Assembly (NCBI GenBank): GCA_030280995.1
Contig: JASXTE010000015.1
Span: 28,029,001-28,093,000 of the forward strand
Length of the DNA stretch: 64,000 nucleotides
Reading direction: 5' to 3'
DNA from: Hemileia vastatrix
Lineage: Eukaryota > Basidiomycota > Pucciniomycetes > Pucciniales > Zaghouaniaceae
In this document: in pieces, positions 1 to 64,000 of the stretch
Position numbering within the stretch: position 1 is the first letter of the stretch
Layout of the letters: each line of letters begins with the position of its first letter
The notes under the pieces: model-generated
What the model saw: only the letters and a program-made list of their open reading frames with translations
Databases searched by the model: none
What the model was told of the DNA's origin: nothing
Translations under genes and position numbers: made by a program

Positions 1-2
1 AT

Positions 3-1206
3 CTCATTCTTATTAAATGGCTGAAAACTAAATCTAAATATGATTCTTGTTTTGGTACTGAAAATTCAACTAAAGTAGGATGGCCCCCTGCATCAAAAGT
101 TAATGGTTATCTACTACTGGACAATGAATTATGGAATAAGACCAAGGGAAGGATAGATCTTTTACCTAAAAAGATGTCTGAACGTTTCAAGCATTACCAA
201 GGAAAATACAAGAAGGCAAAGACTCTTTCATCTTCCACTGGTTTTGGTATTACCGACATTGATATCAATAAGGGCATAGAATCGATAGGTGATAAACTTG
301 AATCTTAATGTCCTTACTTTAAAGAGATGGATGCTATTTTTGAAGAGTGAGCTGATGTTAATCCTGAAAACATTCTGGATGGTGAAGATGATATCTCCAA
401 ACATGATGTTGAAAGAAATCTTTTTCCTTCTTCTTCTACTCAAGCCTCTCCTCATTCAACTTCCACAAATCAAGATAACTTTTCAATAGATCCTTATGGC
501 AATATAAACTAACCTGATCTAACTCAATTATGTTTTTTTCTTTTATCTTACCAATTCTTTTTTTATTTACATTTTCTTATTTCTAAAAAGACTGAAGAAC
601 AAATGCAGGAACCACAATCAACTGAGTTGGAAGCCAGAAAAATGATGAGAAGGAAAATGTGACCTTGAACAAAAAGCAAAGGGCTTCAAGTAGTCTAAGT
701 TTCCACTCTCAAGGAAGAAAAAAAGTGATACTTCTTCTCAATACCCATTTTCTTCTATCAAAGAATTTTTGGAGATATTTGATGCTGGTAAGTAATAGCA
801 TACCTCTTAATACTTTACTCTGCTTTTCTCCTAATTTTTGTTAATATTTCTTGTCACTCTAGAGAAAGCAGAAGTTGATAAAGAGACTCTAAATTTTGAA
901 AAGCAAAAATACAAGCTCTCTTTAAGGAGGGATGATAGGACACAAGACTTGGAGGAGAGGAAGTACAAGATCTCTTTACAGAAGGATGATAGAGCACAAG
1001 ACTTGGAGGAGAAGAAATTCAAGCTAACTCTTAGTATTGAAAAATCAAAGAAAGAGGAGAAAACACTTGAGCATCAAAACATAATGGAACAGATAAAATT
1101 TAAGCATGATCTTGAGGAAAATTCAAAGAAGAAAATTTTTTTAATGGAATGTGTTTTAGCCAATAAATTTTATGAGGAAATTGAATGTCTAATGAAATTT
1201 TTTTAA
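3..1206 (+). pseudogene. Myb/SANT-like accessory gene of a PIF/Harbinger transposon (decayed, 5' end outside window)
   Basis: The frame is open from base 3 and begins with a Trp-rich SANT/trihelix-like stretch (IKWLK, GWPPASKVNGYLLLDNELW). It continues with 'GFGITDIDINKGIESIGDKLES', a linker typical of the Myb/SANT-like proteins that accompany fungal Harbinger transposases. Two in-frame stops interrupt it, TAA near 306 and TGA near 348, and homology resumes directly after each (CPYFKEMDAIF, ADVNPEN). A GT-AG intron at 788-862 joins to a charged coiled-coil tail (KQKYKLSLRRDDRTQDLEE, repeated twice with variation) ending at 1206. In Harbinger elements this protein binds the ends and helps bring the transposase to DNA. 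The partner transposase is convergent, at 3700-6027. The family assignment rests on recognition of sequence diction; the stops are seen directly. Confidence 0.6.
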
Positions 1207-1369
1207 TTACTAGTGTGTTTTATTTCTTTCATACTTCAACTATTCATTATTATTTGTACATAAAATTTTACAATAATTTCCTGTATTTCATTACTCTATC
1301 CATCATTAGTTGAATTTTTGTATTTTTATTTTAAAATTTCTTTTTTAAATAAAATTTTCAAGTCTCATT

Positions 1370-1795
1370 TGAAAATTTTGCCAATCCCCCCCCCACTGCA
1401 TTTTTTTGAAGTAAGGGGTGGGTATCACCAAAGTTCTTTCAAGTCAATAATCTTGAAAGTCTTATGAAAATTTGGCATTAATATTCCCTGCATTTTATGG
1501 GTCTCACCAAAATTCTTTCAAGTCAAGAATTTTGAAATTCTTATAAGAAATTTTGCAAATACTCCCCCCCGCATTTTATTAAAGTAAGGGACAGATATCA
1601 CCTAAATTTCAAGTCAAGAGTTTTGCAAGTCTTATGAAAAATTTTGGCAATACTCCCCCCTGAATTTTATTGAAGTAAGGGACAGATATCACCAAAATTT
1701 CAAGTCAAAAATTTCACATGTCAGATTTGAAAATTTGGCAATACCTCCCCTGAATTTTATTGAACTAAGGGGTTGGAATCACCAAAATTAAATAT
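1370..1795. repeat. Minisatellite, about five units of 75-105 bp
   Basis: Each unit has a C-run, then 'TGCATTTTATTGAAGTAAGG', then 'TATCACCAAAATTTCAAGTC', then a block ending 'CTTATGAAAATTTTGGCAATAC'-like. Five units can be followed from about 1385, with the second shortened. The C-run length varies from about 3 to 11. Function unknown. Confidence 0.75.
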
Positions 1796-2814
1796 AATTA
1801 CATGAGTTAATATATAAACAACTAATATATATCAATATCCCTAGTTTTAAAGAAGTGAAAATTCCTCCTGCCAAAATGTGGACCAAGTCTAGAAACTAAG
1901 TTTGGGACTTTCCACAGGTATAGGCAAGATAAACCCCATGAAACAATTTAATGTTATCATGATTACCGTTTATACAAATCAAGTTTGTTGGCCAATTACT
2001 TTACTTTAGGAATTTGAAATATAAAAGTTATTTATAAAAAATTATGAAAAAATAAAAAATATTTGATGACTCTACTCATCCCCATATTTTTGATCTACAT
2101 AAAGTTTTTTTATATCTGTTAAATTTACCTTCTTTTTTTACCTTGTTTAGTCTGTGGATTAATTTTTGACAGATTTAAAATGAACACCTAAAATGTGTGA
2201 ACTCTTGAAAAGATTCCAAGCCAGGTGGAGCTTTGGTTGTTTGAAAGAGAAGTAAGAGGTTATTCTAACAAAATAGACATTTTTTTCTCTGAGCAAAAAA
2301 AAATTTGTGTCAAAAACCAAAAAAAAAATGGCGAAAAAATAAAACTCACAAAATTCAGCTTCTTTATTCAACCTTAAGAATTTTCTTGATAAAAATTAAT
2401 GCAAATAATTTTTTTTGAAAAGAAATCAATTAATAAAACTGTCCTTGAAAAAAAAATTGAAACAAAAAAATTAATATAATATAAAAAAAAACATCAGTAA
2501 AATTATTTGCCAAAAAATTAATTTGAAAGTAATTTGGTGTTAGATATACCACCTAAAGTCCTTGAAAAAAAATGCTAAAAGAAATTATAATCAAAAAATT
2601 AAACCAAAAAAAAGATTTTGTATCAGAAATTTTTTTTCCTAAAAATAAAAATAAAAATTATAAACACACCAAATTTATTTCTGATTCAGCTTGAACCATA
2701 AAAAAAAACTTTTTTTATAATATTCTGTAAAAAATAAACCAAAAAATACAAAATAATGTAAATTTTCTTTTACATACACCCATATTACTCCTCCTTGTCT
2801 ACCTCATTAAATTC

Positions 2815-3330
2815 TTTTTGGTGTCCTTAAACCCTCCCTCCCCCTTCTCCACCTTTTTCACCAGGTCCTCCCCCCTTCCCCCCCCTTTACCCCCTTTAGG
2901 CCATCTCATAATACTCCCCCTCCCCCCTTCCCCCTTATCCCTTTCCCTCGCCTCCCCCCTCCCCTCTCACCTTTCCTCCTCCCCCCTTTAACTAGCTATA
3001 AAATTGCTTATAGATTTTTTTATCTATTAAATTTACTAGCTAAAAAATTGCTTAGCAATTTGTTAGCTAATAGGTAGGGGGGGGAAGTGGGGGGAGAGGG
3101 GGGAGGGGGGGAAAGGGATAAGGAGGGAGGAGGGAGGGGGGGAAAGGGATAAGGAGGGAGGGGGGAGGGGGGGAAGCAGTGAAGGGGAGAGGGGGGAGAG
3201 AGTTGAGAGGTGGCCTAAAGGGGGGGAAAGGGCCTAAAGGGAAGAAAAAGAGCTCCTAAAGGGGGAGAAGGGGGGAAAGGAAGGAAAAAGAGCAGGATAA
3301 GAGAGAAAAGAGGGAGAGAAAAAAAAATAT
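2815..3330. repeat. Long pyrimidine/purine imperfect inverted repeat
   Basis: About 180 bp of almost pure C/T (2820-2995) is followed by a short AT-rich centre and then about 250 bp of almost pure G/A (3073-3330). Arms match in inverse order; for example TTAGGCCATCTC near 2896 faces GAGAGGTGGCCTAAAG near 3208. The centre is itself inverted: TAGCTATAAAATTGC faces GCAATTTGTTAGCTA. Such DNA can form a very long hairpin, triplex DNA or G-quadruplexes. Confidence 0.8.
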
Positions 3331-3699
3331 TTTAACCTTGAAAAAAAAATGAAGCACTTACAAAATAATAATATAAAAACAAAAAAAATCATGATTAGCA
3401 AATAAAAATTCAATAAAAATGAAAAAAATGACTTACCTGGTGAAATGAGTTAAAAAATGCAACCAAAATATTTGAGGGATGTTTGAGGAGAAGAGAAAAA
3501 GGATATAAGTGAAGAATGAAAAAAAGAAAAACTGAAAAAATATGTGATTTCATGTTGAGCTGGTGAAAGAAAACCAATGAGCCATCCAAAAAAGAGATAC
3601 TCACTGAAAATTCAAAATAAAAATGAATATGCAACAAAAAAAATACCAAGCCAAGTTAATTAAGTGGAAATTTGGAGAGTATTAAAACTAAAAATTAAA

Positions 3700-6027
3700 A
3701 CGGTTGTGTGTCAAAATGGTGGAGGGTGATTGGCATAATGACAGAGCATATGCCGATTGAATGAATGTTTTGTGATTCAAGGGAGGGGAGAGCCGGTGCT
3801 GGTTCAGGATCCTTTTCTTCATAAATATAATTCCACTCATCCTTTAAATCAGCTAGGATATTGTGGAGTATAATTCAAGTCATGATCCAATGATTTTCAG
3901 TTTTGATCTCCAATTTTTTTTAAAATTGGATTTTGAGCTCCCGGAGACCGGAAAATCTTCCCTTTAATATACTAATAGCATGTTCAACCCATACTCTTGA
4001 TTGGGCAAGGTGATAATTAAAGGCGGTTTTTGGGTCATTTTCTAAAGTTTTACCACAGAAAGCATGTATAATATACTTTCCACTTGCATATGCTGAGTCT
4101 GCAAGGAGGTACTGAGATTTGTCAAAGTATGAGTCAGGGCTTTGAGAAATCCTCATTCTTTGGAAGACAGAAGAGTAATGGCATGAGCTGGGGAAGCCAC
4201 TATGAAGAGAAATAAACTTTTTTTTTGATTTTGTGGTCTTCCAACATTGGAAGAAGCCTTTGTTGGGTTGTTTGGTGCTGTTTGTGTATGTCTTAATTGA
4301 CATTGGTCAAAGAATTAGGTGTTATTTTTGGTTTAACTCAGTGAATATTGAGACTGTGATTATGTGAGTACTACCATTAAATAGCCCTGGATTCTCTTTA
4401 TATTCTACGTCTTCATGACATTTTTCATATCCCAAGTTTTAAGGGGTCATTTCCTCATTTTTCATTTCTAAAAGATAGCTGTTTAATATTGTTTTTTATG
4501 TTTTGCGGGCTAACCTTAAGCCTTAGGGTTAAATGCTTAGTACAATTAAGTAGAGCTAATTTGGCTCTATATTTTATTTCAAAATGTGGTCTTAGCTGAA
4601 TTTTGTGTTTTAAGGGTTTTAGTAGTCATGGTGGATTTTTCTAAGTATTTAGACTTTTTTAGATGTTTTTTTGTGGTTTTTTGGCTTCAGGGAGGTCCGA
4701 CCGCCTTGGTTATAGAAGTCTGGGGAGCATTTCTAGAGTGTTTTTATTCAATCTGGCTGTCAAAGGCGTCAAATTAGTTGCTGTGCATGGATTTTAGATA
4801 GTGGGTCTGTGTGTACATACTGAATAAAAGAGTTTGGGGCAGCTTTAATTATCATACAACCATCTGATAGTTATATCATTGTTTCTAACCCATTTTTAAC
4901 TGTTTTTTGGCCAAAATTGGCTGTGTTTTTTGCAAGGTTAGTTCTTCATTTAACTTAATTTTGGAAACTGATTTCTCTGTTGTAGCTTTGAAACCTACAT
5001 CGATTATTTTTGCTGTGTTTGTGCAAGAAGTGCACTGTGTCTTTGGTTTCTGGTGTGGATTTCTCTGCATTTCTGGTTTTCTGGTTCTTTTGTTCTCAGT
5101 GGTCTGCTATTGGCTACTCTCTTTACTTGTAAAGCATTCAAGGAGTTTTTTGGAAGGGGTAATTGTAAAAGTCTCTAATTTTCTGTAGCAAATTAATCTC
5201 ACCTGGTTTTTCTCAAAGGGACAGGGGGTTTTCTCTCCAGTTTTACTCCAACTCCCTTAGTCAAGGTCTATAGATAGTACCATAGGATTGTCTACAATGT
5301 CACAGACAATTTGAACAGCAATAGAGTATCTACAAAAAAGATAAAAAGTTAGTTTATGAAAGATATGAAATTGGAGAACATTTTGAATAAACCTTTTTTT
5401 TCAATCTAAATAATGGTTGCAATCATGAGCAGGCTTTGGACTCAAATGTATAGTTGTACCATCAACAAAACCTACACAGCCAGGGAAACCTTCAGCTTGC
5501 ATTACATGAGAGGATTCAAGTTGCTGTTGTTGAGTTGGCCAAGCAAGTGTTTGTGACTTTAGAGAAAGGATAGCAGTCATACAGTGCTTGGTGTATAATA
5601 TCACTGTACCATATCCTATGTTAAAGAGATTATCCAAACATCTTACAGCAGCACCATTTCCATTTGAGCCAAAGCAACATAGTGCAAAAGCAATTTGAAT
5701 AGCAGGATCATGCTGTTTATTTTGAGAATTGTTATGAAAGATAGGATTTTTGGAGATGAGTGGATAAAGTTTTAAGAAAGAATCAGGAGAAATTCAAAAT
5801 AGTTGAGAGAAGTTTAGTTGAGGAATGTTGAGAATGGATCAGAGATCATATCTGGGATCATGATGAAGATTTGGCCCCCTTGGGTTTATGTATTGCTTTT
5901 TGGAAAAAAAAGACATATAGGCTAAAGCATCTTCCAAATCAGAGTCCAATTTATAGTAAAGAACTAAAAGTAAAGTGATAGCATTCATATTTGAGTGAAG
6001 TAGCAGCCTAGTAGAGATGTGTTTCAT
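3700..6027 (-). pseudogene. PIF/Harbinger DDE transposase, interrupted by a solo LTR
   Basis: Read on the minus strand from about 6027: 'NAITLLLVLYYKLDSDLEDALAY', 'IAFALCCFGSNGNGAAVRCLDNLFN' and then the first catalytic Asp in GFVDGTTIHL (about 5440-5470). An intron follows HYLD. The next exon (RYSIAVQIVCD) runs into the solo LTR at 5296, and coding resumes beyond 4232 with KKKFISLHSGFPSSCHYSSVFQRM. The second Asp lies in YLLADSAYASGKY and the Glu in VWVEHAISILKGRF. A stop after RELKIQF near 3920 is followed in another frame by IILHNILADLKDEWNYIYEE, the usual C-terminal part of this family. Stops also occur after HHDPRYDL and near SQLF. The DDE set is recognisable, but the gene is dead through stops, a frameshift and the insertion. 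It would have acted in the nucleus on the element's terminal repeats. Confidence 0.85.
4232..5296 (+). repeat. Solo LTR of a gypsy-A relative inside the Harbinger transposase
   Basis: It begins TGTGGTCTTCC and ends GATTGTCTACA, the same termini as the gypsy-A LTRs read in their sense direction (7827 down to 6737). The interior matches throughout, for instance 'AGGGACAGGGG.TTTTCTCTC' near 5218. It is 1,065 bp against 1,091 bp and visibly more diverged. Its orientation is opposite to gypsy-A. The flanks ATTT and ATGT give only an imperfect target duplication. Confidence 0.85.
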
Positions 6028-6736
6028 AGTTGTCAGTGGAAGGTTATGTGATGAGGGAAGTGGGAATTCACCACCAAATGTGCAGTTGGTGTGTGTAGAT
6101 AGAAAAAAAATTTAAGTTTTCTCCACCAATATTAAGTGGAATAGAGTGAGGAAAGACTTAAGGATGGCATCAGCAATTATAAGTCATGTGAATTTCTTAA
6201 AAATCCATCATGGATGTGATGAGTTTGCAATCTGGAATTAGGAATGGAAATTGGGGTATAAGAGGCAGGATAAGGCATTATTGTGGATTCCCTATCCACT
6301 AGCACTGGGGCTAGTGGATAAGAATCATCTGCAATTAATGATGTCTGATCATGGGAGAAAAAATTCATGATCCCTAATTGTGGATCCCTCAACTTTGATA
6401 CCCCCTATTGACTTAACCTTGGCTTCCAGCATCCTTAGAATCACTCCAAGAAAAATTGGGATTTTGGGAATTATTGATTGAAGGAGTTCAATGATAAAAA
6501 CCCTTTCACTGGACATTGAGCTGTCAAAATGTTATTGAACAATAATGTCAGATTTAAAAAACAACCAAAAAAACCAAAGAATGACTTACATTGATGATTT
6601 ATTTAAAAATAAGGGTTACAATAATTAAAAAAATAGGTGGGGGAAATAAATAAAGAAGTGGGTGGGGGTTTGGAAAGTTGGAAGTGATTTGGCACATAAG
6701 GTACTTTTTTTTCACTGCTGCATGCTCAAATCACGC
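6028..6736. other. Upstream region of the Harbinger transposase
   Basis: A minus-strand open frame at 6177-6392 may be the transposase's poorly conserved N-terminal exon, but no motif is visible. 6393-6736 contains nothing I can name. The right boundary is the gypsy-A LTR. Confidence 0.4.
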
Positions 6737-7827
6737 TGTAGAAAATCCTATAGTACTAGCTATAGGCCTTGACCAAGGGAGTTGGAGAAAAACCAGAGAG
6801 AAAATCCCCTGTCCCTTTAGAAAAATAGAGTGAGATTTACTCGCTAAAGTAAGTTGGTTCCTGTTTGCTAAAGCCCCTTTTTCAACACACTTGACTGCTT
6901 GATGAGCCAAGAAAGTAGTTCTCAGACAGACTACCAGACCAAAGAACTGAAATGTAGACCAATTTCCACACCAGAGAAATCAAAGATACTTGATGTAGGC
7001 TGCAAATCCACACCAGAGACAGCAATAATACTTGATATAGCTTGCAAGACTATACCAGGGAACCTGTTGCTAAAGTTGAGTTAAATGAAGAAATAACCTT
7101 GCAACAAACACAGCCAATTGTGGCCAAACACAGTGAAAACTGAGTGAGGAACAAGGATATCACCTCCAGATGGTTGTATGATAATTAAAGTTGCCCCAAA
7201 CTGTCTTATTCACTATGTACACATAGACCACTATCTAAGAGCCCATGCACACCAACGAATTTGGCGCCTGTACCAGCCAAATTGAATAAAAACCCTCCAG
7301 AAGTGCTCCCCAATCTTCTAAAACAGAGATGGGCGGGCCACCCGACGTCGGAGGTGCCTCCTGAAGCGGCCCAGCCTCCCTGAAGCCAGAAAACCAATAA
7401 AAACACCTAATCTACTTAGAAAAATTTACTACAACTACTAAAGCCCTTAAAACACAAAATTACGCTATAACAACATAGAGACATGAAATATAGAGCTAAA
7501 TTAGCCCTATCTAATGGTACTAAGCACTTAACCCTAAGACTTAAGGTTAGCCCATAAAACACAAAAAACAAAATTAAACAGCTATCTTCTGTAACTGAAA
7601 AATGAGGAAATGACCCCTTAAAACTTAGAATATGAAAAATATTATAAAAACATGAAATATAGAGAAAAACCAGGTCTATCCAATGATAGTACCCAAATAC
7701 CCTCAGTCCCAATATTCACAGAAGAAAACCAGAAAAACACCCAATTTTTCAACAGATGTCAATTTAGACATGCACAAACAGCGCCAAACAACACAACAAA
7801 GGCCCTTGCTAATGTTGGAAGACCACA
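6737..7827 (-). repeat. Gypsy-A 3' LTR
   Basis: 1,091 bp, near-identical to 62646-63736. In sense orientation it starts TGTGGTCTTCC at 7827 and ends TTTTCTACA at 6737. Just upstream in sense direction is the polypurine tract TTGGAGGGAGGA (7828-7839), the same tract as precedes the gypsy-B 3' LTR. No convincing coding sequence is seen in it. Confidence 0.92.
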
Positions 7828-7841
7828 TCCTCCCTCCAATT
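7828..7841 (-). other. Polypurine tract of gypsy-A
   Basis: In sense this reads ATTGGAGGGAGGA directly before TG of the 3' LTR. It is the standard second-strand primer position of LTR elements, and it is identical in core to the gypsy-B tract at 35545-35557. Confidence 0.8.
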
Positions 7842-7875
7842 CAGAATGTCCACATTCTTTCTTCATCAAACCACC

Positions 7876-10735
7876 ATGTTCAACCTTCTTCCCAAATCTA
7901 ACTCTGAAATGGGTCCTTGCCAATACTGCATTGACAATAATCTAATCTGCACCATCACACCTCCTGCCCATCCATACAGATTGTCCTGAGATCTCTGCCA
8001 ATCCAGAAAGAAGACCTGCTACAGACCTGGTCCATTATCTTCTGAAACAGCCTCACCTCCACCTCCACCTCAACCTGGTCCATCTTCTACCAGAACCAAA
8101 GATCTGGGCCATTTATCTTAATTCCCAGATTAATCAAAAAGCTACACCCTTCCCAGAAGAGTTCCAAAACCACTAAAACATTAAGTTCCACCATCCCTGG
8201 TCCATCTGATGGTAAAAAACTTCCATTTATTATTTCCATTTTATAAAACTGATGACTTCTCAGTTCCTTCATCTTCTGACAGTGATGATAACAATGTAGG
8301 ATTCATTGAACCAACAACACCAAACCTTTTGCCCACAATTAAGGCCAAGTTCCAAAAACACACATCTCAACAGAAACACCTTCTGCTAAACTACTTCCAA
8401 TCCACTCCTGCTAGAGATCCACAGGACATTGAGAACAGAAGACACCTCATTCACCAGTTTAAGGCTAATTCTGAACACTTCATTTCATCTCTTGATTACC
8501 TCTGTAATTCCACTAGTACTTGAGCTTGATTCAGAAAAGAAAAATTGACCACACCCTCTATAGGATGTAACCACAAACAACCCTCAGTTTTAAGTCTTGG
8601 GGGACCATCCTCATTTTATAGTCTTGGGGGACTCAAAAAACCCTCGGTTTAAAGTCTTGGGGGACTCAAAAACCTAAATCATAAACCCAGAACCAGAGAT
8701 AAACCACATTAAGACACAGAGAAAAACCTAACATTCTGGGCTAATTGTGAATAGAGCTGCCAGCCCATCAATTACCCCCAAACTTGCCTTTGCTAAATTC
8801 AGAGGCTCCCCCTGTGGATACCCTCCGCCAATCTTTCAAACCCATTCCAACAACAAAGACCCATTCCTCAGTTTATAATCTTGGGGGACTACACCATCAA
8901 AAAATCCTCAGTTTAAAGTCTTGATGGACTAATCTTGAAACAATAAAATTTTCAGTTTAGAGTCTTGATGGACTAATCTTGAAACAATAGAATTTTCAGT
9001 TTAGAGTCTTGATGGACTAGCAGAATTTTGCATAAAATAGACGCAGCCAATTTCATACAGAATACACCTACAGCCAACCTGCTGAACTTCCACCTTCTCT
9101 TCATCATCTACCCATCACTGACAAAAATCTCCTTCTTATCTCTTTCCATCATCTTTTCTCACCACAGATCATGGCTGGATCCCCTGATGTTGCCCCTCCA
9201 ATCTTCCTTGCTTCACTGCTCCCAAGGACTATGCCTGAAGCAGTGCATCCACATGTGCAGACCTTGCACATTCACTCTTCCAACTCCTGAAGCCAAATTC
9301 TACAACAGGGCCTGTGATTCTTGCTACTCCAAAAAGAAGAAATGTGACAGAGATGCCAAGTACCATATTTGTCCTCTTCACCTTCTCATAAATACCTCTC
9401 CAGATCCCCTACCAGATCCCCAGAGCTTGGTCCAGCCTCTTCATCTTTATCCTCAGCACCATCCAGAAGATCCCAGAACTCAGTTTCCAGAACTCTTTCA
9501 AAAAGGCCTGCTTTAACTTCCCAAGAAACAGCTTTTATCTCTGCTAAATTAGCTCCAAAAGCTTCAAAATAAGCTCCTAGGCTTCTAGACCGCGTCCAGG
9601 GGGCCCGGCCGACGTCAGGCGGCCCACCCGCCTCACTAGACAGTGAAAATCAGGCTATAAACCTCCAAAAACAACCAGAAAACAGCTAAATTCCTCCAAT
9701 CAACAAAAACAACTCCATGCAGCCACCTCCCACTGCTCCCAGAGCAATGCAGCCAACCTCTCCAAGGTCCAAAAACTCCAAAATTTCCCTAACTTCTAGG
9801 AGACCTACCAGAGGACTCAGGAAGACACCAGAGCACCCAACACTGCATCAAAGCAACAACTTTGCCCCCGGTTAAGGCAAAAAAACTACACCTCCCCTCT
9901 GTCAGCCAACTATTTTCTGACAGTTCCATTCCTTCAAAAGCATCATCCAGAAGAGATCAGTCCAGTTTCAGATCACCCTCTCCTTCCCCATCTTATAACA
10001 ACCCTGGTACTCCATTACCAGCACCTCATCCAACTGAATCAAGCAGAAATATGAACAACAGCAATAACAGGCCTGCTGCTCCAACTAGGCCCCAGGAACA
10101 TCAGCCTCCTAGTTCACCTTCTCAAAACCTTTCAGAGGAAGACCAAGAGAATCCATATCTTTCCCTAATTGATCCACCTACTATCACCATTTCAAAATCT
10201 TCAGAAGTCCAAATTCCGGCCGCTTACAAATTTGATGAGCTTTCAATCTGTAAGTACCACATTAATTCATCCAATTTCTTCAACAAAAAATAATTACTGA
10301 TCCAATTCTTCTTGTCTAGTTAGCACCCCTCCTCCTGAATCTACCATTGGAGTTGGCCAACCTCTAGAAACTTCTTTGACCCTGGATTATGGAGACATGA
10401 AACAATACCTCAGCACCATGTGTTCAAACATGCTGAAAGCCTTTGCCCTCCATGGACCATTAAATGACTTTGAGAGAACCTTGAGGAAACAACTATTGGA
10501 CGACCACTGGAAGATGTCTAGGATCATTAAGCACACCTTCCAACAATCAATTCCTGCCTCTTCTTCTTCCTCTTCTAAACTTCCATCCAAACCCATTCCT
10601 GCCCATTATAATACATATAATCTCTCCAGCAGGATGCACTTCAAAGAACACAGTGCTTCCCACAACCCCAACAAAAAACAAAAACGACATCATAATCCAG
10701 ACCAGCCTCCAGAAACTTCATCATCAAGACAATGA
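7876..10735 (+). pseudogene. Antisense Zn2Cys6-like zinc-cluster gene within gypsy-A (broken)
   Basis: It lies antisense to gypsy-A pol, starting 49 bp inside the 3' LTR. From ATG 7876 it reads GPCQYCIDNNLIC, then 12 residues, then a TGA (7987-7989) exactly where the fourth Cys is expected, then DLCQSRKKTCYRP. That is C-x2-C-x6-C-x12-[stop]-x2-C-x6-C. Pro/Ser-rich sequence follows. A second, looser cluster is read near 9240-9350 (CLKQCIHMCRPC ... CDSCYSKKKKC). Further on, an open stretch from about 9799 (after a TTCTAG acceptor) to 10249 joins over a 70-bp intron, 10250-10319, to an exon ending at 10735. That exon includes DFERTLRKQLLDDHWKMSRIIKH, which resembles exon 2 of the gypsy-B counterpart. 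Several exon joins remain uncertain. Zn2Cys6 proteins are fungal DNA-binding regulators; the role here is unknown. Confidence 0.6.
8575..9025 (-). repeat. Dispersed 'CCAAGACTTTAAACTG' motif copies in gypsy-A
   Basis: At least seven copies, read in the gypsy sense as GTCCCCCAAGACTTTAAACTG or with minor changes, lie near 8583, 8613, 8644, 8872, 8907, 8956 and 8997. Two more are near 11345 and 11607. They correspond to the much larger array in gypsy-B (32985-34155). Confidence 0.8.
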
Positions 10736-11878
10736 GCTCTAAAATAAAAATTGATAAATAAAATAAAAGATAAAAAATAATACAAATGGTATCCCCCAGC
10801 CAATTGATGAGCTGATCCCCTGATACATTACCCACATCCAAGTGCACCTTGATGTGGATACACCTTAAATAATTTAAATAATTTTAAATAAGAAACATAA
10901 ATTAAGAGTAATAACAAGAATAAAAAATAAAAAATGACATTAATGAAAATAAAAATAAAAAAAAATAAAATGATAAAATAGCATTGCCTGGCCAATTGAT
11001 GAGCCTTTCCCCACTAATGCTAGCCCACATCCAGGTGACCCTGAGGTGGTAACACCCTATATTTTTGATTTTATAATTTTAACAACCCCCATAAAAAATT
11101 AAAAGAAAAAAAGAGAAAAAAGAAAATAATCTGAAACTACTATCTAGCAAAATCATAAATAAAAAAATCAAAGAAATTCCAGCTCCATGGATGGTCCAGA
11201 TTAAGAGAAGGTCCAGTAAGAGAAATTCCAGTCCATAGAAATGATCACTGGGTGGGCTCCCTCCAATATGTAAAAATGATGGGAGACCACCAGTGATCCA
11301 CCACCAACCCAAAAAAAAAACCAAAGATAAAGAAGCCAGTCCGAAACCAGTATAAAGTCATAGTGGACTTAAAAACTGAATAATAAGCCACAAAACTAGA
11401 ATTCAACTAGGAAAAATAAAAGACTTGAGACAGACATTCTGGGGTAACTGTTCTCCAGAGCAGCCAGCTCATCAGTTACCCCCACACTTGCCAAAATAAA
11501 ATCTAGAAGCCCCCCTAGGTACCTTCTAATGAGAACACATCATCCAACACAATAAACCAAAACCAATAAGAGTGAAGAGTCCAGCACTTGAAAACCAAAG
11601 GAAATTCCAGTTTAAAGTCATAGAGGACTAAAACCTGTGAAAAGATACCAATACTAGGGTTCAACCAAATGAAGAGAAAGGGTTGGAAACAGACAATCCG
11701 GGGTAACTGTTCTACAGAGCAGCCAGCCCATCAGTTACCCCTACACTTGCCAAGATAAAATCTAGAAGCCCCACCCATGGGTACCTTCTAACAAAAAGTT
11801 TCCAACACAAAAGTTGCTCTGCAACACCAAAAATTCCAAAATTTAAAGAATGTTCCATAGTTTATCCTCATTGCAGAG
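10736..11878 (-). other. Gypsy-A 3' non-coding region with conserved hairpins
   Basis: No gene is seen. Blocks match gypsy-B 32100-32560 in inverse orientation: the 'CACTGGTGG...CCACCCAGTG' hairpin (11236-11300), the 'CCACATCCA.GTG' blocks (10828, 11028) and two hairpins GGGGTAACTG...CAGTTACCCC (11441-11482, 11700-11741). A third copy with one stem change is near 8739-8778. The motif ATGAGGATAAACTA is found just after the pol stop (about 11858). Confidence 0.7.
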
Positions 11879-14800
11879 TCAATCTTCTTCATGTCTAGTG
11901 CCTCTGGGATAGAACCTCTTCACCTGGTCTGAAGCCACTCTCCTCTTTAAGACTGCACCATCCAACTCTTCCAAAACATAAGAACCTCCAGATGCCTGAG
12001 ATCTGACTCTGTAAGGTCCGTCCCATCTGTCAGCAAACATTTTTCCCCACTGACTCTCCAAACTTTTATTATAAACCAAAACCAAACAACCAGGTATCAA
12101 GGGATTCTTGAGTATATGAGCCAACTTCTTGTCCCAGTATCTGACTGATTGATTCCTAATCTTCATCATTCTAGAGTATGCCTTCTCTTGACATTCCTCT
12201 CTACATTCCAACTGTTGCATCCTGGCACAGAGCAATTCTTCTGTTGAGTGCACCTCATCCCAATCAATTCCAAGATAAGAGACAGCTTCCAAGTAGACTG
12301 GTAGCACAGCTTTCTGACCAAACATTAACTTATAAGGAGAATAGCCATTTGTCCTCTTCACAGTGACCCTATCAGCAAATAACACCAAGGGTAAATAATG
12401 CCTCCACTTTTCAGCACTATCCCCACACATCTTTACCAAAGCATTCTTGATAGCTTGATGGCCTCTTTCAACCATGCCTTCAGCTTCAGGACAATAAGGT
12501 GTAGTCACTCTAACTTTAGAACCAACACTAGCCCCAGCTTCTTTAAATTTGGCACCAAACTCTGGCCTGCCATCAACAGTCACCGAATTCATCAACCCAT
12601 ACCTATAAGTCCACTCCTTCTTCAAAAACTCTGCCACATTCTTGGCAGTCAATTTAACCAGAGGCACTGCCTCAACCCAACCAGAAAAATCATGCCTGGC
12701 AACAATTAAGTATTTATACCTGCCCTTTTTAATATGGACAGCGTCCAGACTGACTCTTCCAAAAACAGTTGATTCACCAGTAGCATGGCCAACCTCTTTA
12801 GGTTTCAAGTGACTTCTTCTTTGACATTCTTCACAAGATTGAACCCAACCCTGCACAGCCAACTTCATATCTGGCCACCAAAATCTTTCAGCTACTCTTC
12901 TATAAGTCTCCCCAAAGCCTCTATGACAAAGGTCTTCATGAAAATACTTCAACACAACTTTTTGACCCTTCTTCTGAGTCACTACAACTTGAGGATTAGG
13001 ATATCTCCTCCTCATCAACCTTCTTCCTGACACATAAAATCCAGAATACTTCTTCTTGATTTCCAACCAAGTATCATCATCACAACTATCTGGCCTCTTC
13101 AAGGTCAACAGATATTCCAACATAATAAAATAAAACCTAGGCTGACCCCAGGTCTCATCTTTAAAATCCAACAAAACAACATCCAAGGGTACAACTCTGT
13201 CATTAAAATCACCAGTATGAACATGAGCCAGTTGACCAGCCCAACCAGGACACCAATCCTTAAATTTTGGCACATCCTTCTCTTTCCACTGAATCTTGTG
13301 AGAATCCAGCTCACTAAAAAAAACACCCTTTTCCAAATTTGAGCTGTCCCAAACAACAACTCCATCTTCATCATTAAAAACATCCTGATCACCAGAATCA
13401 AGATCATATCCAGCCAGTTTAGCCTCTTGGGGGAGGTCAAAAAAATTGTCAGCACCCTTTGTTCTGGCCCTAACCACTGGAACATCTTCATTAAACTCTT
13501 CAGCCTCAGAATCTTCATCTCTAGGTGGCCTCCTTGATAATCCATCAAGCATTGTAAAAGTTTTTCCTGGTTTGTGTACCAGGTCAAAAGAAAAATGTTG
13601 AATAAATGCCACCCACCTAGTCATTGGAGCATTTGGAAGACTAGGTGTATAGATCATCTGAAACAAAGATTTTTCATCCACCTGCAGCTCAAAATGCTGC
13701 CCCCACAAAACGGTCTGTAGCTTCTTTAAAATTTTTTCTACACCACACAATTCCAACGTAGGTTGAGAATACCTAGATTCCACCTCATTAAACACCACAG
13801 ACTCATATCTTACTTGCCTGACCCTCCCAGTTTTATCTTCCTGAGACAAAACAGCACCAGCAGCAATGTAGCTTGAGTCCACTGCCAGATAAATTTTTCC
13901 AGCACCAACACCATAATCCAACTTGTGAAGAACAATATCTTCCCTAACAACCTTTTTCAACTTCTGAAAAGCCTCTTCACACTCTTCAGTCCATTCCCAA
14001 TCTGCATCTTTCCTGGTCAACCTCCTTAAAGGTGAAGCCAACAAAGAAAAATCCTTAATAAAAATCCTGACATATAAACACACACCCAAAAATCCCCTGA
14101 CTTCAGTAGTATTTTTAGCCCTTGGCCATGAATGGATTTTATTAATCTTTTTCTTTGCATAATCCTTCCCACTTTACATACCACATGACCCAGAATTTCC
14201 AAAGCAGGAACACAACAACAGAATTTCGACTCTGAAATGATCAAACCAGCCTCTTCAATCCTAAAAAACACTCTCTCTAGAGTTATTGCATATTCCCAAA
14301 CAAACCTCCTTATACCAGGGTTCTCTGTTAACACCTCATTACCATAATCTGTGGATGGTCCTTTAATTCCACCATCATCAATAAAAATACCAGCATGAGT
14401 AGGAACCTCATCCTGAAAAATCCAAGCCATCTGTGCTTGATATACTGCCACTGAATTAGTTGCTCCTTGAGGCAACCTAGTGAGCTGAAATCTTCCCAAA
14501 GGAGTCTCAAAAGTTGTGAGAGGCCTTGAATCCTTATGAAGTTCCCTCTAATCATAACCACCCATAATATCACCCAAACCATACCACACCCTTCCAGCAA
14601 AAGCTTCAACAAAATCCTCTGCACTTGGTGGCATACCAGCGTCCTTGATAGTGACTCTATTCAAGGCTCTAAGATCATGAACCACCCTCAACTTTACATT
14701 CTTCTTCTTTACACAGAAAACCGGACTTCAGTAACTGGATGTCGATTGTTCGTATAACCCAGTCCTGACTCTTTCCCTAACAATCTCCACAAAATTCTCC

Positions 14801-14979
14801 CTGATAGCAGCTGGAATCGGAATAGGTTTGATTTGCCAAGGTTCATGACAAACCACAGGAATCAAGTAAGGTTCCCCATAAGAGTTCTTCAACACACCCC
14901 TTTCCTCCTCAACAATAGCCACAGCTTTTTCCCTTAGCACAATAACGTGCAACAACAACTTCTTTTCTTCTTCAGACAA
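11879..14979 (-). pseudogene. Gypsy-A reverse transcriptase - RNase H - integrase (pol), broken
   Basis: Minus-strand pol. RT motifs are 'RLPQGATNSVAVYQAQM' and FIDD, the YxDD equivalent, near 14370. RNase H has YLAVDSSYIAAGAV. The integrase has the HHCC zinc finger (CHRGFGETYRR ... CEECQRR), SLDAVHIKKGRYKYLIVARHDFSGWVEA, TVDGRPEF (G to R beside the second Asp) and VERGHQAI. The C-terminus is RVASDQVKRFYPRGTR. Lesions seen: TGA for Trp after FGPDG at about 14977; TGA after EQSTSSY near 14728; TAG after GGYD near 14550; a one-base frameshift near 14150 in the A-rich AAGAAAAAGATTAATAAA stretch. A 736-residue open frame (14089-11879) remains. There is no chromodomain. The product would reverse-transcribe and integrate the element. 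Confidence 0.9.
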
Positions 14980-15763
14980 TCACCCATCAGGACCAAAATT
15001 AACAACTTTCAACCTTTCCACAGTCACCCTAGCCGTCTCTACAAATTCTGGAGGATTCTTCACCAAAGGAGTACAGTACGGATCTCTTGACAAAGGAGGT
15101 CTCTTCAAGGGCGGATTCAAAACCACAGGCATAGGCTCATTGACAGGCCTAATCTTCTGCGCTACCTTCTTATACTTTGCCACTCCACCTTCAACTTGAG
15201 GGATCTTCAGGAAATCTTCACCACCAGACCTGGAACAAAAACCAAGGGTTTCCCCATTTCTCACATGTGTGGCCAAGGAAATGTTTTTAAAAGGTGTAGA
15301 AGAAACCCTAGTGGTGCACAATTGGGAGGAATTACTTTTAGACCCCAATCTCACCACTCCAAAACTTTTCTGCAATTCCAAACCTTCATCCTCACTTCCA
15401 TCTTCCAAATCTTCAAATCTTGATTCATCTTTGGAATCAACTCTTTTAAAATTGTGCAGTTTATCCTCATTCTGGAGGCCCAAAAATTGATCTTGAAGAT
15501 TTTCACAAAAATATTTTGAATCTTCTTTCTTCATTATCCTCATATTTTTTTTGATTTTCTTGAATTATCTTGAAATTTTTTTCTTCTTTTCTTGAGTTTT
15601 CTTCTGACCTACAAAAATAACCAGGGGTTTCCCCAATGCTCACAGGTGTGGCCCAGGTAATGTTTTTGAAAGGTGTAGAAGAAACCCTAGCGGTGAGCAA
15701 TTGGGAGGACTTACTTTTAGACCCCAATCTCACCACCCCAAAACTTTTTGGCATATCTTTCAA
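14980..15763 (-). pseudogene. Gypsy-A linker frame between gag and RT, with an internal duplication
   Basis: The 3' part, 'KVAQKIRPVNEPMPVVLNPPLKRPP ... FGPDG', matches the gypsy-B frame 22188-23290. Upstream, a block of about 50 residues (SFGVVRLGSKS ... SSTPFKNI) occurs twice, at about 15230-15375 and 15605-15755, in different frames, so the duplication broke the reading frame. It includes LGLQNEDKL, an in-frame copy of the element's 20-nt motif (about 15455). No enzyme domain is visible. It probably belongs to the Gag-Pol junction. Confidence 0.65.
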
Positions 15764-15818
15764 TAAAGATATATAACCAAACTTCTTCCTTGAGCTTGAA
15801 TTAAAAATAATTGAGAAT

Positions 15819-15859
15819 CACCACAGAAAATTTGGAGGGGTATTGCTAGCAATACCCCT
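15819..15859 (+). repeat. Left terminal inverted repeat of the CACTA element
   Basis: CACCACAGAAAATTTGGA followed by a perfect 22-bp palindrome (15837-15858). It matches 59953-59994 in inverse orientation with three or four differences in the linker. Preceded by duplication AAT. Confidence 0.9.
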
Positions 15860-16717
15860 CATTTAAAAATGTTGGGAAGTGGCTGGAAAGCTGTTGGAAG
15901 GCTGTTGGGAGTTCATTGTGAAACCAGATTTAAATTAATTGGACAAAGATTTGGTAATCAGTTAGACCTAGGTTCAACCAAACTCAATCACAGGTTTCTT
16001 GGAGCTTGGTGATTACTTTGATTTTGAGCTGAGCACAGATTGAGCAAAGCTTGAACATATCACTTAACATATCATAATATTCACTTTCCCATCTTGTGGA
16101 AAGCAAAATTTGATATTCGTTCTAAGAATATCTACATATATTTTCTTGCCAAGTTGGTAACAGAAGGTTAAACTGTAGTATCTCAATTATTACACTAGAC
16201 TACATAGATATTTGATAAAACATACAATTCAAATCAATTTTAATATTATTGAGATCACCATAAGTGTCTGTCCAAAGACTTACAAAAAGTATGTTAGTAT
16301 CAAGACATCGTTCTAGGTAGTAGTTTCAATTTGGATTTTGAACTGACATCTAAAGCATTTTACTATTAGACAGAAACATAAATAAGTGTAATAAGAGTGA
16401 AATTATTCTATTTTGTGATTATAATGTAACAATAAAGCACATTTTTATTGAGAAAATTTTTCTTCCTCCACAAACCAAAATTTACTCTATAGGCTCAAGA
16501 TTTATTTTTAAGCCATATTATTCATTTCAGTTATCATTGATTTACTTCCAATATTTATTAAAAAGATAATAATAATACATGTGAAAGAATTATGAGCTTA
16601 GCATAGCATATGCTAAAAAGTTATTTTGTCGTTTTATTCAAAACTGATTCTTCATTTTTTGCTTCAATTCATCTTTTAACAACCACTATCTTCAGATACT
16701 ATTCTTACTTAATATGT
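15860..16717. other. Left subterminal region of the CACTA element
   Basis: No gene is seen. Short G/T-rich repeats (GTTGGGAAGTGGCTGG, CTGTTGGAAGGCTGTTGG) lie next to the end; the remainder is AT-rich leader before the SNF2 gene. Confidence 0.5.
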
Positions 16718-19142
16718 CATGTCTCAGATGTGTTGGACAGTTCTCAATAACAATCAATCAAATTTATATGAATGTAATTTCAAGATTTCAAAACTCACCG
16801 ACCCCCACGATTTTACAGTGAGGCCATTCGAATGTTCATATTTTTGGACTATTTGAAGAAAGAAAACCAACCCTTGTCGGTAATCTTTCTCAAGTTCAGA
16901 GTCAGCACATTGGACCACTATTGGGTGACATTGGCTCTGGATCTCACCATTTAAACCAAAGAAGTGCCTTGAATCCTATGAAGCCTTTCTATTTTCATGC
17001 TTACTTGGTTCCAGTTTTTGGTAATCAGTATCAACTTTGGGGATGCCTCTTTTCTTCAAGTACACTAATAAGTCTTGCTAAAGAAGCATTTTCTTCTGCA
17101 CAAATCGATTTATGTCCAATCCTGAACTACGACTCCACTATCTTTTTTAATATCCCACATGTAATTTTTGAAGGCTCTTTCCAAATATCTCAGAGTACTC
17201 AAGATTGGAAAGCTGATCAACTTATCCGAGGAATCAAAACAGTTCTCAAAACACATCAACTTCAAGCAATAAATTTTATGATTGACAATGAACGAATGTT
17301 AAAGGAAAAGTTGGATATCATGTGGAGGCACCAGGACAACCATTGGCTTAGAACTGGATTCAATGACTATAAAGATCAGTTTCTTAACAATCAATTAACG
17401 CCTGAAGGAAACGGGTCAATACTTGCTGATGATATGGTTTTGGGAAAGACAATTTCAACTCTTTCTCTTATAAGTGCAACTCAAGGTGAAGCAAGACAAT
17501 TCCAGGTATCAGAAAATCAAGAAGGTATTAATCGGAGTTCAGCCACACTGATTATATGCCCCCTGGAAACACTATCGAATTGGATCAATGAAATAAGTGT
17601 GCACTTTGAAGATAATGCGCTTCCTTTCAAGGTTCTTTATGGGAAGGATTGTCAAAATACTAATGTCAATGAGCTACAGGACACTGCTATTGTTTTAACT
17701 ACCTATGAAATAGCTAGCCCAACGATGTCAAAAAATCAAAGCCAAAAAAAGATACCGGTGACTCAAATGCTCTTTTGGTATAGAGTTGTTTTAGATGAAG
17801 CTCCGTTAGTGCCCATTTCTATATCTAAAACTTAAAACTTAATTTTTATAATCAATTTTTATAAATATTCTTTTAGTTACATTAAAAATCCTTACTCGCA
17901 GAGGGCTCAAACAATATTTGACTTGGAATCCCAACACCGACTATGCTTGACTGGAACTCCACTTCAGAACAGGCCCACTGACCTTCAAAGTCTCATATTT
18001 TTTCTTAGAATCGAAAAGTGGCAAGAAGACTGGTTATGGAAGAATTTCCTTTTTCCAGGTTTGCAAAAAGGAAAGGCTAATTCTATTAAATCAATCAATC
18101 ACTTAATGAAAGTCATAAGCCTACGTAGAACAAAGGATGAAATTTTGTCTCTTCCAAAAAAGATTCAAAGGGGGATATCGGTTCAATTAGCAGATCCATG
18201 GAGGTCTAAACTTGATGTGCTTCAAGAAGGATTCACTGAGCGATATGGGCCCTCCAGAAGCACTGACTTCCCTTGGGACTCATCTGAGTTTCTAAGAGAG
18301 CTGATGATTTTGAGAAAATTCTGCAACCATCCAATCTACAAAAATCTGGATGAAACTCCAACTTTTGATTTCACCTGGCAGCATTCCGCAAAGATTTGTC
18401 ATCTTATAGGCCACTTAAAAAACTTTTTGTCTGGTGAAAGGGATATAAATTTTCCAAAAGCTGTTATATTCTCCAACTTTGCAGACTTTTTGCAGATGTA
18501 AGTGATTCTATAATGAATTGTTTTACAAAATTGTGTTGGCTTATTAAAAACAATTTTCTAATATTTCAAAATAGAATAAAAATGGCTTTAGATGACCACA
18601 ATATTAGGTATACCCAGCTTACGGGTGAACTCAGCAGGACAAAGCGAGACAAAAATATGCATGAATTCCATTTTAATAAAAATTGCCAAGTTTTGGTTGG
18701 AACGATTCAGGCTGCAGGAGTGGGTATAGATCTCAGGTGTGCTCAAAATGTATATATAATGGTGAGCTCAATGTCTTTTATTTCATATTAAGAACAAAAA
18801 TATTAAATTTTTTATATGTTCAATGTTGAAATAGGAGCCAAATTGGAATCCAGCAGTTGAGCAACAGGCTGTTGATTGGCTGTATAGAATGGGGCAGCAA
18901 AATGAAGTAAATGTTTTGAATTATTTTGTACAAGGAAGTATAGAATTCAGCATGTATAAGATTCAAAGGAAAAAAATGGAGCTAACAATGTAAGCCAAAT
19001 TTCATTTCTATAAATTTTAATGATAATAGTAATCATTAAAATTATGTTTTTGTTTTCAAGGCTAAGTGTCCCAAACAGTGGAAATGAGGAGTATGAGTGT
19101 GCAAACCTATTATTAAGGGAGTTTTTCAATCACTCACATTAG
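16718..19142 (+). pseudogene. SNF2-family ATPase, HLTF/Rad5/Rad16-like, with altered key motifs
   Basis: Exons (inferred from GT-AG signals): about 16862-17804, 17877-18497, 18575-18761, 18835-18989, 19061-19142. Motifs in order: 'LKTHQLQAINFM'; Walker A as LADDMVLGKT (family: DxMGLGKT; Val codon 17437-17439); ICPLETLSNW; motif II LDEAP after splicing (family: DEAH); CLTGTPLQNRPTDL; RRTKDEIL; CNHP; KAVIFSNF; QAAGVGIDLRCAQNV; and motif VI QAVDWLYRMGQQ (family: D-R-x-H-R-x-G-Q). No RING finger is seen. Upstream, a weak HIRAN-like stretch from ATG 16730 is in a different frame and ends at a stop near 16852, so the N-terminus looks frameshifted; there is no in-frame ATG near 16921. Such ATPases remodel chromatin or DNA forks. 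Loss of Gly, His and one Arg in the ATPase motifs suggests an inactive product. The 3' end overlaps convergent gene X by 17 bp. Confidence 0.8.
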
Positions 19143-19569
19143 AGGAAGAAAGAATTTCAAGGAGAGCAGGTAAATTTATGGGATTTTGAGGATTTAAAAG
19201 TCTGAGTTGTTGAGGATTTAGAGATGCAAGATATAAGGGAGAATAACAGTCATTCGGCAAACCCCGGGGGACATGAGAAGGATTAAGGTTAGGGGATAAC
19301 GTTGAAACCAAACTGATTCTTTTGTACAAGGCCAAGTCCTTTAGCACACTTCCAGAGTAGGTTGAATTATCTCGAATATCAAAGTGTTGTTGGTCAAGAT
19401 ATTGTGCAACTTTAGAAAAATCTTCAGACCTCCATTGCATTAAGATACGTCTTAACGATCCATCATTATCAATTTTGGTGTCTGAACAACACTTGATTTT
19501 TGTGAAAAGGTTGTGATAAGTTTCACAATGTGGAAGTTGTTTAAGAAGTTTAGTTCGGTTAACTGAATT
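19126..19569 (-). pseudogene. Gene X, exon 2 (C-terminal part), separated by gypsy-B
   Basis: On the minus strand, a splice acceptor TCTTAG lies at about 19570-19575, then NSVNRTKLLKQLPHCETYHNLF and so on to SSSNVSD-stop at 19126. It resembles the C-terminal half of X-prime (43566-44006) by eye: KLLKQL/KLARDL; ILMQWRSEDFSKVAQYLDQQ/AIPGWRNPELNDLFKKMDKM; 'HVPRGLPNDCYSPLYLASL'/NVPKYLPKNCYSATFLQGL. Exon 1 is now 17 kb away at 36843-37433, because gypsy-B landed in the intron. It is convergent with the SNF2 gene. Function unknown; it may be the CACTA accessory (TnpA-like) protein. Confidence 0.7.
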
Positions 19570-19614
19570 CTAAGAATCTTTGTTATTTAAAATAAAGGTC
19601 ATAAATAAAAACGG

Positions 19615-20749
19615 TGTGGTAGCCTAAAGTTTAGTACGGCACCTAAGTACGTAAATGGAGTTATTACGGCGTGCAAGATTGGCGTTATTATTTTTTTATA
19701 TATAAAAGGGTTTTATTTAATTTATTTGAGTTTTAAATATGAAGAAATTGGTCACGAGCAAATGCCTACACAAAAACAATTTATTTTACGGAGAAAACTT
19801 ATTTTTACGGTCTGAAAAATTTATAAGTATCAAGTCAAGTCACTCAAGAACCTTGGGAAATTTTCCCAGAATTTTTACTATTTTTCTTATATTTTTAAAT
19901 GAATTTTGAAGTTTTATAGAAATATTTACGTTTTCAGAAATTACTTAACTTCGATGAATTTTCACGGGGTAATTAGAGCTGCGCAGACTACGAAAATTAG
20001 TTTGGTATGTAAAGGGGAAGTAGCTCTATTATGTTTAATTTTTCTAGATTTTTTATTATAGTTTTAAGGTTCTAATTGAGTCCGGAAGTCCGGACGGGCT
20101 CTGTTTCGACTCTGTACGGACTCCGTACGGACTCCGGACGGACTCCGTACGGGCTCCGGATTGACTCTGGAAGAGCTCTGGAGGGGAAAACTTAGGCACG
20201 TGACTAGGAATACTTAAGCGCTTCTCAAACTCGAAATTGAGGGGGGGGACACATCATACAGCTTAATCATTAACCACCAAGGTCTCATTTTTTATTACTC
20301 AACAAATTAAATAAGTTATAATACCCTTATAACATTTATTATTTTTACATAACATTTTAGAAATACAATTCAACAATTTAAATCACACTTCATATAGGGT
20401 ATCTTTAGAAAGGTCTTCATCGCTGGGACTTGATTATTGCTGTCTCATAAAAATTCAAATTATTATAAAAACATAAAAGTCAATCTTTACAGATCTTTCA
20501 CTGGTACACCTTAATTGTTGTTATCAGAATTTCTTTCTCAACAGCCACTTTCTTTTAATCTCAATAAGCGTTAAATATTTTAGAGTTTCATTATTTTCAT
20601 CAATCAGATCAAAGTAGATTGGTTAGCTTAGTGATTTAGAATTCCCATTTTGTTATTTTTATTGGAAGGACGGGGTTTTCGGCTAAATCCACATATCTCC
20701 TCCGGATTCTGCTTACAGCAAGGCGACTGTAAGAGTTTACCATACCATA
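19615..20749 (+). repeat. Gypsy-B 5' LTR
   Basis: 1,135 bp. It contains a cluster of overlapping CTCCGTACGGACTCCGGACGG-like decamer repeats (20090-20165), part of which is missing from the 3' LTR. No gene is seen inside. Confidence 0.92.
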
Positions 20750-20750
20750 G

Positions 20751-20774
20751 TTGGCGCCCAATGTGGGGTTTCGA
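20751..20774 (+). other. Primer binding site of gypsy-B
   Basis: TGGCGCCCAATGTGGGG begins 2 bp after the LTR. A TGGCGCC start is common for fungal gypsy primer sites, with the 3' CCA of a tRNA pairing to TGG. The tRNA is not identified. Confidence 0.7.
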
Positions 20775-20925
20775 ATTCTCTAGCTTTCTTTAAAGACTTA
20801 CTTGGATCAAGAACGTTATTAGCCTGCAAGAGGCTTATTCTTTGGAACTCTAATTGGATTTTTGTTATTGGCCTGCAAGAGGCTTGTTATTTTAACGGTT
20901 GTTAACGCTTTTCTTACGTTTTGGG

Positions 20926-22131
20926 ATGTCTTCTACTAGTGGAACTGCTGTGTTAGCTGCTGGTGTACCTTTTAGGGCATCAGTAAGGATTGTATCTTGG
21001 GTTGGGCCCAAGTTTTCTGGAGATGATTTAGAAGGATTTTTACATAGGTATGAAACTGCAGCTGCAATTGATGGTGCTTTACCTTTGGATATGGTGAAGC
21101 AGATTAGGTTCTTTATTTTGGACAGAGAGGTGGAAAAGGAGGTTATTTCTATGGATGGTTATAAAGATCAAGATTGAAGAAAGCTCAAGATGGAAATGGA
21201 AAAAAGGTGGCCAAAAGTTTATTCATTGGAGGATCTAAAGGATATAGCTAGGAAATGGGAATCAAAAGGTGGTGTAACATCTCTGCATCAGTATCATCAG
21301 TTTATGGTTGAATTTCAGGTGGTTCTGGATTATTTGTTGGAGTATGAAATTTTATTTCATGATAATGCATCAAAGTATATTTTTTGGGATGCTATGGGGG
21401 AAAAGGTTAAGAAAGATGTTTTGATGGTGCTTATTAATGCGAATTTAATGAAGGATTGCCCAGATGGAGAAACTAGGATTCCTGGTATGGAGGTGCTAAA
21501 GAAGGTTATTTTGGAACATCTGGATACTCATAATTCTGTTGATTTGGACTCTGGAGAAGACACTGAGGTCGCTCAAGAGATAGAAGAGGATAGTGTAAAA
21601 GAACTAGTTACTGATGAAATTTCGGATTCAGCCATTCCTGAAGATTTTGTCCAGCCTGAAGATATTATTTTTGTTGACTCTTCTGTTTGGAAAGAAGAGG
21701 TTTCTGAAGATGAAGATATTATTGTCACTGATGAAGAAAATTTGGATGTTGGGGATAATTTTGTTTTGGATAATTTGGAATTTGATTTAGAGGAATATTT
21801 ACCTCAGGTTTTGTCTTCAAAAGCGGAGACTGTCTTCAATTCAGATGTGGATATGGTTTATGAATCTGGTATATGTATGGTGGATTTGTTTCAATCTCAG
21901 GAAGAGATTTTTATGGAGGATATGGTTTTTCCTGCACTAATAGAGATTGTAGTGCCATTGGACAATAGGGTGCATAAAGTGGATGCACTCATATTTTGGA
22001 AAAAGGTAGTTTATTTTTTATGTCCTTTTATAGGACAAATTCTGGGAATTTATTTTTGGGTTTTATGGAATCGGTGGATAAGCCCTTGGGGCAAAATTAT
22101 GGATTATCTCCAGGGGATATCAAGAATTTAA
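20926..22131 (+). pseudogene. Gypsy-B gag, one nonsense codon
   Basis: It starts at ATG 20926 (MSSTSGTAVLAAGVPF). The capsid-like block (FSGDDLEGFLHRYETAAAIDG, MVKQIRFFILDREVEKEV) matches gypsy-A gag. At 21175-21177 TGA replaces the Trp codon of gypsy-A (SDYKKKDWKLL against GYKDQD-stop). The frame then continues through an acidic region to 22131. No CCHC knuckle and no protease are visible, both of which are present in gypsy-A gag, so the C-terminal half appears lost or replaced. Gag normally forms the particle that packages element RNA. Confidence 0.8.
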
Positions 22132-22187
22132 TTCCTCCGAAATGAGGATAAACTACCTAAACTCGGCTGAAATTTTTTTTTATCGTT

Positions 22188-23290
22188 ATGTCTTCAATTT
22201 ATTCAGGATTCAAATTATTATGGATGCCCTCATTTTTTGGGGTAGCAGGGGCTGATCACTCTAATGTTGTAATCTCTCCTCAGGATGAGATCCCGGATTG
22301 CAATAGGTCAGCTGACTTGGAGATAATTCAAGTGGATTCTCAATTATTTTCTGTTAATATTACTTTGGAGTGCAAATATGTTATGGACTTTTCTATATGT
22401 TTATTGGATTTACCCGGTTTTTCTATTAAATTTAAAAACGGTGAAAAAGGCAAAATGGGCCAAATTAGGTTGGATAAAAATTGGAAGGGTATGTTTGATT
22501 GCCTCCAGCAAGAGGTTAAACTGCAATTATCTCCTTCTATTTTGGACCTCCAGCAAGAGGGTAAACTGCAATTATCTCATCAAAACCCAATAAAAAATCT
22601 CAGTATAATTAAAACACAAAAAAATAATTTTTGTGAAAATTCAATTCCAGTCCTCCAGCAAGAGGTTAAACTGCCGACTTTCTTTACAGGTGATTTAATG
22701 TTGGATAAGGGAAGCAAAGGTGTTGGAAAATCTGTTTATAAATTAGACGGGGGAAAGGAGAAAAGGGTAAAATTTAAAAATGAAATAAAATATTTTTCTA
22801 ATTTTTCTTTTTCTGATTCTGGCGATGAAGAAGATTCATTTGATGAAAGTTTTAATGGCGATACAAAAGAAAATGTTTTACCTGAAGTTAATTTAGATGT
22901 GGACGCAGCCAAATATAAGAAAGTAGCAAATAAAGTTCGACCTATTAATGAACCGCTACCTGCTGAATTAAATCCACCTTTGAGAAGACCAAGGTTATCA
23001 AGAGATCCTTATGAAAGTCCCTTGGTAAAGAATCCGCCTGAATTTTCTGAGACGTCAAGAATCACTTTTGAGAGACTGGGTGTTGTTAATTTTGGACCTG
23101 ATGGTTGGTTTTCTGGAGAAGAGAAGAAGTTGTTGTTGGATGTGATGGTCAAGCGAGAGAAGGCCATTGCTTTTGTAGAAGAGGAGAGGGGTGTGTTGAA
23201 GCATTCCTATGGGGAGCCTTACAAGATTCCTGTGGTATGTCATGAACCGTGGCAGCAGAAACCGACTCCTATTCCGGCTGCATTGAAAGA
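22188..23290 (+). pseudogene. Gypsy-B linker frame upstream of RT, cut by the copia element
   Basis: It begins MSSIYSGFKLLWMPSF and includes ADHSNVVISPQDEIPDCNRSADLEI, matched by gypsy-A minus strand 60140-59998. Three LQQE[VG]KL repeats come from in-frame copies of CCTCCAGCAAGAGG plus TTAAACTG (22502, 22547, 22652). The C-terminal block KVANKVRPINEPLP ... FGPDGWFSGEEKKLLL leads toward RT. At 23290 the copia LTR begins, and translation would run on into the LTR-encoded tail to 23768. The intact pre-insertion frame resumes at 28549 (AYIEVVREPIHTGLYEQSTSSY). Confidence 0.8.
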
Positions 23291-23872
23291 TGTTAATATT
23301 ATTTCAGCAAATATAGCATGTGTCCCCTCAATATCTCACAATCACAAATTATCCAACAATACGCAATATTGCATTACTAACAACTCACACTGGACACCTC
23401 AACAAGATGAAGAACGAGTAAGAAGAATAAGTACAATAATAGATAAAAAGGCAAAGACAATTAGGTGGCATTGGAAAGTAAAAGAGAAACATTGTGCATT
23501 AAGAAAAGGCATCAAGTATCGTAATAAGAGAAAAGATAACACACAAAGTAATAATAATGTTCAACATAACATTTTTATATTCAAAAGTAATAAGAGAGGT
23601 CATAAGAGAAAGGCGTGTGATATTGGAAAAGCAAAAGTTAAAAGGATAAAAGGTGATACTCAATCATGGGATTGTGAAAGCATAAAAGCTATTTGTACAC
23701 TTCTAAAATGTTGTAAGAGAAGTGCTTTTGGGTATCATACACACTTTAATGAAAACAGGTATAAATAAGGATGTAACTGTTGTAGTCCGTCATTAGAATA
23801 TTTTTGTATATAAATTTATTTAAGTATATTTAATTGAAATATTAATTGTAAAAGGTTTACATCATTTTAATA
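23291..23872 (+). repeat. Copia 5' LTR, with protein-coding frame
   Basis: 582 bp. One frame is open from base 1 to the TAA at 23766-23768. It is Lys/Arg-rich (IIDKKAKTIRWHWKVKEKH ... KRRGHKRK-like), the same frame that tails the copia polyprotein in the 3' LTR. Downstream, CATTATCAGTACC (23873 on) is the probable primer-site region. Confidence 0.9.
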
Positions 23873-23939
23873 CATTATCAGTACCAACATACTGAAAAAA
23901 TCTTATATCGCTCCTTTTAAAAATCAGAATCTAGTCAAA

Positions 23940-26900
23940 ATGTCAGAACCAACCAATAACACCAGTAACAACCCTCGATGCTTGCTTAATGAAAATAACT
24001 ACTTTATTTGGTCTACCATCATGGAGGCCGAACTAGTCAATGTAAATTGTCTCGATTACATTAGCGGCAAAGAATGCGATAAAATAGAAGAAAGGAAACG
24101 AAAATCTTACAATCTTATTGTTCAAAGTCTAAACAATGACCATGTTGCAATAATTGCTAGCGAGTTATATGGAGAGAATAAAGGCGACGGACTAAAAGCA
24201 TGGGAACTACTGAAAGGAAAATATGCTGGCGGCAATGCCCAAGGACGCCGATCTGCATTCAATGAATTATTAGCAATTGAATTCACCAATACAGAGCAGT
24301 TCCTTAGAGAGGTAAGAAGGGTTAATAGCAAAATAAAACTTACTGGTCTTAAAATCAATAATGAAGTACTATCCCTTCAAGTACTCCACAAACTACCGAA
24401 GGAATTCGAATCGTTAATCAGAGTAATCATGCAAGGGGAAGATATTTTAGGGCTAGAAGAAATTTTGAAGAAACTTGAGAAAGACAGTAAACAGTTCGCC
24501 ATTAAAAAGGAGGACAATGTTGCCATGACCACGGCAATCAATCAGAAGAAAAATATAAAATGTTACAACTGTGGAATTATGGGTCACTCAGCTCGAGAAT
24601 GTAGAAAACCCTGGTCGAAGTACAAATTTGCTCCCCCAAGAAATGCGACAACTTCAGAAGCTAAAGAAGAAGAAAAGGAAAGTAAAAGTGTTGCATTTAT
24701 GGGAAAAAGAATTATTGAGATCAGTGATGATGAAGAACAAGTTAACAAGAAACTTACAGTCGACTGGGAGAAAGAAATCTTCGATGATAGCGATGAAGAG
24801 TTCTTGTATGGTGACACAATCAATGAAGACAACGAGGGAGAGTCTTTTGTCAGTATCAAAATATCTACATATGTAGGCATTCTTGAAGCTAACATATGTC
24901 TCAACACCAGTAATGAACTATTATTAGACTCTGGAGCATCAGATCATATGTGGAATCGAAAAGATGATTTCGTGAAAATCCAGGAGTGTAGAGGGATTGT
25001 AAATATCGGAGAGGTTGGTAGGAGTGTAAATATTAGAGGAAAGGGAGAAGTAGTGTTATATAGCCCAAGTGATGAAAAGATAATATTCAAAAATGTATAC
25101 TATGTCCCAGATCTACCATATTGCCTCGTTTCACAAGTCTTGCTATGGGAGAAAGGTGCCCAAATCATAAAAGGAAAAGAAAAAAACTTTGAGGTAACCA
25201 TCAATAATAAAACAGTAATGAGAGGAGAAATCAGAAATCGCTTACCATTCTTGAACCTTGAAAGAAGACATGCCCAAGCTCATAATGCCCTAAAAGAACA
25301 TAAAAGACTCGGACATCCGGGAGATGGAATCAGTTGTGAGACATGCAAGCTCGGAAAAATGACAAGAAAACCGTTTAAGAAAATAAGAGAAAGGACAATT
25401 GTGCCTGGTGAAGAAATTTCTGTAGATTTAATGGGACCGATAACACCCATATCATTAGGAAAATCGAGATTTGCTTTAACTATTGTAGACACAGCTACAG
25501 GCTACGTCTGGATTAGAGCCCTCAAACATAAGGGAAAAACTGAGAAAGAGATAAGAGGTGTCATACAACTAATAAAGAGACAAAAAGATTACAACGTAAA
25601 AAGAATAATAAGTAATGGAGGAGGAGAATTTATCAGCAATGAATTTAAAGACTGGCTACAAGAACAGGGAATAAACCATATAGTAACTACACCAAATACA
25701 CCGCAAAATAATGGAATAGCGGAAAGAATGAATAGGACCATCATAGAAAAGTCAAGAACCTTAATACTAGAACACAATTTACCAAAAAAATTATGGGCAG
25801 AAGCCATGATTACGGCAGCAACTTTATATAACAAAACCAGTAAGAGAGAGCCGTTTAAAAACTTTTGGAAAAAAGATCCTCAAACAGAAAACCTCAAGGA
25901 GTTCGGTAAAGACATATTATATAGTATCCATCATTATCAGAAAATCGGCAAACTGGATCCTAGATGCAAGAAGGGCATATTAGTAGGAATGGATGAAAAC
26001 GAAGCAAACACTTACCGCGTTTGGGACAAAGAGAAAGGAAATATTATCAGGACAAGAGACATATTTGAGATCGAGAAAGAAGTCCCACAAATAAACGAAA
26101 TGAACATTAGTGCAATCACACCAGTAACTGAAGAGACAAAAGAAGCAGAAGTAGAAGAACAAACTAATAACGAAGAAATTCAAGATGAAGGTACAAGAAA
26201 ATCAAAAAGGAATAAAAAAGAACCAGAAAGATATGGCAATCTAAAAACATACACAACTGAGAAAATAAAAGAAGATAATGAAGAAGAAGTGAATCTTGAA
26301 GCCTTCATGATGGAAACATTCATACGAGAAAACGTTATAACACCAAATAGTTATCAAGAAGCTAATAAATCCAAAGAATGGATCTTATGGAAGAAGGCCA
26401 TATTTGAAGAATTCAATTCAATCATAGAAAATGGGGTATTTGAAATAATACCAAGAAACAAAAAAGACAAGGAGAAAACAATAATCACAACCAGGTGGGT
26501 CTTGAATAAAAAGTTTGACACTAATGGAGAGTTGCAAAGGTATAAGGCCAGATGTGTAGCAAGAGGCTTCAAACAAAAAGAAGGAATCGACTTTGAGGAA
26601 ACATTCTCCCCAACAGGAAGACTTAGTACTATGAGATTCATTCTTAATTATGCGGTAGCAACAAAACAACAACCGAGACAAGCAGATTTTGTAACAGCAT
26701 ATTTAAATGCAAAATTAGAGGAAGAGGAAGCAGTTTACATTGAAATACCAGATGGTTTTCGAGAGTGGATACAAGAAACTAAACAGGAAACATATAATGA
26801 TAAAAACAAGGAACATTTAGTTGAACACCCGGAGAATTTTGTAATAAAATTAAAGAAAACATTATATGGGCTTAAACAGGCAGCGAGAGGGTGGTATTTA

Positions 26901-28439
26901 ACTATGACTGGATGGTTCACCAAAAATGGATACCGCGTTAGTGATGCAGACCCCTGTCTGTTTATCCACTCTGAGGGAGATCTAGCATTCGCTTGGGTAG
27001 ATGATCTAATCTTAGTAGGAAAAAACAGTGAAATGATCATTAAAAACATGAAAGAAAGTTTTAAAATTAAAGATCTAGGAGTAGTACAGCACGTGTTAGG
27101 CATAAAAGTCAAAATAGAAAAAGACGGGAGTATATTCTTGTCTCAGGAACATTATATTAAAAACCTAGTACAAACATACGATTTAGAAGAAGCTAAAATA
27201 AGTGGGACCCCAATGAAATCTAATGAGAAGATTGAGCCATCCACTAATGAAGAACACGAGAATTTCAAATCCGAAAATAAAGACTACAGGTCGGCAATCG
27301 GATCATTAAATTATCTGTCACAATGCACTAGACCAGATATTTCTTATAGCGTAGGTATTCTATCACAATTCCTTGAAAAACCAAACAAAACCCATTGGGA
27401 AGCATTTAAGCGAGTCATTAGATACCTAAAGGGAACACAAAGTTGGGGAATACACTATCAAAATGAAAAGGAGGAACTACTCGGCTATGTAGATTCTGGA
27501 TGGGCAGAAAACGATAAGCGAAGATCAACAAGCGGTCACATATTCATGATCAACAACGGATCAGTATCTTGGCGAAGTAAAAAACTAGGAGTAATCAGCA
27601 CATCATCATCTGAGGCCGAATTCCGTGCTTATCTAGCAGCAGCGCAAGAAGCTCAATGGTGGCGAAAGATGTTCATGGAACTAGGCATGGATTTAAAAAC
27701 CCCTACATTAATAGAGTCGGACAGTCAAAGTGCAATTAAGAAATCGAAAAATCCTATATTTCACTCTAGAACTCAGCACATTGAAACTCATTACAACTGT
27801 GTTATGGATCTAATAAGAAATAAAGAAATCTTCATAGAGTATATACCAACAAATGAGATGATAGCTGATATCTTTACTAAGCCTTTAGATAGAATTAAAC
27901 ACTTCAAATTCATGAGAAAAATGGGAATGCAAAATTATGAGATATTGAGCGGAAGTGAGTGTGTTAATATTATTTCAGCAAATATAGCATGTGTCCCCTC
28001 AATATCTCACAATCACAAATTATCCAACAATACGCAATATTGCATTACTAACAACTCACACTGGACACCTCAACAAGATGAAGAACGAGTAAGAAGAATA
28101 AGTACAATAATAGATAAAAAGGCAAAGACAATTAGGTGGCATTGGAAAGTAAAAGAGAAACATTGTGCATTAAGAAAAGGCATCAAGTATCGTAATAAGA
28201 GAAAAGATAACACACAAAGTAATAATAATGTTCAACATAACATTTTTATATTCAAAAGTAATAGGAGAGGTCATAAGAGAAAGGCGTGTGATATTGGAAA
28301 AGCAAAAGTTAAAAGGATAAAAGGTGATACTCAATCATGGGATTGTGAAAGCATAAAAGCTATTTGTACACTTCTAAAATGTTGTAAGAGAAGTGCTTTT
28401 GGGTATCATACACACTTTAATGAAAACAGGTATAAATAA
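23940..28439 (+). CDS. Copia Gag-Pol polyprotein with LTR-encoded C-terminal tail
   Basis: 1,499 residues, ATG 23940. Order: Gag; CCHC knuckle CYNCGIMGHSAREC (about 208-221); protease LLLDSGASDHMW (about 328); integrase zinc region HKRLGHPGDGISCETCKLG (about 452-470); integrase core with Asp496 (VDLMGP), Asn559 where Asp is expected (SNGGGEF; family SDNGGEF) and Glu595 (AERMNRT); RT with WVDD (about 1020); RNase H ending in IESDSQSAIKKSKNP and IADIFTKPL (about 1320). The 559-595 spacing fits D-35-E exactly. The frame crosses into the 3' LTR at 27962 and adds about 159 Lys/Arg-rich residues with several Cys/His. Gag-Pol normally makes particles, copies RNA to DNA and integrates it. D559N predicts a dead integrase unless one is supplied in trans. 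Confidence 0.95.
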   Translation: MSEPTNNTSNNPRCLLNENNYFIWSTIMEAELVNVNCLDYISGKECDKIEERKRKSYNLIVQSLNNDHVAIIASELYGENKGDGLKAWELLKGKYAGGNAQGRRSAFNELLAIEFTNTEQFLREVRRVNSKIKLTGLKINNEVLSLQVLHKLPKEFESLIRVIMQGEDILGLEEILKKLEKDSKQFAIKKEDNVAMTTAINQKKNIKCYNCGIMGHSARECRKPWSKYKFAPPRNATTSEAKEEEKESKSVAFMGKRIIEISDDEEQVNKKLTVDWEKEIFDDSDEEFLYGDTINEDNEGESFVSIKISTYVGILEANICLNTSNELLLDSGASDHMWNRKDDFVKIQECRGIVNIGEVGRSVNIRGKGEVVLYSPSDEKIIFKNVYYVPDLPYCLVSQVLLWEKGAQIIKGKEKNFEVTINNKTVMRGEIRNRLPFLNLERRHAQAHNALKEHKRLGHPGDGISCETCKLGKMTRKPFKKIRERTIVPGEEISVDLMGPITPISLGKSRFALTIVDTATGYVWIRALKHKGKTEKEIRGVIQLIKRQKDYNVKRIISNGGGEFISNEFKDWLQEQGINHIVTTPNTPQNNGIAERMNRTIIEKSRTLILEHNLPKKLWAEAMITAATLYNKTSKREPFKNFWKKDPQTENLKEFGKDILYSIHHYQKIGKLDPRCKKGILVGMDENEANTYRVWDKEKGNIIRTRDIFEIEKEVPQINEMNISAITPVTEETKEAEVEEQTNNEEIQDEGTRKSKRNKKEPERYGNLKTYTTEKIKEDNEEEVNLEAFMMETFIRENVITPNSYQEANKSKEWILWKKAIFEEFNSIIENGVFEIIPRNKKDKEKTIITTRWVLNKKFDTNGELQRYKARCVARGFKQKEGIDFEETFSPTGRLSTMRFILNYAVATKQQPRQADFVTAYLNAKLEEEEAVYIEIPDGFREWIQETKQETYNDKNKEHLVEHPENFVIKLKKTLYGLKQAARGWYLTMTGWFTKNGYRVSDADPCLFIHSEGDLAFAWVDDLILVGKNSEMIIKNMKESFKIKDLGVVQHVLGIKVKIEKDGSIFLSQEHYIKNLVQTYDLEEAKISGTPMKSNEKIEPSTNEEHENFKSENKDYRSAIGSLNYLSQCTRPDISYSVGILSQFLEKPNKTHWEAFKRVIRYLKGTQSWGIHYQNEKEELLGYVDSGWAENDKRRSTSGHIFMINNGSVSWRSKKLGVISTSSSEAEFRAYLAAAQEAQWWRKMFMELGMDLKTPTLIESDSQSAIKKSKNPIFHSRTQHIETHYNCVMDLIRNKEIFIEYIPTNEMIADIFTKPLDRIKHFKFMRKMGMQNYEILSGSECVNIISANIACVPSISHNHKLSNNTQYCITNNSHWTPQQDEERVRRISTIIDKKAKTIRWHWKVKEKHCALRKGIKYRNKRKDNTQSNNNVQHNIFIFKSNRRGHKRKACDIGKAKVKRIKGDTQSWDCESIKAICTLLKCCKRSAFGYHTHFNENRYK

Positions 28440-28543
28440 GGATGTAACTGTTGTAGTCCGTCATTAGAATATTTTTGTATATAAATTTATTTAAGTATAT
28501 TTAATTGAAATATTAATTGTAAAAGGTTTACATCATTTTAATA
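27962..28543 (+). repeat. Copia 3' LTR
   Basis: 582-bp copy of 23291-23872. It encodes the last part of the polyprotein, stopping at 28437-28439. Confidence 0.95.
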
Positions 28544-28548
28544 AAAGA

Positions 28549-31500
28549 AGCCTATATTGAAGTTGTCAGAGAACCGATACACACTGGACTGTATGAGCAA
28601 TCAACATCAAGTTATTCTAGTCCGGTATTTTGTATCAAGAAACCGAATGGCAAGCTTAGAGTTGTTCATGATCTTAGGGAATTAAATAGGGTTACAATAA
28701 AGGATGCTGGGATACCGCCTAGTGCTGAGGAGTTTGTTGAAGCGTTTGCAGGGAGAGTGTGTTATGGTTTAGGAGATATTATGGGTGGATATGATGAGAG
28801 AGAGTTACATCCGGACTCAAGGCCTCTCACTACATTCGATACACCACTTGGACGTTTACAGTTAACAAGATTACCTCAAGGAGCAACAAATTGGGTTGCA
28901 GTTTATCAAGCTCAGATGGCTTGGATCCTTCAAGACGAAATTCCACAATATGCTGGAATCTTTATAGATGATGGAGGAATTAAGGGACCAACAACCGACT
29001 ATGATAACCAGGTGTTGGAAGAGAATCCCGGGATACGCAAATTCATTTGGGAGTTTGCAATTACATTAGAAAGAATCTTGTTTCGAATTGAAGAGGCTGG
29101 TTTAACTATTTCAGGTTCAAAATTTTCCTGTTGTGTGCCAGCCTTAGAAATATTAGGCCATGTGGTATGTAGAGAGGGTAGGATTATGTCCTAGAAGAAA
29201 GTTAACAAAATTCAGTCCTGGCCAAGACCCAAGAATACGACCAAAGTCAGAGGGTTTTTAGGCATTTGCGTATATGTTAGAATGTTTATCAAGGACTTTT
29301 CTTCATTGGCAGCTCCATTGAGGTGGTTAACAAGAAAGGATGCAGACTGGGAGTGGGATGAAGAGTGTGAGAAGGCGTTTGTGAAGTTGAAGGAGGTTGT
29401 GGGGAAGGATTTATTCCTGCACAAGTTGGATTATGGAAAAGATTCTGGCAGAATTTATTTAGCAGTTGATTCAAGTCAGGTTTCAGCTGGGGCGGTTTTG
29501 TCTCAGATGGATAAAGCTGGTTACATCAGGCCAGTTAGGTATGAATCTGTAGTATTTACTGAGGTCAAATCAAGATATTCTCAACCAAAATTGGAATTAT
29601 GTGGTGTGGCGAAAATACTGAAGAAACTTCAGCATATTTTGTGGGGGCAACATTTTGAGTTGCAAGTGGATGCAAAATCGTTAATCCAGATGATTAATTC
29701 CCCAAGTTTACCGAACGCACCCATGACAAGATGGGTAGCTTTTATTCAACATTTTTTTTTTGATTTAGTTCATAAGCCTGGCAAAACTTTTACTATGCCA
29801 GATGGTTTATCAAGAAGACCACCCACTGAAGAAGATTCAGACTCAGAAGAGTTCGATGAAGATATACCTATTATCAAAGCCAGCACTAAAGGAGCTGAAG
29901 ACTTTCCATACCTCCCCCATGAGGTTAAACTGGCAGGACTATTGTGTTTAGATTATGGTGATGATGACCTCCACCAAGAGGATAAACTGGAAAATAGTTT
30001 TTATGTTAATAAAGGTGTTGGAAAAGGTGTAGATAAATTCGGCAGAGAGGAAGTAGAAGAAGATGTGGTGTATGTAGAGGAAGATGGATTGGTAGTGTGG
30101 GATAGTAGTAAATTAAGGAATGGTGTATATGTTGGAGAATTAGAGAATTTAAATAAAAAGGTGGATAAAGAGAAAGAGGTATTTTCAAATACGGTTTACA
30201 AAGGATCCAAAGGTTCAGAAGAAAAACGTCGACATAGCTCGATTAAAGATTTATTTAGGGGTCAACGATTATTGGCTCATTCATGTGCAAGTGATATTGG
30301 TAATAGAGAAGTCCCTATTGATGTTATATTAATCGATTTTCAAGATGAAGTCTGGGGTCAGACTGGTTTTTATTTTTTGTTAGTCAAATATTTGTTGACT
30401 TTAGAAAGGCCAGAAGATTGTGAAGACGATGAATGGGTGGCTATCAAGAGGAAGTCATCTACTTTTTACCTGTCTGGTCGACGTTTAATGAGGAGGAGGT
30501 ATCCAAATCCTCAAGTAGTTATAACTCAACAGAAGGGGCAAGAATTAGTTTTGAAATCACTGCATGAAGATCTTGGGCATAGAGGCGTTTGAGAAACATT
30601 TAGAAGAATTTCTGATTGATTTTGGTGGCCTGGCATGAAGATGGCTGTTAAACAGTGGGTTCAGTCATGCGAAGAATGTCAAAGACGAAGTTATTTAAGG
30701 CCAAAAGAACCTGGACGCGCGACCGGTGAATATACGCTCTTCGGGAGAGTTAGTTTAGATGCCGTTCATATAAAAGAGGGACAGTATAAATATTTAATTG
30801 TGGCCAGAGATGATTTATCTGGTTGGGTAGAGGCAGCACCTCTTATTAATTTAACTGCCAAAAATGTGGCAGAATTTTTTTTGAATAATTGGGTATATAG
30901 GTATGGGGTGATGAAGTTGGTAACGGTAGATGGAGGTCCTGAATTTGGGACAGAGTTTAAAGAGGCTGTATTGAAAGTTGGATCAAAGGTTAGGGTAGCA
31001 ACCCCATATTATCCCAAAGCTGAAGGCATGGTTGAAAGGGGGCATGAAGTTATTAAGGATGCTTTAGTTAAAATGTGTGGGACAAGTGCCGAAAAGTGGA
31101 GGCACTATTTACCTTTAGTTTTATTTGCGGATCGAATCACTGCCAAAAGGACGACCGGATTTTCACCTTATGAACTTGTTTTTGGACAGAAAGCAGTTTT
31201 ACCGGTTGATTTAGAAGCTGAATCATATCTTGGAGTTGACTGGGACATGGTCAAAACTACTGAAGAATTATTGTGTGCAAGAATGATGCAGCTAGAAAAG
31301 AAAGAAGAATATTTAGAAAAGGCATATTCACGGATGATGAAGATCCGAAATCAATCAGTCAGATATTGGGATGAGCGGTTGGCACATTGATTAAGGAAAC
31401 CTTTGAACCCAGGTGATATGGTCCTGGTGTATAATAGGAGTTTGGAAAGTCAGTGGGGAAAGATGTTTGCAGATAGGTGGAATGGACCGTATAAAATCAA

Positions 31501-31648
31501 GGAGCAAGTTTCCGGCGGTTCATATGTGCTAGAAGAGTTGGATGGAGTAGTATTGAAGAAGAGGGTAGCAGCCGATCAAGTGAAACGGTTCTATCCTAGA
31601 GGCACCAGGAGTGCCGAAGTATACCTCCGCAATGAGGATAAACTATGA
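28549..31648 (+). pseudogene. Gypsy-B RT - RNase H - integrase, several stops
   Basis: RT: 'SPVFCIKKPNGKLRVVHDLR', GDIMGGYDE, RLPQGATNWVAVYQ, and FIDD (about 28966). TAG at 29192-29194 follows GRIMS. RNase H: YLAVDSSQVSAGAVLSQ and YSQPKLELCGV. An acidic linker contains two LxxExKL motif copies (29911, 29968). Integrase: HRGV, then TGA at 30590-30592; TGA (CGA in gypsy-A) near 30617; CEECQRRS; 'VSLDAVHIKEGQYKYLIV'; TVDGGPEF; VERGHEVIKDALV, so all three catalytic acidic positions are kept. A further TGA after RLAH (31388-31390) is followed by the C-terminal domain to 31648 (RVAADQVKRFYPRGTR). Not functional as read. Confidence 0.92.
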
Positions 31649-31895
31649 TATCAATCAAACTTTATGGATAACTCCGAAATGAGGATAAACTATGATATCA
31701 ATGAAACTTTATGGATTCCTCCGCAATGAGGATAAACTATGACATTTATGAAATTATATGGATAACTCCAAAATGAGGATAAACTACAATTTTAATGATA
31801 TTGATGAAATTTTATGGATCCCTCCGCAATGAGGATAAACTATAATACCAACAAAATTTTATGACGACCTCCGCAACGAGGATAAACTATCTTCT
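31623..31895 (+). repeat. Six tandem 'CCTCCGCAATGAGGATAAAC' repeats after gypsy-B pol
   Basis: Six copies of CTCCGCAATGAGG plus ATAAACTA (some CGAAATGAGG), each followed by a 20-35 bp AT-rich stretch such as 'TATCAATGAAACTTTATGGA'. The same motif is found once after gypsy-B gag (22133) and once after gypsy-A pol (about 11858). Confidence 0.9.
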
Positions 31896-31899
31896 TTTT

Positions 31900-32787
31900 T
31901 TATCAAAATACTTTACTATCGTTACACTGTATATGGTCGACGAAATTATGATGAAACTTAACGAAATTCAAGAAGACCTTCTTTGAAATTTTAAAAAACT
32001 TAAAATACTTAAAATATGGGTGAAGATAGTGTTGGAAAATTTTAAAATTTATTGGAAGAAGTGTTCACAGGGGAACCTTCTTAATTAAATATTGGCAAGT
32101 GTGGGGGTAATTGATGGGCTGGCTGCTCTATACACAATTACCCCATAATGTTCGTTTCCAAAATTTTCCCTGTTTCTAGTTGAATCCTGGCTTTGTCTTT
32201 TAATTTTAGGAAGTCCACTAAGACTATAAACTGGAACGAATCAAGAGACACCGCTCTCAACGCCGGATTCAAGATTTCTTTTATTTTATTTTGTTTTTGA
32301 TTTTTTTTATGTTAGATTGTGATTTCTTTTCTTTAATATATATTATGAATTATTGTAAAGGTGATGCTCACTGGTGGTCTCTAATCATTTTTATAAATTG
32401 GAGGGAGCCCACCCAGTGATCATCATTATAAAAATTATCTTCTAAAAACCTTCATTTATTTTCTTTTCTTTTCAATTTCTCAAAATTGTGTAACCACATC
32501 AAGTTGCACTTGGATGTAGGTATGATGTCGAGGGTACGGCTCATCAAATGGCCGGGGGGCATCTTTTAAAATTTTATTTTAAAATTTTTTTTAGTACTTT
32601 TTTTTTATCTTTCTTTTCACATTCATTTATCTTTCTTTAAAATTAAATTTTAACTTTTATTTCAAAACTATCTTTTCTAAAATCTTTTATTTTAAATTTA
32701 AAAAAAAAAAAAATTAAAATTAAAAAAAATAAAAAATAAAAAAATAAAAAAAATAAAAATAAAATAAAAATAAAATAAATAAAAAAA

Positions 32788-32823
<36 letters not shown>

Positions 32824-32980
32824 TTAAAATTAAAATTAAAATTTATTAATTAAATCAAAATCATTATTATATTTCTTAGTTTTATTTTTTTTAGTTTTCA
32901 TTCTTTTTAGTTTTATTCATTTAGTTTAGACAGGAAACAGGGTCTAGGAGAACTCAATACCAATGGGATTTTACTTCAAG
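31900..32980 (+). other. Gypsy-B 3' non-coding region with conserved hairpins and A-rich tract
   Basis: No gene. It holds the hairpin GGGGTAATTG...CAATTACCCC (32104-32144), the TCACTGGTGG...CCACCCAGTGA pair (32370-32425) and the ACATC.AG..GCACTTGGATGT block (32494-32520), all shared with gypsy-A. An A/T-only tract follows, with (AAT)n and (AAAAT)n runs, at 32690-32860. Confidence 0.75.
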
Positions 32981-32984
32981 ATAT

Positions 32985-34155
32985 CTGTTAGTCCTCCAAG
33001 ACTTTAAACTGGCTACTGTTCAAGACGTTCTTTAAGGTTTATTTTATACGTATTTTGGATCTGTTAGTCCTCCAAGACTTTAAACTGGCTACTGTTCAAG
33101 ACTTTCCTTAAGGTTTTATATGAATTTTGGAGCTGTTAGTCCTCCAAGACTTTAAACTGGCTATTTTTCAAGACTTTCATTAAGGATAATTTTCTATATC
33201 TTGACATCTGTTAGTCCTCCAAGACTTTAAACTGGCTACTGTTCAAGACTTTCCTTAAGGTTTTTATACGAATTTTGGAGCTGTTAGTTCTCCAAGACTT
33301 TAAACTGGCTACTGTTCAAGACGTTCTTTAAGGTTTTTTTTTTATATACGTATTTTGGATCTGTTAGTCCTCCAAGACTTTAAACTGGCTACTTTTCAAG
33401 ACGTTCTTTAAGGTTTTTTTTTATATACGTATTTTGGATCTGTTAGTCCTCCAAGACTTTAAACTGGCTACTGTTCAAGACTTTCCTTAAGGTTTTATAC
33501 AAATTTTGGAGCTGTTAGTCCTCCAAGACTTTAAACTGGCTAATTTTCAAGACTGTCATTAAAGATTTTATATTGGAGTTGTTAGTCCTTCAAGACTTTA
33601 AACTGAATTTCAAGGATGTTCAAGATTTTATGGATATTCTTGGAGACAGATTTTTTTAAATTTTTTTTTATCAATCAAATGTTAGGTCCACCAAGACCTT
33701 AAACTGGACTATTATCAAGTGTTGGGTCCACCATGACCTTAAACTGGATTTCTTATCGATTAAATTTTTGGTCCACCATGACTTTAAACTGGCAGTTCAT
33801 TCATTGTTTTAGTCCACTATGACTTTAAACTGGAAAATTAATATCTTCAGGATAATTCAACATTCATTGGACCACTATGGCCTTATACTGGATTACTTGT
33901 CGATCAAATGTTTGGTCCACTATGACATTAAACTGGATTATCAAATTTATTCAATCTTTGGTCAAGCCTAGGCCTTACTTAGGAATATATCAAGATATTT
34001 ATGCACTTAAACGATCTTTGGTCCACCAAGACCATAAACTGGCAATCGAATATATGTTTGGTCCACCAAGACTTTAAACTGGAATGTCAATCTTGTTTGG
34101 ATAACTCAATTCAATCTTTTAATTTATCACTGTCCACTAAGACTCTAAACTGGTT
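32985..34155 (+). repeat. Array of 'TCC.CCAAGACTTTAAACTGG' repeats in gypsy-B
   Basis: Nine regular units of about 67-80 bp start near 32985, 33061, 33133, 33208, 33281, 33361, 33440, 33512 and 33580. Each opens CTGTTAGTCCTCCAAGAC, then TTTAAACTGGCTACTG, then TCAAGACTTTCCTTAAGG. Then about nine scattered copies of GGTCCACCAAGACTTTAAAC plus TGG lie to 34155. Another copy is at 32209. Open frames here (33877-34201) are composed of repeats and are not credible genes. Confidence 0.9.
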
Positions 34156-34805
34156 ATTCAATTATTTCTGGAATTGGGTGCTGATAGCTTTAGGAGGTTA
34201 AAATTTTAGGTGGTGATGATGCTAAGGAAAGCATAATGGTTAATTAGGTGAAATTTGTGGCGCTTTAACATGGTCTAAAGTTAATATTATTATTGGAAGC
34301 CTGGCAAAAGTATTTTATGGGTTTGCTGTATAGCAAAGGTTGAAAATTGTGATGAAGGAATCAGAAGTTAAGATGGTAGTTGGATTTTAGGGAATGATTT
34401 TTTTTAGTGCCTCATAGTTAGGCCATTTTTTTTGGTGTGAAGCTTGGAGGACCTTATGGCGAGATTGGAATCATAGAATTCGGCTCAGTGGGGGGCCCAT
34501 TGAGGTTGGAATCAGGAGTATTCGGCTCATAGGAAGATCCACTCTCTCAATGCTGTGACAAGAAGGAAGACTGGTATATGGGAGTCTGAAGGGATTCAAA
34601 CCTTGCTCTCAGTAGTGGAATCATCACAAGATTTATATTATTTTATTTTATGTTATATCAAGCCAGAGAAGAAAGAAAACATCATTTATGTTGAAAGTTT
34701 AAGAAGACCAAGCAAAAACAAAATTTTATCAAGTTATACTGTTAGAAAAGATAATTTCTTTGAAATTGTTCAACATCATTATCAAAGCTTTGCATTAAAA
34801 TTCTT
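34156..34805. other. Gypsy-B 3' region without a clear gene
   Basis: A plus-strand open frame of 86 residues (34555-34815) has no motif and no ATG context that I trust. Otherwise nothing is recognised. Confidence 0.4.
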
Positions 34806-34809
34806 CTTT

Positions 34810-35434
34810 TCATGAGGTCTTCATGGTTATTAGCTGGAGTTTCTTGACAATAGGCCAGCATTTTTGTTTCAACTCATTAGTAAAGTCAAGAAAAAGATAG
34901 CGATGAAAATTTGGGTAATGATTGATATAGTCCGTCTTCACTCTACCAACATCATCAGTGTTGGTTATATTGACAGCTACAAGTTCAAATATGTTATTAA
35001 GTCATAGGTTTAGTCAATTTTGATTAAAAGTTTTTTTTTAGTAAGATAAATAGGGTCTTACATTTAGAGCCAGGGAACATAGTCTCAGCAAAGTTAGTTG
35101 GGGGTATTGGCGTTATAGGATTAGGATCTTGTGAAGGCAAAATTAGGCCGGGATCCGCTGATGAAGATTGAACTTTTGAAGCTGTTTTTGATCTTATTCG
35201 TTTTAAGAAGACAGGAATTTTGTATCGCTTTTTAGAAGTTGAGGGATCAGGGAGAGCTGCTGGTCCTAAATATACGTTTGTTTTAGAAGGAACTATTGGC
35301 CGGTTGCATTTGACTTTTTTCACACGGCATAAGTCGCAAGCTGTTCTGCCAGGAAGATTAGGGTTGGACATTAAACAAGGTACCTGGTATCGAGCGCAGA
35401 GTTCACATGGAGAGACAAGCTCTTTGGAAGACAT
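34810..35434 (-). CDS. Antisense Zn2Cys6-like zinc-cluster protein of gypsy-B, two exons
   Basis: ATG at 35434, 123 bp inside the 3' LTR, antisense to pol. Exon 1 (35434-35062) begins 'MSSKELVSPCELCARYQVPC', then 12 residues, then CDLCRVKKVKCNR. The spacing C-x2-C-x6-C-x12-C-x2-C-x6-C fits the fungal Zn2Cys6 cluster, with the basic residues expected in its second half. A Ser/Pro/Lys-rich stretch follows. An 85-bp intron (GTAAGA ... CTTGTAG, 35061-34977) leads to exon 2, 34976-34810, with DYINHYPNFHRYLF and DFTNELKQKCWPIVKKL. No stop interrupts it; about 180 residues. The equivalent gene in gypsy-A sits in the same place. Zn2Cys6 proteins bind DNA; regulating the element or its host site is a guess. 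Confidence 0.72.
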
Positions 35435-35544
35435 ATTGATGAAGATGAATTTTATAGTTGATTAAAGAAGATGGTGGTTGAAGGTTAAAGATGAATATTG
35501 TGTTCGACCACCTATGCAAAGTTTTAAGAATGGGGACATTCTCG

Positions 35545-35557
35545 ATTGGAGGGAGGA
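35545..35557 (+). other. Polypurine tract of gypsy-B
   Basis: ATTGGAGGGAGGA directly before the 3' LTR start at 35558. Confidence 0.85.
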
Positions 35558-36814
35558 TGTGGTAGCCTAAAGTTTAGTACGGCACCTAAGTACGTAAATG
35601 GAGTTATTACGGCGTGCAAGATTGGCGTTATTATTTTTTTATATATAAAAGGGTTTTATTTAATTTATTTGAGTTTTAAATATGAAGAAATTGGTCACGA
35701 GCAAATGCCTACACAAAAACAATTTATTTTACGGAGAAAACTTATTTTTAAGGTCTGAAAAATTTATAAGTATCAAGTCAAGTCACTCAAGAACCTTGGG
35801 AAATTTTCCCAGAATTTTTACTATTTTTCTTATATTTTTAAATGAATTTTGAAGTTTTATAGAAATATTTACGTTTTCAGAAATTACTTTTATTTTACGG
35901 AGAAAACTTATTTTTAAGGTCTGAAAAATTTATAAGTATCAAGTCAAGTCACTCAAGAACCTTGGGAAATTTTCCCAGAATTTTTACTATTTTTCTTATA
36001 TTTTTAAATGAATTTTAAAGTTTTATAGGAATATTTACGTTTTCAAAAATTACTTAACTTTGATGAATTTTCACGGGGTAATTAGAGCTGCGCAGACTAC
36101 GAAATTTAGTTTGGTATGTAAAGGGGAAGTAGCTCTATTATGTGTAATTTTTCTAGATTTTTTATTATAGTTTTAAGGTTCTAATTGAGTCCTGAAGTCC
36201 GGACGGACTCCGTACGGGCTCCGGATTGACTCTGGAAGAGCTCTGGAGGGGAAAACTTAGGCACGTGACTAGGAATACTTAAGCGCTTCTCAAACTCGAA
36301 ATTGAGGGGGGGGACACATCATACAGCTTAATCATTAACCACCACGGTCTCATTTTTTATTACTCAACAAATTAAATAAGTTATAATACCCTTATAACAT
36401 TTATTATTTTTACATAACATTTTAGAAATACAATTCAACAATTTAAATCACACTTCATATAGGGTATCTTTAGAAAGGTCTTCATCGCTGGGACTTGATT
36501 ATTGCTGTCTCATAAAAATTCAAATTATTATAAAAACATAAAAGTCAATCTTTACAGATCTTTCACTGGTACACCTTAATTGTTGTTATCAGTATTTCTT
36601 TCTCAACAGCCACTTTCTTTTAATCTCAATAAGCGTTAAATATTTTAGAGTTTCATTATTTTCATCAATCAGATCCAAGTAGATTGGTTAGCTTAGTGAT
36701 TTAGAATTCCCATTTTGTTATTTTTATTGGAAGGACGGGGTTTTCAGCTAAATCCACATATCTGCTCCGGATTCTGCTTACAGCAAGGCGACTGTAAGAG
36801 TTTACCATACCATA
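35558..36814 (+). repeat. Gypsy-B 3' LTR with an internal tandem duplication
   Basis: 1,257 bp. Compared with the 5' LTR it has a 166-bp tandem duplication (35723-35888 and 35889-36054) and lacks about 44 bp of the GTACGGACTCC repeat cluster. Otherwise it is nearly identical. It ends TACCATA before ACGG. Confidence 0.92.
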
Positions 36815-36842
36815 ACGGTTGAAAAAAAAGGGATTTTCATAC

Positions 36843-37433
36843 TTTTTTTTTAATTCTATATTTATGCTTTCTCACTTTGATTATTTCTTGAGAGCTATGA
36901 GAATCCTTCCCAAGTCTTAATCTATCAGCATGACCTAAAAACCAACGGTGAAGAACTCCTATTTGATTTGAGTCAATTGGATATGCAATCAAATTATTGG
37001 TTTTTAAGGCATTGTCCCAGTGTTTAATGAGAATATTTGCCAAGACCTGGTTCCATTTGTCAAACCAATCTAGGTTCCAAGCGAAAGTTGATCCTGGGAA
37101 ACCACACATGCGAAGGTGCTCAATAAAAGATTCACGGAAAATTGGTGGAAACTTTTCCGAAACCGCTGAATTTGATTCTGGATGAGGTAGTTCAAAGGCA
37201 ATGTTGCAAGAATTCATGTCAAATGATGAAAATCTGTCTAATTGCTCTTCAGTAGGGTTTTGTTTCCATCCATTTGATTCTGGTGACATATCCAAAAGTG
37301 AATGACAAAAATTGTGTATAGATCTACAAAAGTGAGAATTGAATGGAGGCAAAGTCTCATTAAAAATTCTATTAAGTGTTCTTGTGTTTGTGGGCAGGTT
37401 TCCATGAGGAAAGTAAGAGCTACTAGGGTTCAT
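36843..37433 (-). pseudogene. Gene X, exon 1 (N-terminal part)
   Basis: ATG 37433. 197 codons run to a GTATGA donor at 36842 after KHKYRIKK. The intron formerly ended at 19570, but gypsy-B now fills it, so normal splicing is doubtful. Blocks shared with X-prime by eye: 'CGFPGSTFAWNLDWF', KWNQVLANILIKHW against KGFRKFAFDWTCRDF, STWNQVMGSIVCDLCTRW; and VLHRWFLGHADRLRLG against VIEKWVVNKGKEMIRLFG. The intron falls at the same place in both genes, after K-Y-R-x-K. No known domain is recognised. It is divergent from Tnp2, about 1.07 kb apart. Confidence 0.72.
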
Positions 37434-38507
37434 AAATAATTAAATTAAGAAAGTGTTCAATTAAATTAAACAAAGAGGAAGGATAAATTGTTGAGCTCCA
37501 AAACTTTATGATCAAAGTTGATTTAAGGAGAAATATCACAAAAATTAAGAATAAGAAATATTTCGACTTTATGGAATTATAATATGCATAAATTATATTT
37601 TTATATGCAACTTGAACTCAAAAGGAATTGTATAAAATAAAGAGAATGATTATGTGATAAAAGCAGACTCATTTAAGAAACGGATTTTTTTTTCTTTTCA
37701 AAAAATTCTTCCACAAAAATAATTTGTTAAATGTGAGGCTATGTTCATTTTTTGATTACCAAAAAATTATTTTTGGTCCAATATGATAGTAATACATATT
37801 CTATTGAGTAATTTTTTTCAACCTGAATAAATAGACTAGAGTGTCACTTCATCTCATTTATGTATGAAAAGTTATACAAGGTTTCAGCTTTTATGTAATT
37901 CTTTAAGGTTTACACTTTTGTAGCATCTATTATTTGAGTATTTTTGATTTTTTCTTTATAGAAAATTCTACCTAGTACAGAACAATTTTCAAATTGAAAT
38001 AAATATGTTTGTGATTGTTTTTTACAAAATATTAAACTTATTTTTGGGTTTAACTTTGATTTTTGGGGTAATTTTTTAAAAATTATGTTAAAAATATGGA
38101 TTACTTTTCTTATAGTCCATAACTAAGAATTTTTATCAAAATCAAATAATTATAGGGTAGTTAGATATAACTCAGAAGGCATTTGATAGAAAAATAATTA
38201 AGATGCTTGTGCATACAACAGAATTTTTTCTATGATAGAAAATATTCTGATAAACATGCATGCATTGTTATACAAATGCAGAGAGTATACAGAATACAAA
38301 TAAAGTAGACTGCATAACTTTAAATTAATATATAATTTATCCGATTAAAAATTAAACATTTAAACTTAAATAATTTCAACACATATTCCATCATATTCTT
38401 TTGATAAAAAAATGTAGCTTATATTAGCTAGTGCCTTTCAAAAAAAGGAATACCTTCAATCGGTAACTTCGAATAGCTAACTTATTCCTACAATTATTAC
38501 AATTACA
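37434..38507. other. Divergent intergenic region between X and Tnp2
   Basis: AT-rich, no gene. It should hold both promoters, but no clear TATA or other element stands out from the AT background. Confidence 0.5.
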
Positions 38508-41500
38508 ATGCCTCCATTTTTTCATGTATGTCAATGTCAAGATCTTGGATGTGTCAATAGAAAGTATCAAACTTCTTCTGGGTCCTTTGAAGTTGGTATG
38601 GCTTTCAAAAGCTCTAATTCTTATGCAAAACATCAAGAGGAAAGAAATAGGAAGGCCCAGATGGTTATTTCTTCCAACAATCCACTTAACATTGGAAGTT
38701 CCCGCTCCACAGAAACAGTAAGCTGTATATCTATAGTTCAATGTTAGAATTAAAGTCTTTATGATGTTTCAATGATTTATTACATAGGGGCAGTTGCTAT
38801 TGGGGGCAGAAGTATCTTCAACAGTCTCTAGAAACTCAAATCTTGGGGAACGGTATAGCCAAATAATTATGTGGCAGGCAGAAAAGCTTTCTCTGATTCA
38901 TCATTTGAGCAAAGAAGGTTGTACTCAATTTTTGGATGAAGAAATTAAGAAGCTCAAACTTCTAGGTGATAGTGGAATACTGGATTCTGATAGCATTGTC
39001 CGCCTGGTCCCACGCTCAATAGATACAGTTTTTAGTCGATTAAAGCTCAATCAATCATTTTTCACTAAAACATGCTGTCCTAAATGCTTTGCTCTTTATG
39101 AGTATAACTCTGAATCTCAACCATCTATACTATGTTGCAATCAACCGTTTCTTTCATCATCAAAGCGCTATTTAAAAATGTTTGGAGCAGGACAAATTGC
39201 AGTTAAATGTGATGAAAGGCTGTATTTGATGGAGGAACATCAAGAACATGTAAAATACTTATCTCTTAAAACATTTCGTCACCATTCTTTTATCGACTGG
39301 CTTAAGGAAAAGATCAAACTGTTCAAATTTGAGCTTCTGATTGAGAAGAAAACCCCTGTGGCAGAATGTGTAGAGTGTGATTTGATGAAGGATGTTTGTG
39401 ATGGTTCAATTTGGAAAAACTTTCCCATAACCACTCCAGCTCTGGATAGCAATGATGATGAATATACGATAACTTCAGGCAACTTAATGTTTACTTTATA
39501 TGTCGACTGGTTTAGGCCTGGTGGAAATAGGATTGGAGGTCATCAGAAGTCTGTAGGCAATATTATGATGGTGTGTATGCACCTACCTCAAGAAGATAGA
39601 TACAAAATGGAAAATCTTTTTTTGTATTCTATTATACCCAGACCAACTGAACCCACAAGTGAACAGCTTAATCACCTTCTAAAACCACTGGTTAATGATC
39701 TACAAACTCTATGGGATGGTATATTGATTGAAAAGACACATCTTTATCCACGAGGCCGGAAATTAAGAGTTGCATTGTTCTCTTTGATAGGTGACATTCC
39801 TGCAATACAAAAATTGGCTGGCTTTTCGAGTCACTCTGCAAAAATGTTCTGCTCTTTCTGTAATATCTCTAAAGATGAAATTAGTGAAAAGAATGTGGGA
39901 AATTTTTCATTACGGAATCATGAGGATCATATGTGCTGGGCAACAAAGTGGAAAAATTCTAAGTCACATTGGGAGCGTGTATCAATTGTTCAAAATCATG
40001 GGGTACGATGGAGTGAGCTGAATAACCTTGAATATTGGCGTCCAACTGAATATTGCTCAATTGATGTTATGCATTCACATATGCTTGGCAACCTAAAAGA
40101 TCACAGTCTAAGCTATTTTCAAATCCAAAATGCAGCAAAAGATCTAGAAAGAAAGCTGGAAAAGGATAAAAATTGGCATGTAAGAGAAGAAGATGATGAT
40201 TTCTTTTCTGATACTTCACTGCACAAACATTCAAAAAAATGTAGAAGTAGCTTAAGCACCACGAATAATGATGATGATGATACAGGACACACGAGACAGC
40301 ACAAGCGGCAAAGACGTACGAGTTCAAGACAGTCATCAAGTCATCATGGACTAGATAATGAAGGATTGGGAACAAATCGATCAAGAAGCCAGAGTAGGTC
40401 ATCCAGCTCCAAATTTATTCCTCCATATAGCGATGTGGCCTCAATACAGTCTCACAGCAGTGACAGTAGGAATTCATTGTATAACTTAAGGCAAAGAAGC
40501 ATTAGCATATCACAGAGTGAAGGATCTCACTCATCAAATGAGACAGCTAGAGATGAAGAAAATAAAAGGAAAGGTAAGGAGAAAGAAAATGAAGGTAGTA
40601 GTAATCCACAAATCACAGCAGCAGAGCTACAGGTTGTATGGAAGATGATTGATCAAGTAAGAAGACCTTCCTGGCTAACACGAGTTCCAAAATCAGTAGG
40701 ATCTAAAAAGGCAGGATCCCTCAAGGCAGCAGAATGGCACATGCTGTATACTCTCTACTTCCCTTTGTCACTTATACCCCTTTGGTTTGAAAAATTTAAA
40801 GAATCTGAATCTTCAGCTTCCTCAGCTGATAAACCAAGAGAATATTATCTTCTCAAGTCACTTGTAACATTATGCTCGATCACCAATTTTTTGACATTAA
40901 AAAATATACAGACTAATGAGCTTAAAGATCTAGATCAATTTCTGTTAGAGTATCGTGAGTGCCTTGAAGAGGGTTGGAAGAATATTAATGCAAAGCCAAA
41001 TCTGCATATCACTCAACATTATCCTGAAATGATAAAGCGTCTTGGTCCACCATCAGGTACAGCTACTTGGTCTGGAGAGCAGGTGAATCATATATTATCT
41101 GAAATCCCAAACAATCACCATCCACGTATGTAATGTTTGTAAGCAATGATTTAAAAACTCAGCTGTGCTAATTTATTAATATTTACCGCAGGAGAGATAC
41201 CTCTAACAATGCTCAAACATTGTTATCGGAAGTCTAGGGTATTAGATCTTGGTGAAGCTGAAGATAATGATCAATTTGAGACTAAAAAAATCCATATTGA
41301 TCTCGATAAACAAAACAAATGGATTCATCTAAGTATGGCATTATTTACTAAATGGGTAAGGGCATGAATGGGAAAAGAAACTTCAAGACGGGCTTTGACA
41401 CCATCGGAGAAAAGTGGGGATCGGGTAGTTGAAAATGTAGCAAGCATATTTATACATGGAAAGAGGTTTACTAGTTACCATCGACACATTTCTAATTCAA

Positions 41501-41886
41501 CAATTGAATTCTACTATGGAAAAGATAGCCAGTTTGGGCAAATTGATGATCTTTTCAGATCAAAGGAAGAGATTGATCAAATATATTTAATAGTAAGTCC
41601 TTTCAAAGAGCTCCGTCCAGAAGAAACATCAAAGGATCCCTATGAGCTTTTCCCACAAGTGCATTGTCGGTTAGTAAGAGTAGCCAAAGCAACTCAAATT
41701 GTGATTAAGAAAGATGCAATAATTGGACATGCAGCTACTGTCGAGCACAAAAAAGGAATGTTTGGAATCAAAGACGAGATTGTCACTGCCATTGGACTGC
41801 AGACAGTAGTGAGTGAAAAAATTAATCAAATTTATTTTCTGTTGACTAACATCTTTGTGTTAATTTGGGATTGGGGAAATTTGTAG
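38508..41886 (+). pseudogene. Tnp2-type (CACTA/EnSpm) transposase with one in-frame stop
   Basis: Exons 38508-38717, 38788-41125 and 41192-41886, with 70- and 66-bp GT-AG introns. The N-terminus has CQCQDLGC and a His (SYAKHQEERN), the zinc-type start usual for fungal Tnp2 proteins. A CxxC-rich block follows (CCPKCFALYEY ... ILCC). The family core includes FTLYVDWFRPGGNRIGGHQKSVG, IIPRPTEPTSEQLNHLLKPLV, LFSLIGDIPAIQKLAGFSSHSAKMFCSFC and EYCSIDVMHSHMLGNLKDH. About 130 residues rich in Ser, Arg and Asp (40200-40600) separate this from RPSWLTRVPKSVGSKKAGSLKAAEWHML. TGA at 41365-41367 stops the frame after TKWVRA; reading continues in frame for 172 more codons. Tnp2 excises and inserts CACTA DNA in the nucleus. 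This copy would make a protein shortened at the C-terminus. Confidence 0.88.
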
Positions 41887-42312
41887 GATTGGTGATATTT
41901 GTAAATGGTGAAAGAAATAATTCAATTCTCGATTAAAAAATGCAATGCATCCAACTTACCTTATCATAAATCAGTGAACAATTACTTTGGTTGCTTTTAT
42001 TGCGAGAGAACCCATGCTTTCAATGAGTCATTTTTATCTTAAATGTAAGAATGAAAGAAATAAAATCATGATAATGAGAAATATGATAAAATTTTTAATT
42101 AATGAATGATCTTCTTGCTCATTCATCTACTATAAATAGTTTGACCTTCCAACTTTAGCTGATAGCTATATATTATTCACTTTATTTTTCGACAAGAGAA
42201 CATACACATTTACAAGACTATATACATAGTATCTTTTTTTACTTTAGCTTTGATAGGTATAAATTTTAAAAACTGATTATTTTTATTTTATTTTATTTTA
42301 TTACAGTTCATT
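41887..42312. other. Intergenic region between Tnp2 and X-prime
   Basis: AT-rich; (ATTTT)n just before the X-prime start at 42280-42302. Nothing else is recognised. Confidence 0.5.
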
Positions 42313-44006
42313 ATGGATGATAATTTTGAAGGGATGTCTGTTGACCCAACCGATTCTGATTGTTTTCCACCTCAACATACTAATACTGGAAATACTCCTC
42401 CACCACCCTCTGCTGATCCACCTCCAGATGCATCTCAATCTGTACCACCTAATCCTAACCCACCACCTAATCCCAATCCAGGCCAAGAGTCTCATTCAGA
42501 ACCGAGAAATTTTAATCCCAATCATCCTTCTGCTTCTGAAAGTGCTAATCAGCAAGCTGATCAGCTAGGAAGAGATTGGGCTAGTGAAGTATTGAGGGAA
42601 TTTTTCGGAGACCAATCATCATCTGCTCAGCCTAACCAAGGAGCAAGCACAAGTGGAGCAGGTAAGTCAAATTTGTAGTGTATTCTTTTATTGAAAAATA
42701 ACCAATTTAATTAACTTATTTGAATTGTTAGTGAATCCCTCAATCATTATGGGTATCAGTGATTACCACAGACTCAATTCAGCAGAGTCTCATGAGCGAG
42801 AACGGGGGTTAAGGGCTGTAAGAGGCTTAGTTAGAAGGAATGATGTTCCCAGGAGCTCGGACAGTCTAAATAGAAATATTTACCACTTTCTGAAGTATTT
42901 TCTTGGGGGACCAACACAAATATCAAAATATCCTGCGAGCCCAACACCTTTGGAGATTGAAAATTGGAAAGATTGGAGCCAATTCAAACTAAAAACCATT
43001 CAAACTGTCCTAACCCAAGTCCAATCTTCTAACCGTGCCAATTCTGCAGCTGATCGACAATTTCTGATAACCAATTCTATAGCCTTCTTGCGATCCAAAA
43101 TTCGACTACCTGAATTTTTTCCAGCACCTGAGCCTCGAGGACTAAAAGGAGGAGCACCGATCCCACTTTCTGTCAAAAGAAACTTAGAGCGTGAATTGCA
43201 AGAAAAAGGTTTTCGGAAATTCGCGTTTGATTGGACTTGCCGTGATTTTTCAGAATCAACTTGGAATCAAGTCATGGGAAGCATAGTATGCGACCTCTGT
43301 ACCAGATGGCTCACCACCTTGAATACAATCGACCTTGAATACAATCGATCAGTCAAAGCTTCAGTTCACTCAATTTGTTATTGAGAAATGGGTAGTTAAT
43401 AAGGGGAAGGAGATGATAAGGTTGTTTGGGCAAGAAGAGGAAAGGGTAGCAAGAGAAAAGATTGAAAAGAGGGCAAGGGCACAAGTAAAACGTTATCGGA
43501 CCAAGGTAAGTTTTTTATTTTACTTTGCTTTTTGTTATTATGAAGCTGATTTAGTTGGAATTCAGATTGCTAGTGCACGCTACAAGTTAGCAAGAGATCT
43601 CTGCAGTGATGTGCCAGGTTTTGTTGTGCTTTTTCATGATACTAGGTGCATCTCTGATATCGAGGAAGGCCCAGCACCAGCCCCAACTGCACCTATCCGA
43701 GCTATTCCTGGATGGCGAAATCCTGAACTCAATGATTTGTTTAAAAAAATGGATAAAATGACAAAGGACTTAGCCCATACACCAGCTCAAAAAAAATCAG
43801 CATTAAAAACATATTCACGGTCATCAGAAAGGACAGTTGCACAAAATGGTATATTCAATGTTCCCAAATACCTCCCCAAGAATTGCTATTCAGCAACATT
43901 TTTGCAAGGATTATCTGTGAATGAACGTGAGTCACTTGGGGTTGGAGCTGATATTGATCTGGTAAAGATTCGGGAATCAATTAATAGAGCATCAACATCA
44001 TCATAA
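42313..44006 (+). pseudogene. Gene X-prime, paralogue of X, frameshifted by a 16-bp duplication
   Basis: Exons 42313-42661, 42732-43505 and 43566-44006, with introns of 70 and 60 bp (GTAAGT donors). The N-terminus is Pro/Asn/Asp-rich and disordered-looking. The middle holds 'KFAFDWTCRDFSESTWNQV' and a basic helix EKIEKRARAQVKRYRTK; the end holds NVPKYLPKNCYSATFLQGLSV. At 43317-43348 the 16-mer CCTTGAATACAATCGA occurs twice in tandem and shifts the frame; each side of the duplication is open in its own frame (42725-43384 and 43335-43505). Gene order Tnp2 then X-prime, same strand, recalls the transposase plus second protein of CACTA elements, whose second protein binds subterminal repeats; such repeats follow immediately at 44222. 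That role is inference. Confidence 0.75.
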
Positions 44007-44221
44007 CTTAGGTATAACGGTGATCTTCTGTGTAATATAGCTATCTTATATTGAATTTTATGTATTCTGTTTTTTTTCAAAGCAGCTTGGTAAATGTTAT
44101 AAAGTGATATTGAGAGAGAGTAACATTTTATTTAAGAAAAACAAATAATGTATGAGATATAAAAATGTATTTTCAACAAATTGATGGTCCATACCTCTTT
44201 ATGTCACATTTATGTATCCAT

Positions 44222-46158
44222 ATTAATTTCAATCGAATTTAATGTTGACCAATACATAGTGAATACACGCTATGCCACTTATACTTGCCAGGCATTGCTA
44301 CCATTAAATATGCCAGTATCAAAAATTAATTTCGATCAAAATTAATGAGCATGATAATCATGAATTTCTGGAGTCAACTGCTTATTTTTATGCATGGTTC
44401 CTTGCCAACATTAATTTTGATCGAAATTACTTTTGATACTGGCATATTGCATGGTGTCTATTCCTGGAAAGTGTAAGTGGCATAGTGTGTATTCATTACG
44501 TATTGGTCAACATTAATTTCAATAGAATTTAATATTGACATTTTCATATTGAACCCAAACCAGCAAACGACCCAAAAAATTCTTCATAAAACTGCTCATT
44601 AATTTCGATGGAAATTAGTGAGCACCATATACATATTGAATGGTAGTTATATCTGGTGTGTGTAATTTGTAAAGCTTGTGTTCAATGTTTATTGGTCAAC
44701 ATTAATTTTGATTGAAATTAATATTAATGTGTAAATGATATTTACATGCTCAATATGCATTGTAATGTGTTTACTTAAGAATAGAGTGCCCTACTTTTCA
44801 TCTTACATAAAAATGCTTGGTGGCATGTCAAATTCAATTTTTATTAAAATTAATGTTGACATGTTACCATGCATAACAGTAAGCAACTGACTGAATAAAT
44901 TGATGATAATCATGAACCTTAATTTCGATCAAAATTAATGTTGCCAAGTGCAGATTGAAAAAAGCTATGCCACTTACACTAGCCAGGCATATCTACTATT
45001 TATTATGTATTGGTCAACATTAATTTTTATAGAAATTAATATGGATATGTAAATTTTATATTTACCCTCAACATGTATAGTAAATTTCAATACTTAAAAA
45101 TACTTGCCGTCCTTTACATGTCATGCAAAAAAGCATTATATCATTTCAACATTAATTTTGATCAAAATTAATGTTGGCATGCCATTATGCATTGAAACAA
45201 CTAACTGACTGAAAAAGTTCATGATCAAAATGCTCATTAATTTTGATCAAAATTAATGTTGACCAATACATATTGAATATAAGTAATCTCTGCTTACTCA
45301 GACCAGATATAACTACCATTCAATATGTATATGGTCAGCCTTAATTTCGATCGAAATTAATGGGAAGTTTTATGAAGAATCTTCTGGGTTGTTTTCTGGC
45401 TTGGGTTCAATATGCAAATGTCAACATTAAATTCGATCGAAATTAATGTTGACCAATACATAATGAATACACACTATGCCACTTACACTTTCCAGGCATA
45501 TATACATGCAATATGCCAGTATCAAAAGTAATTTCGATCGAAATTAATGTTGGCAAGGCACCATGCATAAAAATAAGCAGTTGACTCCAGAAATTCATGA
45601 TTATCATGCTCATTAATTTCAATTGAAATTAATTTTTGATACTGGCATATTTAATGGTAGCTATGCCTGGCAAGTGTAAGTGGCATAGCATGTATTCATT
45701 ATGTATTAGTCAACATTAATTTCGATTGAAATTATTATGGACATGGACTATGCATAAAATTCCTATAAGTATAGGTAAGCTAAGCAGTTAGATAAACTGG
45801 TTTGATCAAGTACACCATATAAAAATTGATGTTTTAATGCCTTGGTTAATTTCGATCAAAATTAATTTTAAGCCATGCATGTTGAATTTTATCTATGTCT
45901 GTGTAGTCCATGTGAAATGGCTTGTATTCAATATGCAGGGGTCTATATTAATTTCGATCGAAATTATGAGGTTCATTGCCTCATAAATTTGATGGTTTCT
46001 GTCAGTGTTTCATGCATGGTGCCATATGATACTTGTTGATTCCTATCAAAATTAATTTCAACACCAATATATTGAATACAAACCATGGCACTTACAGTAC
46101 TTGGTCATAGCTAAAATTCAATATGCTAGTCTCAAAATTAATTTCGATAGAAATTAAT
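44222..46158. repeat. Array of about 20 palindromes (core AATTTCGATCGAAATT)
   Basis: 22-bp palindromic boxes, consensus ATTA plus the core plus the complement, lie at about 44222, 44325, 44410, 44512, 44598, 44701, 44833, 44918, 45019, 45151, 45236, 45340, 45426, 45527, 45612, 45715, 45845, 45947, 46035 and 46137. Spacing is mostly 85-135 bp, and the last bases vary. Spacers are repeated: 44222-44670 matches 45285-45737 in inverse order, and 44685-44945 matches 45005-45260 directly. There is no open frame of note. Subterminal binding-site arrays are known in CACTA elements; this one is internal. Confidence 0.95.
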
Positions 46159-47191
46159 CAGGATCCATGAAGTTTATCAATAGTGTATGAGTTAAGTTTC
46201 AAGTCATATGTTTCATCATTTTCTTGCACCCATTTCTAGGTTATCTCAACAATTTTTTTCAAGTTTTATTATATTAATCAAAACTGTGGTAAGTTGTGAA
46301 AAATTAGCTAATCCAAATCTCAAATTGAATATTAATATTTTAATAATTTTGAATGTTGCTTAAGGTATTTCATTGGGTGATTCATAATATTATTTTATCA
46401 ACTTAGTAGTTCTATAACTTTTGAAAAGTAACAATATTGGTATAGTTAGGGACAACAATGCAATATCTTGTGCAGACTAAGATATATTGCAAAATAAAAC
46501 TATTCAATTTTTTTTTCCCTTAGTTGTATCCAAGTTTATCAAAGGTTTGGTCACGGTGCCCACACCCTAGCCTGACACTCCTCCTGTCACTTAAAAAACA
46601 AATTCTTATCTTAAATTCTAATGTTACCAATTTTATATTTATAATTCATTTCTTGTTTGATGAGGCATATCAGAATATATGTGAATCTTGCATTGTCATC
46701 TGAAAGTAAATTTAACAAATATTCATAAAGGATTATCCTTTTTTTTCATATAATATACTAATTAAGTGTATCTCCATTGTTTAGGAGTAAATTCTAATTT
46801 AAAAAATTTTGAATTTACCCGTGGCAATTTGCATATGGGATATAAATTTGTTATTATTTGTTTTTCACACTAAAAGTCCCCAAAGAATTACTAGTATTTT
46901 CTGTTAGCTACATCAAATTTCGCTTCAATATAAACAGATTGTGATTTAGCATGTTACTCAGTTTACCCCACTATGAATAATACATGTTAAAAAAAGCTCA
47001 AATAATATAAAATCCCCCTCTTTATGTTTTCTGTTTCTTTCATCCTCACTTTAATTTTAATCTTATTCAATTTTTTATCCTATTAAATTATCAACTTCAA
47101 TTTTCTAGAATAGAGTTTCTTATAATTATTCATCATATTACATCATAATTTTTTGATATCAAATACTTTTTTTTAATATTCATTAATCAAT
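46159..47191. other. Intergenic region upstream of gene Y
   Basis: AT-rich without genes. A GC-richer patch near 46540-46600 (TTTGGTCACGGTGCCCACAC) is not explained. Confidence 0.5.
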
Positions 47192-49622
47192 ATGTCTAGT
47201 ATACAAAATCCTACACCTCCACTTTGTATGTATATCATGTTCCTCTCTCTTAATTTATATATTTCACTTATGTTCTATATCTTTTTTTTTCAAAAATTTG
47301 ATTTTCCAGAACCCAAATGTGTTTCATCCCACTCTCTGATTGATACTCGCTTTGAAGCTTTTGAGCTTGCACCATGTCTGCCACATGGCATGGCACCTAA
47401 CCCTCCTGTACTTAGCAATGAGAGGCAGGAAATAACAAGAGTTCAGTATCGCAATTTACTTGAATTGGCTAGAGATAAAACAGAAGAGCTTGTCAAGATC
47501 CTTAACAATAATCCTTCTCCTTCATATTTATCTAACCCTTGTAATGACTTACTCCAATATGTGAAAAGCCTTGAAAAATGTATGTTCATCACCTTTATTT
47601 TCTCCTTTTAAATTAGTAGAGAAGATTATTAATATTTTTTTTTCTTCATATATATTTGTAGCTTATGAGGAGGGTATGATTCCTCCTGATGAAGTCATTG
47701 TCATTAGGGATGATGATGAGACAGATGAACCATCAGCTTCAACTCATGCTTCAACTTCTAAGGAAAATCTTGAAACACCTGTTATCCGCTCCAAGAAAAA
47801 GAGATTATCCCAAGGCTCCTCTTTTGTTCGACATATTAAACCGGCTTCTGCTAATGAATTTTCTGATGTATCAAATAATAAATCTCAAAAAAAAAGCAAA
47901 GGTTTTGATAATGAGTATATTCTTGTTTCCTTTTTTTTTTACTGTTATTCTTTTATCTTTAAAATTCAATCATATATCTCTTTTATTGCTTACATATTGT
48001 ACTTTTTATCTTTCTTTTGATATTTTGTACCAGAAACTCACCTGCTGTAGATTGTTCCATTCATAAACGCCCTCTCCCTGATGAAGATGATGAAAAGAGA
48101 AATGAAAATAGCGATGATCAACTGTCAGAATATGAAGCTATGCTTGTTCATCAAAAAAAGCAAAGTTTAAAATCTTCTTCAAGACATGTTGATATGTTTG
48201 ATAAAGATGATGATTCAAACAGCTCATCACCAAATTCCTTCATTTCTAAGAAGCAATACCCATCACCTCCTAAATTACCTACTTTGACTTCTTTGAAAGC
48301 TTCTCTACCAATGAAATCAACTCCAATCAAGATATCGAAAAAACCTCTAACTTATTCACCCTCAGTTCTAAAAGAATCTGATTTGCAGGAGGAATTCTGT
48401 AAAATTCATAATTTTTATAAAGGTAGAATCAGCACGGCAAAGGTCCTCAGGTCGTGGTTGGAAATTGTTACTCTCCTCGAATTACGCTCTTCTACTTCTT
48501 CCCAAGAACCCATGTCAAATATACCAATGTTTACTTTTCATTGGGAAAAATCTTGTGGAGAAGATTGGCTTTCAAAACTTACTGAGTTATGTAAGTTACC
48601 ATAATTTTTAGTCTTGACTTTTGTTCTTTTACTTATTTTTTTTTCCTTTTGTAGAAAATATTTTTTTAGAGATTGATAGCTCACAGCTATGGGTACTCGA
48701 TAATATTGATTTCAAAAAAATGGAAGATTTATGTGATCCTGATGGTTTAAATACTGAAATTCTTTCCTCAACAAAGAAAACGGATCACCCTGAATCCAAT
48801 CTTATCCGAATGCTCATGAGATTAATGATCCCAAGTGACCACTGCCGTTCTTCATGGGTATCTCTTATATCATCTTCACTTTATCTGACCGCACATGAAT
48901 TCAGCCAGCTTCCATCACATCAAAACATTAACTCAGATTGTCCAATTGAACGTGGTCTTCAGCTTCTAGCTCACCTTTCAAATCTGAAGAGTCCGATTTC
49001 TGATGGCTTAGAAGTTGGTCCCACTGCACTTCAAACCTGTGATATATCAATGTCAACTCTTCTTCAAATCAGCAATATTATCATTGATATAATTATGTCA
49101 ATTATCATTCTTAAATCAAAATATTGTGCTGCAACAATATCAGGTGGCAAGACTAGTGAAGCTCAACAATCAAGTGAGAAAAACGAAAATACTGAACTGA
49201 CTATAATGAGAGAGAAACAAAAGGCTGCACTAAACAAAATAAATTCTGAATACTCCCACCACCGATATCAATCTTTCACATTCTATATAATTGATGGTGT
49301 CCGTGGTTTATTTCTGAGCTCTCAAGATCATAGATTGGCTTCAGCAGCTGATTGCTTGGAGGTAATATCAGAAGTTAAGTTTCTTAATTTACATGAAAAA
49401 AAAAATCATTTGATGGAAGAAATAATTTGGAAAAATTTAAATAACTATATTTTAACATTAATAAAACCTTTTATAGGCAAGTGTGATCCATTTCCTTTAA
49501 AATTTGATACCCCAAGTCCTCCGGGAATTGCTAGGGCTATTTCTGCAGATTTTCTTAATCACTGGGGCTCCATTCAGCCAGTATCACCTTTTTTTGCTAA
49601 ACATAGCCTTTCAATAAATTAA
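47192..49622 (+). CDS. Gene Y, unrecognised multi-exon cargo gene
   Basis: Coding-looking exons: from about 47192 or 47311 to 47579, 47662-47914, 48034 to about 48591, and 48655-49622. Introns 47580-47661 and 47915-48033 join in frame. Content: 'SHSLIDTRFEAFELAPCLPHGMAPNPP'-type start, an acidic Ser-rich middle (VIVIRDDDETDEPSASTHAS), Lys-rich patches, then a folded-looking C-terminal half (FTFHWEKSCGEDWLSKL; RMLMRLMIPSDHCRSSWVSLISSSLYL). Two other GT-AG pairs (47228-47310 and 48592-48654) would each create a TAA at the junction, so either other sites are used or the gene is decaying. I know no family for it. It is convergent with the TET/JBP gene 0.8 kb away. It might be a nuclear protein from composition, but this is not shown. 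Confidence 0.55.
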
Positions 49623-50421
49623 TATTCCAACATGTAAATAGATAAAGTTCTGTCTATATGATATATCTTGTATAATTCAAGTTATTTTCCTTCAAATACG
49701 TCAAAAAGGTGACCATCTTTGAAATTTATTAAGTAACCTTTGACATGATTTTCTAAATTAATTATTAAAAAAAATTATTGTAAGTCCAGCAATAAAAAAG
49801 ATTTTAAAATCTACTTATATGATTTCAAATACTTGTATTAAATTCTTAAATATTTTATTGTTTATATAAAAATATGATAACTGCTCTAGTTTTGTTACTT
49901 TACCTTTAATATTATATAATCTATTAATTATTACAAATATTTTCGTTGATTGTAACATTTTTAATCAGAAGTAGAACAATTTAAATAATTAAATGAGTAA
50001 ATTCTTAAAAAAATACAATTTAATCTATTATTGATTCAAAATTCTTTCTTCAACTCTTTATTATTAACTTTTTTATTAATAAGCCTGTTTGACCTAAAAT
50101 ACTATACAGTCAATTTGGTAGCATTAAAAGCACATTTTTATGGCTAATATATTTCAAATTCTTTATTATAGTTTTTTTTATTTTAGAACCTTTGCTACCA
50201 ATTTAATAAAAATGACATTTAAAGATTTCACAACTTATATATTTCCTCAAAAGTAAATCAAATTTTCTTATAATATTATGAAAAAAAATTATTTTATTTC
50301 ACAAATAAAAAAAATAGATAATACTATAATTATCAAAACTGAAAATGTTACAGCTACTCCCAGTATTTATCATGTTTAAATTTGCATTAAGTTGTGTATA
50401 TATAATATAAATTTTTAATAT
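49623..50421. other. Convergent 3' intergenic region
   Basis: Very AT-rich, no genes or clear repeats. It must contain the ends of both Y and TET/JBP transcripts. Confidence 0.5.
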
Positions 50422-51640
50422 TTATATATCTAGATTTTTTAGATTTGTCTTAACATTAGATAAATAATACTTTGCTGATTCTATTTCTTCCTCTATTAAG
50501 TCATCTCTTTTCAAAAAAACTCTCAAAGCACTAATCAAATATTCTAACCTAAATTTTTCTTTTTTAATTTCTAAGTATTCTGAAATATCAATATCAAAAA
50601 CATTAAGCTTTTCTATAGCATGAAAAAGTCTAGTGCTGATTTGAATAGAAGAACCTATCATAGTGAAGCCAGGAATTTCATGACATCTTGAGGTAAAATG
50701 CCTTAGTTGATTGGCAGGCCATAATGTCACTGTTATTCCATTAGTTGCTTCAAAGTTGATTTTACTTCGAATTTCGGGAAACATAAGTTCTCCACCTATT
50801 TGTCGTGGTTGGGTCTTATCATACTTCATATGAATGGTGTTTTTTTCTGTATCTTTAGGAAAAAATATTCCTAAAGTATACTCACTTGCATCCTTATCGA
50901 GATGAACCTCATTAGAGAACCCATTACCATTCCCTCCAGATGTCCAAGTTAAATTACTAGCAAACGGTACACCCTCTTCTTCACTAGAAACTTTTGAAAA
51001 TCCAGGAATACCAAGTTTTGCGCAAAGATTAGTTGCCTCATTGTACTTTACATATGATATTTTTTTAAAAAAATATTCAAAGTACATTGCAATCCTCTTC
51101 ATTCGTTTTTTATATTCATCCGTTTTTACAATATCATCAGTGTATTCATCTGCAAGGAAAAGCATTCAAAAATTCAGTATTTAAATTAAAAAAAGTGATA
51201 CTTACAAATATGTAAAGATTTCTTTCTATCTAAAATAAAGCCACCACCAAACATTTTTCCAAAACCACCAGCTCTTTGATGATAACCATTATTTTTAATT
51301 TCATGTTCGCAGTAAGAAAGATCCTTAATGCATTGCACCGTAGCTTCTAACATATCTAGTTCTTTGAGCTCATGAATTTCAAAAGTCTGCACAAGAACAT
51401 TAGGTATTAAGACACCTTTTGGTTTATAAATACTACATCCAGGAAAAAAATTGTAATAATTATTGCAATCTGTCATATTATTTGCATAAGATCGTGCATA
51501 GAAATGTGGCTTCTTCCCGTTTGTATCCATTCCAAGAGCGTTTACAAGTTTCATTCCAGTAGCAATGTCTTTCGCCCACCTATTGTTAGAGTTCTTCCCT
51601 GGCCGTTTTTTTTTTCAAATTGTTACTCATTGATGTTTCA
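50422..51640 (-). CDS. TET/JBP-like 2-oxoglutarate/Fe(II) dioxygenase
   Basis: Exons run from about 51640 to 51210 and 51153 to 50422 on the minus strand, joined by a 56-bp intron (GTAAGT ... TTGCAG). The core has NGFSNEVHLDKDASEYTLGIFF with the H-x-D iron ligands (about 50904-50896), GGELMFPEIRSKINFEATNGITVTLWPANQLRHFTS with the distal His (about 50699), and the following Arg as candidate 2-oxoglutarate anchor. This G-G-x-[LF]-x-F-P and His pattern is that of fungal TET/JBP proteins. That family oxidises 5-methylcytosine or thymine in DNA and is known to be expanded on DNA transposons of basidiomycetes (Iyer and colleagues). At the N-terminus ATGAGTAACAATTTG and an A10 run are out of frame with the downstream RPGKNSNNRWAKDIATG by one base. 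An ATG at 51554 could serve instead. Catalytic residues look intact. Confidence 0.82.
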
Positions 51641-53356
51641 ATCCTAAGAGAATTCAATTTTGATTTAAAATAGAAAAAAATCAAAAATTAGAAAATAGTA
51701 ACATAATTTCAATTATCAGTCAATGATACCTTTAACTTTATCATATCTTCAATATTAGAAATACAAAAGTTAGAATATCTACATATTAGTAAATTTATAT
51801 ACTTTTTCTTTATTTCAAATATTAAGAAAGAGTTTCAAAGGTATACTTTATTAAATTATACATATAAAGAGTATAGCTTTATCCTGTATGCATTCAGCAA
51901 GTACGAGATTTGGCTCTACACTTAATATTAATAATATAATGAAAGTATAACTCCAATACACTAGTAATATTAAAAAATTTACGGAATTATGATATCCACA
52001 TATATAAAATGAAAAATCTTGCTCTGATCAATATATTGACTTAGAAAGTTATACTTCAATAAATTATTAATTTTTAAATTGTAGCATTGTCCTGTATGCT
52101 TTCAGCAAGTGCGAGACTTTGAAACAACTTAAAAATCAATAAATTAAAGGTAAAGTACAAACAATCTAATTATTATTATGAAAAGCAAAACATTATCCTG
52201 TATGCTTTCAGCAAGTACGAGATGATATTTTACTTTTCATATTAATAATATAATGGTTGAGAAAGTATTAAAGAAATATAGAAAAATGATAAGCAAAACA
52301 TGAACTTAGATGTCTATAAAATCTTCTTCCATTTGTAGCTGATTGATCAAAATTAATTATAAAGTTTATTTTATAATCACTGTTTTAAAAAATAAATGGT
52401 TAGATAAATAAATTGAACATAAGTAAATTGACAAACAAATAAAAAAACTTTAAGTTAACTGAAAAAGAATTATTTTATAATGAATCAAAAGGGTACAGTA
52501 AAAGATACCATAAAAATAAATTCAGAATTAGAATCATTAGATTAACTTGTCAAAAGTGTAAAAAAGTGTAACAAACCAAAATGATATGAAATGCAATAGC
52601 AAGAAAAATTTGCTTACCGGTAATCAGATAAGGTCAAGAAAATAGTACCAATAATTCAAAATGATAAAGCAAAAATATGATTGATAATTTTTGAAAAAGG
52701 TAAGTGAGAAAGAGAAAGGAAAAATTAATTGGGTGGCAAACAGATGTATATATCATGAATTTTCACTGATCACATTTTCAAAAAAATGCAGCTCTCCAAG
52801 TCATATGATAAACTTCATCTAAATTCCAAGAATGATGTTGCCAAGGCACTGTACACAGCATGATCATTTTTTCCTATGCATATACTAATTCCAGCTAGAA
52901 TTTACTTGGCTGCATGTTGTACAGATGCACATTTGTGGAACACTGAATTTTACATCTAAAAAAAATTGACGCCACATAATTCTAGCTACCATGTTTCACG
53001 TAGCTAAAAAACATACACTCATCACATTTAAATTTACATTGCGCCAAAATTAATTCATTTTTGAATTTTTTTAAAGGAAACTATAATGTGCACCACCTAT
53101 TTCTAAAATATGAACCTCCGCACCATATTAAATTGGGAGACTTTTAATTATGCAATTTTTTTGCTGTGACCTTTTTCCTGATCTTACTTGGTTCAAAATA
53201 TTGAAACATGGCCAACGTTGATGAAAGAAACATTTGATTTTGTTTCTATGTGTAACAATGGAAGGCTGTTTCTTACTGGCTGAAGAGTGTTGTATATTTT
53301 ATTTGAACAAATGTTTATTTTTTTATGTATTTTATTTAAAAAATTTACTTTTTATT
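51641..53356. other. Upstream region of TET/JBP gene with three 28-bp repeats
   Basis: Copies of TCCTGTATGC.TTCAGCAAG plus T.CGAGA lie at 51881-51908, 52089-52116 and 52194-52222, in an otherwise AT-rich stretch. They are 0.25-0.6 kb upstream of the TET/JBP coding start and could be regulatory sites. No genes are seen from 52240 to 53356. Confidence 0.65.
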
Positions 53357-53975
53357 GCAGCCAGATTTATACTGGCTGCTTTTTAGAAACCTTAATTTAT
53401 GACCCAAGCCTTTGAAATTGGCTTGGGTCCCTTACATTGCAATTTAGTACTTCCAGCCAGGGGAAACCTGGCTGGAAGTGTCTCTTTCAAGCAATCGAAG
53501 TCGCTAAAAGCGACTTCGATTGCTTGCTGTAATGTTTGCCACCCTCCCAGCTAATTTACTAGGCTGGGAGGTGGCCAAAGCAGTGTGCAACGCGCGTTGC
53601 TGCTGCAAGTAACGCGCGTTGCACAATCGCTACCATATTTCATGCAGCTGATATCAAGTCAGCTGCATGAGATATGCGCAGCATGTGCAATGCGCGCTGC
53701 ATGCAACAGCAATGCAGGCTGCATGTGCTGCATGCAACGCGCATTTCTGCTGCATGCAATGCGCATTACTTGCAGCAGCGATGCGTGTTGCATGTGCTGC
53801 ATGCAGTGCATTGCACAGCCAGTTTTTTTCTGGCTGTGCCATGCACACAGAGAAACCAAAGTCCCTGCAAGGGACTTTGGTCTCTAAAATGGAAGCGACT
53901 TTCCCTACCAGGTGCAATCTGGTGGGAAAGTGAGAGAAACGTTAGACTGAAGTTGTTTGAAAGAAACTTCGGTCT
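53357..53975. repeat. Array of about twelve different perfect or near-perfect hairpins
   Basis: Stems differ in sequence and follow one another: 53357-53379 (8 bp), 53401-53429 (10), 53449-53479 (13), 53488-53526 (18-bp stem, 3-base loop), 53537-53577 (about 13), 53585-53624 (14), 53641-53669 (11), a complex TGCATGCA-rich fold 53675-53812, 53813-53839 (10), 53849-53885 (about 15), 53898-53931 (13, one mismatch), 53944-53975 (11, with pairable G-T). The stretch is much more GC-rich than its surroundings. Overlapping open frames on both strands are by-products of TGC repeats. Confidence 0.93.
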
Positions 53976-56263
53976 TAAAAACATTAAAAATCATAAAAAA
54001 AAATGAGAAATGTAGAAAAAAAATTAAAAATTAAAAATTAAAATGTGAGTATAAGAAAAAAAATAAGTGCTAGTGATACCAAAAATCCAAGCCAATTTCA
54101 TTTGTCTTGGTTATTTAATAATTATTTTTTAATACATTAAATTTAAAATTCAAACACCATAAAATATATGAATTTTTTTTATATGAATATTATAAATTTA
54201 ATCTACCTCTTTCTCATAATTATATTTATAATTTTGTTTTTTTAATTTTTGACATTTAAGCTTATTTTTTGGAAATACAAAATTAAATTTTCAACTAAAT
54301 TTTTTAGTAAGGTAAAATAAATTATAAATTTGACATTTTGTAATTGAATAATGAAAAAAATTTTAAATTTATTTAAAAAATATTTTTGTTAGAAGAATAC
54401 AAATATTTTAAGGGTAGAAATATGGTGCAAATTGTAAGTAAAAAAAATATAATTTTTTTGTGAGGGGTTATTTCTATTTTTAAAAATATTTTTCAAAAAC
54501 ATTCATTAAATACTGAATTAAATTACTTTGAAACTAAAATTTTTTGTTAAATAATTAAAAATGAAATAATAATATTGTTGTATTTGATATAAAATTTGAA
54601 TTTGTAATATTAATGTCTCTTTAAGTAAATTTGAAAATCATTTAAAAAGACCATGTTGATAAGTACTTCATTTTTGATATACAATGGTTATATATATATC
54701 TTATATATATTTCTTGAGTGTTATTTTTATATACATTCAATAAAATTTGTAATATAAAATGCCATTTAATAATTAATTAATGTTCAACTTAGTTATAACA
54801 ACTTCATATTTAATACCAGCCACTAGTATTTACTTTTTAATTTAAAACTCCAATATAATATGAGAGTATCCTTATTTTGTCTGTATGTAATGAACAACAA
54901 TAACAGACCATAAATGAGTGGGTAATTAATTACAATAAATAGTTGAAGAATAACCTATAAGAAATGATAAGTTTATCAAAAAGAGTACATTAAAAAAATA
55001 TACTTTTGAATTTTTTTTGATATAATTTGGGTAGTTAAATGAAAATTTAAATTATCAGACATCAAAATGGATAAAATCTAAAAGTAGTGTTTATATAATA
55101 AGCCTCATATAAAAAAAGGATAAAAAATCTACTATGTAACTGAATTATTAAATATTAAGGTATTATTAAAATTATTGAAAAACTTATTTTACAGTTATAA
55201 TGAAATCTAAATGTGAAAATAATGGTGGGATAATAGTAAGACTATGTGGAAACACTTTAATTTATACATACTTTCAACTATGTTCAGATAAAAAAATTGT
55301 TAAAATTGTATAATAACATCTAGTTAATAGTGATGCAATTTTATTTAGATCAAGAATAAATTTTTCTGAGGAAAAACTAATTAAATTGAGATATGGCCAT
55401 CTCCTTTCAAGAGATAGAATAATAATAAAAATTTAAAAAATTATAATAAGTATTCTTAATCACCATTTTTGAAAAGTCTCTAGTAAAATTCATTATAATA
55501 TATCATTCATTGATTACATTATATGGAGTTTCATCTTGAAGTAGTGATGTGCAGCTTTGAACTTATGTTATGGAAAACAAAAAAGTTAAAAAATATATAG
55601 TTATACTAATGAAAAAGCCAAAAATAAAAATACTATTATAAATTAAAAAAATAAAACTACATAAATTTTATTCTGCTCTAATGATGGAAGGGTACTATGT
55701 ATGAATTTCCACATGTTAAATCCAAACCTGCTTTAAGGCTAGTTTACAGGTAGAGCTATTAAGTTTCCTTAAATTCTAAAAATAACTTATGCATTTTACT
55801 AATTATTTTTTTCTTGTTTTCTTTCCAAAGTTGTTAGAGTTGCTTAATTAATACTGTTATCTTGATTGTAAGATATATAATTTTTTTTGAATACATGATT
55901 TATTGTTTCAAAAATTATATTATAAATTTAAATCATTTATTTCATTTTCTAAAGCTTCATTGTCAAGGACACAACTCCATTTTCTATTACTTAACAAATA
56001 TATAAAATGTGATAGTAAAATTTGAGGAATTTTCTTTTTGAGAGGGTCAAACTATATTGTGAAGATTTTTATCTAGAAATTCTTGTACTCTAAAACCAAA
56101 TAATTTTCTCCCTTAAGTAAGCCATTTCAAAAATATGAGAATATAAACAAGAATATTAACTTATCTTATTTTAATTTTCTTTACTGAAAGTTTTAGTTCA
56201 ATCCCTTTTTTTATATGACATTAGTATAAAAACATGGTTAAATGCTACTATATAATTAATTTT

Positions 56264-56306
<43 letters not shown>

Positions 56307-58016
56307 TTAGAAGGTCATCCTTTTTTATTTACTTCAATAAATGGCTCAATTATAATACCCAACACTTATTAATGTTTCCCAAACTCAATAACAAATTTCT
56401 CATATGAAATATTAGCTTCTAATATAAGAAGTTTATCTATAGATGATATTCAACATGTGATTTTACTTTTTAGATTCAGCTAAAATTAAACAAAAGGAGA
56501 AATTATGCATATGTGTATAAATGGTAACCATATGTTACTTAGAGGATTGTGAAATTCACTCATCAGAATGGTTTAAGTATTAAAATAAATTGAGGTCATT
56601 ATTTTCTAGTATTTGAAACTAATTAGGAAATTATTCTAAAAATATATTTTAATGTGTATCATGTTTAAAAAGTTGGAAATATGATTTTTGAAAATTGTGA
56701 GTTTCTTATGAGATACCAAACTTTAGTTTACATTGTTTCAAGTAGAATAGAATTTTAGTATTAGAAATTGAAAGCAATGTACCATTATCAGATTTTAACT
56801 GTGTTCTACTTATAGAATGATTACATAACATTAAACATTATTTAAATCAAAAAGGTTTAAAAGATATTTAGAATTTTACCAAATTTCACCATTTATTAAT
56901 CTTTGATTTGAAAACAAACTATGATGTACACTCACTAGAAATAAGCAATCCCAATTTTAACATAATTTATAAATCCAAAAATAATGAGTCAATTAACATG
57001 AAAATATATATTATTTCAAAACCAATTCTCTAGATTTAAAATATGATGCTTTAATGAAAAATTATTACAAAACTTTAATGCAATGAAGTCTCTTAAAAAA
57101 TTCAAAAATAGAATATCAAAACAAGTAATTTCTGCAAAAAAAACTACTAACTATTGTAGATAAAGCATAAAAATAAGTCATATTTTTTAAAAAAATGATC
57201 TAACAATATTTATTTTTGTTAAAAAAATCAAAACATTGTTAAGTTTGCTTGTTATAATAATGTTAAAATCCACTAAACATTATCTAAAGGTGGTAAAATA
57301 TGTTAAAAATAAGTTGAATTTTATGAGATAAAAATCAACAATTTTGTATCATTTCCTGTTTTGCTATGACTTTATTCCACCCTTTTTATCTGATTCTTCC
57401 AGTATTTCTTTGCTATGATCACTAGTTTTCAAGTTAAAATTTACAAATGTTCATTATACTTGATAATATGAAAAATAACTCAAACTTTTATAACTACAAA
57501 ATAAGATTTTGTAACTCCTTCTTTCAATCAATATTTGAAGAAATTTTTAGTTTATTTGAGTAATGATTTTAAGAATAACAAAAAATTTGAAATTCACAAG
57601 GAATTATTTCCAGAGACTATAATTATTTACTTGTGTAATGCATGAGCTACTTATCAATGATGTAAAACATCAGAAAAGTAAGTTATAGTTATAAATCTAC
57701 AGATTATACTGTTTCTGGTATATATATCTTCAATAAATCTTTTAAACTTATCTTAGCCTACACACCACACAATAGAAAATCATTATATTAAAAAAGGAAA
57801 AAATTCTATGATAATATCATAAAGAATGATAACCATGGATTAATATTCCATAAAAATGGTTAATAATATTTTAAGAGAACCTAAATCAGTATTCTTTCAT
57901 CAAAATATATCCTTTTTTGTCTTTGTAATTTATTCCAAACAAATTTTTTGAAAGTTGAATCTATATATCTAATGCCAAAACCACTATTAAGTTCCCTCTT
58001 AGACTTTTTAAGAAAT

Positions 58017-58049
<33 letters not shown>

Positions 58050-59952
58050 TATTTATCAAAAATTGAAATAAAGAATAAAAACATAATTTTATTTACCTTT
58101 AATTATTTAAATATAGAGTATTTTCAGAATGCATTGTGGTTACTTGTGAAGGTTAGAAGATTTGAAGTTGGATTTATGAGTTTTTAGAAGGGCAAATATT
58201 GTAAAATTCTTTCACAAATATTTATTTCATAGTTTCAAATGTTGAAATCTACAAACTAATGGGATTTAAAATTATATTGAGATTTAAAATCTGTTTTCTA
58301 CTCAAGTAAAATAAAATAAAATGATGATATCAAAATTGAAATTAAGTTTTAACTTTTGATATGCTCTATCTTCAATTTTATTGATAGTGCATCAAAAATT
58401 TAATAATATTTTTTTCCTTCATCACTTTTTACATAAAAGATAGTTTTATCATTTTATGAATTAAAGATTGCTTATATAAATTTAACATCTATGTCAACTG
58501 TTTATGACTATTAATCTATATAATAAATTTTTTAGAAGAAAAAATAACATCAGTATATACTGACTTTGAAATTATTCAATTTAAAATAGTTTACAGGTAG
58601 ATAATGAAGGGTGATTTCATTTTTGAATATGAATTATAGAAGTCTTATTTTGTCAATTTTAATTCTTTTTGAGCTCAAATGTATCCACTGCAACTTATGT
58701 AAGAATAAAAATTATTTTTATTGAAATTTACATGAGAAAGTATGCCTATTATTCAAAATCAAACTTGCTCTAATGGTGTTTTTCAATCATTATTTCCATT
58801 CATAACAATAAAAAATATTTCAATTTGCTGATGTTTTAGTTTTTGATATCCACAAGTTTATATCTCAGGTGTACTATTCACAAAATTATTAAAAATATAA
58901 TTTTCGAAATACATGATAAACTTGAAAGTGAGGGGGCATTAAATTTTTAAAAATGAATTCTAAATTCAGGATGGATAGTATTTTTTCTATTTTCACAAAT
59001 GAACAATTTTTTGTTTCAATTAATCCAGAAAGAAAATTTTGTTGTAAGCATATTATATTATATTTATTATGATTTTAAATACTATATTTTCAAGATTTGT
59101 GTTTAATATTTCCTGTGAAAGTTAATGTTAATGTGAATTTAAAGTAAGCTTGAAGAAATTTAATTAATAGGCATATTGGATATTTAAAATAATATTTTGC
59201 TCCAATCTTGAATCATCCTGGGCTAAAAAATATTTCAAATAAGGTTTTTGTGGGTCAATTTGGATTTAAGTAGGATTAAGTGAGGTTTAATAAAGGACAG
59301 ATAAAAGGCTAAATTCATTACTAGTGACTTTTTTCTCAAAATAGTTATAAAATATGTATCATTCTGGAATCAAGCTTCAATAAAGTTGAATTGAAACAGA
59401 GATAATTTCTAGCAGCCTAACACCATATTTACAAAGGTGTAAAATACCTCAAATATTACTCATAATATAGGAAGGCAAGGAATCTACAAAATTCACATTT
59501 CAAATGAGGATTTATATTTTGAATTTGAAATTGAGAAATGGAATACTATTTTCCAATTTAAATATCTATTAGTCATTTTACCAAAATTTTTCAGTAATCA
59601 GATTGAATTTTGATGGTATTTTGTTGTAGATTAATCATTTTGATGAGACATTTACTCAAAATTACTGGTTTCGTTTCTAATATTCCATGTGAAATTCATT
59701 ACGAATCTTTTTGAAAGTGAATAGTTGACATATTGGATATGCAAAAGCTTATGTTAGATCAAAGTGAGATCAAAGGGAGTTCAACTGATGATCAAATTAG
59801 GATTTTACAAGATCAAACGGTGATCAATGTAGGTTCATCTTGAGCTCAATTTGTGACAAATCTCTGACTAAATGTAAGGCCAAACAATTTCCTACATGGT
59901 GATGATGTGTGCATAATTCAAGAATAGATTTGTGGCTCAACGGAGTTCAAGC
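53976..59952. other. Right arm of the CACTA element, six kilobases without genes
   Basis: Strongly AT-rich, with no credible gene on either strand. Contains (AT)n runs at about 56268-56300 and 58017-58049. The last few hundred bases have several GATCAAA words (59755-59830). No obvious copies of the 44-kb-region palindrome or of the left subterminal repeats were seen. Confidence 0.7.
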
Positions 59953-59994
59953 AAGGGGTATTGCTAGCAATACCCCCCCATTTTTTCTGTGGTG
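59953..59994 (-). repeat. Right terminal inverted repeat of the CACTA element
   Basis: Reads inward on the minus strand from 59994: CACCACAGAAAAAATGGG, then the 22-bp palindrome (about 59955-59976). Followed outside by AAT 59995-59997 and gypsy-A coding sequence. Confidence 0.9.
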
Positions 59995-59997
59995 AAT

Positions 59998-60172
59998 CTT
60001 GAGAGAGAACAGAGACTTAATAAAAAACTTGATGAATACTTGCAAAGAAGAGAAGCATTAAAAAGAGAAAGTTGAAAATACACTTGGTATATCTCCAAGG
60101 GAGCTGACCTACTACAACCTGGGATTTCCTCATCTTGGGGAGAGGTTGTAGCACTAGGGTGATCAGCCCTTA
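59998..60172 (-). pseudogene. Start of the gypsy-A linker frame, cut by the CACTA insertion
   Basis: Minus strand, just after gag stops and in another frame: ADHPSATTSPQDEEIPGC, SRSAPLEIYQV, LCKYSSSF. This aligns with ADHSNVVISPQDEIPDCNRSADLEIIQV of gypsy-B at 22245-22340. The match stops at the AAT duplication and resumes at 15818 on the far side of the insertion. Confidence 0.8.
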
Positions 60173-62575
60173 TTACTCTGAAAAAGATAGACCCTGACTA
60201 GAGCCCAAGCCACACTCCAAAGAACCAGAGGCAGCACCCACTTCTTTCCTTCTCCTGCAACAATCCATGCACTGGCAAATTGAAGATAAACCAGGCCTGG
60301 TATCCCAACCATCCTCTCCAGGGGATGATAACCTCATGTGAAGTCTCCTTTCATCTTCACCAGTCAACTCCAAACTGATTCCCAAATCAAATTTATAACC
60401 AATTCTTGCCTGAAAATCCTGCAAGAATGGCCCACCCAAAACAGCTTTAACTGTTCTCTTAGCAATATAAAAATGAATCTTCCCTGAGGCTCCACCAACA
60501 TCTAACTTCACAAACTCAGAAGTTCCAACCAATTCAGTGACATGGCCACCGATCCCTCTCAAATTCCCACCAATACCAGTTTTGATGGGGAGGCCCAAAT
60601 TAGTAGCCTCAAAAAAAGAAATCAGGTTTATCTGAGTACCTGAATCCACCAATGACCTTGCCTCCCTGCCATTCAGAGTGAAATTGACATAACCCAGAGG
60701 AGCAGAAAAATGAGTTTCCAACCCCTCACCAAAATTTTCAGCAGAATCACAAATGTATTCCACCTCCCCAAAAGAAACTCTTCTCCTGGTCAAAAACTTT
60801 TTCTGTCTATCAGCCAACCCTGGACTGATAGCATACAATTCCCCATAAGAAAGTGAAACCTGACCCTGATTCATCCTTTCAAGAACAGAGTCCATAAAAT
60901 TAGATTGACCAGAAACCACTGGCCTCTCAAAGTGAGCCCGTGGCTTCACTACCTTGGTCCTAGAAGCTTCTTGAGGACCAGCACCACCAACAGATTTACC
61001 AATAACAGGAACCAAACCAGATCCCTCACCAGAACCTCTAACTCCAGCAGGCTTTGGCAATGAAGCCAAAGGGACATCCTCCTCAGAGTCAGAATCAACG
61101 TCCATTGGTATTGGCTCACCATTAATGTCCAATGCACCAAAACTAGGAGGGCCCATGTCAGCCATACCCTTCTGCATCTGGTACAGCTCCTCTTTACTGT
61201 ACCTCTTCCTAGCTGCACTCAGCTTGGGATACACCTTTGAAGCATTTGGCTTTTGTTGGGCCTGAGAACTTCTCTTAGACCTTCCCACCTTCCCTGCTTC
61301 CACATCATAAACACCAGCCAAGCATTCTCCACTTGACTGTCCACCACAGGAATACAACTCCAAACCACCAAAGGAAGTAGAAAAAGAGACCTTATTGACC
61401 TCCTTCCCCTTTCCCTTGATGTCATCATCCTCCTTACCTGAAGACTTCCCCTGATCAGGAATCTCCTCAAACCTTGGCCTCCTTTGATTGAGACCACCCC
61501 TTCCCCTGACCAAATCAACAGGATCCTGCCCCTCACTGGGCTTCACAAATGATCCATCAGGGAACTTGAAAACCCTGTCATCTAATTCCACCTTTCCTTC
61601 AGACACATCCCTGTTCAATGCCCAACAATCATTGGACCTGTGCCCCCTCCTGCTGCAATAAGAGCAGACCCAAGGATCACTCCTACCAGCCCTCCTATCA
61701 AAATATTTAGGCTGAAAAGGTGCCTTATTGACCTTCTTAGCCTCCTGAAAAAAAATATGCAGCTGCTTTGTGAGATCAGCCAACTGCTCCACCACTGGGT
61801 CCCTCTCCTGTTTGGGAGCCTGCACCATATTCTTCTCCTCCTTCTTCACCCTAACTTCCTCTTCAGACAAAGCCTCACTGACGTTGCTGACATATTTGGC
61901 ACACCCCTCCTGATAAGTGTCCACAGCCAATAACTTAAAATGGGCCTCAACAGCCTCCTTCACCTTATCCAAGGCAGGCAACTTCTGGTCCCCATTAGAA
62001 AGAGTCTTCATCAAGTCCCTCCTTGACAGCTCCTTCAACACATCTATCCTGACATCTCTAGCCAGGGCAGACCAAAAAACATCCTTGGCAGAATTTTCAT
62101 GTGCCAGCTCCTCCACTTCCACCAAGTATTTCACCACAGGATCAAACTGTAGCAGAAACTTTCTGTAACTATGCAAGTTATCAACACCATCATAAGATTG
62201 CCATTCACTGACAACCTTTTTCAGATCCACCATAGTGAACCTGAAACCCCATCTATCTACCATCTCCCTACACAATAACTTCCAATCCTTCTTCTTGTAG
62301 TCAGACATGGCCACAATCTCCTTCTCCACTTCCCTATCACCAATGAAGAAGATAATCTGCTTTACCATGTCCAGGTAAGAAGCACCGTCCACTCCAGAAG
62401 CAGCTTCATACTTCTCCAGAAACCACTTGACATCATCCCCATTAAACTTGGTACCATCCCAAGTTTTAATCCTTACACACTCCTTGACCATCACAGCAGG
62501 AGGACCATCTCCCCCACTGACAGTCACCACAGGAATAGAGGAACCAGAAGCCATTCCTCCAGACCAAAACACCAA
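60173..62575 (-). CDS. Gypsy-A Gag with zinc knuckle and aspartic protease, intact frame
   Basis: 800 residues from 62575; ATG codons at 62575 and 62551 (MASGSSIPVV) are both possible. The N-terminal half is a capsid-like domain (VKWFLEKYEAASGVDGASYL, MVKQIIFFIGDREVEKEI). A CCHC knuckle CSYCSRRGHRSNDC lies at about residue 303. A basic/acidic linker follows. A retropepsin-like protease has ARSLVDSGTQINLIS, with DSG at about 645, and ends with AVLGGPFLQDFQARIGYKF. Gag coats element RNA and the protease would cleave the polyprotein. The frame is uninterrupted although pol is broken, so it could still be made from the 5' LTR. The gag-to-linker step needs a frame change, as the next frame begins after the TAA. 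Confidence 0.9.
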   Translation of the reverse strand: MVFWSGGMASGSSIPVVTVSGGDGPPAVMVKECVRIKTWDGTKFNGDDVKWFLEKYEAASGVDGASYLDMVKQIIFFIGDREVEKEIVAMSDYKKKDWKLLCREMVDRWGFRFTMVDLKKVVSEWQSYDGVDNLHSYRKFLLQFDPVVKYLVEVEELAHENSAKDVFWSALARDVRIDVLKELSRRDLMKTLSNGDQKLPALDKVKEAVEAHFKLLAVDTYQEGCAKYVSNVSEALSEEEVRVKKEEKNMVQAPKQERDPVVEQLADLTKQLHIFFQEAKKVNKAPFQPKYFDRRAGRSDPWVCSYCSRRGHRSNDCWALNRDVSEGKVELDDRVFKFPDGSFVKPSEGQDPVDLVRGRGGLNQRRPRFEEIPDQGKSSGKEDDDIKGKGKEVNKVSFSTSFGGLELYSCGGQSSGECLAGVYDVEAGKVGRSKRSSQAQQKPNASKVYPKLSAARKRYSKEELYQMQKGMADMGPPSFGALDINGEPIPMDVDSDSEEDVPLASLPKPAGVRGSGEGSGLVPVIGKSVGGAGPQEASRTKVVKPRAHFERPVVSGQSNFMDSVLERMNQGQVSLSYGELYAISPGLADRQKKFLTRRRVSFGEVEYICDSAENFGEGLETHFSAPLGYVNFTLNGREARSLVDSGTQINLISFFEATNLGLPIKTGIGGNLRGIGGHVTELVGTSEFVKLDVGGASGKIHFYIAKRTVKAVLGGPFLQDFQARIGYKFDLGISLELTGEDERRLHMRLSSPGEDGWDTRPGLSSICQCMDCCRRRKEVGAASGSLECGLGSSQGLSFSE

Positions 62576-62621
62576 AAAGAGCCAACCAAAGAAAACTGAT
62601 ATTCCAAAGAACTAGCAAGTT

Positions 62622-62645
62622 CTTCCCCACGTTTGGTGACAGAAA
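62622..62645 (-). other. Primer binding site region of gypsy-A
   Basis: In sense, directly after the 5' LTR (ends ...CTACA): TTTCTGTCACCAAACGTGGGG. It resembles the gypsy-B site (TGGCGCCCAATGTGGGG) in position and in the TGGGG end. Confidence 0.6.
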
Positions 62646-63736
62646 TGTAGACAATCCTATAGTACTAGCTATAGGCCTTGACCAAGGGAGTTGGAAAAAA
62701 ACCAGAGAGAAAATCCCCTGTCCCTTTAGAAAAATAGAGTGAGATTTACTTGCTATAGTAAGTTGGTTCCTGTTTTCTAAAGCCCCTTTTTCAACACACT
62801 TGACTGCTTGATGAGCCAAGAAAGTAGTCCCCAGACAGACTACCAGACCAAAGAACTGAAATGTAGACCAATGTCCACACCAGAGAAAGCAAAGATACTT
62901 GATGTAGGCTGCAAATCCACACCAGAGACAGCAATAATACTTGAAATAGCTTGCAAGACTATACCAGGGAACCTGTTGCTAAAGTTGAGTTAAATGAAGA
63001 AATAACCTTGCAACAAACACAGCCAATTGTGGCCAAAAACAGTGAAAACTGAGTGAGGAACAAGGATATCACCTCCGGATGGTTGTATGATAATTAAAGT
63101 TGCCCCAAACTGTCTTATTCACTATGTACACACAGACCACTATCTAAGAGCCCATGCACACCAACGAATTTGGCGCCTGTACCAGACAAATTGAATAAAA
63201 ACCCTCCAGAAGCGCTCCCCAACCTTCTAAAACAGAGATGGGCAGGCTGCCCAATGTCAGAGGTGCCGCCTGAAGCGGCCCGGCCTCCCTGAAGCCAGAA
63301 AACCAATAAAAACACCTAATCTACTTAAAAAAATTTACCACAACTATTAAAGCCCTTAAAACACAAAATTATGCTATAACAACATAGAGACATGAAATAT
63401 AGATCTAAATTAGCCCTATCTAATGGTACTAAGCACTTAACCCTAAGACTTAAGGTTAGCCCGTAAAACACGAAAAACAAAATTGAATAGCTATCTTTTG
63501 TAACTGAAAAATGAGGAAATGACCCCTTAAAACTTAGAATATGAAAAATATTATCAGGACATGAAATATAGAGAAAAACCGGGGCTATCCAATGATAGTA
63601 CCCACATACCTGTAGTCCCAATATTCACGGAATAAAACCAGAAAAATACCCAATTCTTCAACAGATGTCAATTAAGACATGCACAAACAGCGCCAAACAA
63701 CACAACAAAGGCCCTTGCTAATTTTGGAAGACCACA
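62646..63736 (-). repeat. Gypsy-A 5' LTR
   Basis: 1,091 bp, begins TGTGGTCTTCC (63736) and ends TTGTCTACA (62646) in sense. Partner of 6737-7827. Drives gag on the minus strand by position; no promoter box is singled out. Confidence 0.92.
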
Positions 63737-64000
63737 ATGCAAAATCAAAGACACCCAAAATAGAACAAAACACATGGAAGAAAGAAGTCTGATACTATGA
63801 ATTATCCATATTTGGACAATTGCAAGATAATGGTGTTTCCAGAAACCAGAAAAAACATGGCCACCTGATAGAAGGTGCCAATCCCTATCTTTGTCTTAAC
63901 TCAATTTCAGCTCAGCTGTAATTCTTCTGGAAAGACTGCGCACTGAACAATGAGCACACTAGCTTGCACAACATCAAATCAAATTTACTCTTAAATCAAA
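63737..64000. other. Flank beyond gypsy-A
   Basis: 264 bp starting with ATGC, the probable target duplication. No feature is recognised. It should be the continuation of the pre-insertion sequence that ends at 6736. Confidence 0.5.

What the first reader, a model, noticed from the sequence alone, without database searches (positions are those of the whole stretch)
15819..59994. A giant CACTA-type transposon with precise ends
Inverted ends beginning CACCACAGAAAA, a 22-bp palindrome beside each, and a 3-bp AAT duplication bracket 44 kb (27 kb without a later retrotransposon). The outer flanks are the two halves of one gypsy element, so the boundaries are checked twice. A Tnp2 gene lies inside. 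CACTA elements of this size with a six-gene load are unusual in fungi; I know of no description of this one.
Basis: partly seen in the sequence, partly recalled or inferred. Interest (0 to 1): 0.93.

Follow-up and report, generated by a model that had tools for sequence, protein, structure and literature searches.

The report
Giant DNA transposon with demethylation genes
A 27,000-letter jumping gene, with about two thousand exact ends in this fungal genome (likely the coffee leaf rust), carries a likely DNA-demethylating enzyme and a likely chromatin-remodelling helicase whose sequences show signs of having been kept by selection while it spread, which would let it escape silencing.

Summary
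The ends (15819, 59994), the 22-bp palindromes, the AAT duplication, Tnp2, SNF2 and a TET/JBP-like gene are all there. The flanks are one gypsy element: 7 of 7 other gypsy copies examined run straight through the insertion point.

In the whole assembly (748 Mb; size statistics fit Hemileia vastatrix Race I) the full end motif occurs 1015 + 1008 times against 0 + 0 for the control. Of 100 ends listed, all on one contig, 76 form 38 facing pairs, 22 of them 26.5-27.5 kb long. All 17 copies checked, the window included, have perfect 3-bp duplications. Six copies read in full keep the window's order; the closest two differ at 0.16% of sites.

Substitutions private to one copy look neutral (omega 1.1-1.2). 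Substitutions shared between copies show constraint in SNF2 (0.47) and TET (0.45). In 5 of 6 copies CpG transitions run ten or more times other C/G transitions, as expected if inserted copies are methylated.

The kind is known: Kojima (2025) described TET+ EnSpm elements in rusts. For the size, the SNF2 gene, the palindromic ends, the copy number and the selection signal I found no account. Demethylation and chromatin opening remain inferred.

The parts
15816..15818 (.). target-site duplication AAT, left
   Evidence: single AAT at the empty site in 7 of 7 other gypsy-A copies
15819..15858 (+). left terminal inverted repeat (CACCACAGAAAA...), 'L' type end
   Evidence: 37/40 identical to the right end; genome-wide motif
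15835..15860 (.). 26-bp perfect palindrome inside the left end
16648..19010 (+). SNF2-family helicase gene (SNF2-rel_dom and Helicase_C); limits approximate; the window copy has a stop codon just before 16822
   Evidence: Pfam 2e-25 and 8.9e-23; Helicase_C 4.9e-9 in copy c20443; shared substitutions 30N/20S versus private 126N/34S
19126..19569 (-). orfA, 3' exon (unknown family)
   Evidence: the other half lies beyond gypsy-B
36837..37439 (-). orfA, 5' exon, separated from the rest by the gypsy-B insertion
38788..41133 (+). Tnp2 transposase, main exon (781 aa); putative zinc-finger exon just upstream (~38560) and C-terminal exon 41368-41886 not proven
   Evidence: PF02992 4.5e-13, 49.3 bits against a cut-off of 28.6; relatives up to 40% identical; D240, D336, C355-C358
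42277..44006 (+). orfB, distant paralogue of orfA (C-terminal parts 25% identical, E 2e-6; other parts only E 0.002); frame shifted in the window copy by a 16-bp tandem duplication
44225..46155 (.). array of 18 near-copies of the palindrome AATTTCGATCGAAATT (3 mismatches allowed), spaced mostly 85-86 and 101-104 bp
   Evidence: 17-19 sites per element in 6 of 6 copies
47177..49622 (+). orf47, unknown multi-exon gene
   Evidence: no Pfam match for the frames scanned
50422..51615 (-). TET/JBP-like 2OG-Fe(II) dioxygenase gene; exon 51615-51206, intron 51205-51150, exon 51149-50422 (predicted splice); HxD, H and R residues present; N-terminal start unresolved (poly-A run of variable length)
   Evidence: PF20515 7.8e-24; splice; residues in copies; shared 22N/15S versus private 94N/24S; poly-A run
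53401..53990 (.). array of distinct perfect hairpins
   Evidence: 8 found versus 0.085 expected in 53201-54050; RNA fold z -19 on 20 shuffles
53970..58905 (.). 4,935 bp without a single CpG (right arm)
   Evidence: long CpG-free stretches in other copies
59955..59994 (-). right terminal inverted repeat with 22-bp palindrome (59955-59976), 'R' type end
59995..59997 (.). target-site duplication AAT, right
19615..36814 (+). gypsy-B LTR retrotransposon, later insertion (4-bp duplication ACGG; LTR K2P 0.009); not part of the transposon
   Evidence: absent at this site in 6 of 6 copies
23291..28543 (+). copia inside gypsy-B (5-bp duplication AAAGA; LTR K2P 0.0017)
6737..15818 (-). gypsy-A, pol-side half (target of the insertion)
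59998..63736 (-). gypsy-A, protease-side half

Best explanation
It is a 27-kb CACTA/EnSpm-type DNA transposon with about two thousand exact ends in this genome, which likely moves by cut-and-paste with its own Tnp2 transposase and carries a predicted TET/JBP dioxygenase and a predicted SNF2 helicase that show a purifying-selection signal, likely because they would undo methylation and closed chromatin on the element. Shown: exact ends, 3-bp duplications in 17 of 17 copies, empty sites, a multi-copy family of one gene order, near-identical recent copies, near-neutral decay of single copies but constraint on changes shared between copies, and excess CpG decay in 5 of 6 inserted copies. Inferred: Tnp2 cuts at the CAC ends with a 3-bp stagger, using the terminal palindromes and perhaps the internal palindrome array as binding sites; TET oxidises 5-methylcytosine on element DNA; SNF2 opens its chromatin; lineages that keep these genes working go on jumping, helping broken copies in trans; number rises because excised copies are restored or re-replicated.
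For: Ends and window duplication. End motif 1015 + 1008, control 0 + 0; bare 12-mer 1484 + 1494, control 56 + 42. Of the first 100 end matches listed (all contig C2), 38 facing pairs under 60 kb; 36 of 38 join one L-type and one R-type end; 22 of 38 are 26.5-27.5 kb. 3-bp duplications: 6 of 6 full copies, 10 of 10 further pairs, plus the window. 7 of 7 empty gypsy-A sites. Six copies 95.5-99.0% identical to the window in long aligned pieces; pairwise 0.16-4.1%. Gene content. Selection, 17 copies: SNF2 shared 30N/20S (omega 0.47), private 126N/34S (1.16), p 0.015; TET 22N/15S (0.45), 94N/24S (1.19), p 0.018; together p 0.0006; without CpG sites 31N/19S against 194N/43S, p 0.004. SNF2: 15 of 17 copies without indel, and all nine stop sites private. 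Six copies, six genes: shared 49N/33S, private 411N/116S, p 0.0008; without Tnp2 p 0.005. CpG transitions 10 to 31 times other C/G transitions in 5 of 6 copies.
Against: No movement, expression, methylation or enzyme activity was or could be observed. Shared substitutions include some recurrent ones. Restricted to the two tree-consistent splits the six-copy test is 34N/19S, p 0.053 against neutrality and 0.027 against private changes. Without CpG sites the shared class of each gene alone is not significantly below neutrality: SNF2 15N/9S p 0.15, TET 16N/10S p 0.10. TET has stops in 6 of 17 copies and, outside a poly-A run, exon indels in 4 of 17; one stop (CGA to TGA at a CpG) is found in three copies, which are no closer to each other than to others, so recurrence is likelier than descent but descent is not excluded. 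The poly-A run near the TET start varies from 9 to 12 in 14 copies measured, so the true start is open. The youngest pair includes a copy (c15393) with a stop in SNF2. orfB shows no constraint in shared changes (11N/2S). All copies but the window's come from one contig. The third catalytic acid of Tnp2 is unsettled: E649 is matched by Q in 2 of 3 relatives that plainly cover it. The Tnp2 model was poor (pLDDT 49). The TET search of the own genome did not complete. The sixth copy, c20443, with only 12 changes, has no CpG change.
Confidence: 0.8

Rival explanations
1. A genuine high-copy CACTA transposon in which TET and SNF2 are passengers with no role in spreading; the apparent constraint comes from recurrent mutation and small numbers.
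For: Two-split test only p 0.053; non-CpG shared classes not significant alone; orfB unconstrained; stops in SNF2 in 5 of 17 copies and in TET in 6 of 17, one TET stop in three copies.
Against: Both genes separately and together show fewer amino-acid changes among shared than private substitutions (p 0.015, 0.018, 0.0006; without CpG p 0.004); private changes fit neutrality, so the method is not biased towards constraint; the genes keep their place and order in 6 of 6 copies.
Confidence: 0.2
2. The ~27-kb copies are non-autonomous or dead, mobilised by Tnp2 from another element with the same ends; the internal Tnp2 is not the active one.
For: Many copies have stops in Tnp2 (4 of 6); active-site changes in the two oldest copies; a third acid not settled.
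Against: Copies c15393 and c20443, the closest pair (0.16%), have the whole 781-aa Tnp2 frame and the checked residues; shared Tnp2 substitutions 10N/7S against private 108N/28S.
Confidence: 0.12
3. A segmental or tandem-duplicated chromosomal block rather than a transposon.
For: None found; high identity over 27 kb alone would fit.
Against: Different flanks and perfect 3-bp duplications in 17 of 17 copies, empty sites, both orientations (20 LR and 16 RL pairs of 38).
Confidence: 0.01

Closest known systems
TET+ EnSpm families of rust fungi (three families of Puccinia striiformis and relatives; Kojima 2025, PMC12730594; parts 1-4 of 7 of the text, figure legends and passages seen, no figures or supplements)
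   Same: EnSpm/CACTA-type transposase, termini CAC..GTG, 3-bp duplications, TET/JBP dioxygenase gene, rust host
   Different: The main text has no SNF2 and no Hemileia; I saw no palindromic ends, lengths or copy numbers in the parts read; its argument for function is that frames are mostly not disrupted, not a substitution test.
Large CACTA/EnSpm elements of the red alga Chondrus crispus, 16-20 kb with 4-5 ORFs (passage in PMC6431247)
   Same: Superfamily, enlarged form with several ORFs
   Different: Here 27 kb, six genes, TET and SNF2; ends read CACCA, not CACTA; a palindrome where plant CACTA elements have subterminal repeat arrays (the latter recalled)
KDZ (Kyakuja-Dileera-Zisupton) and Plavaka transposons with TET/JBP genes
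   Same: Fungal DNA transposons that carry TET/JBP genes
   Different: Other transposases and other duplications or ends (8 bp Zisupton, 7 bp Kyakuja; Plavaka ends TGT..ACA or CATCA..TGATG), as given in PMC12730594
Starships
   Same: Giant, cargo-carrying fungal DNA elements; eight of 42-606 kb were also reported in a basidiomycete, Tremella fuciformis (PMC13066641, passages)
   Different: Starships use a tyrosine-recombinase captain (start of the abstract of PMC12134995 in the listing; passages of PMC13066641); no such domain appeared in the reading frames scanned here

Membership tests
EnSpm/CACTA superfamily | termini 5'-CAC..GTG-3' as terminal inverted repeats | tested here: met
   the literal pentamer is CACCA, not CACTA
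EnSpm/CACTA superfamily | 3-bp target-site duplication | tested here: met
   17 of 17 copies examined
EnSpm/CACTA superfamily | Tnp2-type transposase | tested here: met
   PF02992 4.5e-13, above cut-off; nine relatives, 8 of 9 bearing PF02992
EnSpm/CACTA superfamily | DDE triad with C(2)C and H(3-4)H motifs | tested here: inconclusive
   D240, D336 and C355xxC358 conserved in the rows covering them; H429 and H439 invariant; third acid (E649) matched by Q in P0002 and P0009
EnSpm/CACTA superfamily | excision and reinsertion by its own transposase | not testable with these tools
   needs an activity assay or polymorphic insertions between isolates
TET+ EnSpm of rust fungi | TET/JBP dioxygenase gene inside the element | tested here: met
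   PF20515 7.8e-24, HxD..H..R present; inside the ends in 6 of 6 full copies
TET+ EnSpm of rust fungi | PU-type TET | tested here: inconclusive
   HxD (not HxE) argues against the PE type; PU versus AG not tested, reference sequences not available
TET+ EnSpm of rust fungi | host in Pucciniales | tested here: inconclusive
Starship | tyrosine-recombinase captain | tested here: not met
   none among the frames scanned with Pfam; Tnp2 and 3-bp duplications instead; no dedicated captain model was run
KDZ | KDZ transposase and 7-8 bp duplications | tested here: not met
   3-bp duplications in 17 of 17; PF02992 transposase

The most novel reading that the evidence does not exclude
A giant DNA transposon whose chromatin-opening genes (TET dioxygenase plus SNF2 helicase) are selected parts of its own propagation machinery: the element carries what it needs to erase host methylation and remodel chromatin on itself, and by this reached hundreds of 27-kb copies, about 2-3% of a 748-Mb rust genome.
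Probability: 0.5. Interest if true: 0.88.

Novelty: new variant of a known kind. Interest (0 to 1): 0.77.

Why it matters
Whether transposon-borne TET genes do anything for the transposon is an open question in fungal epigenetics; the recent survey argues it from mostly intact reading frames. A family with about two thousand exact ends, nearly identical copies, and intact and broken versions side by side in one genome is a natural experiment: the substitution contrast already points to selection on TET and SNF2, and methylation calls from ordinary long reads could test it copy by copy. It also shows a cut-and-paste type element staying at 27 kb and at very high copy number, outside the Starships.

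Tried and rejected
Tnp2 relatives in the large protein set: nine hits, best 39% identical over 66% of the query, one named (Earliella scabrosa). TET and orfB: no hit, so relatives of these genes elsewhere are unknown. Viral contigs for Tnp2 and for the palindrome: nothing. Rfam and tRNA scans of the window: nothing. Tnp2 structure: pLDDT 49, so no fold search. TET against solved structures: no real match. Considered and dropped: Starship, KDZ, segmental duplication (see tables). A claim that the element avoids methylation was dropped: inserted copies show strong CpG decay. Number of TET or Tnp2 families in the genome: not obtained.
Full report
What was checked. The finding claims a CACTA-type element at 15819-59994 with precise ends. 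Both ends read CACCACAGAAAA, are 37/40 identical, enclose the same perfect 22-bp palindrome and are bracketed by AAT. The element is 44,176 bp; a gypsy-type retrotransposon (gypsy-B, 19615-36814, duplication ACGG) with a copia inside it (23291-28543, duplication AAAGA) accounts for 17,204 bp with its duplication, leaving 26,972 bp.

The nest. The outside is one gypsy element (gypsy-A, LTRs 6737-7827 and 62646-63736). LTR divergence (K2P) is 0.0465 for gypsy-A, 0.0092 for gypsy-B and 0.0017 for the copia, the order that nesting demands, with the transposon between the first two. CpG observed/expected follows the same order: 0.06-0.13 gypsy-A, 0.34-0.52 in the transposon's coding parts, 0.56 gypsy-B, 0.61 copia; the transposon's right arm (54250-59994, 0.07) breaks the order. 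Seven of seven other gypsy-A copies fetched (of 40 scored matches, 1583 candidates) run uninterrupted across the insertion point with one AAT; in the two with gaps the gaps lie beyond the join.

A family, not a single case. In the assembly that holds the window (747,610,610 bases, 791 contigs) the bare 12-base end occurs 1484 + 1494 times (control 56 + 42), and the end with its palindrome 1015 + 1008 times (control 0 + 0). Only the first 100 places are listed, all on contig C2. They contain 38 facing pairs within 60 kb; 36 of these join an L-type (TTT after the 12-mer) to an R-type (AAT or AAC) end as I classed them, one is RR and one joins L to an unclassed end; 22 are 26.5-27.5 kb, 9 are 27.5-31 kb, 7 longer; 24 of the 100 ends are unpaired. 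If C2 is typical, 38 pairs per 100 ends scales to some 770 two-ended copies, about 21 Mb or 2.8% of the genome; this is an extrapolation.

Copies read. Six copies of 26.9-27.2 kb were read in full: all have perfect 3-bp duplications (AAA, ATA, TGT, AAG, TAT, TCT), all keep the window's order apart from indels, none has gypsy-B at the window's site. One of them (c16431) has lost the first half of orfB and part of the hairpin array and right arm and gained about 3.6 kb. Pairwise divergence is 0.16% to 4.1%. Ten further pairs were read at their ends only: 10 of 10 perfect duplications; their SNF2 and TET stretches were read later.

Host. Total length (747,610,610 here, 747,980,110 published), contig number (791, 794), contig C2 (35,997,290; published N50 35,997,362) and a contig reaching at least 71,389,470 (published largest 71,415,227) nearly equal the published values for Hemileia vastatrix Race I (PMC10652848, part 1 of 2 read, that is all but the end of the reference list).

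Genes. SNF2 helicase (SNF2-rel_dom, Helicase_C), orfA and orfB (distant paralogues of unknown kind), Tnp2 (PF02992), orf47 (unknown), TET-like dioxygenase (PF20515). The window's copy is damaged: a stop early in SNF2 that copy c20443 lacks, a 16-bp tandem duplication in orfB, orfA divided by gypsy-B. A poly-A run near the start of the TET frame is 9 to 12 long in the 14 of 17 copies where it could be measured, so the start of the protein is open. The checked residues (Tnp2 D240, D336, C355, C358, H429, H431, E649; TET H, D, H, R) are all kept in the four younger of six copies; c4799 has lost D240, and c1655 has lost E649 and the TET D.

Selection. In a transposon each inserted copy decays freely, so changes seen in one copy should be neutral, and changes shared between copies, which passed through active ancestors, should be constrained if the gene matters. 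That is the pattern. Seventeen copies: SNF2 shared 30N/20S against private 126N/34S (p 0.015), TET 22N/15S against 94N/24S (p 0.018), together 52/35 against 220/58 (p 0.0006); without CpG sites 31/19 against 194/43 (p 0.004). SNF2 has no indel in 15 of 17 copies and its nine stop sites, in 5 of 17 copies, are all private. Six copies, all genes: 49/33 against 411/116 (p 0.0008), without Tnp2 p 0.005. Weak points: recurrent changes inflate the shared class; the two tree-consistent splits alone give p 0.053 (neutrality) and 0.027 (against private); without CpG sites the shared class of each gene alone is not significantly below neutrality; orfB goes the other way (11N/2S shared); TET has stops in 6 of 17 copies and exon indels outside the poly-A run in 4 of 17, and one stop, at a CpG, occurs in three copies. 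Those three are no nearer to each other (1.1-1.4%) than to c20443 (0.7-1.2%), so recurrence is the likelier reading.

Methylation. In 5 of 6 copies transitions at CpG sites are 10 to 31 times as frequent as at other C or G sites (oldest copy 0.154 against 0.0154); the sixth, c20443, has 12 changes and none at a CpG. This is the usual mark of methylated CpG, so the element appears to be a target of the very modification that TET enzymes oxidise. It shows that inserted copies are not protected for long; it does not show what TET does at the time of movement.

How it most likely works. Tnp2 cuts at the CAC ends with 3-bp stagger (inferred from ends and duplications). TET removes methylation and SNF2 opens chromatin on the element (predicted from families and from selection). 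The terminal palindromes and the array of 18 internal palindromes are candidate protein-binding sites (inference).

What is known. Kojima 2025 (PMC12730594; parts 1-4 of 7, figure legends and passages seen) reports TET+ EnSpm families in rusts with CAC..GTG ends and 3-bp duplications. Corre et al. 2025 (PMC12210899; [quoted passage not shown] its text does not mention Hemileia, EnSpm or JBP. PMC6431247 (passages) mentions 16-20 kb CACTA elements in a red alga. Searches for a description of this family. Of the papers holding both Hemileia vastatrix and CACTA, five were listed; four have titles on coffee plants and were not opened; the fifth, a review (PMC6679389, passages), names CACTA only in a list of superfamilies. 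The library holds no bioRxiv preprints and few subscription papers. Hence: a new variant of a known kind.

Noticed in passing
53401-53990, and same place in copies: Array of unrelated perfect hairpins (8 versus 0.085 expected). Between copies hairpin loops are found inverted (GGAAA/TTTCC in the window; CTTGATA/TATCAAG in c4799) and in c1655 both arms of one hairpin change in matched pairs, as if hairpins form in the DNA and are copied or recombined.
   Followed up: partly
53970-58905: 4,935 bp inside the element without one CpG, at about 20-25% GC; CpG-free stretches of 2.2 kb or more in all six other copies (4,722 bp in c23843), so it predates this insertion.
   Followed up: partly
44225-46155: 18 near-copies of the palindrome AATTTCGATCGAAATT, mostly 85-86 and 101-104 bp apart, 17-19 per element in 6 of 6 copies; only one other site in the window.
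   Followed up: partly
about 51610 (-), near the TET start: Poly-A run of 9 to 12 in the 14 copies measured; its length decides whether an upstream ATG is in frame.
   Followed up: partly
35024-35461 (-): Antisense frame with part of a Zn2Cys6 binuclear cluster (PF00172, 1.3e-4) inside gypsy-B between pol and the 3' LTR.
   Followed up: no
35723-36055: 3' LTR of gypsy-B has a 166-bp tandem duplication not seen in the 5' LTR.
   Followed up: no
4232-5296: Inverted LTR-like fragment 77-82% identical to the gypsy-A LTRs, next to gypsy-A.
   Followed up: no
genome G000: About 950 more bare 12-base ends than ends with the palindrome (2978 against 2023; chance about 100), so decayed or related families with other subterminal sequence likely exist.
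   Followed up: no
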